Below, piece after piece: positions 1 through 49,476 of a stretch of 49,476 nt of DNA. Every line of letters starts with the position of its first letter. Position 1 is the stretch's first letter. The DNA is from Prevotella sp. (GTDB taxonomy: Bacteria; Bacteroidota; Bacteroidia; Bacteroidales; Bacteroidaceae). Both the position numbers and the translations under genes were made by a program. The notes beneath the pieces are model-generated. The model saw nothing but the letters and a program-made list of their open reading frames with translations, was not told the origin of the DNA and searched no databases. The DNA is taken from assembly GCA_017462915.1 (NCBI GenBank), contig JAFTQG010000023.1, forward strand, positions 1-49,476, read 5' to 3'.

Positions 1-3
1 GAA

Positions 4-525
4 ATGGAAAAGAAACAGCTAATTTGGACTTGTGACAGTCTTTTGGACGAAGACGCACGCAAAGCGTATCAAGAAAGCCAGCGCGAATGTTCGGGTGATG
101 AGGAACACAATGTGACAGATGGGGAATGGGCTAATGAAGTCTATCTGTGGCTTGACGATGAGCGTACCAATCTCAACAAAATTGTCGATGGTGTGATAAT
201 AGCCTTCGCAGACCTCGGATTGTGGTACGGTCGGAGACAGGGATATAAAATCATAGGTAATAACATTGCAGACATACTGCACTCCTCACATGATGCGGAA
301 TGGTTTGGCGACACTTACAATATCCGTGGTGTCGAATATCACCATGACGGTACGAACTATATCCTTTACCGTGTGGCAAAGGACATGGAGGCGGCAGAGC
401 GCATAACTGAGAAAATCTACAGCGGAGAAGTCGATGAAGCGCAGTTCCGCAAGATGACACGCTCACTCCACCCATACGTGGCTGAGATATACGGATGGAA
501 AACAAGATGCAGGAAATGTGTATGA
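4..525 (+). CDS. Hypothetical protein, possibly 5'-truncated
   Basis: I do not recognise this 173-residue protein. It is acidic and looks soluble, with no signal peptide or membrane segment, and ends in a short basic, cysteine-containing tail (TRCRKCV). The ATG lies at the fourth base of the window and the codon before it (GAA) is open, so the true start could lie outside the window. A strong pair of hairpins follows the stop by 9 bases, so this gene probably ends a transcription unit that begins to the left. Nothing in the residues suggests an enzyme, so no function is assigned. Confidence 0.7.
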   Translation: MEKKQLIWTCDSLLDEDARKAYQESQRECSGDEEHNVTDGEWANEVYLWLDDERTNLNKIVDGVIIAFADLGLWYGRRQGYKIIGNNIADILHSSHDAEWFGDTYNIRGVEYHHDGTNYILYRVAKDMEAAERITEKIYSGEVDEAQFRKMTRSLHPYVAEIYGWKTRCRKCV

Positions 526-533
526 CAGTCAGA

Positions 534-619
534 CTCCCCAACTGTATCGGCAGAAATGCCGATACGCCGGGGAGCATACTCTTTGCAGATGCCCAAAGCG
601 TATGCTCCAACCCTTTTTG
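534..619 (+). terminator. Two overlapping hairpins, terminator-like
   Basis: Hairpin A pairs CTCCCC (534-539) with GGGGAG (569-574) around an inner perfect stem GTATCGGCA/TGCCGATAC (544-552/557-565) with a GAAA tetraloop. Hairpin B pairs GGAGCATAC (571-579) with GTATGCTCC (600-608), plus CTTTG/CAAAG inside, and is followed by AACCCTTTTT. The two share bases 571-574, so the outer part of A and the base of B compete. B plus the T run looks like an intrinsic terminator for the gene ending at 525. Confidence 0.6.
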
Positions 620-772
620 AAACTTTACACGAAGTAATACGCCTGTTATATCCATTTCATGTTTACTTTTCTAACAATCCCCCTTTTCTCTTTTATCAGC
701 CATCTCTCCAGTTATACCTAATTATCCGACACTCTCTTACCTGTCAGTATTCCGTTTTTTCATTCTGCATGA
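620..772. other. Gene-free spacer before leader L1
   Basis: This pyrimidine-rich spacer follows the terminator-like hairpins and precedes leader L1. I see no convincing gene. It contains CTTTTAT-type stretches similar to those found at the same relative position before other leaders of the family (near 8541, 9027, 11007 and 26565), which may be promoter or structural signals. No perfect TAnnTTTG box on the + strand was found here. Confidence 0.4.
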
Positions 773-1002
773 CCGCCAGGATATTATTTTTCCGCAAAGG
801 TAAACCGCCGCCTCCAAGCCTGCCAATGCCTGGCCATGCCGCGAGTGACTGCGGAAAATCTTCCTCTCCGCCGTCGAGCGTATTTTCCGCATCAGCCTTG
901 TCCGTTTGTCGCCGCCACCTTTTGGGAAGCAGAAAAATAAATCCCACGGTCACAGAAAGACCGAAATGAGGGAAGAAAAAAAAATCAAACAAGGTTAAAT
1001 AT
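773..1002 (+). ncRNA. Structured leader L1 of the methylase-helicase gene
   Basis: First of six related leaders. It opens with GCAAAGGTAA (794-803), then has a perfect 10-bp stem TGCGGAAAAT/ATTTTCCGCA (850-859/882-891) enclosing the conserved strings CTTCCTC and GAGCG. It closes with ATCCC (941-945), hairpin CGGTC/GACCG (947-951/959-963) and GAGGGAAGAAAA just before the start codon. The other leaders keep the loop strings while the stem bases change in pairs, which is the basis for calling this RNA structure. Whether it is a cis-regulatory leader, a processed RNA or a ribosome-binding aid is unknown. Confidence 0.55.
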
Positions 1003-4000
1003 ATGAGTTACAACAAACAGAAATCACTCGTGGCAAACGTGGAAGCCATAGAGACAGCGATGAAAGTCAAGGTACAGGGGCGACGTGCCACGGACAAGGA
1101 GAAAGAGACGCTTTCCTTGTATTCGGGCTTTGGCGGTATCAAAGAAGTGCTTAACATGGGTACAGACAAACCCATTGCGGAAGACATGGCAGAGCCTATC
1201 GGCAAGCTGCAAAGGCTGATAGACGAATATCCGTATTTTTCGGACGCAATGCGCAAGCAGGTAGTATCAAGCATCAAAGCATCGGTGCTGACCGCTTTCT
1301 ATACACCGCAGTTTATCATTGACGCAGTGGCGCAGCAGATACATAAAGTGTTTGCTGAAAACGGCTTGACCATGCGCTCATTCTTAGAGCCGAGTGCCGG
1401 CATTGGCGGTTTTCTGCCAGTAGCCATGTCCGGCACCGATACCCACGCTTTCGAGAAAGATTATATTACAGGACTTATTCTCTCTGTCCTGCATGACGAA
1501 GCGCTGACCTATACGGCAGGTTTTGAGACCATAGACAGGGAAATCACGGAAAACCGTACCTTTGATGTCATTGCCTCAAACATTCCATTCGGCAACTTCC
1601 GTGTGTTCGATGCTGAAATGTGGAAAAAGGGCGGCATCTACGAACAGGCGACCAAGACCATACACAACTATTTCTTTGTAAAGTCCATGGAACTGCTGAA
1701 CGAAGGCGGTTTGCTGGCTTTCGTCACTTCAAGGGGAGTAGCCGACACACCGGGCAACAAATTCGTGCGTGAGTATCTTGTGCGTCATGCCAATCTCATA
1801 ACCGCATTACGTCTGCCTGACACGCTTTTCATGCAGACGGGCGGCATAGAGGTGGGCAGTGACCTGCTTGTCTTTCAGAAGAACACACATAAGAGCGCAC
1901 TTTCGGGACGTGAGCAGGCTTTTCTTCAAGTCAGCAAGGAAATGGTGGATATGTCGGGAAAGACCACCGAATATGCAAACAGACTCTTCACCCTGCCAAA
2001 GACCACGCTTGCCACAGGCAGCCGCATCGCTATGAACCAATACGGCAAATACGTGCGCAAATACCTGTGGGAGAGCAGCGAGGTCTCCATGTTCAAATAT
2101 CTGTCCGGAATGTTGCAGGGAGACTTTGAGCGGTATTTCAGAAAAGGCATACTTGCCAACGGCGGCAGTCAGCCCATGCAGATGTCACTCTTCGGAGATA
2201 TGGACTGCGACATGGACGTTGCAAGGCAAAGGGGAAAGCGTGCCTACACCGATGATACGGAGGACTGGATGAAAAGCGGTGCTTTGGTGATATTCGAGGG
2301 ACAGGTCGGCACGTTGCAGTACAGGAAGTCAAGCCATTATACCGCAACGGCAGTTGACTTTATGCCTGTTGATGACGGCAAGGTGAACATCGAGAGGGCA
2401 ATGGACTATTTCCCAATCCGTAAGACCTATTTTGAACTCTCAAACATAGAAAGAGAGGAACAGAGGGAGGAAAAAGCATTGAGGGAACAACTTAACAGGG
2501 AGTATGATGCCTTTGTCAGTAAATGGGGATTTTTCCATGATAACGACAACAGGGAGTTTATCATGCTTGACAGCCTCGGTGTGGAGGTGTTCACCATTGA
2601 AATGCAGGTCGGCACGGACATATTCAAGGCTGACATCATGCGTGAGCCGGTCGCATTTCAGAAAGATGCAGCAGAAAAGATACAGACTTCCACGGAAGCC
2701 TTGCTGAGCAGCCTTAATTATTACGGAGGTGTGAACATGACCTACATCGTCCAGTCAACAGGCAAGAGCGAGGACGATATAGCCGCAGAACTCAAAGGCG
2801 AGATATTCTATAATCCAACTGTCAGCAGATGGGAGCACAAAGGCATGTTCCTTGCAGGGAACGTGATAGCCAAGAGCAAAGAGATAGTTTCCAGCATCGC
2901 CAACTTGGACGGTAAGGAAAAGGTGTATGCGGAAGAGGCATTAAAAGCACTGGAGGACGTATGTCCCGAACCTGTGCCATACGAGGAGCTTGAAATCAAC
3001 ATGGGCGAGCGGTGGATAGACACACAGCTTTATGCCGCATTCGCATCAGAACTCTTTGATGTGGAAACAAGCGTGATGTACTTCGATGTGAACGACACCT
3101 ACCTTGTTCGCTTGCAGGGATATTCCCCAATCGCATATAACACCTATTCCGTGCGCAGCTACAACGGTGAAGACCTGTTTGTGTTCGCACTTCAAGACAC
3201 CGTGCCCGAAATAACCAAGGAGATTTACCGTGGCGGTGAAAAGGTGCGTGTGCCCGATGAAGAAGCAATACAGGAGGCAGCCACCAAGATACAGGAAATC
3301 CGCAGCAAGTTCAACACATGGCTTGACAACAGACCGATAGCGGAGCGTGACGAGCTTGTACGGGTATATAATGAGCGGTTCAACTGCTATGTTCGTTCTC
3401 ACTATGACGGTTCGGCACAGACATTCCCCGGACTGTCCTTTGAGCAGTTCCCCTACAATGACCTGTATCCGTCACAGAAAGATGCCATTTGGATGATTAA
3501 GCAACTTGGCGGCGGTATCTGCTGGCATGAGGTGGGAACAGGCAAGACCATGATAATGTGTGCAGGGGCGTATGAAATGAAGCGGCTCGGACTGGTTCAG
3601 AAACCGATGATAATAGGACTGAAAGCCAACGTGCATGAGATAGCCGACACATTCCGCAAGGCATACCCCACGGCAAAGGTGCTATATCCCGGCAAGGAGG
3701 ACTTCACACCAGCCAACCGCAAGGAGGTGTTCTCAAAGATAAAAAACAACAACTGGGATTGTATAATTATGACACATGACCAGTTCTCAAAGATACCGCA
3801 GTCGGAGGAGACGATGATTGAGATATTCACAGAGGAGCTTGCCGATGTGGAGCGCAGTCTTGAAGTGCTGGAGAAAAGCACCATGCGTTACCGCAGCGGG
3901 AAAATGCAAAAGGGGCTTGAACAGAGGAAGCAGAACCTTACAGCCAAACTTGCCGAACTCCGCTTGAAGATTGAGAGCCGTAAGGACGATACTGTGAATT

Positions 4001-6003
4001 TTCATTCTATGGGAATAGACCACATATTTATAGACGAATGCCATCTTTTTAAGAACCTAATGTTTCAGACCAGGCACACAAGGGTTGCAGGTATCGGAAA
4101 CACACGCGGCTCACAAAGGGCAATGAACATGCTGTTTGCCATTCGTGACATTCAGAACCGCAACGGCAGAGACCTTGGCGCAACATTCCTGTCGGGAACG
4201 GTAGTTGTGAACGCACTGACCGAGCTGTATGTGATGTTCAAGTATCTGCGTCCAAGGGAACTGCAGAGACAGCAGATAAGCTGCTTTGACGCATGGGCAG
4301 CAATATTCACGAAGAAAACAGCAGACTACGAGCTGAACGTGACAGGCGCAATCAAGAGAAAAGAGCGTTTCCGCACTTATATCAAAGTACCGGAACTGGC
4401 TATGTTCCTGCGTGAAATCACAGATTACAGAACCGCCGACATGATAAACCTTGACGTGCCGGATAAGAATGTGCGTTTCCTCTCACACGCTCCCACCATT
4501 GCACAGGAGGAAATGATAGGACGGCTTGTCTCCTTTGCCAACAGCGGACAATGGGAGGACTTGGGGCTTGACACGCCCGAACCTGACAACCTCGACAAGG
4601 CAAAGATGCTCATTGCCACCAATGTGGCACGCAAGATGGCTCTTGACATGCGCCTGTTGGGTGACAAGTTCACTGACGATGCGAACAACAAGGCATCGAT
4701 ATGCGCAAGGACAATCCATGACTATTATGTGCGCTCCAATGCCAACCGTGGCACGCAGTTCGTGTTCAGCGACCTTTCAACATACAAGCCCGGCGAGTGG
4801 AACATCTACAGTGACATCAAGGACAAGCTGGTGCGGTTGGGTATTCCGGCTGACGAGATACAGTTTATCCAGTGCGCCAAGACCGAGAGGGCAAGAAAGC
4901 GGCTTTTTGAGGACATGAACAATGGAAAGGTAAGGGTGCTTTTCGGCTCTACTACCATGTTAGGCACAGGAGTGAACGCACAGAAAAGAGCCGTTGCGGT
5001 GCATCACCTTGAAATACCCTGGCGACCTGCCGACATGGAGCAGCGCAACGGAAGAGCCGTAAGAAAGGGCAACACCGTGAAGCTGTGGGGCGGCAATGTT
5101 GTGGACGTAGTAATCTACGGCACGGAAAAGACGCTTGACGCTTACAAGTTCAATCTCTTAAAGAACAAGCAAATGTTCATCAACCAGATAAACAACGGCA
5201 CGATAGCCGTGCGCCGTATCGACGAGGACAGCATGGACGAGGACAGCGGAATGAACTTTGCAGAGTTCGTGGCTATACTTTCCGGCAATACAGACCTGCT
5301 GAACAAGGCGAAGCTCGACAACAAAATCATGCAGCTGGAGAAAGAGCAGGCAATATTCAAGAAGAGCCACATAAAGGCGGAGCGGAAGATTGCCGCAAAC
5401 AGGCAGGAGATAGAGAAAGCAAGCCGCACGGCAGAGCGCATGAGGCAGGATTTGGAATATATCAGCTCATATAACGGTGAAGCCGTGACACTGTTGTTGA
5501 ATATGCAACAGGCTACGGCAGAGGAAACAGGACGTGAGCTGCACCGCATATCAAAGACTTACCGCAGCGGTGTATATGAGACCATAGGCAGCTACATGGG
5601 ATTGAACCTTTTGGTGCACAGCGAGACCAATCTCACGGGCTTGTTCGACCATAATTCGTTCTTCGTGGAGGGCATAAGCGGACTGAAATACCGTTACGGT
5701 TTATCCGGCGCACTGCCATTGGGCTTTGTTGAGTCCGCTCAATATCCAAGGATTACGCTTGAAAAGCTGCCTGTACTCATGAAAGAACAGCAGAACCGCA
5801 TCGGGAAATTGGAAAGCGAGTTGCCGACATTGCAGGAAATTGTCAGCAGAGAGTGGGACAAGGCGGACGAGCTGGCAAGGCTCACACTGGAATGCAAGGA
5901 GCTGCAAAGGAAGATTGAGGCGGATTTGAACAAGACGGAACAGCAGCCCGAAACAAGTTCTGAGCCGGAAACGGAAATTAAAGCCACAGAAAAGGTGGCA
6001 TGA
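1003..6003 (+). CDS. DarB-like N6-adenine methylase / SNF2-type helicase fusion
   Basis: This 1666-residue protein is probably an antirestriction or DNA-processing factor carried by mobile elements. The N-terminal half holds an N6-adenine methyltransferase-like domain: SAM-binding motif FLEPSAGIGGF near residues 128-138 and a catalytic-type motif SNIPFG near 192-197, where classical enzymes have NPPY/F. The C-terminal half is a superfamily 2 helicase: Walker A VGTGKT near 842, DECH box near 1012, and motif VI QRNGRAVRKG near 1347, followed by a charged coiled-coil tail. The same layout is known from phage P1 DarB, which protects incoming DNA from type I restriction, and from large plasmid proteins of Firmicutes and Bacteroidota. 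The start ATG follows the purine-rich end of leader L1. A terminator follows, so it appears monocistronic. The NIPFG substitution leaves methylation activity uncertain. Confidence 0.9.
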   Translation: MSYNKQKSLVANVEAIETAMKVKVQGRRATDKEKETLSLYSGFGGIKEVLNMGTDKPIAEDMAEPIGKLQRLIDEYPYFSDAMRKQVVSSIKASVLTAFYTPQFIIDAVAQQIHKVFAENGLTMRSFLEPSAGIGGFLPVAMSGTDTHAFEKDYITGLILSVLHDEALTYTAGFETIDREITENRTFDVIASNIPFGNFRVFDAEMWKKGGIYEQATKTIHNYFFVKSMELLNEGGLLAFVTSRGVADTPGNKFVREYLVRHANLITALRLPDTLFMQTGGIEVGSDLLVFQKNTHKSALSGREQAFLQVSKEMVDMSGKTTEYANRLFTLPKTTLATGSRIAMNQYGKYVRKYLWESSEVSMFKYLSGMLQGDFERYFRKGILANGGSQPMQMSLFGDMDCDMDVARQRGKRAYTDDTEDWMKSGALVIFEGQVGTLQYRKSSHYTATAVDFMPVDDGKVNIERAMDYFPIRKTYFELSNIEREEQREEKALREQLNREYDAFVSKWGFFHDNDNREFIMLDSLGVEVFTIEMQVGTDIFKADIMREPVAFQKDAAEKIQTSTEALLSSLNYYGGVNMTYIVQSTGKSEDDIAAELKGEIFYNPTVSRWEHKGMFLAGNVIAKSKEIVSSIANLDGKEKVYAEEALKALEDVCPEPVPYEELEINMGERWIDTQLYAAFASELFDVETSVMYFDVNDTYLVRLQGYSPIAYNTYSVRSYNGEDLFVFALQDTVPEITKEIYRGGEKVRVPDEEAIQEAATKIQEIRSKFNTWLDNRPIAERDELVRVYNERFNCYVRSHYDGSAQTFPGLSFEQFPYNDLYPSQKDAIWMIKQLGGGICWHEVGTGKTMIMCAGAYEMKRLGLVQKPMIIGLKANVHEIADTFRKAYPTAKVLYPGKEDFTPANRKEVFSKIKNNNWDCIIMTHDQFSKIPQSEETMIEIFTEELADVERSLEVLEKSTMRYRSGKMQKGLEQRKQNLTAKLAELRLKIESRKDDTVNFHSMGIDHIFIDECHLFKNLMFQTRHTRVAGIGNTRGSQRAMNMLFAIRDIQNRNGRDLGATFLSGTVVVNALTELYVMFKYLRPRELQRQQISCFDAWAAIFTKKTADYELNVTGAIKRKERFRTYIKVPELAMFLREITDYRTADMINLDVPDKNVRFLSHAPTIAQEEMIGRLVSFANSGQWEDLGLDTPEPDNLDKAKMLIATNVARKMALDMRLLGDKFTDDANNKASICARTIHDYYVRSNANRGTQFVFSDLSTYKPGEWNIYSDIKDKLVRLGIPADEIQFIQCAKTERARKRLFEDMNNGKVRVLFGSTTMLGTGVNAQKRAVAVHHLEIPWRPADMEQRNGRAVRKGNTVKLWGGNVVDVVIYGTEKTLDAYKFNLLKNKQMFINQINNGTIAVRRIDEDSMDEDSGMNFAEFVAILSGNTDLLNKAKLDNKIMQLEKEQAIFKKSHIKAERKIAANRQEIEKASRTAERMRQDLEYISSYNGEAVTLLLNMQQATAEETGRELHRISKTYRSGVYETIGSYMGLNLLVHSETNLTGLFDHNSFFVEGISGLKYRYGLSGALPLGFVESAQYPRITLEKLPVLMKEQQNRIGKLESELPTLQEIVSREWDKADELARLTLECKELQRKIEADLNKTEQQPETSSEPETEIKATEKVA

Positions 6004-6024
6004 TTGTTACTTCATATTTAACCT

Positions 6025-6067
6025 TCTCCCTCTGTTTGGTTGTGATAACCAGACAAGGGGATTTTCT
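6025..6067 (+). terminator. Intrinsic terminator of methylase-helicase gene
   Basis: The stem TGTTTGGTT/AACCAGACA (one G-U pair), extended by CCC/GGG, is followed by ATTTTCTTT. It lies 20 to 60 bases after the stop of the large + strand gene. The interval from here to the end of the convergent Abi gene (6068-6253) shows no convincing gene. Confidence 0.65.
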
Positions 6068-6253
6068 TTACACATGCAAAATGTCCGCATGAAACGTGGA
6101 AAGGATTGTAACGAACCTCACTTTTATACTTTTTATCCGGTCCTTACGGACAATCTCTTTTATGGCTTGACATCTGTCCTGCGTTTACCTTTTATACATC
6201 CTGCTTTCTACTATTTCAGAGAAAAGCCTTTTGCAAACCATCGCAGACGGCTT

Positions 6254-7183
6254 TTACCTCCATATTGGATCGTCCTTCCAATTTCCGATAAAGCCAAGCC
6301 TTTGATAAGGAATGTTCTGATTGGCACTTATCAGTTCAAGAATCTTATTCTTTATTTTATTGTCGGGGCAGACAGCATTGCAGAGATACAGCATAGCCAC
6401 GATGAAGCCGTATGGTCTGTTCTTTTGATTTTCTGTCAATGGTGAGTTTAGCCATTTGTCACGTAAGCCTCTTGGATTGGTTACTTTCTTTCCAAGCGTC
6501 CTGTTCCATAGTCTGGAATGGTGCGCCACGATGTTACGCATCAGAGAAATTGCCTCAAGCCAGCCTGTAAGGTCTTTTGCTGAGTAAAGCCCAAAATCGT
6601 TGGCTATTGCGGAACGCTGCGGAAGCTGCGACTTAAGGTTTTTGTACATCTTGGAAAGAGTACCGAATGTTGCCACCTCTATTATTCTCCACGCATCCGG
6701 ATTGTCACCGTCAAAAGACTCCTCATCCCAACTGGGATGACTGTCTATATATTCTTTGGCAAAAGGCTCCGTACTTCTTCCAAATTCATATTTTAAGTCG
6801 TAAACGAAATCTTCATGGTAATCACTGTTCTCAAAAAGAGAGGAGTCCAAATACCATAATCCATTACCTGCGGCTTGCGACATGTGGTTAATCACCTTTG
6901 AACGCAATGCCACTTCTATTATTTCTATTGCGTCAAAAAGAATAAGGCGCAGCTGATGGTCGAAATCATACCGCCGGATAACATCACTGAAGGTGGTTCC
7001 TTCAATGAAATCTCCATCTGTATCCGCATCCAGCAAGTCTCTCCAATAATATTTCAGACGGAAATAGCTGATACGTGAGAAACACTCCTTTGCCTCACGC
7101 TCTTCATCATCTGAGAAATTCATGCCCTTGTCACGAAGCAAGCGAATCTGTTCCTCTATATTACGCGGTTTCTGATTTTCCAT
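6254..7183 (-). CDS. Abi_2 / AbiD-AbiF family abortive-infection protein (HEPN)
   Basis: This 309-residue protein matches the Abi_2 family (AbiD/AbiF type), which causes abortive infection against phages and is thought to act as a HEPN-type RNase. The N-terminal family signature (RNIEEQIRLLRDKGM, then FSRISYFRLKYYW) is clear. The HEPN-like catalytic motif R-N-x3-H is visible as RNIVAHH at residues 216-222, followed by SRLWNR. The ATG at 7183 is preceded by a short structured leader that ends in an intrinsic-terminator-like hairpin, with a consensus Bacteroidota promoter upstream of that. The gene stands alone on the - strand between two + strand transcription units. This arrangement resembles AbiF loci, where a structured RNA sits upstream of the gene and may act as an RNA antitoxin. 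Family assignment is confident; the RNA-antitoxin role is inference. Confidence 0.9.
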   Translation of the reverse strand: MENQKPRNIEEQIRLLRDKGMNFSDDEEREAKECFSRISYFRLKYYWRDLLDADTDGDFIEGTTFSDVIRRYDFDHQLRLILFDAIEIIEVALRSKVINHMSQAAGNGLWYLDSSLFENSDYHEDFVYDLKYEFGRSTEPFAKEYIDSHPSWDEESFDGDNPDAWRIIEVATFGTLSKMYKNLKSQLPQRSAIANDFGLYSAKDLTGWLEAISLMRNIVAHHSRLWNRTLGKKVTNPRGLRDKWLNSPLTENQKNRPYGFIVAMLYLCNAVCPDNKIKNKILELISANQNIPYQRLGFIGNWKDDPIWR

Positions 7184-7284
7184 ACCTGTTTTATAAAAAA
7201 GTGACCCGCCTGCAGGTCTCCGGGATGCAGACGGGTTCTGTTATCTTTGATTCGGCATAAACCGAGAATCTTCTTTTTCGGTTG
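7184..7284 (-). ncRNA. Structured leader RNA of the Abi gene, ending in a terminator hairpin
   Basis: Read on the - strand, transcription should begin near 7278-7280. The transcript first forms AACCGA/TCGGTT, which competes with a TCGG/CCGA pairing just downstream. It then forms a strong hairpin ACCCGTCTGCA/TGCAGGCGGGT (7236-7226/7214-7204) followed by CAC and six T (7200-7195). The Abi start codon is only 12 nt beyond the T run. A promoter-short RNA-terminator-toxin order is typical of type III toxin-antitoxin systems and of the upstream RNA reported for abiF genes. It could instead be an attenuator. The hairpin is clear; the function is inferred. Confidence 0.55.
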
Positions 7285-7316
7285 CAAAGTTAGTAATAAA
7301 ATCTCAGACAGCCAAA
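7285..7316 (-). promoter_or_regulatory. Bacteroidota-type promoter for the Abi leader/gene
   Basis: On the - strand there is a -33 box TTTG (7316-7313), a 20-nt spacer and a -7 box TAACTTTG (7292-7285). This matches the Bacteroidota vegetative consensus (TTTG, about 19-21 nt, TAnnTTTG) and is the best promoter match I found in the window. Confidence 0.75.
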
Positions 7317-7334
7317 CTTTTTCCAAAGAAAATA

Positions 7335-7357
7335 CGAACTTAAAGCGAACTTAAAGC
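7335..7357. repeat. Short tandem repeat GAACTTAAAGC x2
   Basis: Two adjacent copies of the 11-mer GAACTTAAAGC lie just upstream of the Abi promoter's -33 box. They could be a regulator half-site pair for the Abi promoter, or chance in an AT-rich spacer. Confidence 0.4.
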
Positions 7358-7499
7358 AGAATGAAGTAGTTTTTGCATGTAAAAAACCTCTTCTATAAAC
7401 AATTCTGCCTTTTGTATTTGCCTTTTAACCTTACTGTATAAAGCTATTCCAATACCGTTTGAAATTTCTTAATGCTTATGCGTGCCGTCAAAATTTATC

Positions 7500-7710
7500 G
7501 GATGCAAAGGTCTGTCAGCGCCGCATGATGCCGACGGCTTGAAGTGCATTTCCTGCAAATTCTTCCTCCATGCAGAGTGTAATTGGCAGGAAAAACCGCC
7601 GCATGATGCTGTTCAGATGACCGTGTGTGGGCATCCGTAAAATCTCTGGCGGCAGGAACAAAGCCGAAAACAGGGAAAACAAAAAGTTTCACAAAAAAAC
7701 GGTTTACACA
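7500..7710 (+). ncRNA. Structured leader L2
   Basis: Second member of the leader family. GCAAAGG opens at 7504. The main stem is TTCCTGCAAATT/AATTGGCAGGAA (7550-7561/7581-7592, one mismatch) enclosing CTTCCTCC and CAGAGTGT, the same loop strings as L1 and L4 on different stem bases. The 3' block is divergent (GGC...GCC hairpin, then CAGGGAAAACAAAAA) and ends before ATG 7711. It is the least conserved of the six at its 3' end. Confidence 0.5.
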
Positions 7711-8112
7711 ATGACAAGGAAAAGGAACAAGACCTACAAGTTTATCGAAAAACTGATAGACAAGGTTACGACAAGCGAGAGCAACAACATGAATTTTACC
7801 TGTTACGGGCATTTGGTAGAGCTGCAAAGCGGCACGGAGGACTATGTTTCCGTGGCGATATACAATACTGATGACCGCTACAAGGGTGAAATGGCAGATT
7901 TCGACTTCGACTATCTGACAAAGGAACTTCATTTTGTCTTTTCTGAAAGCAAGGCACTTACGGACAAGATAATCAGTACATTTGCGGCTCTCTATCACAG
8001 GCGGCATATCCGTGTCTCATACGATGAGCAAGAATATGAAGATGAGGACACGACGTATGAGTACGACGAGACGGACGAGAATACCCTGCCTGTAAAACAT
8101 TTGAACAAATAA
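7711..8112 (+). CDS. Hypothetical acidic protein
   Basis: Unrecognised 133-residue protein with a basic N-terminus (MTRKRNKTYK) and a strongly acidic C-terminus (EYEDEDTTYEYDETDE). I start it at ATG 7711 rather than the upstream GTG at 7627, because the upstream 84 bases belong to leader L2 and encode low-complexity sequence. No signal peptide or membrane segment is visible. It is followed 18 bases later by another small gene, so the two are probably co-transcribed. Confidence 0.65.
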   Translation: MTRKRNKTYKFIEKLIDKVTTSESNNMNFTCYGHLVELQSGTEDYVSVAIYNTDDRYKGEMADFDFDYLTKELHFVFSESKALTDKIISTFAALYHRRHIRVSYDEQEYEDEDTTYEYDETDENTLPVKHLNK

Positions 8113-8130
8113 AACCATAAATTTTGAGTT

Positions 8131-8418
8131 ATGACATTCAATTACAACAAAGAGGAAAAGACACCGATGTCACTGGTGCTTGAAAATGGAGTTTCTGTAA
8201 AAGGCGAGTTCATCGACCTTAGAATTGCGGTTGATACACTGCCGCCAAACAAGGAATGGTATCAAATCCGACATTCTGATGATGACGGAAGCGAACCAGC
8301 CTCACTGAAAAGAGGATGTGTCATCGTGAACTTTTTCGGCACATTCATCTGTGACCCAATTAAGGAAATCACAGACGGTGAAGAGATTAATATATCGGAA
8401 TGGACTTTTGAAGACTGA
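8131..8418 (+). CDS. Small protein, LPD28-like
   Basis: This 95-residue soluble protein has the core LENGVSVKGEFIDLR...WYQIRHSDDD...VNFFGTFI. From memory it resembles the LPD28 large-polyvalent-protein-associated domain, a small domain found in Bacteroidota mobile elements. That is a tentative match. It follows the 7711 gene by 18 bases, in the same operon. Beyond its stop there is no further coding sequence until 9617. Confidence 0.65.
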   Translation: MTFNYNKEEKTPMSLVLENGVSVKGEFIDLRIAVDTLPPNKEWYQIRHSDDDGSEPASLKRGCVIVNFFGTFICDPIKEITDGEEINISEWTFED

Positions 8419-8446
8419 CAAGCCGCAATTACTGACAACGCAGTCT

Positions 8447-8480
8447 ATGCCGTGACTCCCATTCAAAGGGAAGTCGGCAT
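8447..8480 (+). terminator. Long hairpin after the small-gene pair
   Basis: ATGCCGTGACTCCC (8447-8460) pairs with GGGAAGTCGGCAT (8468-8480) across a 7-nt loop, with a one-base bulge. There is no clean T run immediately after it, so it may be a processing or structural hairpin that opens the long non-coding region rather than a terminator. Confidence 0.4.
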
Positions 8481-8540
8481 GGGCTGCCAAGTTTACCCTG
8501 TCCATACATAGGAACGCCACTTTTACACTATGTGTTCTTT

Positions 8541-8880
8541 CTGTTATATACAGCTATGCTGTCGCTTCTTGTTTTACCGCTGCATCCCACCTTTTGCGAA
8601 GCGTCACCAATATCGTTGGCATACAGACATTCCTGGCTGATGGCGGCAAAGCCGCTATTCCCCAAGAAAGACAGTATGCCAAGGGCAGAACGCGAAAGGA
8701 CAGCCGTCTGTGCTACAAGCAGTCGAAGCCAAGGCTTCAAAGATTTGTGTCCCTTGCCGGTTGTCCATTTGCCCAGATGTTCTACCTGGCGATATTGCGA
8801 CCGCTTCACCGCCCACCCATGACTGTTGTATTATTCTTTTCCTTTTTTACTGCAAAAATCTCCTTTTATATATTGGTGAA
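8541..8880 (+). ncRNA. Structured non-coding element U1
   Basis: First copy of a roughly 330-nt element repeated at 9026-9352. Visible stems are ACAGC/GCTGT (8550-8554/8558-8562), TTGGCATAC/GTATGCCAA (8616-8624/8674-8682), GCGGC/GCCGC (8643-8647/8651-8655) and GAAGCC/GGCTTC (8725-8730/8733-8738). Conserved single-stranded strings shared with copy U2 include TTGCGAAGCGTCAC, CATACAGACA, GGCTGATG, GACAGTATGCC, GCCCACCCAT and TTATATATTGG. Stems are kept by paired base changes rather than by identity. Reading frames across it are short, overlapping and not protein-like. Function unknown. Confidence 0.5.
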
Positions 8881-9025
8881 AGTGCTTGCTCACAAAGGTA
8901 AGTTGCAGGTGGCATACAAGCCTGCTACTTGCAATTTATCCTTGTGGATCAAGGCAAGGACAGAACATGCTTGTCTGAAGACAAGCGAGTTCTTGATTAT
9001 CCATGCTTCACTCTCACCATTCTTA
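8881..9025 (+). ncRNA. Hairpin-rich linker between U1 and U2
   Basis: This stretch starts with CACAAAGGTAAG, like the GCAAAGGTAA opening of the gene leaders. It contains a 12-bp stem starting TTGCA and ending TGCAA (about 8903-8937, with two G-U pairs) and a second stem around CTTGTCTGAAGACAAG (8969-8984) extended by GAAC/GTTC. It may be a leader remnant that has lost its gene. Confidence 0.35.
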
Positions 9026-9352
9026 TCTTTTATATGCAGCAAAACGGTACTCCTTCATTGTACTGCTACGCCCCACACCTTTGCGAAGCGTCACAGGGGC
9101 TGTCATCATACAGACACCCTTGGCTGATGTCAACAAGTTGATATTGGCCAACGATGACAGTATGCCGAAGTACCGACACGGGAAAATTGCCTGTCCATGC
9201 CACAAGCCATCAAGGCTGACGCTTCGATGGCTTGCATCACGTACTCTCAACATACTCATCTTATGTCGGTACAGCAGACCAGTGACAGCTTCACTGCCCA
9301 CCCATTCATTTTTAGTTCTGCGTTCCACCTTATATATATTGGTTTCTTCTCT
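9026..9352 (+). ncRNA. Structured non-coding element U2
   Basis: Second copy of the element at 8541-8880. Its stems are TTGGC/GCCAA (9120-9124/9147-9151), TCAAC/GTTGA (9130-9134/9137-9141, replacing GCGGC/GCCGC of U1) and AAGCCATC/GATGGCTT (9204-9211/9226-9233, replacing GAAGCC/GGCTTC). The element ends with the conserved GCCCACCCAT and TATATATTGG strings and runs into leader L3. The change of both sides of each stem between copies supports selection on RNA or single-stranded DNA folding. Confidence 0.5.
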
Positions 9353-9399
9353 TGTATTGATTACATGGATATTCTTCCAATCAGCACTGTGACAGGCAT

Positions 9400-9616
9400 A
9401 TTTCCTGCAAAATTAGCCGCTATGAGACAATCGTCAAATTCTGCTTGAGGTCCCGGACTGTGAACAATCTTCCTTTTCCACGGAAAAGAGTATTCTTCAC
9501 ACATAATTTGTCTGTTTGTCTTTTCTGGCGGCTTTGTGGAGCAGAAAATATCCCTCCACAGGCTGAAAGGTCTCGAAAGGAGGGAAAGAAAAAATGTATC
9601 ACTTAAAAATAAGGAA
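9400..9616 (+). ncRNA. Structured leader L3
   Basis: Third leader of the family. The main stem GTGAACAAT/ATTCTTCAC (9460-9468/9492-9500, one mismatch) encloses CTTCC and GAGTATT. The closing block has AAAATATCCCTCC (about 9545-9557), a small inner hairpin, then GGAGGG (9579-9584) and AAAGAAAAAA before the start codon at 9617. Confidence 0.5.
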
Positions 9617-10168
9617 ATGAAGATTATCATCCTGCATGATGCTGACGCACGCATCGAGTTTCTTGACGTAGCCGACCACCTTATCGGCTCTGACATCGAG
9701 GAGTTCCTCACCAGAAAGGGCTTCTCTGTGAATAACATTACATGGCTTGCCGCTTCCACAGACAGTGTGCCTGTGGTTTATCACAAGTTCGACATCGACC
9801 GAAAGACCGGCGAGGCGAACCACACCAAACGAGAGGCGGAACTGAAAGACCTAACCATCCACGGACAGCTTCAGGAGTTGAAATGCCGTGAGCAGGACGA
9901 GCTGAAATCAGCTCTCCGCAAATATGGTGAAGAGGTTGACGGTGGCTTTGAGGTGCATTTTGAGGGAGAACGCCCCATTGTGGCTGGTTATCTCTTTGAC
10001 GAGCCTTGCGATATTGTCATTGATGCCGCACGGGTGGATGCCGACGGCAACCTGTCCCTACTCGGTGAGGACAAGCAAGACCGTGGCGAGCAATACGGAA
10101 TAGAGCCAAGCGACATATTTGGCGGTCAGTTGGACTATGTTACGTCAAACATTAGGGCATGGAGATAG
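9617..10168 (+). CDS. Hypothetical protein
   Basis: Unrecognised 183-residue acidic soluble protein beginning MKIIILHDADARIEFLDVAD. I choose ATG 9617 because the preceding bases are leader L3; an in-frame start at 9536 would place coding sequence across the conserved GGAGGGAAAGAAAA block. It begins a run of three small genes (next at 10181 and 10462) that includes SSB, so a role linked to DNA metabolism of the element is possible but not shown. Confidence 0.65.
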   Translation: MKIIILHDADARIEFLDVADHLIGSDIEEFLTRKGFSVNNITWLAASTDSVPVVYHKFDIDRKTGEANHTKREAELKDLTIHGQLQELKCREQDELKSALRKYGEEVDGGFEVHFEGERPIVAGYLFDEPCDIVIDAARVDADGNLSLLGEDKQDRGEQYGIEPSDIFGGQLDYVTSNIRAWR

Positions 10169-10180
10169 GAGGAAACAGAT

Positions 10181-10411
10181 ATGACACAGTGCATCGTATA
10201 TGACGAGACAACCAAGGAGAGCGAGACCTTTTGCGCCTTGACCGCAGCCAAGAAATGGATGCGAGAGCGTATGAAACAGGGGCACAAGGTCAGCGGACAG
10301 AAATACAAAGTCTATGCGGACGGTGATTTCGTGAATTGTGGCTCTATCAGTCTCACAGGCAGCAATAAGTCATTTGTCGCCAACACAAGGCAGACGAAAA
10401 AAGGATATTGA
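10181..10411 (+). CDS. Hypothetical small basic protein
   Basis: Unrecognised 76-residue protein, lysine-rich, with no membrane segment. It begins 12 bases after the previous stop, with GGAGG a few bases before the ATG, one of the few good Shine-Dalgarno-like sequences here. It is probably co-transcribed with the genes on either side. Confidence 0.6.
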   Translation: MTQCIVYDETTKESETFCALTAAKKWMRERMKQGHKVSGQKYKVYADGDFVNCGSISLTGSNKSFVANTRQTKKGY

Positions 10412-10461
10412 AAACAAGGTAACGGCAAGCACAACCAACTTGCCACCAACAACATCGCATT

Positions 10462-10884
10462 ATGATTTACATTCACACTATCGGACGTATCGGCAAGGAC
10501 AGTCGTGTCATCACAGGAACACATGGAACATTCATGGCTGTTGACATCGCCGTGGACGACTACAGTAAGGGAAAAAATTTCACCACTTGGGTAAGGGTGA
10601 AGAGCAGCAAGGAGAACCATATCCGCCTGGCAGAATACCTCACAAAGGGACGCATGGTGCTTGTGGAGGGTACGCTTACATCTTCCATTTGGACAGACCG
10701 CAACGGCGATAGCCATATTCAGCACAGTATCATTGCTGACTCTATCGCCTTTGTCAATGTCGGCAAGAAGGAAGCAACCGACAGTACGTCTGCACAGGCA
10801 CGAAAGGCAGTCAATGCCGAGGGCAGCACTCCCGAACCGCCAGCCGATGCACCGCAGGACAAGAGTGAGGACCTGCCCTTCTGA
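10462..10884 (+). CDS. ssb: Single-stranded DNA-binding protein
   Basis: This 140-residue SSB binds single-stranded DNA during replication, repair and conjugative transfer. It has the OB-fold sequence expected at the N-terminus (IHTIGRIGKDSRV, TWVRVKSSKENH, YLTKGRMVLVEGTL), a disordered linker and the acidic C-terminal tip EDLPF that recruits partner proteins in this family. It is the last gene of the 9617-10884 run and is followed by a terminator-like palindrome. An element-borne SSB would cover the transferred strand after conjugation. Confidence 0.92.
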   Translation: MIYIHTIGRIGKDSRVITGTHGTFMAVDIAVDDYSKGKNFTTWVRVKSSKENHIRLAEYLTKGRMVLVEGTLTSSIWTDRNGDSHIQHSIIADSIAFVNVGKKEATDSTSAQARKAVNAEGSTPEPPADAPQDKSEDLPF

Positions 10885-10937
10885 TTTGTTTTTGAGTCAT
10901 TGCATTTCGAGGACAAGGTAATTGCACTTAAACACCG

Positions 10938-10980
10938 AAGTATGTGCACATAAATGGTAAAGTATGTGCATATACTTTTT
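10938..10980 (+). terminator. Direct repeat plus palindrome and T run
   Basis: AAGTATGTGCA occurs twice, 22 bp apart (10938-10948 and 10960-10970). The second copy is the left arm of a near-perfect 20-bp palindrome AAAGTATGTGCATATACTTT (10959-10978), followed by TT. It may terminate the ssb operon; the repeated 11-mer might also be a protein-binding site. Confidence 0.5.
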
Positions 10981-11002
10981 CGTGCGCCTGTCTTCACCAC
11001 TT

Positions 11003-11130
11003 TTATATGTACCAGGTGCGTAAGGCTGTTATATTCCAAACAAGTCTCCGTTTATATCGCTTCGCCCCACACCGTCCCGCCCTTTACACCTATTTTTATA
11101 ATAATACTGTAGATTGTTTCTCATCAGCCT
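11003..11130 (+). repeat. Partial third copy of the U element
   Basis: CACTTTTATATGTACC and CGCTTCGCCCCACACC line up with the 5' portions of U1 and U2 (CTTTTATATGCAGC, TGCTACGCCCCACACC in U2). The inner stems are missing, so this looks like a shortened or decayed relative. It lies directly before leader L4, as U2 lies before L3. Confidence 0.4.
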
Positions 11131-11139
11131 TGCCGCGCG

Positions 11140-11338
11140 GATATTGTTTTGCAAAGGTAAAGCCGGCGGTTTTTCAAACGGCCAAATCGTCTTTGCAGGA
11201 AATCTTCCTCTGACAGGCAGAGCGTATTTCCTGCTGTCAATTTGCCTTATTGACCGCCATCATTCTGATTAAAGCAAAAAAATATCCCTCGGACAGGCTG
11301 AGAATCAGCAAAAAGAGGGAAGAAAATACATCAGAGAT
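11140..11338 (+). ncRNA. Structured leader L4
   Basis: Fourth leader. GCAAAGGTAAAG opens at 11151. The main stem GCAGGAAAT/ATTTCCTGC (11195-11203/11226-11234) is perfect and encloses CTTCCTCTG and CAGAGCGT. The closing block is CCCTC (11286-11290), inner hairpin GCTGA/TCAGC, GAGGG (11315-11319), then AAGAAAA before the start codon. Together with L1 it is the clearest member of the family. Confidence 0.55.
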
Positions 11339-11905
11339 ATGGTAAAGACAATAGACATTGAACTTCAAAGACAACTTGACAAGCCACAGACATGGTTCTG
11401 CAAGTATTACCCTGCACGCATACGCAACGTGGGAGAAAAAGAGATTTCCGACCGACAATTAGTGTTCGACTTCAAAGATGGAAGAGCATACGAGGAAGTG
11501 GCACAGCGCACAGCAGAGAACATGCTGGCACTTTACGGCAAGGGTTGTGTGAACATCGTTTTTGTTCCTGTACCGGCATCCACAAGTGAGAGCAATGAGC
11601 TTCGCTACAAGGCTTTCTGTCATAGGGTATGTGAACTGACTGGAGCGGAGAATGGCTACGAACACGTAAGAGTTTGCGGAGAGAGGAAGACTATCCATGA
11701 CAACCGCAAGGCTGAGGAAGAAGTACGTAAGGTCAATACGGTTAAGTTTGATGAACCTTTCTTTGACAACAAGATGGTGCTGGTCTTTGACGATGTGATA
11801 ACCAAAGGGGTAAGCTATGCGAAATACGCCACCCAACTTGAAAGCCTTGGGGCGTGTGTCATTGGTGGAATGTTTCTCGCACGTACACATTATAAAGTAA
11901 GGTAA
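11339..11905 (+). CDS. Phosphoribosyltransferase-like protein
   Basis: This 188-residue protein has a phosphoribosyltransferase fold signature: a PRPP-binding loop VLVFDDVITKG near residues 146-156, preceded by a beta strand and followed by a small-residue helix, as in type I PRTases and ComF-like proteins. Earlier, FVPVPASTS supplies the usual preceding strand and loop. Its substrate cannot be told. It is separated by only 3 bases from the SLOG-family gene at 11909, so the two are surely co-expressed, and the pair carries leader L4. PRTase-plus-SLOG pairs may make or sense nucleotide-derived ligands, for example in DNA uptake or defence; that is inference. Confidence 0.75.
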   Translation: MVKTIDIELQRQLDKPQTWFCKYYPARIRNVGEKEISDRQLVFDFKDGRAYEEVAQRTAENMLALYGKGCVNIVFVPVPASTSESNELRYKAFCHRVCELTGAENGYEHVRVCGERKTIHDNRKAEEEVRKVNTVKFDEPFFDNKMVLVFDDVITKGVSYAKYATQLESLGACVIGGMFLARTHYKVR

Positions 11906-11908
11906 GAT

Positions 11909-12400
11909 ATGACAAAGTATGACAAGGCTGTGTCCGTATGTTTCAGCGGACACCGCGACGTGCCTTTCGGCAAACAGAAGGAACTGAAACAACATCTGAG
12001 ATTTGAAATAGCCAAGGCATACGCTGACGGCTACCGATGTTTCTATTGTGGCATGGTAATGGGATTTGACCTGCTGGCGGCAGAAGCCGCCCTCTCGTTA
12101 CAAAGCGAGTTGAAGGACTTGCAGGTGATAGCCGTTGTGCCGTTCCGTGGTCAGTCTGACAGATGGAGCAAGGAAGCGCAAGCCAAGTATGGTGCCATCC
12201 TACGTATCGTGGATGACGTTGTCGTATTGAGCGAGCGGTACTTCAACGGTTGCCTTCTAAAGCGTAACGACTATATGGTAAACCACAGTTCACGGCTCAT
12301 TGCCTATCATGATGGCACTGACAAGGGCGGTACGTTCTACACTGTCAAGAAAGCCGGACAAAACGGGCTGGAAGTGGTGAACCTGCATAATAGTGTATAA
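11909..12400 (+). CDS. SLOG-family protein (DUF1273/YpsA-like)
   Basis: This 163-residue protein shows the SLOG/YpsA layout, a Rossmann-like fold related to DprA and LOG proteins: CFSGHRD near the start, then YCGMVMGFDLLAAEAAL, VVPFRGQSDRW, and a final glycine- and threonine-rich segment AYHDGTDKGGTFYTV. SLOG proteins bind or process nucleotide ligands, and several act in stress or anti-phage signalling. It is the second gene of the PRTase-SLOG pair. A very small membrane protein follows after 22 bases. Confidence 0.8.
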   Translation: MTKYDKAVSVCFSGHRDVPFGKQKELKQHLRFEIAKAYADGYRCFYCGMVMGFDLLAAEAALSLQSELKDLQVIAVVPFRGQSDRWSKEAQAKYGAILRIVDDVVVLSERYFNGCLLKRNDYMVNHSSRLIAYHDGTDKGGTFYTVKKAGQNGLEVVNLHNSV

Positions 12401-12422
12401 TTCATTAGAATAAGAAAAAGTT

Positions 12423-12536
12423 ATGGACGATATTATTGCAATCATCGTGTTCTTTTTCGTGTTCAGAGTCTTGGGCTGTGTGTTCAAGGCTATACTCGGA
12501 GGAGAGAGACGAAACGATTTCAGAAGAGACCGCTGA
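12423..12536 (+). CDS. Small membrane protein, 37 residues
   Basis: A short frame starts at ATG 12423, 22 bases after the SLOG gene. It encodes one hydrophobic helix (IIAIIVFFFVFRVLGCVF) followed by a basic tail ending RRNDFRRDR. That composition, one transmembrane helix plus positive tail, fits a real small membrane protein, perhaps an effector or anchor of the PRTase-SLOG pair. Its length makes the call tentative. Confidence 0.45.
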   Translation: MDDIIAIIVFFFVFRVLGCVFKAILGGERRNDFRRDR

Positions 12537-12603
12537 CAATCGGTACACGGTATCAGCATCATTCTCTTTTGTCTGCACTTTCCTGTAAAAGCGCAGCAGA
12601 CAG

Positions 12604-12882
12604 TCATGCCATGACATGGAGGTATATCGCAAGAGCCACCTGAAGGGCAAACACAAGAGGCACACCTATGGTGAACTTCTTGTGCATGGTCTTGTGATGC
12701 CATACTTTCATACCCGTCCAGGCTCCGACGCTGCCGCCGATGGCTGCCATCGTCAGCAGCATGGCCTCTGATATGCGCCATTTCCCTCTTTTAGCCTTGT
12801 ACTTGTCTATGCCGTACAAGATGAAAGATACAATGTTGACAGCGAGAAGATATGCACTGACTATATGATGATAGTATGTCAT
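12604..12882 (-). CDS. DUF1294 membrane protein
   Basis: This 92-residue integral membrane protein has about three hydrophobic helices and the DUF1294 signature FxxYGIDKYKAKRGKWRISE followed by AAIGGSVGAWTGMKVWHHKT. Its role is not known; the family is widespread and sometimes fused to cold-shock domains. It lies 79 bases after the RNase H-like gene and is probably the last gene of the - strand cargo operon. Confidence 0.85.
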   Translation of the reverse strand: MTYYHHIVSAYLLAVNIVSFILYGIDKYKAKRGKWRISEAMLLTMAAIGGSVGAWTGMKVWHHKTMHKKFTIGVPLVFALQVALAIYLHVMA

Positions 12883-12961
12883 GGTTATTCCTGTTTTATC
12901 GGTTGTCTTTGTCGTTGGATTTTATGCGGTCATATTTGTTGTATGCCGCATATTTTGCACT

Positions 12962-13453
12962 TTACACGGATTTATACGGTTCCTTCCCTTTACTCCTCAA
13001 CTCAATCATCGCTTCATGAGCCAGACTGTTAGCCTCTTGTAGCTGACGATATTTGTGGAAAGGAACAATTTTCACTGATACACTTGCATGTCTTTCCCTG
13101 ACCGAGATGCAATTCCCGATAAGGTCAGCGTTGGCAGATTTGCCTGTTGGTTCCTTATCCCAATTTTGCAGGATGTAAGACACATTGGTCAGAAAAACAA
13201 TATCAGAGCCGTTTGGAATTACTTCCATGGCATGTATCATAACGGTCAGAATCATGCGGAACTCAGTGGCGTGGTCTTCATGTGCGACATACGTTTCTAT
13301 AATCTCGCCGTTCATAATCATGATGTAAGCACCTCCGCTGCAACGCTCCTCGTGACCGTAGTCGCAGGAACCGGCTACCCAGACATAATAAGTGTCTGGA
13401 GCCATTCGTAATTGTGGCGCTGCTGTTTTTCTTTTGTCGGAAGACGTCTTCAT
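12962..13453 (-). CDS. RNase H-like protein, probably inactive
   Basis: The layout of this 163-residue protein resembles RNase HI: an N-terminal strand pair with YYVWVAGSCDYGHEERCSGG, a TEFRMILTVMIHAM helix carrying the equivalent of the catalytic Glu, then a strand LTNVSYI where active enzymes have D-S, and a C-terminal HKYRQLQEANSLAHEAM that mirrors the GHxxxxxNExADxLAxxA end. The third acidic residue (normally in the DS motif) is Asn here, so activity is doubtful. It starts 3 bases after the yaaA stop, as part of the same operon. It may bind RNA-DNA hybrids without cutting them. The family call is by motif order only. Confidence 0.55.
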   Translation of the reverse strand: MKTSSDKRKTAAPQLRMAPDTYYVWVAGSCDYGHEERCSGGAYIMIMNGEIIETYVAHEDHATEFRMILTVMIHAMEVIPNGSDIVFLTNVSYILQNWDKEPTGKSANADLIGNCISVRERHASVSVKIVPFHKYRQLQEANSLAHEAMIELRSKGKEPYKSV

Positions 13454-13456
13454 TGT

Positions 13457-14212
13457 TTATTCCCTGATAAAATGTGGAAACAGTTCTTCTCCATGATTGG
13501 GTGAATACTCAAACCCTTCGTATGAAAAAGCCTTTAGTTTTTCTGGCGATGAAATCCTGTTTTCAAGAATATATCTTACCATGGCTCCACGACAAGACTT
13601 CGCCCATACTGCCTGCATTTTAAGCGTTCCGTCAGGTTGGCGGACATAGAACAAGGGATGGATGACCTTGACCTCCTCCATCACCCGTTTCCAATCAAAA
13701 AGATGTTCATACTCCTCGGTGGACAGATGTACCAAAATACCATCGTCTGCCTTCACGCTGTCAATCAGCACACCGGTCAGCTTGTCTTTCCAATACTGGT
13801 GGACAGGCTTGTCGTTTGTTGCCTGCAAACTGACACAATGCTCCATACGGTAAGGCACTATCGCATCCATCGGTCTGAGCAGTCCATACAGAAAACAGGT
13901 AATCCACAGATGTTTCTGACCGAACTGCAAGGCTTCATCCGTGAGTGTGTTAGCCTTTAGATGTTTGTAGGCCTGGCCGTTATAGGCAAGGATGGCGGGC
14001 ATGGGGTTTGCACAGTGGAAGTTCTGATAGCGTTTCCAATTCTCGGCCGCCAGTTTTCTGCTGCAATCCAACTGGCGGGCGAGCTCATCAATGTCCATCA
14101 TTGCCATTTCGGCAGCCAATTCATTGGCCACTGATTGAAATAGCGGAGTGGATAAGGCGGCTTTCTCCGCCCTGTCATACATTATTTTTGCGTTAGCGAG
14201 GAGTATCTGCAT
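13457..14212 (-). CDS. yaaA: YaaA-family peroxide stress protein
   Basis: This 251-residue protein belongs to the YaaA (DUF328) family, which in Escherichia coli lowers free intracellular iron and limits DNA damage by peroxide; a DNA-binding activity has also been reported. Recognisable segments are the N-terminal MQILLANAK, AILAYNGQAY, FLYGLLRPMDAIVPYRME and the C-terminal KSCRGAMVRYI. Length is normal. It lies between alcohol dehydrogenase (15 bases upstream) and the RNase H-like gene (3 bases downstream), so it belongs to a redox-themed operon. Confidence 0.9.
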   Translation of the reverse strand: MQILLANAKIMYDRAEKAALSTPLFQSVANELAAEMAMMDIDELARQLDCSRKLAAENWKRYQNFHCANPMPAILAYNGQAYKHLKANTLTDEALQFGQKHLWITCFLYGLLRPMDAIVPYRMEHCVSLQATNDKPVHQYWKDKLTGVLIDSVKADDGILVHLSTEEYEHLFDWKRVMEEVKVIHPLFYVRQPDGTLKMQAVWAKSCRGAMVRYILENRISSPEKLKAFSYEGFEYSPNHGEELFPHFIRE

Positions 14213-14227
14213 AGGATGTGAATTACA

Positions 14228-15262
14228 TTAATTATATATGGCAATTTTTATAACGCCATCCTCCTTATTTTCAAAAATACGGTATGCCTCCTCGATTTGT
14301 GAGAGAGGAAAACGGTGTGTAATGAGAGGAGTAGTGTCTATCCTGCCGTCCTTGATTAGCCGGAGAATCTCCTCACAGTCGCAACCGTCCACGCCGCCCG
14401 TCTTGAAGGTGAGGTTCTTGCCGTACATTTGCGGTAAGGGTAAAACCTGTGGCTCATCATAAAGTGCCACGATGGTGACAATGGCATTGGGTCGGGCACA
14501 TTGCCAAGCCAGTTGGAAGGTGTCCTTGCCGCCTGCAACCTCTATCACACGGTCGGCTCCGCCATGGTCACTATGCTGCATGATGAAGGATTTGCATTCT
14601 TCTGGAGTTGTAATCAGCACCTCTGGATAATGCTCTTTGACAAAGGCGCGTCTCTCTTCCGATTGTTCGCATATAATAACACGCTTAGGATGTTTCAGCA
14701 TCACGCAGAGCAGCGTACAAACACCTGTAGGACCTGCACCGATGATAAGCACCGTGTCATCTTCTGAGATTTCGCTGATGCGGGCAGCCCAAAAGCCGGT
14801 GGCAAGAATGTCGCCGACAAATAAGGCTTGCTCATCGCTTACTCCATCAGGTATGCGGTTAAGTCCTTGGCTCGCCAACGGCACACGCACAAATTCTGTC
14901 TGACCGCCATCAATGCGGCACCCCAATGCCCAACCACCATGCGGCGATGTGCAGTTGTTTACAAAGCCATGCTTGCAGAAATAACATTCGCCGCAGAATG
15001 TCTCAACATTGACTGTCACCCTGTCGCCTTTGTTGAAACCTTCGACCTCGCTGCCGAGTTCTTCAACAACGCCCACCATCTCATGACCTACGGTGATTCC
15101 TTTTACAGCACGAGGCACACTGCCATGCTTGATATGCAGGTCGCTGGTGCAGATACTTCCGAGTGTCACACGCACGATGGCATCGGTTGGTTCTTGCAAT
15201 GCAGGCTTGGGCTTATCTATAAGTTCAAACCTGCCTTTGTCTATATATGTGTATGCTTTCAT
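14228..15262 (-). CDS. Zinc-dependent medium-chain alcohol dehydrogenase
   Basis: This 344-residue zinc MDR dehydrogenase presumably oxidises alcohols with NAD(P). Catalytic zinc ligands are in GSICTSDLH (Cys38) and VGHEMVG (His60, Glu61). The structural zinc site has four cysteines in CGECYFCKHGFVNNC (90, 93, 96, 104). The Rossmann motif LIIGAGPTG binds the cofactor. I start at ATG 15262, which gives the canonical MKAYTYIDKG start. The frame continues upstream to 15328, but only through the end of the thioredoxin gene. The start overlaps the thioredoxin stop by one base (TAATG), so the two are translationally coupled. Substrate unknown. Confidence 0.9.
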   Translation of the reverse strand: MKAYTYIDKGRFELIDKPKPALQEPTDAIVRVTLGSICTSDLHIKHGSVPRAVKGITVGHEMVGVVEELGSEVEGFNKGDRVTVNVETFCGECYFCKHGFVNNCTSPHGGWALGCRIDGGQTEFVRVPLASQGLNRIPDGVSDEQALFVGDILATGFWAARISEISEDDTVLIIGAGPTGVCTLLCVMLKHPKRVIICEQSEERRAFVKEHYPEVLITTPEECKSFIMQHSDHGGADRVIEVAGGKDTFQLAWQCARPNAIVTIVALYDEPQVLPLPQMYGKNLTFKTGGVDGCDCEEILRLIKDGRIDTTPLITHRFPLSQIEEAYRIFENKEDGVIKIAIYN

Positions 15263-15561
15263 TATCTTAGGAATGGATCTAATGCCGCCAACAGTTCTGC
15301 TTTGGGTACAACACCGCTTGTGCGCCAAAGCACCTCGCCATGCCTGAACAGTACCAGTGTGGGTACAGACTGTACTTGGTATTGACTTGCTGTAACTCCA
15401 TACTTGTCAACGTCCACCTTAATGATGCGGATTCTATCACCCAACACGTCCTTCACCTGTTCCAAGATGGGGTGCATCATCTTGCACGGCTGGCACCATG
15501 TGGCGAAGAAATCGACCAATACCAGTTGGTCGCCCGATATAACTTCTTTGAATGTTTCCAT
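15262..15561 (-). CDS. trxA: Thioredoxin
   Basis: This 99-residue thioredoxin reduces protein disulfides. The active site is WCQPC at residues 22-26 (a GP to QP variant common in Bacteroidota), with FFAT before it and the cis-proline in SVPTLVLF. Length is that of a single cytoplasmic domain, with no signal peptide. It overlaps the alcohol dehydrogenase start by one base and follows the HNH gene by 10 bases. It may keep the dehydrogenase or YaaA reduced, but that is inference. Confidence 0.95.
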   Translation of the reverse strand: METFKEVISGDQLVLVDFFATWCQPCKMMHPILEQVKDVLGDRIRIIKVDVDKYGVTASQYQVQSVPTLVLFRHGEVLWRTSGVVPKAELLAALDPFLR

Positions 15562-15571
15562 AACTTATCTG

Positions 15572-16306
15572 TCAATGCTTTTTTGCGATTATTGCTTTGA
15601 GTTTCTCTATTGTACCCCCTTTTTTATGAAGCATGGTATGACAATTAGAGCAGACCATTATAAAATCATTAGGTGCCACCTCGTGCTCTTTGTCAATTGA
15701 TGATAGTTCAATGATGTGATGTGCTTCAATGCAGTTTTTTCCAAGATCTCCATATATGGCTTGAAAATCGAAACCGCAGATTTCACAAAACAATCTTCCG
15801 GCATGAGCTTTCTTGAAATTATTTTTGGCTTCTTCTACAACTTTACGGTTGCGTTCAGACATCATATGGGTAACCTGCTTTCTACGCCCTTCCAAGTATG
15901 GAGATGGCGATAATTCTGACAGATATTTTTCATCTAATATCCAAAAAGTCCTATTAACGTTAGATGGATTCTTTCCTAAAATCATACAGTATTCGTTATA
16001 AGCATTTTCTAATTCTGGATAGAATCTATTTGTTTGTTTCAGTATACTTGAGATAGCAGGGTTAGTCTTTCGCCCATCTTTTTCAACATTGCTTTCATGT
16101 TTATATAAACTATTGTTTGCGTAACCAACAAAACGACTTGGTGCAAAATGGAATTGTCCGTTGATATTGTAGGCTACAAAAACTTTCCCTCTTGCAATAT
16201 ATTGAGCCATAGTGTCGTGAACATCTTGTATTTCACAACCAAGATAATCTTCTATTTTTTTCAGATTATCAATAATCTGTTTAATGTTTGATACAGTCTT
16301 AACCAT
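15572..16306 (-). CDS. HNH endonuclease
   Basis: This 244-residue protein has a C-terminal HNH nuclease domain: CEICGFDF...YG...CIEAHHI...N-D-F..VCSNCHTMLHKKGG, with both zinc CxxC knuckles and the catalytic HH pair intact. The N-terminal 140 residues are not recognised and may provide target recognition; a McrA-like or phage-restricting endonuclease is possible. The gene is visibly more AT-rich than its neighbours, which suggests separate acquisition. It sits between the resolvase-like gene (12 bases) and thioredoxin (10 bases) in the - strand operon. Confidence 0.85.
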   Translation of the reverse strand: MVKTVSNIKQIIDNLKKIEDYLGCEIQDVHDTMAQYIARGKVFVAYNINGQFHFAPSRFVGYANNSLYKHESNVEKDGRKTNPAISSILKQTNRFYPELENAYNEYCMILGKNPSNVNRTFWILDEKYLSELSPSPYLEGRRKQVTHMMSERNRKVVEEAKNNFKKAHAGRLFCEICGFDFQAIYGDLGKNCIEAHHIIELSSIDKEHEVAPNDFIMVCSNCHTMLHKKGGTIEKLKAIIAKKH

Positions 16307-16318
16307 GCTGTTACATTT

Positions 16319-16942
16319 TTATTCTTTATTCTTTTTCTTCAGCGGTCCGCTATGCGGTCCACGGTTCAGTGTGACACCATACTTGTTGAGTATACGGAAC
16401 ACAGAGCTTCTGCTCGTAAATCCGCTGAGGGCGAAGATGTCATCGATGCTGTGACCATCGTTATACATATTCACGATATTCTTCTCACGCTCCAGCTTTG
16501 ACAGAGCCTTGTCCGTCTTCTTTGGAGGTCTGATATTCTGTTGCAGATGGATAATGTGGGCGGATGCCTTGCGCAGCACGGCGCATTCCTCAGACAGCGA
16601 CCCTATCATCTGGATGACCTGTGACGGCTTAGTGTCGGGAAAAAGCTCGTCGAATGTATCGATGCGGTCCTTGATTGATATGATACGTACCACCTTCACA
16701 CGGCAGTATTCTATGAATGTCGCCAGTTCACGAGTGCCGCGCAGGGCATTGCTGAATTTTGACACCACCAGCTCGTCGCCACGTTCCAGGCTTGCTATAA
16801 GCTGCTTCCACATCGGGCGCAGCCTCTCATGTTCGGACAACTCCTCTATGACCTGCACACAGCCGTACTGCTGCATCCAAGCCTTTTCTTCTGAATAGTC
16901 TTCGCCATCAGCGGCGATAAAGATGTAACCTACTTTTGCCAT
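16319..16942 (-). CDS. Serine-recombinase-like protein lacking catalytic residues
   Basis: The overall layout of this 207-residue protein is that of a small resolvase: an N-terminal catalytic-type domain followed by a helix-turn-helix around residues 160-185 (IDDIFALSGFTSRSSVFRILNKYGV). At the active-site positions, resolvases have R8 and S10; here they are F8 and A10 (GYIFIAADG). The LDRLGRS motif is FSNALRG (residues 63-69), so the Asp and first Arg are also lost. It should not recombine DNA and may be a DNA-binding regulator. It is the first gene of the - strand cargo operon, next to a divergent promoter region that carries a repeated 10-mer. Confidence 0.8.
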   Translation of the reverse strand: MAKVGYIFIAADGEDYSEEKAWMQQYGCVQVIEELSEHERLRPMWKQLIASLERGDELVVSKFSNALRGTRELATFIEYCRVKVVRIISIKDRIDTFDELFPDTKPSQVIQMIGSLSEECAVLRKASAHIIHLQQNIRPPKKTDKALSKLEREKNIVNMYNDGHSIDDIFALSGFTSRSSVFRILNKYGVTLNRGPHSGPLKKKNKE

Positions 16943-16973
16943 ACTGTTGTACGATATTAAACGAATTATTGTG

Positions 16974-17042
16974 CCAACGAGAGCAGAGTAAAGCTTGCTT
17001 TGGCTATGCCGAGCGCAGCCAACAATGTCCCGAAGGTGAAAT
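16974..17042 (+). repeat. REP-like palindromic element R5
   Basis: It contains ACGAGAGCAGAG, a stem AGTAAAGC/GCTTTGGCT, then CTATGCCGAG and a CCGAAGGTG tail, and matches four other copies in the window by its flanks while the stem bases differ. It lies in the 5' leader of the - strand cargo operon, between its promoter and first gene, so it would be present in that transcript. Confidence 0.6.
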
Positions 17043-17048
17043 CAAGTG

Positions 17049-17056
17049 CAAAGGTA
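17049..17056 (-). promoter_or_regulatory. -7 box of the - strand cargo operon
   Basis: The - strand reads TACCTTTG, a perfect TAnnTTTG. No perfect -33 TTTG lies at 20 nt. Transcription would start near 17042 and read into the resolvase-like gene at 16942. Confidence 0.6.
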
Positions 17057-17093
17057 CATGATTTTTCTGAGAAATTATCATACTTGAAAGATA

Positions 17094-17157
17094 AATCAAA
17101 CTTTGAGACAAAAATTTCCATGTTTTCTTTCAGTTGATTTCATTGCAAATCAAACTC
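17094..17157. promoter_or_regulatory. Candidate operator: AATCAAACT motifs
   Basis: AATCAAACTT (17094-17103) and AATCAAACTC (17148-17157) lie between the divergent promoters; the second is preceded by GTTGATTT, making an imperfect dyad. The same 10-mer recurs as a perfect dyad at 45161-45190. A shared DNA-binding regulator is a reasonable inference. Confidence 0.5.
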
Positions 17158-17223
17158 GTAAGTATGATGCACAAATAAGATTAAACTTGTAATAAATATT
17201 GCATCAATGCCATTGAAATACAT

Positions 17224-17231
17224 TAACTTTG
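17224..17231 (+). promoter_or_regulatory. -7 box of the lipoprotein operon
   Basis: TAACTTTG, a perfect TAnnTTTG, lies 40 bases before ATG 17271. An ATTG at a 22-nt spacer could be a weak -33 box. Transcription would start near 17237. Confidence 0.6.
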
Positions 17232-17270
17232 CATCGTCAAATTCAAAATCAGACTCAAAAAGTTAATAGT

Positions 17271-18413
17271 ATGACATACAAAAATCAACATTGCAGGGGA
17301 TGTGTCATCCTTCATTGCAAGAAGCAGAGCCACCTTTCTGCAAAATCAAACTCAAATGACGGCATCAGACTTGCCGCATGTATTGCCACTGCGATTGCCG
17401 CACTCATGCTGACAGCGTGTTCAGACGGGAATGGCATGACATCGTTCCGTTCAAGTGATGAAGCCATCAGTGAATACCACGGATTTCTGACCAATCTCCG
17501 AAAGGACGACAATGTTTCCGTCCAGTCATTGGCCAAGGCCATCAGTGAATGGCGTGTGCTGAACGACTCTGTTGCCTCATGCCTGGCACGTGACACCGCC
17601 GGTTTCTCTCACTCATATCCATTTGCGGCATATCGTGAGATTAAGGACTCCATCCACATAGAACTGTGCCGTATGGCGATGTCCAGACAACGCAGTTACC
17701 GTGATCTGTTATACCTCAGGGAACAGACTTCTCCATACGTACATGATGAGGAGCTGCATCAGGCCATGAAAGAGGCACAGCCGTTCTTTGCGTCCCTGGA
17801 CAGCCTGCCTGTATATAATAAAGGTGGAAAACAGGCTGTGCTGAAGCGTTATCGGCTGTTCTTGCAGAAAGCCGTGAAGAAAGGCATCCACGGCAAGGAA
17901 GACCTGCGTGCCTTCATCATGGAGGAGCATCGTCACTTCAAGGCATTCCTGCAATACCTGCCGGATTTTGCCGACAGCAACATTGCCGACATAACAAGGA
18001 ATACCGAACAGTGCTGCGTACAGATACTCCGTGCCGCCGACCGCAAGGTAATCGGCTCTGCCGCTTCGCCCGTCGAAGAACTGTCCCATAAAGACGCGAT
18101 GATTTACCTCGCCATGCGCACAAACCTCCGCCTGCTCCGCAATGCGCAAGCGTCTGTCGAAGATTTGAAAAGCGGCAAAGTGAAGTCCGAGAATGTCTTA
18201 CATGCCTACCTGCTGATGATGGTGCAACCGTTCATGTCCATGGATGACCTCTCGGTAAGCGTCCTCTCAGAAAAGGACAAGAGTGACTACTACAAGTTAG
18301 CCGATGCCCTCCCGAAAGAGATGGACAATCTGACCAGACAACTTCACATGGATAAAAAGCGGACAGCAGATTTGCCCATGCTCATGATGAAGATTTACAT
18401 CACACGATTATAA
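17271..18413 (+). CDS. Putative lipoprotein
   Basis: Unrecognised 380-residue protein with a lipoprotein-type segment: a hydrophobic stretch AACIATAIAALMLTAC followed by SDG, giving an LTAC lipobox about 50 residues from the chosen start. That N-terminal extension is long and contains extra cysteines (HCRGCVILHCKK), so a later, non-ATG start is possible. An upstream TTG at 17229 lies on the promoter and is unlikely. The mature part is helical and charged. It begins a + strand run leading to the relaxase, so it may be an envelope component of the transfer system. Confidence 0.75.
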   Translation: MTYKNQHCRGCVILHCKKQSHLSAKSNSNDGIRLAACIATAIAALMLTACSDGNGMTSFRSSDEAISEYHGFLTNLRKDDNVSVQSLAKAISEWRVLNDSVASCLARDTAGFSHSYPFAAYREIKDSIHIELCRMAMSRQRSYRDLLYLREQTSPYVHDEELHQAMKEAQPFFASLDSLPVYNKGGKQAVLKRYRLFLQKAVKKGIHGKEDLRAFIMEEHRHFKAFLQYLPDFADSNIADITRNTEQCCVQILRAADRKVIGSAASPVEELSHKDAMIYLAMRTNLRLLRNAQASVEDLKSGKVKSENVLHAYLLMMVQPFMSMDDLSVSVLSEKDKSDYYKLADALPKEMDNLTRQLHMDKKRTADLPMLMMKIYITRL

Positions 18414-18436
18414 ACACCCCAACAAAGAATACGACT

Positions 18437-18883
18437 ATGTTAGAACAGTTTTGCGATGACTTCCTTGCCGTCGTGCCGTTGCAGTTGCCGGAACTGCTGG
18501 ACAAGCGCAGGATGGAGAAACCGATCAGGTATGACGACTATGCGCTCCTGACATTCACTTTGAACAATCCCTGTTCAATAGAGGATGTGATGGACATCCT
18601 CGAAGACGAGATGGAGATGATAATCCTCTATCACCACATCCCAAGCTGTCAGACCGAGTTCGGGCACAGCTGCTGCGCCTATTCCAATCCGGCCTTCGGA
18701 CGGATGTTCAAGGTCAATGCCGCCACCAATGAACGGGGCGCAATATGCCAGATAAAAGTGACCGTCTATGAGTCGCTGGAATACATGTCGGCCGATGTCT
18801 GTCTTGATCTTGACCTGCACTGCAAAAACGGATTTTTCAAATACATGAAACCAAAGGAGGAAGTCCTGCTTGACTTCATCTGA
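18437..18883 (+). CDS. Hypothetical protein
   Basis: Unrecognised 148-residue soluble protein with conserved-looking Cys and His residues (YHHIPSCQTEFGHSCCAYS), which might bind metal. It starts 23 bases after the lipoprotein stop and is in the same operon. No domain can be named. Confidence 0.65.
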   Translation: MLEQFCDDFLAVVPLQLPELLDKRRMEKPIRYDDYALLTFTLNNPCSIEDVMDILEDEMEMIILYHHIPSCQTEFGHSCCAYSNPAFGRMFKVNAATNERGAICQIKVTVYESLEYMSADVCLDLDLHCKNGFFKYMKPKEEVLLDFI

Positions 18884-18984
18884 TTGTCTTATCCGTCTTA
18901 TGACAGTCCTGTTATATGTTGTAATGATGTATCGTACCAATCACATTTACGACGTCCGTATCATCACATTCTCCTGACAAAACA

Positions 18985-19374
18985 ATGAAGGAAACACTGT
19001 ACATGAAGATTATCCATCTTCTTGACCGTCACCGTACCTGGCTTGAAATTGTCAGCATAAACACTGTCCGGAAGCACACGGTCATCAAGAACGGCAGAAT
19101 GACCGACATCCTGTGCCGTGTGCTTGCGGTCAAGGCCGTGCACCACCACTTTCCTTATACGAGAGGCCAGGTGTGGCAGATAGCCGAGTACGACATGGAA
19201 CAGGCAATAAAGAGCCTTCGGCGGGCGGATGAAGCATTCCGTCAGAGAGCAGCCAAGGGAGAACTGACATTGGAGGATGTGGAGCGTATCATATCAACCG
19301 CCACACACGGTGTCGTCACTCCCGACCTCAGCCCATTACCGTTATATACATGCTATACATATTATGACAAGTAA
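18985..19374 (+). CDS. Hypothetical protein
   Basis: Unrecognised 129-residue soluble basic protein beginning MKETLYMKIIHLLDRHRTW. A second Met at residue 7 is an alternative start. Its 3' end overlaps the start of the next gene by 11 bases, which implies coupled translation. The 100 bases before it contain no other gene. Confidence 0.6.
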   Translation: MKETLYMKIIHLLDRHRTWLEIVSINTVRKHTVIKNGRMTDILCRVLAVKAVHHHFPYTRGQVWQIAEYDMEQAIKSLRRADEAFRQRAAKGELTLEDVERIISTATHGVVTPDLSPLPLYTCYTYYDK

Positions 19375-19858
19375 AATACTGTTTATCATCATGATGTCGG
19401 CATTCTTTCTCGTGCCGCTGTTTCTGTACAGAAGTCACAAGAACTTCATGACAAAGTTCTGTCTGCGGATGACCGCGCTTGTGGCAGCAAGGAAGCTATA
19501 CCGTCAGGTACTCCTTATCCTTTTGTATGTATTCCACTTCCTCCATCTGTGTGTACACTATAATGATGCCGGTGTCGTAGGCTCCACCATAGCCTTTACC
19601 ATATTCTATGTGTTCATGGATGTGGACAAGTGGCTTCACCGCCTACACGATGACCGCAGATGCTTCTTTACCGCTGCACTGTCGGCTGTGGTGTTTGCCT
19701 TCACTCCCTATCTGTTCACGCTGGCGGTCACCGTGTCCTTTGTCCTTTTGGCGGCATTATTCTATCCCTCATGTTCCATCCTGTCACTGTGGGACAACAG
19801 GGATGACCGCAAGGTGCTTGTAGAAGACAAAGACATACTCGTCGAATATTACTATTAA
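19364..19858 (+). CDS. Integral membrane protein
   Basis: This 164-residue protein has about four hydrophobic helices (starting ILFIIMMSAFFLVPLFLY, then LLILLYVFHFLHL, IAFTIFYVFMDV, and a long C-terminal pair) and an acidic tail. I start it at ATG 19364, inside the end of the previous gene, because the upstream part of the frame (19277 onward) only shadows that gene. No family is recognised. Confidence 0.65.
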   Translation: MTSKILFIIMMSAFFLVPLFLYRSHKNFMTKFCLRMTALVAARKLYRQVLLILLYVFHFLHLCVHYNDAGVVGSTIAFTIFYVFMDVDKWLHRLHDDRRCFFTAALSAVVFAFTPYLFTLAVTVSFVLLAALFYPSCSILSLWDNRDDRKVLVEDKDILVEYYY

Positions 19859-19937
19859 GTATCACCTGTATCGTGCCGGTTCTGTTGTACAATGGCCCCG
19901 GCAATAAAAATAGTATTCACCAAACAGATTACCCAAA

Positions 19938-20822
19938 ATGAAGAAACAGAAAAATAGAACGTGTTCCGGCAGGATGTCCGAACAGATGGCATTGCTGGAG
20001 TTCCTGAAAGAGCGGTCCGGGGGACGGCAGTCAAAACTTGAGGCCTATCTTGACCTTGTGGACAAGGCTTCCGTACAGTATATTCCCAAGGACTTGTGTA
20101 GGCAGGAGTTCACCTTGTCGGACGGGCAATTCGTTATCACCATTACCGAACTTGCCGAGTGCTGGCATTGGCATCGTGCCACTGTCCGCACATTTATCGA
20201 GCAGCTGGAGAAGATGGGACAGATAGCTGTCACCCGTCTTACGAAGAGCCAGATAATCACCATACCTTCATTGGCTGAGGCTCCTGCCGCTTCTCCGATT
20301 GACACCGCCATGGCTGAGTTCCGTCATAAGATGCGTACCGCATTGGACGGATGGCGGAACGGCAATCTATCCGCTTCCGCCTGTGCCTCGGAATGTGAGA
20401 ATCTCTATGAGCAAGCCACGGAAGACATTGCCGCAGTCTTGCATAATATTGATAATGGCAATGCACCCGGCAAAGTGCCATGCGGAGGCAGTATTCCCGA
20501 ATCTGTTGAGCGTGCCCTTTGCATGACCGCACTGTCCGCTGTCATCGAAACGACCTTCCATCAGGTTCTCGGACAAGGTACGGAACAGTCCAAAGCTACC
20601 TCTCTTCTTTCCTTCTTTTATAAAGACCTGGGCGGAGAATGGATCTCGTTCATAGAGGCGGCGAAAGCAATCTCCGAGCTGGCTTTAGATGGCAATTCAC
20701 CTGCCTTGCTGCAGGAAAGCGCAGCCGTCAAGTCGCAGTTCCAGTTGCTTTGCAGGCCGTTCCTCGCCGTTATAGCTAACTGGGAGGTTCCCGTACTGTC
20801 TAAAGAGAGTTCCAACCTCTAA
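19938..20822 (+). CDS. Winged-helix-like DNA-binding protein upstream of relaxase
   Basis: Residues about 60-115 of this 294-residue protein (FTLSDGQFVITITELAECWHWHRATVRTFIEQLEKMGQIAVTR) look like a winged helix-turn-helix of the type used in replication initiators and mobilisation regulators. The rest is helical and unrecognised. It sits directly before the candidate oriT and relaxase gene, a usual place for an accessory protein that binds oriT or controls the relaxase. The function is inferred from position and the HTH. Confidence 0.6.
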   Translation: MKKQKNRTCSGRMSEQMALLEFLKERSGGRQSKLEAYLDLVDKASVQYIPKDLCRQEFTLSDGQFVITITELAECWHWHRATVRTFIEQLEKMGQIAVTRLTKSQIITIPSLAEAPAASPIDTAMAEFRHKMRTALDGWRNGNLSASACASECENLYEQATEDIAAVLHNIDNGNAPGKVPCGGSIPESVERALCMTALSAVIETTFHQVLGQGTEQSKATSLLSFFYKDLGGEWISFIEAAKAISELALDGNSPALLQESAAVKSQFQLLCRPFLAVIANWEVPVLSKESSNL

Positions 20823-20892
20823 TATCCACCGTACAATACTTTTTCTTTTCCACCGGCACCGTGTCTCACACGACTGCCATTGCTGTAAAACA

Positions 20893-20966
20893 ATCGGGCT
20901 TGCCCGGTGGTCGGAAATGAGGGGAGGCAGGTAGCCTAATACCCCTTGTGGCCTCCGACCATCGGG
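20893..20966. other. Candidate origin of transfer (oriT)
   Basis: An intergenic, palindrome-rich stretch lies between the winged-helix gene and the MobV relaxase. It has CGGGCTTGCCCG (20895-20906) and a long inverted repeat CCCGGTGGTCGGA/TCCGACCATCGGG (20903-20915/20954-20966, one G-T pair) with GGC...GCC and GGGG...CCCC inside. Mobilisation origins in this group usually lie just upstream of the relaxase gene. The nick site is not identified. Confidence 0.5.
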
Positions 20967-21030
20967 AGGCTGTCCGAGCAAGCAGCAAGCTGGGGACAGA
21001 GGAGTTGTGTACATAAAAAGATTAAAGGAT

Positions 21031-22482
21031 ATGGCATCAGCAAAACAGGTAATGGATTTCCGCCCGTCAAAGGGAATTACCACCGCACAGAGCAACGAGC
21101 ACCAGCGCCGCTGGACGGAAAATGGCTGGCAATCGGCAGTAGCGCAGGGCAACTACGACCGTAGCCGTGAACGGCTCAACTTCGAGATTCGTAACGGCAA
21201 GGTCTGTCCCGTTGACAAGAGCCGCAGCATCCCGGAACGCATGTCTGAGATTCTGCGGGACCGTGGAATCAAAGACCCTAACGAAGGACTGGAAGAGCCA
21301 CGCTTCCGCACTGTGGCCAATTTCATCTTCGGTGGCTCACGCGAACGAATGACAGAACTGGCATTTGGCGACCAGAAGGTGGATCTGACACACGGAGCGG
21401 ACAATTCACATCTTCACCGTTGTAAGGATATTGAGGATTGGGCAAAGGATGTTTACCGCTTTGTTGCGGATAAATATGGTGAGGAGAATATCGTGGCTTT
21501 CATTGCACATCTGGACGAAACCAATCCGCACGTCCACTGCACCCTCTTGCCAATCAAAGACGGCAGGTTTGCGTACAAGCAGATATTTGCCGGCAAGGAC
21601 AAATATGAATTTTCTGCCAGGATGAAAGCCCTGCACAGTGAGTTCGCGGAGGTAAACCAGCGTTGGGGCATGGAACGTGGCACTTCCGTTTCAGAGACTG
21701 GCGCACGTCACCGCACCACCGAAGAATACCGCCGCCAACTGTCAGAGCAGTGTACTACCATTGAGCAGACTATCACCGCACATCAGCGGACACTCGTATC
21801 GCTCCAGTCGGACATCCGTCTGGCAGAGCGGAGAGTAAAAGGTCTCACTTCTATGGTGGGCAACCTCTTGCAGGAGAAAGCGGAGAAGGAGGCGGCACTT
21901 GCCGAACTGCACAGGCAGATTCTTGCGGGTCACGACAATCCTGATGCACTCCGTCAGCAAGTCAACCAACTGGAGAAGGAACTTTCCTCTATCCGGACGA
22001 AACTGGACGACAAGCAGGAGAAACTCTCCGAGGCTGACCGCAAGCTCGACGCTCTGCGTGAGGAGATGACAGCCATACAGGAACGCACGGAAGAACTGCG
22101 GCAGGAGGCATACAAATACTCCGGTACTATCCAGAAGGGTGCGGACATCCTGCTGAAGAATGCCCTCTTGGAAAACATGGTCAGCGAGTTCTCTGAACGT
22201 GCGGCACAGCTTTCCGACGAGGGAAAGAACGTGTTTGACGGTTCACTGCTGCAGGCCTTTGCGGAGAATGGCACGGAGGTGATGTACTGTGCCACGCTTC
22301 TCTTCCTCGGCTATGTCGATGATGCCACCACCTTTGCCGAAGGGCATGGCGGCGGAGGCAGTTCGTCCGACCTCAAATGGGGACGTGACGATGACGAGGA
22401 TGAACGTGCGTGGGCTCGCCGCTGTATGATGAAAGCAGCACGCATGATGTGTCCCTCTTCCGGCAAAAAGAAGAAGCGGTAA
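21031..22482 (+). CDS. MobV-family relaxase (Mob/Pre)
   Basis: This 484-residue relaxase nicks DNA at oriT and pilots the transferred strand. The N-terminal part carries the family motifs: SNEHQRRWTENG near the start, and the metal-binding HxDExxPHxH site as AHLDETNPHVHCTLLPI, followed by KYEFSARMKALHSEF. The C-terminal half is a long coiled coil (about residues 250-400). ATG 21031 is chosen; an in-frame GTG at 21007 is less likely. It is preceded by the candidate oriT and followed by an OmpA-like gene. Confidence 0.92.
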   Translation: MASAKQVMDFRPSKGITTAQSNEHQRRWTENGWQSAVAQGNYDRSRERLNFEIRNGKVCPVDKSRSIPERMSEILRDRGIKDPNEGLEEPRFRTVANFIFGGSRERMTELAFGDQKVDLTHGADNSHLHRCKDIEDWAKDVYRFVADKYGEENIVAFIAHLDETNPHVHCTLLPIKDGRFAYKQIFAGKDKYEFSARMKALHSEFAEVNQRWGMERGTSVSETGARHRTTEEYRRQLSEQCTTIEQTITAHQRTLVSLQSDIRLAERRVKGLTSMVGNLLQEKAEKEAALAELHRQILAGHDNPDALRQQVNQLEKELSSIRTKLDDKQEKLSEADRKLDALREEMTAIQERTEELRQEAYKYSGTIQKGADILLKNALLENMVSEFSERAAQLSDEGKNVFDGSLLQAFAENGTEVMYCATLLFLGYVDDATTFAEGHGGGGSSSDLKWGRDDDEDERAWARRCMMKAARMMCPSSGKKKKR

Positions 22483-22535
22483 GCGACACTTCCCATATCA
22501 CCTGTTATAGTATTCACCAGATTAAATTGAACAAC

Positions 22536-23948
22536 ATGAGAAAAATATTTTTCCTATCCCTTGGCTTCGCTCTGTCATTAGGCACGCAAGCTAAAGACTG
22601 TCACCACATGGCGGACACCACCACTATTGTACGCAGGCTTGCGGCAGACGGGATGCTGCGTCCGCTAAAACCCACTTATATGAAAGGGACATTGGTCGCT
22701 TCACCTTGGACAGACAACTGGTTCATACAAGCGGCAGGAGGCACGACTGTATTCCTCGGCACTCCGCTCGGATGCAATGACCTTTTCGGCCGCATGAAAC
22801 CGACATTCTCCGTGTCACTCGGCAAATGGTTTACGCCCTCAGTCGGTGGCCGTCTCAACTATGGAGGTATTCAGTTCAACGACTGCGACAACCAGTCACA
22901 GGACTATCAGTACCTCCGTGCAGACTTTATGTGGAATGTCCTGGGCAATCTCTATGAGGACGATGTCCACTCCTTTGCCCGATGGAGCGTCATTCCCTAC
23001 GTCGGTATCGGTATGCTGCACAACAAGGACAACGGGCATAAGCCCTTTGCCATATCCTACGGCATACAGGGGCAGTATCATTTATCCCGACGCATCGCCG
23101 TCACGGCAGAGATTGGCAACATGACTACCATGCAGGACTTTGACGGTTATGGCAATGCGCACCGCCTCGGAGACCATCTGTTGTCAGCATCCCTCGGTCT
23201 GTCTGTCCACATCGGCAAGTCGGGATGGAAGCGTGCCGTTGACGCACGTCCCTACATTGCTCAGAATGAATGGTTGTCGGCTTATGCCACATCCTTGTCT
23301 GACAAAAACTGTCTCTATCATGCACAACATGAGCGGGACCGTCAGACATTGAATCAACTGCGCAAGATACTTGCCATCGAGGGACTTTTGGACAAATATG
23401 ACCACCTGTTCTCGGACGATGCCGCTTCCATAACCGCCAACGGATATCCGCGCAACGATTACAGCGGCCTTAACTCCCTCCGTGCGAGGATGAGAGGCAG
23501 AAATGGCAATGGGCAAAATCCGAAAGTCATGGAATCCACCTCTTATACAGAAAAATGTGGCAGCGGTATCGAGGAATCAGACGGGAATTATCTGTCGCTT
23601 ATTCAAACAGGAAAGGCTTGCATCGGTGCGCCTGTCTATTTCTTCTTTGAACTGGGGGCTGACCGGCTGCTGAACAAATCCCAGCTTGTCAACCTTGATG
23701 AAGTGGCACGCATCGCCAAGAAATACGGCTTAATGGTTAAGGTTGTCGGTGCCGCAGACAGTGCTACAGGCAATGAAACTATAAATGACAATCTCAGCCG
23801 TTCCCGCGCCGATTACATAGCATCGGAACTGATAAAACGTGGTATGGAGAACGGCACTGTCACCAAAGGTTATGACGGGGGGATTGACGATTACTCTCCA
23901 AATGAGGCGAACCGCCATACCAGAATAATGCTGTATTTCAGGCAATAA
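22536..23948 (+). CDS. OmpA-like outer-membrane protein
   Basis: This 470-residue exported protein has a signal peptide MRKIFFLSLGFALSLGTQA. The middle resembles a beta-barrel with alternating aromatic strands (WFTPSVGGRLNYGG, WSVIPYVGIGML, YGIQGQYHLSRRIAV). The C-terminal 110 residues form an OmpA peptidoglycan-binding domain (YFFFELGADRLL, VVGAADSATGNETINDNLSRSRADYI, ANRHTRIMLYF). The start is ATG 22536, which gives the signal peptide; an upstream start would overlap the relaxase. An element-encoded OmpA-like protein near a relaxase could act in surface exclusion or mating-pair contact, which is inference. A terminator follows. Confidence 0.85.
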   Translation: MRKIFFLSLGFALSLGTQAKDCHHMADTTTIVRRLAADGMLRPLKPTYMKGTLVASPWTDNWFIQAAGGTTVFLGTPLGCNDLFGRMKPTFSVSLGKWFTPSVGGRLNYGGIQFNDCDNQSQDYQYLRADFMWNVLGNLYEDDVHSFARWSVIPYVGIGMLHNKDNGHKPFAISYGIQGQYHLSRRIAVTAEIGNMTTMQDFDGYGNAHRLGDHLLSASLGLSVHIGKSGWKRAVDARPYIAQNEWLSAYATSLSDKNCLYHAQHERDRQTLNQLRKILAIEGLLDKYDHLFSDDAASITANGYPRNDYSGLNSLRARMRGRNGNGQNPKVMESTSYTEKCGSGIEESDGNYLSLIQTGKACIGAPVYFFFELGADRLLNKSQLVNLDEVARIAKKYGLMVKVVGAADSATGNETINDNLSRSRADYIASELIKRGMENGTVTKGYDGGIDDYSPNEANRHTRIMLYFRQ

Positions 23949-24012
23949 TCAGAGAAAACGTAAAAGCAACAAGCAAGAGCATTAAAACTTTTTTTCATCG
24001 GTAAAACGAAAC

Positions 24013-24050
24013 AGGAGGACTTGTCCGTGACGGATAGGTCCTTCTTATTT
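24013..24050 (+). terminator. Terminator after the OmpA-like gene
   Basis: AGGAGGAC-TTGTCC pairs with GGATAG-GTCCTTCT across a GTGAC loop, then TTATTTC. It lies 65 bases after the stop at 23948. Confidence 0.65.
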
Positions 24051-24099
24051 CTGCTTGTAGTAGTTTTGTATTGAACAAGTATGAAATTAACCTGTTTTA

Positions 24100-24236
24100 A
24101 TACCGATATTTTTCAAATATTTCGGTATCCCTATATTGGATAGTAATGTCTATGACTTCTTTCTCAAATATCTCAACGTGCTGTTCAAAAAATCACTCTT
24201 GTTCACAAATTTTGAACATAAGGACAGTTTTGAACA
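24100..24236. promoter_or_regulatory. Nested dyads: candidate protein-binding array
   Basis: An inverted repeat ATACCGA/TCGGTAT (24100-24106/24122-24128, with an AT-rich inner stem) is followed by four TGTTCA-type half-sites in nested symmetry: TGTTCA 24182-24187 and 24200-24205, TGAACA 24213-24218 and 24231-24236. The inner and outer pairs share one centre near 24209. A further TGAACA lies at 24072-24077. No gene is present between 23949 and 24686; this stretch looks regulatory. Confidence 0.55.
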
Positions 24237-24356
24237 CAAGTTGTACTTCCAAATTGATGTTTCATCGAACCGTTTAACTCGGTTATTTCTATAAACTTAC
24301 CGAATCTCCAATTCTAAAAGACATCTTTATATTCCACTTGTCGGCATCCATTTTTC

Positions 24357-24686
24357 TTTGCAAAGTTACTGCTTGGGCGATAATGTCAAGTACCGCCCTG
24401 CTAACAGGTGCCGGATTTAACAACAGCTTTCCACGAATGGACGGAGCAGCGAGGGCATAGCCAAACTTGTTCGGGCTTTGCCGAGTCGTGACGGATATGG
24501 GCGAAGCCAATGTGCCATTAGTGGTATTTCATTAAATCCCATGCCTGTTTCCTTGCCCTATCACCCTTGTTGCGCAGTCTTTTGATGCACGAAAAATCAG
24601 TTCCCGACAAGAGGAGCTAAAAGGCTTCAAAAAGAGGGAAGAAAAATAAAACTTAACATTCAAACATCAAAACATAAATAACAATT
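24357..24686 (+). ncRNA. Structured leader L5 (carries REP insertion)
   Basis: Fifth leader, a close relative of L6 (26644-26877). The shared strings are TGCAAAG-TACTGC, GTCAAGTACCGC, GCTAACA, CAGCTTTCCACGAATG, CCATTAGTGGTATTTCATTAA and GCAGTCTT. It ends with TTCCC, a small AGC/GCT hairpin, GAGGGAAGAAAAA, then 30 A-rich bases before ATG 24687. A 73-bp REP-like insertion (24440-24512) sits inside the loop of the CCAC-AATG/CATT-GTGG hairpin. Confidence 0.55.
24440..24512 (+). mobile_element. REP-like element R4 inserted in leader L5
   Basis: Compared with the uninterrupted sister leader L6, this 73-bp segment is extra and is flanked by AATG on both sides (24436-24439 and 24509-24512). The inner part GAGCAGCGAGGGCATAGCC...TGCCGAGTCGTGACGG matches the other REP-like copies. 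This is direct evidence that the element moves or moved, with a 4-bp duplication. Confidence 0.6.
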
Positions 24687-25124
24687 ATGACAGGAACAGA
24701 ACATTTCAAGCAGGCGATTAAGGCTTATCTGGACGAGAGAGCCAAGACTGACGAACTCTTTGCGGTATCGTATGCCAAAGAAAACAAGAAATTGGACGAT
24801 TGCGTCACGTTCATTCTCACCCAAGCAAAAGCCATTGCCAAAGAGGGCGGTTGCGGTATGACCGATGACGAGGTTTATTCCCTTGCGACACACTACTATG
24901 ATGAAGACAACATCGAGGTTGGCAAGTTGGAAAACTGCGGAGTGATTGTCAACCACAGAGTGGAACTTTCCGAACAGGAGAAAGCCGAAGCGAGGGAAAG
25001 GGCGATAAAAGCGTATCAGGAGGAAGAACTGCGTAAAATCCAACAGCGTAACAGCAGACCGAAACCGACACCGAAAGCGGTAAAACAAGAAATATCACAA
25101 CCCTCACTATTTGACTTTGAATAA
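24687..25124 (+). CDS. PcfK-like protein
   Basis: This 145-residue protein resembles PcfK-like proteins, small partners always found beside PcfJ-like proteins in conjugative elements (the family is named after enterococcal plasmid pCF10 genes). The N-terminal HFKQAIKAYLDERAKTDELFAVSYAKENKKLDDC and the YxLATHYYDED segment are the recognisable parts; the C-terminus is lysine-rich and ends SLFDFE. Its stop overlaps the PcfJ-like start (TAATG), so the two are coupled. The molecular role is not established. Expression is headed by leader L5. Confidence 0.85.
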   Translation: MTGTEHFKQAIKAYLDERAKTDELFAVSYAKENKKLDDCVTFILTQAKAIAKEGGCGMTDDEVYSLATHYYDEDNIEVGKLENCGVIVNHRVELSEQEKAEARERAIKAYQEEELRKIQQRNSRPKPTPKAVKQEISQPSLFDFE

Positions 25125-26389
25125 TGAAAGCAAGGACAAGATTACAGCATAAGGTGGTAGCCGCCAATGAGCGGTTACAGCCACCGACAGAGAAACAGGA
25201 GTCATGGGCATTCCGTCACTGCGTCAGCCATTATGCGTTCCGTACAAAAAGCAGAGGTACAACGTGCATGGACTGCGGACACAAGTGGAATGAGGACGGC
25301 AAGAAGGAATGCCGTTGTCCTCATTGCGGTGCAAGATTGGAGATAAAGGACACAAACCGAAGAACATATAGGGAGAAAGAGTATTATTCCACTCTTACCA
25401 CACAAGACGGCTTGCAGGTACAGCGTGTGTTTCTTTTGACCGCAAATTTCCACAAGGGCAGAAAATCCGACAGCTATTCCATGGAAGTAGCCCGCTATTG
25501 GATTGACGATAACGGCAAGACAGAGGTGACGGCATTAAGACGTACTCTCGGATATTATATGGACTCTTTTGTCATGGACGGACGCTTGGAACTGCGGAGA
25601 GATAACCATGTTTACAGACATATTGCCGACTGTTATGTTTATCCTTATTATTCAGTCACCCCAAAACTGAAGCGTAACGGCATGAAAGGCTCACTGGCAG
25701 GTTTTGAACCGACACGGCTTATTGAAGCCCTGTTGACCGACAGCAGGGCAGAGACGATGTTCAAGGCAGGCAGAAAGACGGATTTGAAATATTTTCTGCA
25801 ACATCAGAGAGACTTTGATATGTATTGGAACACGTATAAGATAGCCCTGCGCAACGACTACCATATTTCTGACATCTCGCTTTGGGTGGATTATATCCGC
25901 TCACTTGAAAGGTGTGGCAAGGACATTCACAATGCCCATTATGTCTGCCCCTCCGACTTGGCAACCGAGCACGACCGCTATCAAGAGCGTGTAATGGTTA
26001 TCCGAGAGAGGGAGAAGCGTGAGGAGCAACGGAAAAAGGCAAGGGAAAACGAAAAGCGTTTCCGAGAGTTGAAAGGCAAGTTCTTCGGACTGACATTCAC
26101 TGACGGACTTATCGTCATCAGCGTGCTGGAGAGCGTGGACGAATATTATCAGGAAGGAAATGCCCTGCATCATTGTGTTGGGCAATGCGAATACTATCTG
26201 AGACCGCACTCACTGGTATTTTCCGCAAGAATAGGCAACAGGCGCATCGAGACCGTAGAGTTGAGCCTTGACACGTTCAAGGTACTGCAGTCAAGAGGGC
26301 TCTGCAACCAAAGCACGGAGTATCACGACCGCATCATCCGACTTGTACAGAAAAACGCACGGCAAATCCGCAAGCGTATGACTGCATAG
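25124..26389 (+). CDS. PcfJ-like protein
   Basis: This 421-residue protein belongs to the PcfJ-like family. An N-terminal zinc ribbon is visible (CMDCGHKWNEDGKKECRCPHCGARL, two CxxC pairs). The conserved C-terminal block ALHHCVGQ-CEYY followed by ..RIETVELSL carries the family's histidines and cysteine. A charged helical linker (REREKREEQRKKARENEKRF) separates the two. The ATG overlaps the PcfK-like stop. PcfJ proteins accompany conjugation genes; the biochemical activity is unknown. A terminator follows the stop. Confidence 0.87.
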   Translation: MKARTRLQHKVVAANERLQPPTEKQESWAFRHCVSHYAFRTKSRGTTCMDCGHKWNEDGKKECRCPHCGARLEIKDTNRRTYREKEYYSTLTTQDGLQVQRVFLLTANFHKGRKSDSYSMEVARYWIDDNGKTEVTALRRTLGYYMDSFVMDGRLELRRDNHVYRHIADCYVYPYYSVTPKLKRNGMKGSLAGFEPTRLIEALLTDSRAETMFKAGRKTDLKYFLQHQRDFDMYWNTYKIALRNDYHISDISLWVDYIRSLERCGKDIHNAHYVCPSDLATEHDRYQERVMVIREREKREEQRKKARENEKRFRELKGKFFGLTFTDGLIVISVLESVDEYYQEGNALHHCVGQCEYYLRPHSLVFSARIGNRRIETVELSLDTFKVLQSRGLCNQSTEYHDRIIRLVQKNARQIRKRMTA

Positions 26390-26409
26390 TCTGTCCTGCT
26401 CTTTCTTTT

Positions 26410-26449
26410 AGCCACTTGTTACAATAGGCATTGTAGCAGGTGGCTTTTA
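26410..26449 (+). terminator. Intrinsic terminator after the PcfK/PcfJ-like pair
   Basis: AGCCAC-TTG-TTACAAT pairs with ATTGTA-GCAG-GTGGCT (26410-26445) and is followed by TTTT. Placement 20 bases after the stop is ideal. Confidence 0.75.
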
Positions 26450-26454
26450 TGCGT

Positions 26455-26484
26455 GGCTACGGTAACTCGCCGATAACCGTAGCC
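26455..26484. other. Perfect 9-bp hairpin GGCTACGGT/ACCGTAGCC
   Basis: This is a second hairpin immediately after the terminator, without a T run. It may be the start of the long leader region of the next transcription unit or a back-up terminator for the opposite strand. From here to 26643 I see no gene; a CTCTTTTATATT stretch near 26563 recalls the CTTTTATAT strings before other leaders. Confidence 0.45.
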
Positions 26485-26643
26485 AATCCCACATATACAT
26501 TTCTCATTTTCGTCATATATAAAATCCTAACATATGGAACAATCTCAGCAGGTACTCTTTTATATTATGTTTTCTCCTGTTCAGCTTTGAATGATATTCT
26601 CGTTTGTACCGACCATCACACTACACGGCATTGTTTTATTGTG

Positions 26644-26877
26644 CAAAGGTACTGCCTGGTGAGAACGTCAAGTACCGCTTGCGCTAACAATTCAGTGGAC
26701 TTAACGACAGCTTTCCACGAATGTACCATTAGTGGTATTTCATTAACTCTCTGTTTGTTTATTTGCCTTATCTCCCCTGTGCCGCAGTCTTGAACTGCAC
26801 ATAAAACATATCCCGGTGGTGAAGTCGTAAGGCTTCAAGCAAAGGGAAAAGAAAAATAATTCAAAAACGATAGAGAC
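26644..26877 (+). ncRNA. Structured leader L6
   Basis: Sixth leader and uninterrupted sister of L5. It has GTGCAAAGGTACTGC at its start, a CCAC-g-AATG/CATT-a-GTGG hairpin (about 26716-26736), a GCAGT/ACTGC hairpin, and the closing block ATCCC, hairpin TGAAG/CTTCA, AAAGGGAAAAGAAAAA. ATG 26878 follows after a short A-rich stretch. Confidence 0.55.
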
Positions 26878-27129
26878 ATGGACAAAATCAAATTGGTGGT
26901 TTTCAATGAATACGCATTGGGATATATTATGCCCGAAAGGCCTGACACCGTATATACATTGGCAGACAGCGTGTTGCGTGGCGCGCCCATAAGAACAATT
27001 ACCGCCCCGTATTACATAGGAACTGGCGATACGGTCAGACTGGCAGGCAAGCAGGACTTTGAGACATTCCGGGTTGTGTTCAGCGGATATGACAATCGGG
27101 AAGAATACGAGTTTGACAACAACCAATAG
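26878..27129 (+). CDS. Hypothetical protein
   Basis: Unrecognised 83-residue protein (MDKIKLVVFNEYALGYIMPE...), beta-rich in appearance and acidic at the end. It is the first of four small genes behind leader L6 (26878, 27166, 27490, 27873), all on the + strand with gaps under 51 bases, so they probably form one operon that ends at the bidirectional terminator near 28310. Confidence 0.65.
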   Translation: MDKIKLVVFNEYALGYIMPERPDTVYTLADSVLRGAPIRTITAPYYIGTGDTVRLAGKQDFETFRVVFSGYDNREEYEFDNNQ

Positions 27130-27165
27130 CAAGAAAGATAACTCAATTATAAACAATTAAAATCA

Positions 27166-27483
27166 ATGGAAATGGAATACAACCATCAATTAACAGAGAA
27201 TGACAGGCACTTTGTGGAAGATTTCTCAGAGTATGTGAACGGCAAGATGGCTTCGCCACGAAATGTAGGCAAGGCACTGGCGGACGACCACCGCTATCTC
27301 GTCAACGAGAAAGCCAAACTGATGTTTTTCTTTATGGAGCAGCTGGCGGAGAACTGGCACAGGGACAGATATGACCAGCGCAACGAATGGGCTTGCCGTT
27401 TGGCGGCGGAAGCCATAGACCATTTGGCAGAAAACGGTCTCTACCGTCTGCCCGAAACATATTATGGAAAACAAAAACAATGA
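27166..27483 (+). CDS. Hypothetical protein
   Basis: Unrecognised 105-residue helical protein with many charged and aromatic residues (ENWHRDRYDQRNEWACRLAAEAIDHL). It may start at ATG 27166 or at the second Met two codons later. It follows the previous gene by 36 bases and precedes the next by 6. Confidence 0.65.
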   Translation: MEMEYNHQLTENDRHFVEDFSEYVNGKMASPRNVGKALADDHRYLVNEKAKLMFFFMEQLAENWHRDRYDQRNEWACRLAAEAIDHLAENGLYRLPETYYGKQKQ

Positions 27484-27489
27484 TAAGGT

Positions 27490-27822
27490 ATGGAAACATT
27501 ACATATAGCTATTCCAAGATGGAACATAACGGAGTTCTGTGGCTATGAGCCTATGACCACCTTTTGGCAGGATTTTTCCATTGCCGAGAAATTTGGGGAC
27601 AGAGCCATTGAAAATACATATCAGAAAGTAAAGTCCGAGTGGAGAGACAACTATAAGTATTGGACGGAATTGTGTCTTGTCCTCAACCATAAGATATGGC
27701 ATTGGCATGAGAGTGACAATCAAAGGGCAACACTTTATGAACGCCTTTGGAGAGAAGCGGATGCAATAACTACCGAATGGTCAGACGAAGAGCAGGAATA
27801 TTATTTTGAGATAACAGACTAA
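27490..27822 (+). CDS. Hypothetical protein
   Basis: Unrecognised 110-residue tryptophan-rich soluble protein (WNITEFCGYEPMTTFWQDFSIAEKFG...KIWHWHES). The family looks like the small accessory proteins common on Bacteroidota conjugative elements, but no domain can be named. It begins 6 bases after the previous stop. Confidence 0.65.
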   Translation: METLHIAIPRWNITEFCGYEPMTTFWQDFSIAEKFGDRAIENTYQKVKSEWRDNYKYWTELCLVLNHKIWHWHESDNQRATLYERLWREADAITTEWSDEEQEYYFEITD

Positions 27823-27872
27823 ATCAATCTGTGGGGAGACTTAAAATGTTTCCCCACATAACCCCAAAAAGT

Positions 27873-28235
27873 ATGAACACCAAGGAAAAAATACAGAAAG
27901 TGACGGACATATCCCAAGGCTATGGCTGGAGTGTAAATGTTGATGACAAGGACAAATCCAACATCCTGTTTGAGTTTCAACACTATACCAAGTATGGGCA
28001 AGACTTTAATTTCAATGCCGAAATGTCCAATGAAGAGATAGAAACGCTTGTTGCCGGCATCAAACAATATTTTACGGACTTTGACCCGGATTATGAGGCT
28101 TCGCTTTGGATTGGCGATGATGGTCATGGAAAATGCGGTGCGCCCTATCATATCAAAGACATTGTGGCGGATATGGAAGATGCCGAAACGAAGATATACG
28201 AATTATTAAAGGCACTTGAAACAGAACTACTATAA
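27873..28235 (+). CDS. Hypothetical protein
   Basis: Unrecognised 120-residue acidic protein. I start at ATG 27873 (MNTKEKIQKVTDISQGYGWSV) rather than 27831, which would add 14 residues of non-conserved-looking sequence. The segments FEFQHYTKYGQDFNFNAEM and ASLWIGDDGHG look structured. It is last in the small-gene operon. Confidence 0.62.
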   Translation: MNTKEKIQKVTDISQGYGWSVNVDDKDKSNILFEFQHYTKYGQDFNFNAEMSNEEIETLVAGIKQYFTDFDPDYEASLWIGDDGHGKCGAPYHIKDIVADMEDAETKIYELLKALETELL

Positions 28236-28292
28236 CAGCCGTGAGTATAAGCGAACAGGACAATCCAACAACTGGCGGATTGGGGCAGAACA

Positions 28293-28335
28293 GTTCAGCC
28301 GCAGGGAGAATAACTCTCTACGGCTGAACCTTTGT
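28293..28335. terminator. Bidirectional terminator between convergent operons
   Basis: GTTCAGCCG (28293-28301) and CGGCTGAAC (28321-28329) form a perfect stem with an inner GAGA/TCTC, followed by CTTTG on the + strand. It separates the + strand small-gene operon from the end of the - strand transfer operon. Confidence 0.65.
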
Positions 28336-28371
28336 CTGTGTTACGGACAGCATTTATAGCAAGGCTGTCCT

Positions 28372-30108
28372 TTACCTGTGAAAAGCAGACTTAGCGACAT
28401 ACTCCTCTTGTACTTCCTCCTCATGCTGATACTCAGGCATTTCGAGCAGTTGCTCATACACCCCTTGTATGTTCATGTCCAGCGAACGGTCATGGTCATA
28501 TTGAAAGGAGTGCCTGACAGAAAATCCGGTATTCGTCACCGTGCCGACATCCAGATTGTCCTTCACCTTGTCGTATTGCAGGTTCAGAAGACCGCCGTCC
28601 GGCATTTGGAACACCGGGAGTTTGCGCCGTTCCATTTCTGAAAATTCCTCAGCGACCATTTTCCTTGCCACCTCTTTTACATCTTCACTGGCACGTCCGA
28701 TGCCATAACGTATGATATGGTCACGGACCTCCTGTTCCGTATGCTTCAGGTATATTTCGTATGTGCCGCTGATAATCCCGTTAAAAACAACGGCAAAATC
28801 ATTGTCCTCCGTTAGAAGGAAATCACCTCTTTCTTTGCAGGCGGACTTATAAGTCTGCTCCTCATCCATGCCGTTACCGTCATAGTATTCCCTGGCGAGA
28901 GCCAAAATACCTTTCCCGTCGCCTTTTTCTTTCAACTCGTCGAACTTGCTTGTATCATCGGCGGATTGGAGATATGCTACGGACGCATAATATACTTGCC
29001 CGGTATTCTTATTGTCTTTTGCTCCATTATCGTTTTTTATTTCTTCTGTTTGCGCTGCCCTTTTCCCGTTCTCAATCTCCACAGCCATCTTGTCGATATG
29101 CTGCGTAAGCATCGAGGCGGCTTTCTTTACGTCAAGCAGCGTGGTCTTGATAAACTGCGGCGATTCTTTCAGGGAGTCCAGCCATGACTTGAGGTAGGCA
29201 GCCGAGTCATCTTTCAAGTTCTTCGTCATGCCGTATCGCTGTGCCGTCAGTGCAGCGGTCAGTTCGGCGACAAGTTCCTCACGGGCATACTCGGCAGAAC
29301 CGAAAGCAGACGGTTTTATTCTGTTCAGCTGCCCCTCCGCACCGGTTGAGTGTGCCATTTCATGAAAGGCTGTCCCATAGAATGACTCGCCATCCCTGAA
29401 CTGCGGTTTTTCGGGAACCACGATTTCATTCTTACTAATGGAATAGTATGCGGAATCGCCGTATGTGGGCTTGATAGGACAAATCCAGCGGTTGTCTGTA
29501 ATCATCCTGTCAACAGGCTCAAAGGCATACTGCTCTCCTTTTTCTGCAATAGGCTTTGAATATTCCTGCTCCAGCTTCTGCCACAGCTCGGGGCGGGCTT
29601 CTTTCAGATTGGTCTGTTGAACATTAAAAACCCGGAAAACCTGCATCTTTGGATATACATTGTATTTTTCCTGCTCATCCTGAGAAAGGCGCTTGTAGTC
29701 ATCCCATTTGATACGCTCTTTTGTCTCTTTGTGTACGCAAGTGAATGTGGTAAGCATAACGGGGAAAGAATGCTCACCCTTCAACACGGACACGCGAGGT
29801 TTGCCTTCCTCGCCTTTGTTGTCCTTGCTGTTCATCCGCTGTATGCAGTCAAACGTGCAGAAGCGCGGTATCTTATAGCCTTCCTTCTCACAATGCAGGA
29901 GCAACATAAGGGCGTTTTGACCGTTGTACTCACGTCCGTTTAAGTTCTTTGGCCACTGTAGCGCACCGTCAGTAAACCATGGTTTTTTCCAACTGTCTTT
30001 CCCAGACAATGACTGAATGCGCTCAACCATCAGCTCTGAAAAAAGGTCGAGTGCCTTATCCTCGGCACTCGGACCGTCTTTTGTATATGGCTTTCCCATC
30101 AGAGTCAT
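28372..30108 (-). CDS. ArdC-type antirestriction protein with zincin domain
   Basis: This 578-residue protein starts with an ArdC N-terminal ssDNA-binding-type domain (WKKPWF...GREYNGQNALMLLL...VLKGEHSFPVMLTTF) and continues with a polyvalent-type zincin metallopeptidase: HEMAH at residues 249-253 plus the downstream EELVAEL segment near 277-283. The last 250 residues are unrecognised. ArdC proteins of conjugative plasmids protect incoming DNA from restriction in the recipient. Its start overlaps the previous gene's stop as ATGA, so it is translated with the OB-fold gene and is last in the transfer operon. Confidence 0.88.
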   Translation of the reverse strand: MTLMGKPYTKDGPSAEDKALDLFSELMVERIQSLSGKDSWKKPWFTDGALQWPKNLNGREYNGQNALMLLLHCEKEGYKIPRFCTFDCIQRMNSKDNKGEEGKPRVSVLKGEHSFPVMLTTFTCVHKETKERIKWDDYKRLSQDEQEKYNVYPKMQVFRVFNVQQTNLKEARPELWQKLEQEYSKPIAEKGEQYAFEPVDRMITDNRWICPIKPTYGDSAYYSISKNEIVVPEKPQFRDGESFYGTAFHEMAHSTGAEGQLNRIKPSAFGSAEYAREELVAELTAALTAQRYGMTKNLKDDSAAYLKSWLDSLKESPQFIKTTLLDVKKAASMLTQHIDKMAVEIENGKRAAQTEEIKNDNGAKDNKNTGQVYYASVAYLQSADDTSKFDELKEKGDGKGILALAREYYDGNGMDEEQTYKSACKERGDFLLTEDNDFAVVFNGIISGTYEIYLKHTEQEVRDHIIRYGIGRASEDVKEVARKMVAEEFSEMERRKLPVFQMPDGGLLNLQYDKVKDNLDVGTVTNTGFSVRHSFQYDHDRSLDMNIQGVYEQLLEMPEYQHEEEVQEEYVAKSAFHR

Positions 30109-30797
30109 CCGTTATATGGTTGACCTTCGGTCTTCCTCCCTTGCGACTCGGCATAGACGGAGCCTGCTCCTCTCTGCTCTCGCTGCTCGTTCGGTTGTGG
30201 CACATACTCGCTCATCTCTGAGATACGGCAGGAGAAGTCCAGCTTGTCATTGAACACGGAAAGAGAGAAGGCGCCCTTGATGCTTGCCTTCACACCCGGC
30301 TGCAGCCACTCCTCCCGCTTGCCGTCAAACAGGAAGAAGCTGACCCAGATGTACTCAAAGCCGTCCTGTACCTTCTCGGCAGAGAAACCGGAGAACTTGA
30401 TGAACGGCATTCCGTTCTTGTCCTGCTTCTCCACGATGTTTTTGCCGGTCTTGCCACGGAACTCCATCTCACCCTTGATACAGTCCTGTACCTCGGCAGG
30501 ATTGTCATTGATGTTGTCGGCCGACAGGTTGAAGTACATGGCATCACCGCGTTTCCTTGGTGTGAGCACTCCCGTAACTTCAATACGGCTGCCCACATTA
30601 CAGCCGCCCACTTCTGTCAGTGTCCCGTCCTTGATGACTGACACCTCAATGGTCTTGTTTATCCCGTTCTTTGCAGGAATCACCACATTCACGGCAAAGC
30701 TCACGAACGGCTTGCCCTCCTTGTTCGTGCGGCAGGTCGCTGTCTTGCTGACCGTTCCGCACACTGTTACATTACATTTAATCATTGCTTGATACAT
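30105..30797 (-). CDS. OB-fold ssDNA-binding-like protein
   Basis: This 230-residue protein appears to have two OB-fold-like halves: residues about 8-85 (VTVCGTVSKTATCRTNKEGKPFVSFAVNVV...RIEVTGVLTPRK) and about 100-190 (a second copy with FIKFSGFSAEKVQ...VKASIKGAFSLSV). This suggests a duplicated SSB-like fold for single-stranded DNA. A second Met four residues in (30785) is an alternative start. The last 25 codons lie within REP-like element R1, so the C-terminal tail may have been extended by that insertion. It is coupled to the ArdC-like gene by an ATGA overlap. Confidence 0.72.
   Translation of the reverse strand: MYQAMIKCNVTVCGTVSKTATCRTNKEGKPFVSFAVNVVIPAKNGINKTIEVSVIKDGTLTEVGGCNVGSRIEVTGVLTPRKRGDAMYFNLSADNINDNPAEVQDCIKGEMEFRGKTGKNIVEKQDKNGMPFIKFSGFSAEKVQDGFEYIWVSFFLFDGKREEWLQPGVKASIKGAFSLSVFNDKLDFSCRISEMSEYVPQPNEQREQRGAGSVYAESQGRKTEGQPYNG
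30119..30189 (-). repeat. REP-like palindromic element R1 (inside coding sequence)
   Basis: On the - strand: GAGCAGCGAGAGCAGAG, stem GGAGC/GCTCC, CTATGCCGAGTCG and a GAAGACCGAAGGTC tail. It lies at the 3' end of the OB-fold gene and encodes its last residues in frame. Confidence 0.6.
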
Positions 30798-30928
30798 TTT
30801 GAGTTATAATTTCCAGTGTCCAAGTGGAATGTTTCCGTTAAGCCGGATAAGCAATTATGAACCTGTTCAATCATTGCCATGGCGAGAAAACATCTGCGAA
30901 GCAAATGTACCTGCAATGTCTATCCCTT

Positions 30929-31111
30929 TCAGTCATCAATTACAGGGGCACGTATCAGTTCGTAAATTACCCATAAGGCAATCAGTATCTGTATGGCCGT
31001 ATAGACAATGGAGAAGGTTTCACCAACCGCCCACCGCCAGAACAAATAATGTCCCGTTACTAAGGCAAGTACAATTGCCGCCTTGCCAATGCCGTTCAAG
31101 ATTCTTTTCAT
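30929..31111 (-). CDS. Small membrane protein
   Basis: This 60-residue protein has two hydrophobic helices (AAIVLALVTGHYLFWRWAV and TAIQILIALWVIYELI). It overlaps the stop of the glucosaminidase-M23 gene by 4 bases (ATGA), so it is co-translated. Such tiny membrane proteins beside a lytic transglycosylase-type protein may help cross the inner membrane, like a holin or a T4SS subunit; this is inference. The 131 bases after it hold no gene. Confidence 0.7.
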   Translation of the reverse strand: MKRILNGIGKAAIVLALVTGHYLFWRWAVGETFSIVYTAIQILIALWVIYELIRAPVIDD

Positions 31112-32664
31112 TTCCGCTGTAGATTTTGTTGTTGGCTCTCAGCCTCCATTCCCTGCTCGAAGTTCTGCGAGGCCTGCTGTGTGGCGATGATGCCTGTCAC
31201 CATCCCCGCAATTTTCATTCGCCTGCTTTCCTCCGGCAAGTTCTCCTGTCCCAGCACCAATGACAAGCGGTTCATCTCCGAGGATGTCAATTCGCGGTTT
31301 ATCCTCACTGTGCCATTGTCTGCCTGAAGAATGGTCCTGCCATTCTCACCCACAGACAGGGCGCATTGTCTCATGCCCGGAATGAGCGGAGTCAAATCCA
31401 CCGTTCTGCCGGCAGCTATCGCTGAAATAAGTCCCTTTTGCCGCTCCTCGTCCCTGCTGTCTATCTGTGCCGCCAGCATCATCAGCGACATGAAGGTCGT
31501 CATCGCCATGTCCAGTATCGGGTCATTGGTGCCAGATATGCCCACACCGCTGTCTTCGGAAGAAAGCAGCTTCTTCATCCAGTCCTCAGATGAAGTCTTC
31601 TGTTCTTGCGGCATATCGCTCTTGTATTTCGCCAGCAAATCGTTGCCGTTGTGCAATGCCTGGAGCTTGATGTTGCCCTTCTGGCCTATCTCTGCCAGAT
31701 AAGCGGCTGGATCCATGTCACGTCTCGTTCCGTCAGCGGCAACAGCCTTTACGCCAAAATGCAGGTGCTCGCCTGTAGTCCGTGTGCCGGTATTCCCCGA
31801 AACACCTAACTTCTGTCCGGCATTGACGGTATCTCCGACCTTTGCGGATATGTCGGACAGATGCAGGTATGAGCATTGCACCTTACCGCCGTCCTCACGT
31901 GTGTATTCCACTGTTACGGACTTGCCGCCAGCCGTGTTGGCATTATGGTTTACCGCCACTACCTTGCCGCCGTTTTCCGTAGCCAGCACCACATCATGGC
32001 TTGTCTTTATGTCAATGCCTTTGTGCATCTGCTGCCTGGACGTGTCCATCGGGTCCTGACGATAGCCGAAAGGGGAGGTGACAAAGAGAAACTCCTCCCG
32101 CTTTACGGGAAATGAATACTCAGCGGACTGCGATACATCAGACGCGGGTGTCTCCCCACGGGGATTGCCATCCACTCCAAACGTCCGTCCCTCTGCCTTC
32201 ATCTCCTGCATCACCTCCTTGTCATAACGGTCCAGTCCGTTGGTCTCGATGATGCGTTGCAGACTCGCCGCATAACCGCCGCCTGTGGCATATCCAGCTT
32301 TCTCTATGCCCCGTGTCCATCCCCTGTAATCATCAGGGGAAAGCTCAAAGCACCGGGCATACCGGCTGTTGTTCTTCAGGAACTGCGAATGATGTTCATA
32401 GCTGTCGCCCACAGTCCTATACTTGCAGAACTTCTCGTTAGGCTTGTCATCGGTATAAAGCGCATACTCGCCGCCGTTTTTCAGCCATGACGCTGTTGCC
32501 TTGATACCGAAATGGTTGTTGCAGTTGCGTGACAGCTCGCTCTGGCCGTTGCTGCTCTCCAGTATTCCCTGTGCAAGGATGACAGAGGCGGGTATGCCAT
32601 ACCTCCGCATCTGCTCCTTGGCCTCCTCCGCATATTGTGCGGCATACTCAGCGTTCTTTCCCAT
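31108..32664 (-). CDS. Glucosaminidase (GH73) plus M23 peptidase, cell-wall hydrolase
   Basis: The N-terminal 150 residues of this 518-residue protein form a FlgJ-like GH73 glucosaminidase (ILAQGILESSNGQSELSRNCNNHFGIK with the catalytic Glu, then YRTVGDSYEHHSQFL). The middle is an M23 endopeptidase with SPFGYRQDPM, HKGIDI (zinc His and Asp) and GEHLHFGV (HxH intact). The C-terminal part is unrecognised. It should open peptidoglycan for the conjugation apparatus. No signal peptide is obvious, so export may depend on the transfer system. It lies 4 bases after the MutS-domain protein. Confidence 0.88.
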   Translation of the reverse strand: MGKNAEYAAQYAEEAKEQMRRYGIPASVILAQGILESSNGQSELSRNCNNHFGIKATASWLKNGGEYALYTDDKPNEKFCKYRTVGDSYEHHSQFLKNNSRYARCFELSPDDYRGWTRGIEKAGYATGGGYAASLQRIIETNGLDRYDKEVMQEMKAEGRTFGVDGNPRGETPASDVSQSAEYSFPVKREEFLFVTSPFGYRQDPMDTSRQQMHKGIDIKTSHDVVLATENGGKVVAVNHNANTAGGKSVTVEYTREDGGKVQCSYLHLSDISAKVGDTVNAGQKLGVSGNTGTRTTGEHLHFGVKAVAADGTRRDMDPAAYLAEIGQKGNIKLQALHNGNDLLAKYKSDMPQEQKTSSEDWMKKLLSSEDSGVGISGTNDPILDMAMTTFMSLMMLAAQIDSRDEERQKGLISAIAAGRTVDLTPLIPGMRQCALSVGENGRTILQADNGTVRINRELTSSEMNRLSLVLGQENLPEESRRMKIAGMVTGIIATQQASQNFEQGMEAESQQQNLQRK

Positions 32665-32668
32665 ACGT

Positions 32669-35179
32669 CTATCTCCTCAGTCCTGAATGTTGTTCTTCTG
32701 CCTTATTCTCAGATGAAACGGCATCTTCTGCCTTGTTCACAGGCGAGACCGTTTCACTGACACCTCTCTTAGCCAAGGTCTTTTGTTTCGGATCCTCCAG
32801 CTGGTCACAGATGGCAACACGTTCACCGGCCCTAACCAATTTGGGAAGGTTCGTGTCAAGTGCATGATAAGGAAAGCCAGCCATTGCAAGAGGCTTGCCC
32901 TCGTCATCCAAACGACTTGTACTCTTCGTCAGGGTGATGCCGAGAATATTGGATGCCTTGACCGCATCCTCCTTATAGGTCTCGTAGAAATCGCCGCAAC
33001 GGAAAAGAAGGACTGCGTCAGGATGTTTTCTCTTCAGGTCAAGATACTGCCTGACGAGAGGTGAAACAGCGGCTTTTACTGCCTTTTCCTCTTTCTTCCC
33101 TTCCTGCTCCTTCTGTTCTTTATCCTCCTCTTCCTTTTTCCGAATCTTCTCCTTTTCCTCAGCCTGACTGTCCTCATGCTGACTCTCCTGCATCTGTTCC
33201 TCATGCTTCCCAACAATAGCCGTCTCCGCCTGTCTGTTCTCTGTCGCCTCCTGCTTTTCCTGCCGTGTCTGTTCCACGGCATTGTCCTTTTGCAATACAT
33301 CGGCAAACAGCGAGGCGGCAAGATTTTGCTTGTAGGATTCCCTGTCTGGAGCCACCCACAGACGCTGCCATTGGGAGGGGCTGACGCTTCTCGGCTGCAT
33401 CTTCCTGCCGTCGATGGTGGCAGCGCACAGGCAGGCTCCTGACTTGGCACGGAACACGGCGACACGCTGGATACGGTTCAGGTCAACCTCCTGGTCCGTG
33501 ACACCGAAGATGTCAACCTTCATATCGGGTTTTGCCTCTGCCATGGCATAGTATTTCTGCGCCAGCTCCACACGCACGTTCTCGATATTGTCCATCGACT
33601 GCTTCAAGGTGGTGAAGAACTGGTTGAGGTCACCCTTGTCAGGATAGACGGCAAAGCCGTCCTTGCCCTCCGGCTTGATGTACAGTGCCCACCGTTCCTT
33701 GTCGTCCTTCACCATCTGCACGCTGTCAAAGCCGATGTCCCTGCTGTGGCTCACAGCTTCTGTGGCATCCAGGGAGGACAGGTCCTCTATCGACCAGTTC
33801 CTCAGCCGTGACACGGTTATCTTCTTGTCGGCGAAATAGCTGTCGTCCGGACGGAAGCCCAATGCTCCGTCGGGATTGTAGAAACGCACGGTGTCATAGC
33901 CTTCCTTCTGCAGGGCACTGGTGAAGCGTTGCTTGTTCATGCCCTTTATCTCGTTGTTCACCTCCAGCGAAGCCCCTTGTGGCAATACCACGTCTGCGGC
34001 CTTGCCTTCTGCATCCCTTACGATGACCACAGTTCTCCGTTCCTCGCTGGGATGCTGTCTGATCTCATCCGACACAAAGAAATGTCCGGGTATCTTTTCC
34101 TGCATCCGCGCAGTCTCCCTTTGATTCTGGCAGGTGGCGTACTCCACCTTCTCGCCCTGTTCCGCTTTCTTCAGCACATTCAGCGCACCGTTCACCTCAC
34201 TCTCTACGGCATCAATCAGGCGAGGGTCTTCCTTGAGTTCCCTCGTCCAATAGTCCACCATGCCGAGACTGTCCTTTGACAGACGTGCGGGCAATCCCAG
34301 TTCCAGCATCTTCACTCCGGAGGCGATTTCGGTTATGAGACGTTCCTTTCTGACGGCATCCTCCGAAGGAGCCACTCCATTCTTCATAACCATACCCTCA
34401 CGTGCCAGGCGCTGCTGATGGCCGGTAGCGGACACCAGCTGGCGCATCATCTCCTGTACATAGTCGTTGTAATGCTCGAAGTCACGCTGACGTGGCAGGT
34501 AGATGACATCCTTTTCGGTGTCATAATGGGCGACTCCCGTACCGTCCTGCCGTACAGCGACAAGGTTGTCCTTCATCTTCTGAAGAAATGCGTTGACATG
34601 GCCGTGCAGCTGTTTGTCCTCCCTAGAACCGTAGCCCCTTTCCTCCACATTGCCGTTCTTTCTCAATGCGATATTGTAGTCTGTCTCGTTGGACATGGGC
34701 AGGAGCGTCTGGTCGATATTAAAAAGCATTCTGGTCTCCCTGTTCTTCACTCCCTTGTACTGTTGTTTGTCCTGTTCCGGCAATTCCGTATATGCCTCCC
34801 TGGAAATTACATCGTCCGGATTGTTGCGGTTCACATACTTGTTCCAGTTGTAGTAAAGGAACGGTACACCCTTCTCATGCTCCCTCACACTCTCTCCGCG
34901 TGCCTTGGCTTCCGAGAAGAGTGTGAAGAGATTGGTCTTGCAGCCTTTCGCATCGGAGTCGAGGGCAAGGATAACGGCATTGAACGGACTGACCGCAAAG
35001 CCTTTCGGGTAGAGCTTCGGGTACAATTTCCCGCTGGCATTCAGCCAATGGCCGCCTGCATCCACGGCAGTCGTCAGTGCCTCATTGAGCAGTGACACCT
35101 GCTTGTCGGTAGCCCTTTTCTCAATTTGGCCTTTGGTATTCTGCTCCTGCTGTTCGTTCTGTTCTGTCTTGTCTTTCAT
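32669..35179 (-). CDS. ArdC/dead-zincin protein fused to MutS domain I
   Basis: The N-terminal half of this 836-residue protein resembles a diverged ArdC-plus-zincin polyvalent protein: where its neighbour at 28372-30108 has HEMAH, this one has a [16 protein letters not shown] segment without the HExxH, followed by a matching RLITEIASG helix. The last part (about residues 720-800), after a long charged linker, is a clear MutS N-terminal mismatch-recognition domain: [24 protein letters not shown] with the FYE motif, [10 protein letters not shown] and [14 protein letters not shown]. No MutS ATPase is present. It could bind mismatched or branched DNA during transfer. This is a real fusion within one frame. 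Confidence 0.82.
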
Positions 35180-35196
35180 ATATACTTATCTTTTGA

Positions 35197-37005
35197 TTAT
35201 TGTATTCCTCTTGGTCTTGCAACCGCCTCACGGACATTCTCCTCATACTGTGCCGCTGCCACCTGCCGCATCTGGTCGTTCTTGGCAAGTATGGCATTGG
35301 CAAGGGTGTTCAACGGCAATGCGCCAGACTGATAGGCCCCAATCACACTGTCGGGCAGCTGGATGGTACAGGGCACATTGTCTATATTGGCGACAAGGCA
35401 TCGTCCTTGCAGCATAGGGGTGCTGATACGCGGGTTGAGCGGCTCGTCGGGATATTGGCGGTACTGTACGTTGTGGCTTGCATTATTTGTGGCAGGTGAA
35501 GCGATGCCTTCATGCTGTTTTCTGTCCAGCACCTCATGCCCGGTCTTGTTCAGGAGGTTGGCTCCGCCCATGCCCATCAGCATTATCTTGAGAATGGGGT
35601 TCTTCACGAATATTCCTGCGGCAATGGCGGCCAGCGGAAACAGACTATTGTCCAAATTCAGCGATTTTGTCTTGCCTGTGAACAGCCCGACAAGCACATC
35701 GGGAAGCATGGCAAGCACATAGCCAAGGTTCTTGCCGATGTCTGAAAAGCCATTCAGCCCGAAACTCTGCAGTAGCCCGTCCCAACCGTTTTCGTTGGTC
35801 TGAACAGGGGGTTCTTCCGGTTGTGTGGACGTTCCTGTATTCTGCTCCTGCCTTTCTTGCGGCATGTCCTGTGGCTTTTCCTGCGCCTTTTTCTCGTTCT
35901 TTACCCCGGCTTCTTGCCGTGCCTTTATCTCCAGATACTCATCTTCCATACCTGGTGCCACAATCAAGGGCACATCCTTGTACTTGCCCTTGCGCTGTGC
36001 CGCATCGGCGGCATGGGGATCGAGGAAGGTTCCCTTATTCCACGGGAACTTTGTCTGTTCGGGCTGTTTCATCCAATCCATAAGCATATAATTTTGCGTG
36101 GGAATCTTATTTTTGAGGAGGGCATTGGTGGCCTTGATATAATTGTTTTCATGTTTCCTGATGCCTTGGGCCTCCTTCCTGAAAGCGGAAAAGGCATTGC
36201 TGTCCGTTCCCCAAACACCCTTGCTGATACAATCCTCCACGCTGACCTCACGGTTGCTGCCCTTTCTGTTCAGATGTTCCATCCCGGCATTGAGCATCAC
36301 ATCAATGCCCACAAATTTTGCGAATGTTGCCCATGAGCTGACGCCTCCCATTGCCACGGCATCGGATGAAGCTCCTACTGTCCATCCTACGGCTTTTTCT
36401 GTCCGTGAGGGCTTATAGGCCGCTTCTCCTCTTGCTTCTATCTCGGCGGCAAGCGGTGACTTGTTCAGTTCGTAGGGCAGGCTGAACAGGCTGGTCTGTG
36501 CCGCCTTGCGAAGGATATAGTCGGCCGAGGATTTTGGCATACGGTCTTTCACCATCCTGTCAATCATCAGTTGCTCCATGCGGTGGTCGATGTATGCGTA
36601 TGCCAGATCACATCCCAACTGTCTGGAGAGCGTATCGTAACGCTCACGTCCAATCTCTGACACCACGGCCTTGCGCCATTCCCCTGCCATCACGGCCAGA
36701 TCCCGCTGCATGTCCTTGTTGCCCATGACGGATTTCCTGCACATTGCCAGATAGTCCTCCGTGGTCTTGCTGTTCCATTCGCCTGTGATTCTCAGTGTGG
36801 CATACGGGTCATCGCCGGGCATTCCGGCTGTTGCCATAGAGCGCAGGATGCCCGCCGCGCTGCTGGAATAGGCACGCATCTCATCGGCCTGCTTTTGAGA
36901 CAGGTCCTTCCGCACCCTGCCCATAACCGGGGCAAGGTGACACCCGAAATAGTCGCTCATAAGACGCTCTATCTCTGCAAACCGCTGACTGTTTTTGACT
37001 GCCAT
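35197..37005 (-). CDS. Large membrane-associated transfer protein
   Basis: Unrecognised 602-residue protein. The chosen ATG (37005) gives MAVKNSQRFAEIERLM; the frame is open further upstream to 37104 but lies over the next gene. The middle has a hydrophobic region (IDVMLNAG...), and there are two hydrophobic stretches around 480-530 (LGYVLAMLPDVLVGLF, LFPLAAIAAGIFV, PILKIMLMGMGGANLL). The C-terminus is polar. Place in the operon and composition suggest an envelope component of the conjugation machine; no family can be named. Confidence 0.7.
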   Translation of the reverse strand: MAVKNSQRFAEIERLMSDYFGCHLAPVMGRVRKDLSQKQADEMRAYSSSAAGILRSMATAGMPGDDPYATLRITGEWNSKTTEDYLAMCRKSVMGNKDMQRDLAVMAGEWRKAVVSEIGRERYDTLSRQLGCDLAYAYIDHRMEQLMIDRMVKDRMPKSSADYILRKAAQTSLFSLPYELNKSPLAAEIEARGEAAYKPSRTEKAVGWTVGASSDAVAMGGVSSWATFAKFVGIDVMLNAGMEHLNRKGSNREVSVEDCISKGVWGTDSNAFSAFRKEAQGIRKHENNYIKATNALLKNKIPTQNYMLMDWMKQPEQTKFPWNKGTFLDPHAADAAQRKGKYKDVPLIVAPGMEDEYLEIKARQEAGVKNEKKAQEKPQDMPQERQEQNTGTSTQPEEPPVQTNENGWDGLLQSFGLNGFSDIGKNLGYVLAMLPDVLVGLFTGKTKSLNLDNSLFPLAAIAAGIFVKNPILKIMLMGMGGANLLNKTGHEVLDRKQHEGIASPATNNASHNVQYRQYPDEPLNPRISTPMLQGRCLVANIDNVPCTIQLPDSVIGAYQSGALPLNTLANAILAKNDQMRQVAAAQYEENVREAVARPRGIQ

Positions 37006-37010
37006 ATACT

Positions 37011-37277
37011 TTATATATTGTACTGTTTCAATATCTGCTCTTTTGTCTGCTCGATGGCATTGTGGTAGATTTCCATCTGTCTGGGGTAATGCTCCTCCAG
37101 CCACTCATCCTTGTTCACCATATTGTGGATGAACTGCACGGCCATACGCTCCTCTATCTCTACGGACGGTTCTCCATCCTCCTTGCCGTTGAACCAGGCT
37201 TTCGTCCACCACCGTACCCCTGCACGGTCGGGATAGACGCTTACCATCCTCGGAATGTCGAAGCTTTGGATGTCCAC
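37011..37277 (-). CDS. Small protein, possibly the C-terminal part of the upstream M23-like protein
   Basis: An 88-residue stretch (from a GTG at 37277) of clear protein-like sequence: FDIPRMVSVYPDRAGVRWWTKAWFNGKED...EEHYPRQMEIYHNAIEQTKEQIL. The frame is open further upstream without an ATG, back to the A9 run at 37335-37343 in the previous gene. A -1 frameshift there would join the two frames into a single polypeptide of about 378 residues. It is therefore either a coupled small gene with a GTG start or the second half of one gene. See findings. Confidence 0.6.
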   Translation of the reverse strand: MDIQSFDIPRMVSVYPDRAGVRWWTKAWFNGKEDGEPSVEIEERMAVQFIHNMVNKDEWLEEHYPRQMEIYHNAIEQTKEQILKQYNI

Positions 37278-37315
37278 GTCCAGATCCGCAAGCGGGTCGA
37301 TGATGCCGTCATGCC

Positions 37316-38146
37316 TCAGGGCTTGCTCATGGAGTTTTTTTTTAGAACGTCGTCCATGGTGGACAGATAGACCTGATGGCGCATGGCAAGGTAGTTGAGG
37401 AAGTCGGCTATCAGCAGGTTCTGCACCTTGGCCGCCAACGGCATACTGCGCATACCGATGCCCAGAGGATTGGACATGCTCGGCATGGTCTCGTAGAAGT
37501 AGTGCTTGCCGGCACCCAAGGAGAAGATGTTGCGTAATGACTGTTCGGTATGCTCCGGAATACTGTATGCTCCCTGCTGCAGGTCCTCGAAGTAGGAGGG
37601 CAGGAAGCGGAGCATCAGGGTCTCAATCTCCTGCCTGTCTGTGTCGTAGGGAGACGGGACGGTCATGTTCAATGTCTCGTTTCCGTCCGCACCTATCATT
37701 GCGTTATGCTCCAATGCCTTGATATTGCCGTAGAGCATGGTGAGGAACTCCAGCGGATTGATTTCCTCGCCGTCGAACCTCACTTCCATATGTAGCAGGT
37801 CTCCGCTGACGGCAACGGCCTGTCCGGCTTTCACGCCTTGGGAAAAGTTGGCGAAGACATTGGAGAGATGCCTGTATGTCACCTCGTACTTGCCATAGCG
37901 GATGGTCTGATAGATGCCGTGCGTGGCATCCGACCCGACGGCAGACACCGTACCTGATGCCACGGCCGCCAGAAGGTAGTGGTTCACATTGAAGTCGATA
38001 CCGTGATGGAAGAAGGTTTCCCCTGTGGCAGGATGCCTCTGCTCTCCATAGCCCAGGGACATCTGCACGTCTTGTTTCTGAGGCTCCTCAAAAGGCATAC
38101 AATAGCCGCTCGGTGAGCGCAGTATCATCTGTTCCGTATATTTCAT
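37316..38146 (-). CDS. M23-like protein with degenerate active site
   Basis: The N-terminal half of this 276-residue protein has the M23/LytM fold: LGYGEQRHPATGETFFHHGIDFN (zinc ligands His47 and Asp51), YRHLSN (catalytic-type His), and GDLLHMEVRF, where the first His of the HxH pair is Leu while the second (zinc ligand) is kept. Loss of that catalytic His suggests it does not cut peptidoglycan and instead binds it or serves as scaffold. No signal peptide is visible. The end of the frame runs through nine consecutive A (coding strand) and stops 5 codons later. It lies between the membrane protein at 38175 and the small frame at 37011. Confidence 0.75.
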   Translation of the reverse strand: MKYTEQMILRSPSGYCMPFEEPQKQDVQMSLGYGEQRHPATGETFFHHGIDFNVNHYLLAAVASGTVSAVGSDATHGIYQTIRYGKYEVTYRHLSNVFANFSQGVKAGQAVAVSGDLLHMEVRFDGEEINPLEFLTMLYGNIKALEHNAMIGADGNETLNMTVPSPYDTDRQEIETLMLRFLPSYFEDLQQGAYSIPEHTEQSLRNIFSLGAGKHYFYETMPSMSNPLGIGMRSMPLAAKVQNLLIADFLNYLAMRHQVYLSTMDDVLKKNSMSKP

Positions 38147-38174
38147 GAATTTTCAATTTTATAGTATGTTCTGC

Positions 38175-38834
38175 TTATCTTCTCATTCCTCTGCCTTGTG
38201 ACTCCGTTTCGGTAAGGGGCTGACCGTTGGAAGAGGTGCCGCCGTTGGGCAATGCCTGTGACACTCTGGAGTTGTTGCCGATAATCATCATGCCCAGCAG
38301 CGCACCGGCTATCTTGCTCATCCAGCCGAAGCGCCCGAATACCATGAAGGCGGCTGCCACCAGTCCCACGATGCTCAGCCCCGACACGTTGCCCCTGCCG
38401 ATGTTCCCGAAGAAATTGCCGATCATGTCACCGCCACCTCCTCCGAACATGTTCCTGAAGAAGTCGCTGATACCGCTGAACTTGTTGTCAACGCTATTTG
38501 CGGCATTGTTCACCGCATCAACGGCTTCCCCTGCCTTGTCCTTCAGTTCCCGTACATCGTCCGCTGTCTGTGCGACGGTGTCGGTGGCACTCTCTCCTAT
38601 GACGGCATCGCCCACAATGCGGGCCACGCTCTTGTCCGTGGTCAGTTTCTCCCATGCGACATAGCCTACAGCACCGCCTGCTGCTGCGGTCTTCATGGCT
38701 CTTCCTGCGCCTGTGAGGGTGCGTTGTGGGTGCAGTGCGGCACTTCCGGCTTCATGACCTGCTGCTTTGAGGGCATTGCCGGTCCCCCGCGCAGCCTTGC
38801 CGCCATATTTTAATAATGAACTCCAAAATCCCAT
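38175..38834 (-). CDS. Glycine/alanine-rich membrane protein
   Basis: This 219-residue protein has an amphipathic N-terminus with many Ala and Gly, a coiled-coil-like middle (DDVRELKDKAGEAVDAVNN), a glycine loop (MFGGGGGDM) and two hydrophobic helices (LSIVGLVAAAFMVFG, ISKIAGALLGMMII-like). A membrane component of the transfer operon seems likely. No family is recognised. A REP-like element lies just upstream of its start. Confidence 0.65.
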   Translation of the reverse strand: MGFWSSLLKYGGKAARGTGNALKAAGHEAGSAALHPQRTLTGAGRAMKTAAAGGAVGYVAWEKLTTDKSVARIVGDAVIGESATDTVAQTADDVRELKDKAGEAVDAVNNAANSVDNKFSGISDFFRNMFGGGGGDMIGNFFGNIGRGNVSGLSIVGLVAAAFMVFGRFGWMSKIAGALLGMMIIGNNSRVSQALPNGGTSSNGQPLTETESQGRGMRR

Positions 38835-38849
38835 TTTCTCTCATTTTAT

Positions 38850-38918
38850 GGTTTGACTTCGTCTTCTTCTGTCACGACTCGGCATAGCTCGAACAAGTTC
38901 AGCTCTGCTCTCGCTGCT
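38850..38918 (-). repeat. REP-like palindromic element R2
   Basis: On the - strand: GCAGCGAGAGCAGAGCTG, stem AGCT-GAAC/GTTC-GAGCT, ATGCCGAGTCGTGA and a GAAGACGAAGTCAAA tail. It fills most of the gap between two transfer genes, so it lies within the operon's transcript. Confidence 0.65.
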
Positions 38919-38921
38919 TCA

Positions 38922-39605
38922 TCACTTGACATTTTTGCTTACCTGTTTCCAGCGTCTCTTTGCCGCTGCCGCTATCTCTGCCTTATTGGCCTTGGCAGGA
39001 CGTGTCCCTTCGTCTATCTCCAGCCAGATGTCGCCCATGGTGGTGTATTTAACCGCCCTGGTCAGGCGTTTCAGCTGTCTGTTCATCGTCTTCAGTTTGG
39101 GACGGATGCCGAAGACTATCTCCATGCGCTCCTTCTCGGTCATCTTGTTGCCTGAAAGACACACCGTGCGGATGTCATTTACAATCTCTATGCTGTTCAT
39201 TATCAGCTCACGGTATATCCTGTTGCGCTTGGTGGACAGGGCTACGGCAAGCCCGTTGGCAGGATGGGCATCAAGCTGTCTGACAAGACCGCCCATATTG
39301 TCTGTGAGCTGTGTTATCTCGTGATAGAAACCGTATATCTGTGCGGCATAGCAGACGATGGAGCGGAAGGAGTCCAGATAGTTGTTGAACTCGCGCTGCA
39401 GGTCGGTGGTGGCTTCCACCTCTTCCTTCGTCCAGATGTGACCTGTGGACTGTAGCAGCATCACTTTCTCCTGGTTCTTCAGCTCCTTTTCCGCCTTGTT
39501 GGTATATAGCAGAATCATCCCTGCAAGAGTAGGGTCGTTCTGCGCCCGTACTCCCGCAAAGGATGACACCAACATTATCATGACAAAAGAAATATAATAT
39601 CTCAT
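38922..39605 (-). CDS. Exported protein, paralogue of the next upstream gene product
   Basis: This 227-residue protein has a signal peptide (MRYYISFVMIMLVSSFAGVRAQ) and a helical mature part with N-Y-L-x-S, a QIYGFYHEI helix and a C-terminal MNRQLKRLTRAVKYTTMGDIW. The same order and several motifs (a W near 60, NNYLDS/NSYLKT, RLYLSIRYYTMTDVW versus KRLTRAVKYTTMGDIW) occur in the 39630-40331 product, so they are paralogues. A periplasmic subunit such as a VirB5-like or TraJ-like protein is possible. Confidence 0.72.
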   Translation of the reverse strand: MRYYISFVMIMLVSSFAGVRAQNDPTLAGMILLYTNKAEKELKNQEKVMLLQSTGHIWTKEEVEATTDLQREFNNYLDSFRSIVCYAAQIYGFYHEITQLTDNMGGLVRQLDAHPANGLAVALSTKRNRIYRELIMNSIEIVNDIRTVCLSGNKMTEKERMEIVFGIRPKLKTMNRQLKRLTRAVKYTTMGDIWLEIDEGTRPAKANKAEIAAAAKRRWKQVSKNVK

Positions 39606-39629
39606 GGTTACGGCATGAATCGTTTATCG

Positions 39630-40331
39630 TTAATAACCGGCTGTCAACCGCCCGGCCCTGCGCCAGCGTCCAAGGGCTTGTACGGCAATCTCCCCGTTGC
39701 TGCGGTCTATCATTCCTGCTGTCACGCGGTTCCACACATCGGTCATCGTGTAGTAGCGTATGGAGAGGTAGAGCCTGTGCAACTTCTTGCTGAAAGCACC
39801 CAGTTTGTCATTCAATGCCCACAGCGTCTTGCTGCGGTCCGCACCTGTCAGCATGTTTTCCCTGCCGCCCTTGGCGACAGCATCCTTCAGCAGGGTGAAT
39901 ACCGACACCAGTTCCGTGGCTGTTTCCATATAGAGGTTGTTCATGCTCATTGTGGCAACGATGCCCTGCGGATTGTCTGCGATGGCCTTGCGGAGTTTGC
40001 CAAGGGTGACAAAGATTCTCACACCGTCATCATACAGATGGGTGCAGGCTTTGAGGGAGGAGGCATAGCCGCTGGCGGTTTTCAGATAACTGTTGTATTT
40101 CTTCTCCCAATCGTGTATCTTCGTGAACTCTGCGGCGATGGTGTTCTGCAGCAAGGCCGTCTTGGTCTGCCCTTTGATTTCCTTCTCTATCTCACCGTTG
40201 ATGGCTTCATTGCCCTCTGCCAATGCCATCCATTCCAAAGGATTGGCGGATACGATCTGCGCGTTGGCTGACGGTACTGCAAACATCATGACAAGCATGA
40301 TGAGCAGTATATTATCTGTTCGTGATCTCAT
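39630..40331 (-). CDS. Exported protein, paralogue of 38922-39605
   Basis: This 233-residue protein has a signal peptide (LLIMLVMMFAVPSANAQ) and a helical mature domain ending LHRLYLSIRYYTMTDVWNR, matching the end of its neighbour. Its ATG lies 20 bases inside the end of the PH-domain gene. The pair probably forms part of the periplasmic side of the conjugation machine. Confidence 0.72.
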   Translation of the reverse strand: MRSRTDNILLIMLVMMFAVPSANAQIVSANPLEWMALAEGNEAINGEIEKEIKGQTKTALLQNTIAAEFTKIHDWEKKYNSYLKTASGYASSLKACTHLYDDGVRIFVTLGKLRKAIADNPQGIVATMSMNNLYMETATELVSVFTLLKDAVAKGGRENMLTGADRSKTLWALNDKLGAFSKKLHRLYLSIRYYTMTDVWNRVTAGMIDRSNGEIAVQALGRWRRAGRLTAGY

Positions 40332-40803
40332 AAACTCCCTTTCTTCTTTTATTGATTTCCACTCGCTGACGGATATGTGAGACGATCTCCCGCTTATTCG
40401 CCATGCCTGTAAGCTCCAAACGCGGTGTGCTTCTGTCCATGGAGAATATCGTCACGCTTTTCAGTCCGCAAATCTGTTGCATCAGGGTCTGATGCTCCGC
40501 AAAGTCCACTACCCGGTACAGTTCCATATAGTTCACGCTACGCTGAAACACACCATGCTCACAGATAATCTGCTCACTCCCGATGTGGTAGCGGATATTC
40601 CTCAAATAAATGAACCGGTAAAGCAAACAGAGGGAAAGAAGTCCTGCTATGGCAAGGGCTGTCTTTCCTATTTCTGTATTTGGCAAACCGCCGACGGCAA
40701 ATGCACATATACACAGCAAGAGCATGGGCAGTTCGTTGATGAAGAACTGCCATACGCTGGGGCGCAATGTGATTACCGTCTGATTTTCTTGTCTCATGTT
40801 CAT
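40312..40803 (-). CDS. Bacterial PH-domain (YdbS-like) membrane protein
   Basis: This 163-residue protein has two hydrophobic helices near residues 20-65 (FFINELPMLLLCICAFAVGG and TALAIAGLLSLCLLYRFIY), followed by a bPH2/DUF304-type domain (IRYHIGSEQIICEHGVFQRSVNYMELYRVVDF). The start overlaps the TOPRIM gene's stop (ATGA). The domain call is fairly sure; its job in a transfer operon is unknown. Confidence 0.8.
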   Translation of the reverse strand: MNMRQENQTVITLRPSVWQFFINELPMLLLCICAFAVGGLPNTEIGKTALAIAGLLSLCLLYRFIYLRNIRYHIGSEQIICEHGVFQRSVNYMELYRVVDFAEHQTLMQQICGLKSVTIFSMDRSTPRLELTGMANKREIVSHIRQRVEINKRRKGVYEITNR

Positions 40804-42272
40804 CTGCGATGGAATGTAGTTGCTCTTTGTTCATTCTCTTCTTGTTCTTTCATAGTAGGCTCAGTTTTATCCCGGTCTGTCTTAAAACCGCCTGCCTGTG
40901 AGAGTTGCATCTTTCCCAGCAATTCGTCGTTGAAGTCCTTGTACCCTTTGGAAGGCATTTCACGGACAATCTCAACAGAATATAAATCCTGACCGTCCTG
41001 AAGATGGAGTCTCTCCAGCAGGGCGGTCTTGAAGTTCCGATAGGTCTTGTTCATCGTCTCTGTGGCTTCCTGTTTGTCCTCCTTGCACACAAGGGGCGAA
41101 TAGTGGTACTCCATTGCCTCTTCCATTGCCGAGTCGTATTTGCGATAAAGCTCTTGCAGTGGCTTGGGGAGTGCGGCATATTGCTCATCTTCTATGCCAA
41201 ACAAATCTTTGGTCGTTCTGAGTGGCTTGTCAAAACTCTCAATAAAAGGTCTCATATCAGCCGGGATTCTGTCTGGTGAGACTAATCCTGTCTTTCTTGC
41301 AATATCCTCGAAGTTGGCGGCAAACTGTTTTCCTGCCATGTCATTGTCAAATCCAAGATGGAAAGTTGCCTGCGGAGCGGCATTGATGAGTCCCTGCATC
41401 TGGCCTACACCGGGATTGCCTCCTGTGGAGACATAGACTGCGGACCTGAAATCACGTTGCCTGCCGGCATCCTGTCCTTTGTCCTGTCCCATCCGCAGCT
41501 GGTAGAATGCCATGGCATCGTATGCGCTCTCAAAGACATAGACGGACTTGGCTTCTTTCAGTCCCGTGCCACCGGGACTGGCTATCCACAGACCTTCGCT
41601 GCTGTTGCTGCCTTCAGCCTTGCCCTTATAACCGCCGCTGCCGTCTATCTTCGGTCGCCCTCGTTCCTCGAAGCCCACGGTCTTGTCCGGCTCTTTGGGC
41701 AGGACAAGCGGAAAGGAGAGGTTGGCGAAACTGAGACCGTCTGGGCGGTGCTTGGTCGCCAGGCAGAAATAACGGTGAAAGGCATACTGCGTGTAGAGGT
41801 CGATGCCCCTGTATTTGAAATAGGGATAAAACTTCTTCTGTGTCTCCCTGTCCTGCGGGTTGAACTTGTGGATGTCGTAATCATTCAAGGAGAATGGCTT
41901 GCTGTCTTTCCTCGGCTCTGTGATTCTGGCAGAAATGTCCTCGATGGGCTGGTTGAGGAGTCTGTTGCAGACGAGGTTGACGAGCCTGTCAGCGGACACT
42001 CCGGACTTGTTCTCTGCAAACAATTCGGGATGCTCCTTAATGAATGAGATGACATTATACACCTTTTGCTGCGGTGGCTGGAAGCAGCACTTGCCGTTCT
42101 GGGTGACAATGAACTTGTCGCCACGCACCCGTCTGCCGTCGCTGTCTGTACGCACATACGACGGATAGCGCAAGCCATCCCTCTTGTTCAGATGATAGCC
42201 TGCGTCCAGCAGAACATCCTGTATGCCAAGTCTGTTCAGAAAGTCATCGTATGTCAGTCCATTGCCGCTCAT
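40800..42272 (-). CDS. TOPRIM-domain (DUF3991-like) primase-type protein
   Basis: The N-terminal half of this 490-residue protein resembles a DnaG-type zinc-binding-like/DUF3991 region (QDVLLDAGYHLNKRDGLRYPSYV...GDKFIVTQNGKCCF). The central part is a TOPRIM fold: SVYVFESAYDAMAF with the conserved Glu, then a strand and LGFDNDMAG with the D-N-D metal motif. Such proteins are thought to act in priming or processing of the transferred strand. It follows the DUF4099-like gene by 1 base and precedes the PH gene with an ATGA overlap. Confidence 0.82.
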   Translation of the reverse strand: MSGNGLTYDDFLNRLGIQDVLLDAGYHLNKRDGLRYPSYVRTDSDGRRVRGDKFIVTQNGKCCFQPPQQKVYNVISFIKEHPELFAENKSGVSADRLVNLVCNRLLNQPIEDISARITEPRKDSKPFSLNDYDIHKFNPQDRETQKKFYPYFKYRGIDLYTQYAFHRYFCLATKHRPDGLSFANLSFPLVLPKEPDKTVGFEERGRPKIDGSGGYKGKAEGSNSSEGLWIASPGGTGLKEAKSVYVFESAYDAMAFYQLRMGQDKGQDAGRQRDFRSAVYVSTGGNPGVGQMQGLINAAPQATFHLGFDNDMAGKQFAANFEDIARKTGLVSPDRIPADMRPFIESFDKPLRTTKDLFGIEDEQYAALPKPLQELYRKYDSAMEEAMEYHYSPLVCKEDKQEATETMNKTYRNFKTALLERLHLQDGQDLYSVEIVREMPSKGYKDFNDELLGKMQLSQAGGFKTDRDKTEPTMKEQEENEQRATTFHRR

Positions 42273-42273
42273 G

Positions 42274-43881
42274 TTAATATCCTCTTCTAATCTCCGTCGC
42301 TACCTGATTGGCTTGCGCCTCGAAGTTACGTGCCGCAATCTCCTGTGGAGAATCCACTCCGGGCTTGAAGTAGGGGCGCGGTGTTGCACCGTGATGCTCC
42401 GCATAGAACTCTGGAACTGGATGGTGATGATGACTCATGTCATGCGCCACCTCAGCCGTCACGACTGCGCCGGCTGTCAATGCGGCCAGTATCTTGGTGC
42501 CCAGTCCGGCATTGGCCTCTGGTCGTGTTTTCATATCCACTTCGCTGAAGACCTTGGAGAAGAGCTTCATGCGGTGATAGTCATCCACGGCAAGGAACTT
42601 GTCATAGTCCTTCTGCTTGATTTCGTGTGTGATGGACTCGCCGTTGATGACAGCAGTCATGCGGTACTTGGCTTCGTTCTCCTTGCCTTTTTCTCCTTCT
42701 CCCTCCTTTTGCTGCACTTTCTCAACAAAGATGCTCTCTACCTGTACTTCCCGGCCATGTGCGCCCTCGCGGTACCAGCCTTTGTTCTCGTTGAGCAAGG
42801 TGAGGTCTTCGCCGTGAACCATGGCATCACCCTGTGTCATCTCTCTCGTTACGGTCTCATCGTTTTCAAGAGGACGCAACCGCTCTTCGTCCTGCTGCTG
42901 ACGTTGCTGAAGCTCTTGCTCTATCTCTGGATGCAGGTGCAGGTCTATACGCTCCTTGCTGTTCAGCATATCCATCGTCACCTTGTCGGCGAAATCATCT
43001 TTGATGATACCGTTCAGCACCTCCAGACGCTGCGCTGTGGACACTTCCTTGATGGAGTTGGAAGTGAGTTTCTTCAATTCCTCATCCGTCAGGTCATACA
43101 CCATATCGGCATTGACGCTGTTCGACTGGATTGTCAGCGTCTTCTTTTCCGCATCCACGATGATGCCATGCGAAGCCAGGCATTCCTGCCACTTCTCATT
43201 GGTGAAATAGACAGGCGAGGTAATCAGTTCCTTGTAGGGCTTGGCTGGTTCTTGACTTCTTGGACGGCTGACCGCAGGTGTGATTACAGCCTCCAAATCC
43301 TTCAACACATCCTGTTGGGCAGGTGTGTATTGCTGCTGTTGTCCTTTATAGTAAAAGCCGTAGCCTCCGCTCTGCAACTCACCGGGCTTCATCCTTCCGT
43401 CCCAACGCTCCGGCACAATCGGTGCTTCAGGAAAGAAAAGTCGCCCTCCGACTCTACGGAGATGGAATCCCTCTTGACTGCGTGGTGTCCAGCCAAGAAA
43501 GGGTGGTGGCATACCGATACGTCCGGTACGTCCATACTCGCCGATGCCTATACGATACCCGTGCAGTCCCATTGCCACACGGCCGTTGGCATTGCGTGCA
43601 TGGACGAAATTCTTGGGCATATAGAAGTCATTACCTACAATACCCGTAAATGTATTGTAGGCTAACTTATTGGCATGGTTGGTTCCCCAGTCGGTAAGAG
43701 CCAGCATCTGCCTTTCTGTGATATTATAGGTGAGAAGAGGGCTGTCATGCCCCTGTACAAGTAGCTGATAGCCGCTGCCGTTGCTCACCACATGGGCTTG
43801 CATACCGTTGCGCATGAGAATGTCACGCATCTCCGGCTGCAGGTTCATCTGCTGTGGATTGGTGTTCTTTCTTATTGCCAT
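42274..43881 (-). CDS. DUF4099/DUF3945-like protein
   Basis: Segments typical of the Bacteroidota DUF3945 and DUF4099 families are visible in this 535-residue protein (PVYFTNEKWQECLASHGI, KELITSPVYF, LTDEELKKLTSNSI, GWYREGAHGREVQVESIFVEK). The C-terminus has a His-rich stretch MSHHHHPV. Such domains accompany conjugation genes and may bind nucleic acid, but no activity is known. It lies 12 bases after the small gene at 43894. Confidence 0.7.
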   Translation of the reverse strand: MAIRKNTNPQQMNLQPEMRDILMRNGMQAHVVSNGSGYQLLVQGHDSPLLTYNITERQMLALTDWGTNHANKLAYNTFTGIVGNDFYMPKNFVHARNANGRVAMGLHGYRIGIGEYGRTGRIGMPPPFLGWTPRSQEGFHLRRVGGRLFFPEAPIVPERWDGRMKPGELQSGGYGFYYKGQQQQYTPAQQDVLKDLEAVITPAVSRPRSQEPAKPYKELITSPVYFTNEKWQECLASHGIIVDAEKKTLTIQSNSVNADMVYDLTDEELKKLTSNSIKEVSTAQRLEVLNGIIKDDFADKVTMDMLNSKERIDLHLHPEIEQELQQRQQQDEERLRPLENDETVTREMTQGDAMVHGEDLTLLNENKGWYREGAHGREVQVESIFVEKVQQKEGEGEKGKENEAKYRMTAVINGESITHEIKQKDYDKFLAVDDYHRMKLFSKVFSEVDMKTRPEANAGLGTKILAALTAGAVVTAEVAHDMSHHHHPVPEFYAEHHGATPRPYFKPGVDSPQEIAARNFEAQANQVATEIRRGY

Positions 43882-43893
43882 ACAGTCCTCTTA

Positions 43894-44124
43894 TTATGCG
43901 TCTCCGTTCTCAATAGCCTGTTCCAGCTGCTCATCCTTGTAATGGACGAATTGAACTGCCGTTTCTTCGCTGATACAGAGTCCGTGTTTCAGACAATAGT
44001 TCTCGTATTCTTCCTGCCATTTAGCGGAATGATGGTTGATATAGTCCAACCATCCGTACTCGCCGCTTTGCATCTTCTCGACAAGCACGTCTTCCGGATA
44101 ATATTTGTTTGCTGCCATATACAT
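43894..44124 (-). CDS. Hypothetical small protein
   Basis: Unrecognised 76-residue acidic helical protein (MYMAANKYYPEDVLVEKMQSGEYG...). The second Met, two codons in, is an alternative start. Part of the transfer operon. Confidence 0.65.
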   Translation of the reverse strand: MYMAANKYYPEDVLVEKMQSGEYGWLDYINHHSAKWQEEYENYCLKHGLCISEETAVQFVHYKDEQLEQAIENGDA

Positions 44125-44196
44125 TATAGATAATGTGTTGATTACTTGTGCATGGAAACAATTGCACAGTTACGTTCTCCGTTTTTCTTCTGTTCG

Positions 44197-44262
44197 TTGA
44201 CTTCGTCTTCGAACTTCACGACTCGGCATAGCTCAAAGCTTCATGGCTTTGGCTCTGCTCTT
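44197..44262 (-). repeat. REP-like palindromic element R3
   Basis: On the - strand: AAGAGCAGAGCC, stem AAAGC/GCTTT, GAGCTATGCCGAGTCGTGA and a CGAAGACGAAGTCAA tail. It overlaps the last codons of the DUF4099-like gene and fills the gap to the next gene. Confidence 0.6.
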
Positions 44263-44982
44263 ACTGTTCAGTTCGTTCCACAATTCCTCAGAATATTCCT
44301 CTTCGGGTACATAGTCGAGGTTGCCGTCATCGTCCATCACCCAACAGCCATAACAGCCAAAGGTGTACTTGTCCCACTCACGCTTAGTGTTCTCCTTCCA
44401 CTTCTGGCTGTCGCCCTGGCAGATGCGGATGCCGGTTTTGTCATTCAGGTCAATGCCCACCGTCACCTGCTCGTCCTCCATGATGAGTGTGAGCGGCTCC
44501 CCCTTCTGCATCACGTTCAGTTCTGCCGGACTCAGTTTCAACTCGTCCTTCAGAACCTCCAGGTTACGCCCGATAACAGGTGTTGGCACTGACATTATCT
44601 GATTCGTCTCCTTGTCAATCTGCACGAATGCCTTGCTGTTTCTGCCCTCTGCATCCTTTACGTCTGAAAGAATGGCCTTGCCTGCCAACAAGTCCTCCTG
44701 CTGTTCCTGAGAGAATGCCTCCAAGGGTGACTTCTCCAGCTGTGGATAGAACACAACATCCACCTTGCCGTCTTCCATACGGACTAACGCAAATCGGGTG
44801 CGGCTCCTCAATGTCACACCTTCGTCATCGGTCACTTGTATTGGCAGTAACGGTGAACGCCGTCCCTGACCAATATCCTCCAAAGCCCACAAGGGCAGGT
44901 CTTCAATTTTCTCCTGTGTGAGACCAAAACGAGCAAGTGTCTGATAAGGCACTTCGCTCTCTTCAAATCGTACTTGTTTCAT
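44233..44982 (-). CDS. DUF4099/DUF3945-type protein, first gene of the transfer operon
   Basis: This 249-residue protein fits DUF4099 at its N-terminus (VPYQTLARFGLTQEKIEDLPLWALEDIGQGRRSPLLPI) and DUF3945-like sequence later (FVQIDKETNQIMSVPTPVIG...LSPAELNVMQKGEPLTLIM). The start codon lies about 100 bases downstream of a TAACTTTG -7 box on the - strand, so it begins the long operon that runs to 28372. The C-terminus overlaps REP-like element R3. Confidence 0.8.
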   Translation of the reverse strand: MKQVRFEESEVPYQTLARFGLTQEKIEDLPLWALEDIGQGRRSPLLPIQVTDDEGVTLRSRTRFALVRMEDGKVDVVFYPQLEKSPLEAFSQEQQEDLLAGKAILSDVKDAEGRNSKAFVQIDKETNQIMSVPTPVIGRNLEVLKDELKLSPAELNVMQKGEPLTLIMEDEQVTVGIDLNDKTGIRICQGDSQKWKENTKREWDKYTFGCYGCWVMDDDGNLDYVPEEEYSEELWNELNSKSRAKAMKL

Positions 44983-45083
44983 ATTTTTATATTGAATTTG
45001 ATGTTAAACTCATGCAAAGGTTGTGCAAATCGAACGCAGAACTAAGCTCGCTTAAATTATGCTGAGATGCAGCAAACCTTCTG

Positions 45084-45091
45084 CAAAGTTA
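45084..45091 (-). promoter_or_regulatory. -7 box of the transfer operon
   Basis: The - strand reads TAACTTTG, a perfect TAnnTTTG. No good -33 TTTG was found at 20 nt, so an activator may be needed. Transcription would start near 45078 and run into the gene starting at 44982. Confidence 0.55.
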
Positions 45092-45160
45092 CTCTGGCTC
45101 TCACACATTACTCTTGCCTTAATCCTTTTATCACTTATCTTTTGACGAATATTATTATTT

Positions 45161-45190
45161 GAGTTTGATTTATTCTCAAAAATCAAACTC
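45161..45190. promoter_or_regulatory. Perfect dyad GAGTTTGATT / AATCAAACTC
   Basis: A 10-bp perfect inverted repeat with a 10-bp spacer lies between the divergent promoters of the transfer operon and the M23 gene. The same 10-mer occurs at 17148-17157 and 17344-17353. It is a good candidate operator. Confidence 0.6.
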
Positions 45191-45259
45191 GATTGCTATA
45201 TAATGTTACAAATGAGCATATAACCTCTCATTTGTAATCAGTCATCACTAATCGCACAT

Positions 45260-45267
45260 TACCTTTG
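45260..45267 (+). promoter_or_regulatory. -7 box of the M23 peptidase gene, probably leaderless
   Basis: TACCTTTG lies only 4 bases before ATG 45272. In Bacteroidota the transcription start is usually a few bases after this box, so the mRNA would start at or next to the start codon. Confidence 0.6.
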
Positions 45268-45271
45268 CACC

Positions 45272-45913
45272 ATGAAAAGATTTATACTCATTGCAATAGG
45301 ACTGTTACTTTTGTCACCAAACACTGCATTTGCCCAATTCAATACAGTAACACAGAATAAGGCACAACACAGGCTTATGCCAACAATACCATCATCGGCA
45401 TCACCCCAACCATGCCCGGTGCATCAGTATATTCATATCATCCCTCCAAAAAAGGAAACGGAGCAGACTGACCGCCTTCCGGCACTTGTCAGTCCACTCC
45501 GCCATATTTCCGTCACCAGCCCTTTTGGCCGACGAACAGATCCATTCACAAAAAGAAAAGCCCTGCACAATGGGCTTGATCTGAAAGCACACTATGAACC
45601 TGCATACGCAATGATGTACGGTGAGGTTATCAGAGTCGGTAAAGACAAACGTTCCGGGTTATATATCACTCTTCGCTATGGCAATTTTACTGTGAGTTAT
45701 TGTCACCTTTCCAAAGTAACAGTAAACAAAGGTACATATGTCCGTCCCGGTACCATCATCGCCCTGACAGGCAGCAGCGGTCGCAGTACAGGTCCTCACC
45801 TGCATTTGACACTAAAAAAGGACGGCAAGACTATCAATCCTGCCATCCTGCTCAATCTCATCAAGCAAACATCTATGGGCAACACGTTTGCCGATAACAT
45901 TGTCAAGCCCTAA
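45272..45913 (+). CDS. M23 family metallopeptidase, exported
   Basis: This 213-residue endopeptidase has a signal peptide (MKRFILIAIGLLLLSPNTAFAQ). Its M23 domain is complete: SPFGRRTDPF, HNGLDL (zinc His and Asp), YCHLS, and GPHLHL with the HxH pair intact. It should cut cell-wall peptides in the periplasm. It diverges from the transfer operon with which it shares the operator-like dyad. It ends 3 bases from the end of the convergent WG-repeat gene. Confidence 0.9.
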   Translation: MKRFILIAIGLLLLSPNTAFAQFNTVTQNKAQHRLMPTIPSSASPQPCPVHQYIHIIPPKKETEQTDRLPALVSPLRHISVTSPFGRRTDPFTKRKALHNGLDLKAHYEPAYAMMYGEVIRVGKDKRSGLYITLRYGNFTVSYCHLSKVTVNKGTYVRPGTIIALTGSSGRSTGPHLHLTLKKDGKTINPAILLNLIKQTSMGNTFADNIVKP

Positions 45914-45915
45914 GG

Positions 45916-47121
45916 CTAACGTATTCTCTCGCCTTTGCCATTCAATATCACACCGTCTTCATAATTGTCCTTGCAGAGGTATGTATCAGAACCGATAGCC
46001 TTTATTTCGCTGTATGAAGGTGGTGTGATGACCTTTCCGTCTGCTGTCAGCAAACCGTACCATCCGCTCTCGGCCTCATAGCGTCTGCATTTTGCCATCT
46101 TCTCCACGGGCTGCGGCTCAGCCTCTTCGGTCTCGCTTGTCAATGTACCGTCCTCGTTATAGTTCTTGGAAATAGTATAACGCAGCTCGTCAGACTCGTA
46201 TGTCAAACGACTTACATCACTGATATAAAAATCATTGATTAACTCTCCGTTTAGGTTGTATCGTTGCATGATGTGACTGCTTAGAGTAACGCAGATATAT
46301 TCGTCACATACCCAGACACGGCCTTTGGTAAATGGAATAACTGTGTTTAAGGTGCTATCCAATACGCTCTTACCTATACCATTATCTATAACCCAGTATT
46401 TCCCGGAAGGATAAATAGAAAAGTACTCTGGTTTCAGAACCCATTTCCCCAGCTTGTCAATCATGCCGAAGCGGTCACGTCTGTCATTGTGGATAATACA
46501 GCGGTCATTATGGAACACATATCCGTCCGTGCCCGGCATGTATGGAATCTTGAGGTCTATCACAACTTTACCCGAAGCATCTATGAACTTAATCCAACCG
46601 TCATCATCCACAGATGCCAATCCGTCAGAGAATATCCATGCATGATCATACTGAGGCTCAATGACAGGCTTACCCGTGAACATGTTGAAATAGCCCCGCT
46701 TCTTGCCGTCACTGTAGCATATCAGTGAGTCCATGCCTAAAGGTTTGGCTATCCACTTGATATCTGTAATGGTCTTTTTCCCATCTGAAGTCTTCAGATA
46801 GCCTCCTTCTTCATAGTAAGTATAGTATGTTACGGAGCGTGATATGTACTGTGTATTGTAATATGAGTCATCAGAACGCCAGTCCAGCGACAACCGATAG
46901 CAGGCGGTTCTGCAAAAATCCCATCCTGCAGCTATAGCAAGCAACAGCATCAGGAACGCGAAACAACTGCCTACCGAACGACGGAGGAACCTGCCATACT
47001 TGGAGTCATCTCTCATACCCAATATCACCGTAAACCAATTGGCTATGCCGGTAAAAAGAGCGGTCAACCCGTGCCAGAACAGAATGAAAGCTCTTTTCAT
47101 TGATGTTATCTTTGTTTTCAT
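45916..47121 (-). CDS. WG-repeat protein with membrane anchor
   Basis: This 401-residue protein has a hydrophobic segment near residues 50-70 (CFAFLMLLLAIAAGWDFC) after a basic N-terminus, followed by WG-type repeats (KRGYFNMFTGKPVIEPQYDHAWIFSDGLASV, RFGMIDKLGKWVLKPEYFSIY, and WYGLLTADGKVITPPSYSEI). WG repeats are beta-propeller-like and usually mediate binding. Its start overlaps the vWA gene stop (ATGA), so the two act together. Confidence 0.85.
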   Translation of the reverse strand: MKTKITSMKRAFILFWHGLTALFTGIANWFTVILGMRDDSKYGRFLRRSVGSCFAFLMLLLAIAAGWDFCRTACYRLSLDWRSDDSYYNTQYISRSVTYYTYYEEGGYLKTSDGKKTITDIKWIAKPLGMDSLICYSDGKKRGYFNMFTGKPVIEPQYDHAWIFSDGLASVDDDGWIKFIDASGKVVIDLKIPYMPGTDGYVFHNDRCIIHNDRRDRFGMIDKLGKWVLKPEYFSIYPSGKYWVIDNGIGKSVLDSTLNTVIPFTKGRVWVCDEYICVTLSSHIMQRYNLNGELINDFYISDVSRLTYESDELRYTISKNYNEDGTLTSETEEAEPQPVEKMAKCRRYEAESGWYGLLTADGKVITPPSYSEIKAIGSDTYLCKDNYEDGVILNGKGERIR

Positions 47122-47846
47122 TTTCCTCCCTCCTCATCAAAAGCTTCGTCTGCCATACTGGTATATAGGTTATGCCGTTCCTCTGCCGACATGGAATCCA
47201 CGCATCCTTTGGGACCCTTCCTGAATGATGCAAGACGCGAGAAGAAGTTCATGCGTGTACAAGTATCTTTCTCCATAGTGGCACGTGTGCCTTCATCATT
47301 ATATGCAAAGTTGCGCGAGTTGCGGATTGACAGTTTCATTGCCACTTCCACGGAATCCTGGTTGGCACCCATATAGGTGAATGTCCATCCTTCGCCACGC
47401 AGACGTTCCACAAGTTCCTTGATGGTCTTGCCGTTGTACTCGTGCGAGGCATTTTCCATGCCGTCGGTGATGATGGTCACAACCACCACGCTGTCCTCAA
47501 TCTCCTTGACATGCCTGCGCATAGCGGTGAGCGTGATGCCCATAGCATCATACAGCGGTGTGCAGCAGCATGGCTGATAGTCTTCCATTTTCAATGGATT
47601 GGCTTCTGCCACAGGTGTTTTGTCAAACACGTGCTTGGTCTCACAGCTGCAGAATGTCACCAGCGACACATAATGCTCTTGCGTATCAGCAAACTTCTCC
47701 TGTGCTTTCTTGATACCTGCCAAAGTTTCGTTGAAACCTTCCACTGCAGCCCTACGGATACTCTCCATCGAACCGCTGCGGTCGAGGATAATCACATTGA
47801 AGACCTGAGTCTTCTTCATCTCTTTCTTGTCTTTTACTTCTTCCAT
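47118..47846 (-). CDS. von Willebrand factor A domain protein
   Basis: This 242-residue cytoplasmic vWA protein has the metal-ion-dependent adhesion site complete: DRSGSM (DxSxS), the CTPLYDA threonine and ITDGMENAS (DG). An unusual run QPCCCTP precedes the threonine. It is followed, in ATGA overlap, by the WG-repeat gene. Such pairs may form signalling or tellurium-resistance-like and conflict modules, but the role here is unknown. Confidence 0.88.
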   Translation of the reverse strand: MEEVKDKKEMKKTQVFNVIILDRSGSMESIRRAAVEGFNETLAGIKKAQEKFADTQEHYVSLVTFCSCETKHVFDKTPVAEANPLKMEDYQPCCCTPLYDAMGITLTAMRRHVKEIEDSVVVVTIITDGMENASHEYNGKTIKELVERLRGEGWTFTYMGANQDSVEVAMKLSIRNSRNFAYNDEGTRATMEKDTCTRMNFFSRLASFRKGPKGCVDSMSAEERHNLYTSMADEAFDEEGGK

Positions 47847-48117
47847 AATCTCAAATATTTATTTCGTTTATATGTAACTTGTCTCACTATGACAGAACCT
47901 ATCAGCAACTTTCTATGATAAAAGAAGGGCATTTGTAACCAATCTTTGTCACCAAATTATTCTTTCATCCGAAAATATTCCTTTGGAATCCTGTACTAGT
48001 TTGTTCTATTCTACAAGATTACATTCCTCTTATTTAATAAATTGTTCTAACTTGGGATAACCGTCAAAAAATTACAATATCTATATTGCAAACAATGACT
48101 TATCTTTTCAAAGGGTA
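47847..48117. other. Gene-free AT-rich spacer
   Basis: No convincing gene. On the - strand an AATATTTG, one base off the TAnnTTTG consensus, lies 6 bases upstream of the vWA start and could be its promoter. The rest of the spacer shows nothing I can name. Confidence 0.35.
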
Positions 48118-48375
48118 TCAATACATGGTATTCACCGATATGAAACAATCAATCTGATAAGGATGACAACTCAAGACAATTTCCTCTGGCAGCACCACAA
48201 AATATGGTAATGGGAAATTGTCCAATGTGAACGCATCATTGCCGGCATGTTCCCAACCGGACCATTCATCACAGACATACTTATGTCCCAACAGGGAGTG
48301 TGTGGCTTCATCCCCTCCTCCCCATGTCAAACATCGGACAATGAAAGAAGAACACTCTTTATGGTATATGAGCAA
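48118..48375 (-). pseudogene. Possible gene remnant
   Basis: An 85-residue frame without an ATG (it opens at a TTG, with a stop 18 bases further upstream) reads like protein (CLTWGGGDEATHSLLGHKYVCDEWSGWEHAGNDAFTLDNFP). It may be the decayed 3' part of a gene or a small gene. No family is recognised. Confidence 0.3.
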
Positions 48376-48397
48376 GATTAGTAACCAAACCTATCAA

Positions 48398-48437
48398 TAA
48401 AAAACTGCACCTAATCAAACTTGTTGACCAGTGCAGT
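48398..48437 (-). terminator. Terminator of the LRR gene
   Basis: On the - strand ACTGCAC (48437-48431) pairs with GTGCAGT (48410-48404) around a 20-nt loop and is followed by TTTTTTA. It lies about 40 bases after the LRR gene stop at 48475. Confidence 0.55.
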
Positions 48438-48474
48438 GTATAGTGTTTTTTCGTTTATTCAGTCAATTACCTTA

Positions 48475-49389
48475 TCAATGGCTCCTCATGTCATAATAAT
48501 GTATATTGTCAATTGTTGCATCATATGCTTGCAGTAATACTATTGCCTTTTCTTTCCGCTCGAATACACTATAGAACAATTCTTTTGGTAGGAAAAGGTG
48601 CTTTATCCTTGCCCCTTTAAATTGTCGTAGATATGGATAGTCAAATTTTTTTTGAGGATAAACCAATTCTTCAATTATGCTGTTGCCAAAGGCAAAACAA
48701 CCTATCATCTCCAATGAGTCTGGCAAGACAACCTTTGATAAACGTGTATTTGCCAAAACGCAATCTTCGTGTTGTGAACCTATGGATGTTAATGTAGCAG
48801 GGAATATCAACTCATTTTCAACAAGTCCTCCTCTAAAGAATCCTGTACGCAGACTTTTAACTCCTTCAGGAACAACCATTCTTTTAACACAGGGACTAAA
48901 ACAATCGTCACCAAAAGTGTAACGTTCACGCACGATAGATACACCTAACAGATTATCTATAGAAGGGTAATACTCCATTAACATTCCTCGTTCATCGCAT
49001 TCGTAAATCCCTGTATTATTTCTGTAAATAATTGAATTATTCACATGGTTAATGAATGCATTATAATCTTTTTCATCAGGAGTGTTCTGTGAATAATATA
49101 TGTTTCTCAATATACTGCGAATAGAGTCATTAATTTTTGCAAATGCGTCAGATTTATGAACATAGTTAAATAAATCACTCTTATTCATCCATGCTTCATT
49201 ATCGTATAGATGTCGATAATACTCACGTCCTTCATCATCAAACATACTTAGATTGGCAAAATGAGTCAAGATTTCCCCCTTAAGAATCTTAATGATGTAA
49301 TAACACCGGACATATGGATTCACGTCTTTTATATCCCTTAATTCCGCAACACTATTACAAATATAACTTTTTAAGTACCTGAGCAACAA
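48475..49389 (-). CDS. Leucine-rich-repeat (BspA/LRR_5-like) protein, uncertain start
   Basis: The C-terminal half of this frame of up to 304 residues has LRR_5-type repeats (VKRMVVPEGVKSLRTGFF, NELIFPATLTSIGS, SKVVLPDSLEMIGCFAFGNS, IEELVYPQKKF). The N-terminal part is helical and unrecognised. There is no ATG near the 5' end: the frame opens at tandem TTG codons within a palindrome, and a GTG at 49323 is the next candidate. A TATATTTG promoter box (49365-49358) lies inside the frame, so the real start is probably downstream of it. The gene is AT-rich relative to the window. Confidence 0.7.
   Translation of the reverse strand: MLLRYLKSYICNSVAELRDIKDVNPYVRCYYIIKILKGEILTHFANLSMFDDEGREYYRHLYDNEAWMNKSDLFNYVHKSDAFAKINDSIRSILRNIYYSQNTPDEKDYNAFINHVNNSIIYRNNTGIYECDERGMLMEYYPSIDNLLGVSIVRERYTFGDDCFSPCVKRMVVPEGVKSLRTGFFRGGLVENELIFPATLTSIGSQHEDCVLANTRLSKVVLPDSLEMIGCFAFGNSIIEELVYPQKKFDYPYLRQFKGARIKHLFLPKELFYSVFERKEKAIVLLQAYDATIDNIHYYDMRSH
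49358..49365 (-). promoter_or_regulatory. -7 box for the LRR gene
   Basis: The - strand reads TATATTTG, a perfect TAnnTTTG. It lies downstream of the palindrome and upstream of a GTG at 49352 that corresponds to the ATG of the divergent gene at 49428. Confidence 0.45.
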
Positions 49390-49407
49390 AAAGTTGCTCA
49401 GGTACTT
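49373..49407. repeat. 15-bp perfect palindrome with AAAAA loop
   Basis: AAGTACCTGAGCAAC (49373-49387) and GTTGCTCAGGTACTT (49393-49407) are exact reverse complements around AAAAA. It lies between the divergent LRR gene and the truncated + strand gene. It could be a regulator site, a bidirectional hairpin or the trace of a recombination or insertion. Confidence 0.6.
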
Positions 49408-49427
49408 ATAAAATAAGTTAAACTAAA

Positions 49428-49476
49428 ATGCTGCGGAATTTAGGATATCTTGAAGAAGAACGTAATGAACAAATTA
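49428..49476 (+). CDS. Start of a gene running off the right edge
   Basis: ATG 49428 opens a frame (MLRNLGYLEEERNEQI) that runs to the window edge. Its first 20 bases resemble, in inverted orientation, the sequence at 49352-49332 (TGCGGAATT then GGATAT), so this gene may be a divergent paralogue of the LRR gene. Too short to identify. Confidence 0.4.
   Translation, partial: MLRNLGYLEEERNEQI

Follow-up and report, generated by a model that had tools for sequence, protein, structure and literature searches.

What is the structured leader that stands before six genes of a Prevotella sp. contig, and when would it be used? The window analyzed here, a stretch of 49,476 nucleotides (JAFTQG010000023.1), carries six such leaders, L1 to L6, which lie where a preliminary description had placed them and display the common GCAAAG-type string, long inverted repeats, and CCC...GGGA closing hairpin that it had reported. 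That description proposed one RNA-based or protein-bound control element, copied in front of several units of a single mobile element. A shared control element is supported; that it is mainly an RNA leader is not, in view of the pairing, folding, and sigma-box evidence set out below. We think it probable that each leader is a single-stranded-DNA (ssDNA) promoter, similar in working to Frpo of plasmid F and unrelated to it in sequence. The support is computational and consists of a covarying tip, a DNA-like rod that leans to the complementary strand, sigma boxes nearly fixed in place, few sense promoters, and gene content.

The six leaders do share a rod, a -7 string, and a closing hairpin, as expected of a common plan, but not one identical tip, since the tip recognized by our model R1 occurs only in L1 to L4. 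Rods (limits approximate) and their boxes are given on the minus strand, tips and closing hairpins on the plus strand; the R1 scores of L1 to L4 are those of training sequences. L1, a candidate folded-strand promoter before the DarB-like gene at 1003, has its rod at 773 to 945 (minus-strand DNA fold, alignment A1), a -7 box TACCTTTG at 795 to 802 with the complement of TTG (-33) at 824 to 826, its tip at 844 to 898 (61.2 bits), and its closing hairpin, the predicted mRNA 5' end, at 943 to 972. The L2 rod (7500 to 7660) has a -7-like GACCTTTG at 7505 to 7512 and a tip at 7546 to 7597 (51.4 bits). In L3 (rod 9380 to 9556), the -7 box TAATTTTG lies at 9408 to 9415, the TTG complement at 9435 to 9437, the tip at 9453 to 9508 (47.5 bits), and the closing hairpin at 9552 to 9584. 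In L4 (rod 11115 to 11290), the corresponding positions are 11152 to 11159 (TACCTTTG), 11183 to 11185, 11188 to 11242 (49.9 bits), and 11286 to 11319, and the transcript would start at about 11277 to 11281. L5 (24340 to 24610) and L6 (26625 to 26815) are rods with a variant tip, with -7 boxes TAACTTTG at 24361 to 24368 and TACCTTTG at 26644 to 26651 and TTG complements at 24387 to 24389 and 26670 to 26672; the L6 closing hairpin spans 26812 to 26846. These two are 74 to 78% identical in two blocks, with rod, -7 string, and closing hairpin of the same kind and a differing tip. The closing pattern was found by pattern search in L1 and L3 to L6, with strand energies added for L1, L3, and L4; L2 was recognized by eye.

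The genes behind the leaders, all on the plus strand, had been called six unrelated products. They are not simply unrelated. L1 precedes a DarB-like antirestriction N6-methylase/helicase of 1,666 aa (1003 to 6003; phrog_10089, E 1e-265, and Pfam). Unit 2 (7711 to 8418) encodes a 133-aa protein without a Pfam family and then an LPD28 protein (Pfam), and unit 3 (9617 to 10884) runs from a 183-aa protein to an SSB (10462 to 10884; Pfam E 8e-14), forming an SSB operon. Unit 4 (11339 to 12400) encodes a 188-aa protein with a ShosT-like match (E 5e-14) and a YpsA/SLOG protein, and unit 5 (24687 to 26389) encodes PcfK and PcfJ (Pfam). Unit 6 (26878 to 27129) encodes an 83-aa protein, phrog_11458; proteins like it, as judged by eye, sit behind rods with an R1 tip in three (L004, L007, and L010) of the 50 loci around DarB-like genes that we collected (L001 to L050). 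Elsewhere ArdA also appears. Judged by gene content alone, the establishment and anti-defence genes behind rods include DarB-like proteins, ArdA, and SSB; many other products lack a known family.

The preliminary description had suggested a covariance model and a genome search, and both support a conserved element: the tip covaries, recurs within the order, and has DarB-like, ArdA, and SSB genes behind it. The tip is a conserved Y shape with a CTTC/YGT loop. Across 1.04 Mb (the window and the 50 loci), its pattern CTTCCT..AGYGTA occurs 78 times on the plus strand and 0 times on the minus strand, and all 139 tip matches in the window and these loci, near-identical elements included, lie on the strand of the DarB-like gene. 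Alignment A2 contains 37 tips chosen by this pattern, with L3 added by hand. Of its cells, 84.9% are paired versus 67.5% in shuffles, both-side changes occur in 109 cells versus 39, and the covariation score is 0.452 versus 0.161; two of the five measures, double-change pairs and further pair types, are not above shuffles. R1 finds L1 to L4 at E 7e-14 to 3e-10, these four being among its training sequences. Of 393 genomes drawn from the order, 41 carry the tip hairpin; a phylum-wide sample gave 4 of 395, 3 of these 4 from the order. A search of the window against Rfam 15 gave no family at gathering score, with one chance-level match (E 1.3) in positions 1 to 28500, and 14 other loci gave one tRNA and nothing else. 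RNAalifold on 13 full L1-type leaders returned 22 pairs, of which 1 changed on both sides, and missed the rod. A pairing of the tip TTCCT with the closing-block GGGAA in the same output was rejected because it shows no covariation.

On which strand does the rod fold? With RNA parameters, 101 of 116 nonredundant elements have their more stable fold on the complementary strand; with DNA parameters the count is 95 of the same set versus 19 for the other strand. Control DNA 150 to 450 nt downstream shows 81 stretches better on the plus strand and 75 on the minus strand. The raw energy gap between strands is 10.8 kcal, of which more than half (6.2 kcal) is base composition; the excess over dinucleotide shuffles is 4.6 kcal and is seen in 90 of 116 elements (p 3e-10). 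The folding strand is thus the template strand of the genes, clearly across the set and weakly for individual leaders in the window: the complement is better in four of the six (RNA parameters), and z-scores for L2 and L4 lean to the sense strand. Pair types point the same way. Rod consensus pairs include GT in 101 cells and AC in 140, with GT exceeding AC in two of seven families. RNase P RNA from the same order, counted by the same rules, gives 43 GT and 10 AC, and its sense strand folds better in 23 of 23 cases. Rod pairing is therefore DNA-like, without the G.U excess expected of an RNA leader, and most of the shared leader does not look like one. Simple 1x1 mismatch counts (GT 43, AC 112) were set aside because shuffled (37/63) and coding (44/72) controls lean likewise. 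The DNA-like pairing also led us to drop three further ideas: self-cleavage of an RNA, attenuation, and NusG-type antitermination.

The opening string, of the form GCAAAGGTA, gains meaning on this strand: it is the complement of TAnnTTTG, the published consensus for the -7 box of the Bacteroides primary sigma factor. We had considered GCAAAGGTA as a sense-strand transcript start and abandoned this once the box was recognized on the complement. L3 had been singled out as the exception to the opening string; in fact its GCAAAATTA reads TAATTTTG on the complement and so matches TAnnTTTG perfectly, and the imperfect copy is that of L2 (GACCTTTG). Exact TAnnTTTG is depleted on the sense strand (5, versus 20 in dinucleotide shuffles with a minimum of 13) and abundant on the complement (78, versus 25 with a maximum of 34), and it lies 14 to 62 nt left of the tip in 51 of 116 elements. 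A relaxed box is present in 107 of 116 elements (7.6 expected), 52 of these being exact, leaving 9 without even this form, and TTG at -26 to -21 is present in 55 of these 107 (7.3 expected), the relaxed form and the TTG range having been picked after the set had been inspected. Within the rod the -7 box tends to occupy a bubble, and TTG (-33) often lies 21 to 26 nt from it. The paired fraction of TAnnTTT is 0.48, versus 0.63 for AT-matched 7-mers, and that of the GC behind it is 0.95. The folded single strand is thus predicted to hold host boxes, TAnnTTTG and TTG, in its stem-loop, as an ssDNA promoter would. The boxes point in the direction opposite to the gene as long as the DNA is duplex, and into the gene when the template strand folds alone.

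The closing hairpin behaves differently and is the only part of the leader that acts like an mRNA structure. Located in 43 of 116 elements, it has a polarity opposite to that of the rod, the plus strand being lower in energy in 37 of 43, although in L1 alone both strands fold about equally. The small hairpin noted earlier in the closing block thus has sense-RNA polarity over the set. Such a reversal is expected if the closing hairpin alone is transcribed. In 35 of the 43 elements, its end lies 10 to 54 nt upstream of the ATG.

How might the parts work together? The element would enter the recipient single-stranded, as the strand complementary to these genes, and each leader would fold to give a rod, about 170 nt long and branched at its tip. 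A promoter recognized by the primary sigma factor of Bacteroidales would have its non-template strand in the left arm, where TTG (-33) is kept in duplex and an internal loop leaves TAnnTTTG (-7) exposed, and its template in the right arm. RNA polymerase would then run from tip to base and on into the gene, copying the strand that has entered; the mRNA would begin close to the right-arm base, with the small closing hairpin at its 5' terminus. Because these boxes point the other way in duplex DNA, expression of the genes would be confined to entry. The preliminary description had offered arrival in a new cell as the trigger, and we rate this as likely. We infer both transcription from the folded leader and its start position, and the identity of the transferred strand is likewise deduced, namely the complementary one.

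The relaxase gene bears on this last point. A MOBV-type relaxase (Mob_Pre; PF01076, E 8e-14) is encoded at 21007 to 22482 on the plus strand, with oriT expected just upstream. L5 and L6 lie downstream of this gene, a point against our preferred explanation. Among rods with a relaxase within 5 kb, the strand is the same in 16 of 16 and the relaxase lies downstream in 13. Within 25 kb there are 38 such rods, 27 with the relaxase on the same strand and downstream, 4 same strand and upstream, and 7 on the opposite strand; several rods share one element, so these counts are not independent. Two studied MOBV relaxases, MobM and MobSag, are described as nicking the strand that encodes the relaxase (PMC5863519, PMC5090054). 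If the window relaxase nicks in the same way, the strand transferred would be opposite to the one that our preferred explanation requires. A literature search on the strand nicked by Bacteroides relaxases found nothing.

What else could the leaders be? A single-strand origin (sso/ssi), whose folded strand draws RNA polymerase mainly for a second-strand primer while gene expression is secondary or absent, would suit the standalone rods 2 to 3 kb before a relaxase gene and the 23 of 159 elements without an ORF of at least 60 aa within 420 nt, a few of which merely run into the end of the fetched stretch; the Frpo of F, too, bears the title of promoter and priming site in the literature. However, 136 of 159 elements have such an ORF, some of them spurious, the closing hairpin, where found, has mRNA polarity and mostly a place close before the ATG, and a single element repeats its rods in front of one unit after another although one sso would suffice. 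We consider this reading unlikely.

The remaining two explanations involve RNA, and both fare worse. An ordinary duplex promoter on the complement, producing antisense or divergent RNA with the inverted repeats as operator or small RNA, would account for TAnnTTTG and TTG in normal order and spacing. Yet its start would lie beyond the left arm, leaving the rod untranscribed and its arms with no reason to covary, and its transcript would be antisense to the ORFs upstream of L1 (4 to 525) and L4 (the SSB gene), which are on the plus strand. Right of the tip there are only 7 complementary-strand -7 boxes in total, and the rod AC:GT ratio is 1.4, versus 4.3 for the wobble of a real RNA on its own strand. 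This makes it very improbable. The structured mRNA leader first proposed, a riboregulator or protein-binding RNA, is scarcely credible: covariation, the place before the ATG, and the closing hairpin fit it, but it has against it the lack of a G.U excess, the better-folding complement, the reversed sigma box in the left arm, the depletion of sense promoters, and an Rfam search of the window without a hit at gathering score.

The ssDNA-promoter reading has precedents. ssDNA promoters are established for enterobacterial plasmids. The Frpo/ssi elements of plasmid F and ColIb-P9 are described as folding on the transferred strand to rebuild promoter boxes, as present in several copies before ssb and establishment genes, and as off in duplex form (PMC9849209). 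Our rods are predicted to share the boxes on a folded strand, the multiple copies, the ssb and establishment genes behind, and silence in the duplex state. They differ in their boxes (TTG and TAnnTTTG of the Bacteroides primary sigma factor, versus TTGACA/TATAAT for Frpo), in their conserved Y-shaped CTTC/YGT tip, and in sequence: 20 of 116 give chance-size matches of 14 to 31 nt to F, the best with E 0.001 over 116 queries, scattered over an 18-kb F stretch, and thus no homology to Frpo. As a control we compared four gaps of plasmid F with shuffles. The ssb gap and the 63.1- to 64.0-kb gap lean to the transferred-strand side (0/40 and 0/16 shuffles), a third leans weakly (6/40), and a gap outside does not (32/40). 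The -35/-10 boxes of F were not found by eye, so our claim for F is limited to strand polarity. Some sso are described as recruiting RNA polymerase (PMC4595007). Like the sso of rolling-circle plasmids and ICEBs1, the rods are orientation-specific folded ssDNA; unlike them, they recur in front of gene units and are followed by a hairpin and an ATG. The ssoA loop motif, TAGCGA/T, occurs in 12 of 116 elements. With the structured leaders of Rfam the rods share covarying structure before genes, but not the DNA-like pairing.

A further reading may be entertained, at somewhat less than even odds. The leaders may be a strand-state switch, a family of folded-ssDNA promoters of Bacteroidales mobile elements that evolved independently of Frpo. 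One pair of sigma boxes would read into the entry gene in the single-stranded state, whereas in the duplex it would read the other way, antisense to the upstream unit. A protein of the host or the element, active only on ssDNA, would have the conserved CTTC/YGT tip as its dedicated binding site.

Conjugative and mobilizable elements of Bacteroidales carry resistance and much else through the gut. Two surveys of ssDNA promoters used known Frpo sequences and E. coli-type boxes as queries, and our literature search returned no report of ssDNA promoters for Bacteroidales. The strand-polarity test, G.T versus A.C together with both-strand energy, may help separate ssDNA elements from RNA leaders elsewhere. 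If the leaders are ssDNA promoters, model R1 plus a TAnnTTTG box on the complementary strand would be a searchable signature that marks entry and anti-defence genes and predicts the transferred strand for many elements, and zygotic induction in Bacteroides would become directly testable.

The six leaders (L1 to L6), before the + strand genes at 1003, 7711, 9617, 11339, 24687 and 26878, lie where the preliminary description had placed them in the window, which is a complete contig (C56 of genome G000). That description saw one plan in all six. L1 to L4 share a tip hairpin made of paired arms, AAAT, a CTTC internal loop facing YGT, an inner stem and a second arm; L5 and L6, which form the same kind of rod with another tip, were not detected by R1, our covariance model of the tip. 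The pattern CTTCCT..AGYGTA is confined to the + strand: across 1.04 Mb, comprising the window and 50 loci around relatives of the DarB-like gene at 1003, it has 78 matches on that strand and none on the other. R1 was built from 37 tips chosen by this pattern, with L3 added. Paired cells make up 84.9% of this alignment (67.5% in shuffles) and double-changed cells number 109 (39 in shuffles), pairing falls to 38-53% once the arms are slid by 1-3 columns, and two of the five measures are not above shuffles. L1 to L4, themselves training members, score E 7e-14 to 3e-10. L5 and L6 match each other in two blocks (74% and 78% identity), with no further match beyond this pair among 198 genomes of the order. 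Proteins resembling the L6-unit product sit behind R1-detected rods in three loci (L004, L007, L010).

R1, which covers the tip only, was searched against 393 genomes of the order Bacteroidales and matches in 41 of them (75 hits, E up to 0.01). Among 395 genomes sampled from the phylum, four match at E up to 0.001, three of them within the order. At E up to 1, R1 has 139 hits in the window plus those 50 loci (near-identical elements in several loci included), and every one lies on the strand of the DarB-like gene. Regions were taken around 70 of the 75 hits, including the window (G279, G135:C40, G010, G091 and G372:C2 were left out), and a second search of them gave 69 hits outside the window. 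The 208 hits represent 159 distinct elements; removing near-duplicates and truncated copies left 116 for strand tests, eight of them weak (E above 0.001).

Beyond the tip, the leader DNA forms a long paired-arm rod. In standalone copies (e.g., L099, L105, L110), the arms pair along ~170 nt, in the order base stem, internal loop with the GCAAAG-type string, second stem and a three-way tip in which the R1 hairpin is joined by a small hairpin. The minus-strand DNA of L1 to L6 folds into a rod of the same kind, with A/T-rich pairing closing near its base.

The preliminary description had proposed an RNA-based or protein-bound control element; the folding strand and pair types do not favor an RNA leader. 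Of the 116 elements, 101 fold better as the complement (gene-template strand) than as the sense strand (mean -96.0 vs -85.1), and with DNA parameters the counts are 95 for the complement and 19 for sense; DNA 150-450 nt downstream has no strand bias (81 vs 75). Composition explains part of this, as dinucleotide shuffles reproduce 6.2 of the 10.8 kcal strand gap; the excess is 4.6 kcal (90/116 elements, p 3e-10), and z-scores favor the complement in 82/116. Consensus pairs, drawn from folds forbidding G.U in seven families (97 sequences after thinning), comprise 3958 Watson-Crick, 101 G.T, 140 A.C and 241 other cells. A.C exceeds G.T in five families, and G.T exceeds A.C in two small ones (7/1, 6/3). 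RNase P RNA from the same order, under the same rules, gives 659 Watson-Crick, 43 G.T, 10 A.C and 14 other, and its sense strand folds better in all 23 usable sequences of 30 fetched. Strand energies and pair counts, set against RNase P, thus show a rod conserved as DNA-like pairing rather than as sense RNA, favoring the gene-complementary strand and lacking the G.T excess of a structured RNA. As a control, the gap before ssb and the 63.1-64.0 kb gap of plasmid F lean to the side of the transferred strand, beyond shuffles (lean reached by 0/40 and 0/16). A third leading-region gap leans weakly (6/40), and a gap outside the leading region leans the opposite way, as composition predicts (32/40).

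The complement also carries promoter boxes. According to PMC7366714, Bacteroides primary promoters combine TAnnTTTG at -7 with a TTTG near -33, the spacing between them being variable. The GCAAAG-type opening string GCAAAGGTA is the complement of TACCTTTGC. Exact TAnnTTTG is commoner than in dinucleotide shuffles on the complement (78 vs 25.1, maximum 34) and rarer on the sense strand (5 vs 20.1, minimum 13), and in 51/116 elements an exact complement-strand box lies to the left of the tip hit, at a distance of 14-62 nt. A relaxed -7 form (one free base, A, two bases, TT, pyrimidine, G) occurs in 107/116 (7.6 expected after shuffling), 52 of them exact, and a TTG starts 21-26 nt upstream in 55 of the 107 (7.3 expected), both form and range having been picked after viewing the same elements. 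TAnnTTT bases are paired at 0.48, against 0.63 for AT-matched 7-mers of the same arm (p 3e-6); the following GC is paired at 0.95, and positions -26 to -22 at 0.77 to 0.90. In the window, the box is exact in L1, L3, L4, L5 and L6, and is GACCTTTG in L2.

From strand polarity we infer a layout in which the left arm of the folded complement would hold the boxes as non-template strand, pointing to the base, and the right arm would serve as template, with transcription running from the tip down to the base and onward into the gene. The mRNA would start near the right-arm base (for L4, ~11277-11281), with the closing hairpin CCC..GGGA as its first feature. This hairpin pattern is present in 43/116 elements, and its polarity is opposite to that of the rod: the + strand is lower in 37/43, and the + lean exceeds shuffles in 38/43 (p 8e-9). 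Among the window leaders in this set, L3 and L4 show the + lean and L1 does not. This switch of polarity, just where the mRNA is predicted to begin, is in our view the strongest internal support for the layout. Frpo, the single-stranded-DNA promoter of plasmid F, would be similar in working, but the element falls outside the Frpo sequence family.

Genes behind rods include the DarB-like methylase-helicase (window 1003..6003, +; phrog_10089, E 1e-265), SSB (immediately after the rod in L002, further along its unit in the window), LPD28, PcfK/PcfJ, DUF4313, a MOBV relaxase (L106) and ArdA (L094 and L124; E 3e-35 and 2e-30), with which three further sequences cluster; several rod-linked proteins belong to no family. 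A rod also precedes a type I restriction subunit R gene (HsdR; L113:2970-5939, -), an odd candidate for switching on at entry. At a contig end (L142, G000:C19), a second copy of the start of the window 4-525 gene (88% identical over window 1-370) is preceded by its own rod (R1 hit 6040-6098); its frame stops short at 73 codons. Elsewhere in the window, an Abi_2 abortive-infection gene (6254-7183, -) lies between units 1 and 2 on the strand opposite to them. A - strand block at 12962-16942, which separates unit 4 from the relaxase region, is perhaps inserted cargo; it holds YaaA (13457-14212, -), a resolvase (16319-16942, -) and, as guesses by eye, possible dehydrogenase-like and HNH-like genes. 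One long frame at 32669-35179 (-) fuses ArdC-N, a zincin metallopeptidase and MutS domain I.

As evidence on which strand is transferred, relaxase genes (PF01076 or PF03432) were sought within 25 kb of 75 rods, with G010 and G091 outside the scan and rods of one element counted separately. A relaxase was found for 38, on the same strand in 31 (downstream in 27) and the opposite strand in seven; within 5 kb, 16/16 share the strand, 13 downstream of the rod. Plasmid F is laid out alike, its leading and tra genes on a common strand as the rods and relaxases are here, and its oriT lies between the two. The window relaxase is MOBV, the class of MobM and MobSag, and oriT is expected between the genes at 18985-20822 and 21007. 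Within those genes, which precede the relaxase, a MarR-like match in 19938-20822 is very weak. MobM and MobSag, however, are reported to cut the strand that codes for the relaxase (PMC5863519, PMC5090054); should the window MOBV relaxase do likewise, the transferred strand would be the sense strand of the leaders and not the complement.

In six loci (L097 to L101 and L103), rods stand 2.3-2.5 kb before a relaxase gene with no clear gene nearby, in mobilizable-looking elements. By eye, some other rods face the reverse of excisionase-like (L092) or integrase-like (L118) genes.

Titles and abstract openings on Frpo, Bacteroides/Bacteroidetes single-stranded-DNA promoters and Bacteroides RNA motifs report no Bacteroidota single-stranded-DNA promoter, among papers that include few subscription titles and no bioRxiv preprints; the stem "bacteroid" has 0 occurrences in the main text of PMC11541004 and PMC12826799. 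In all, the element is real, widespread, DNA-structured and promoter-like. Standalone rods may be second-strand origins, and the element is most likely a single-stranded-DNA promoter for entry genes, like Frpo in its working.
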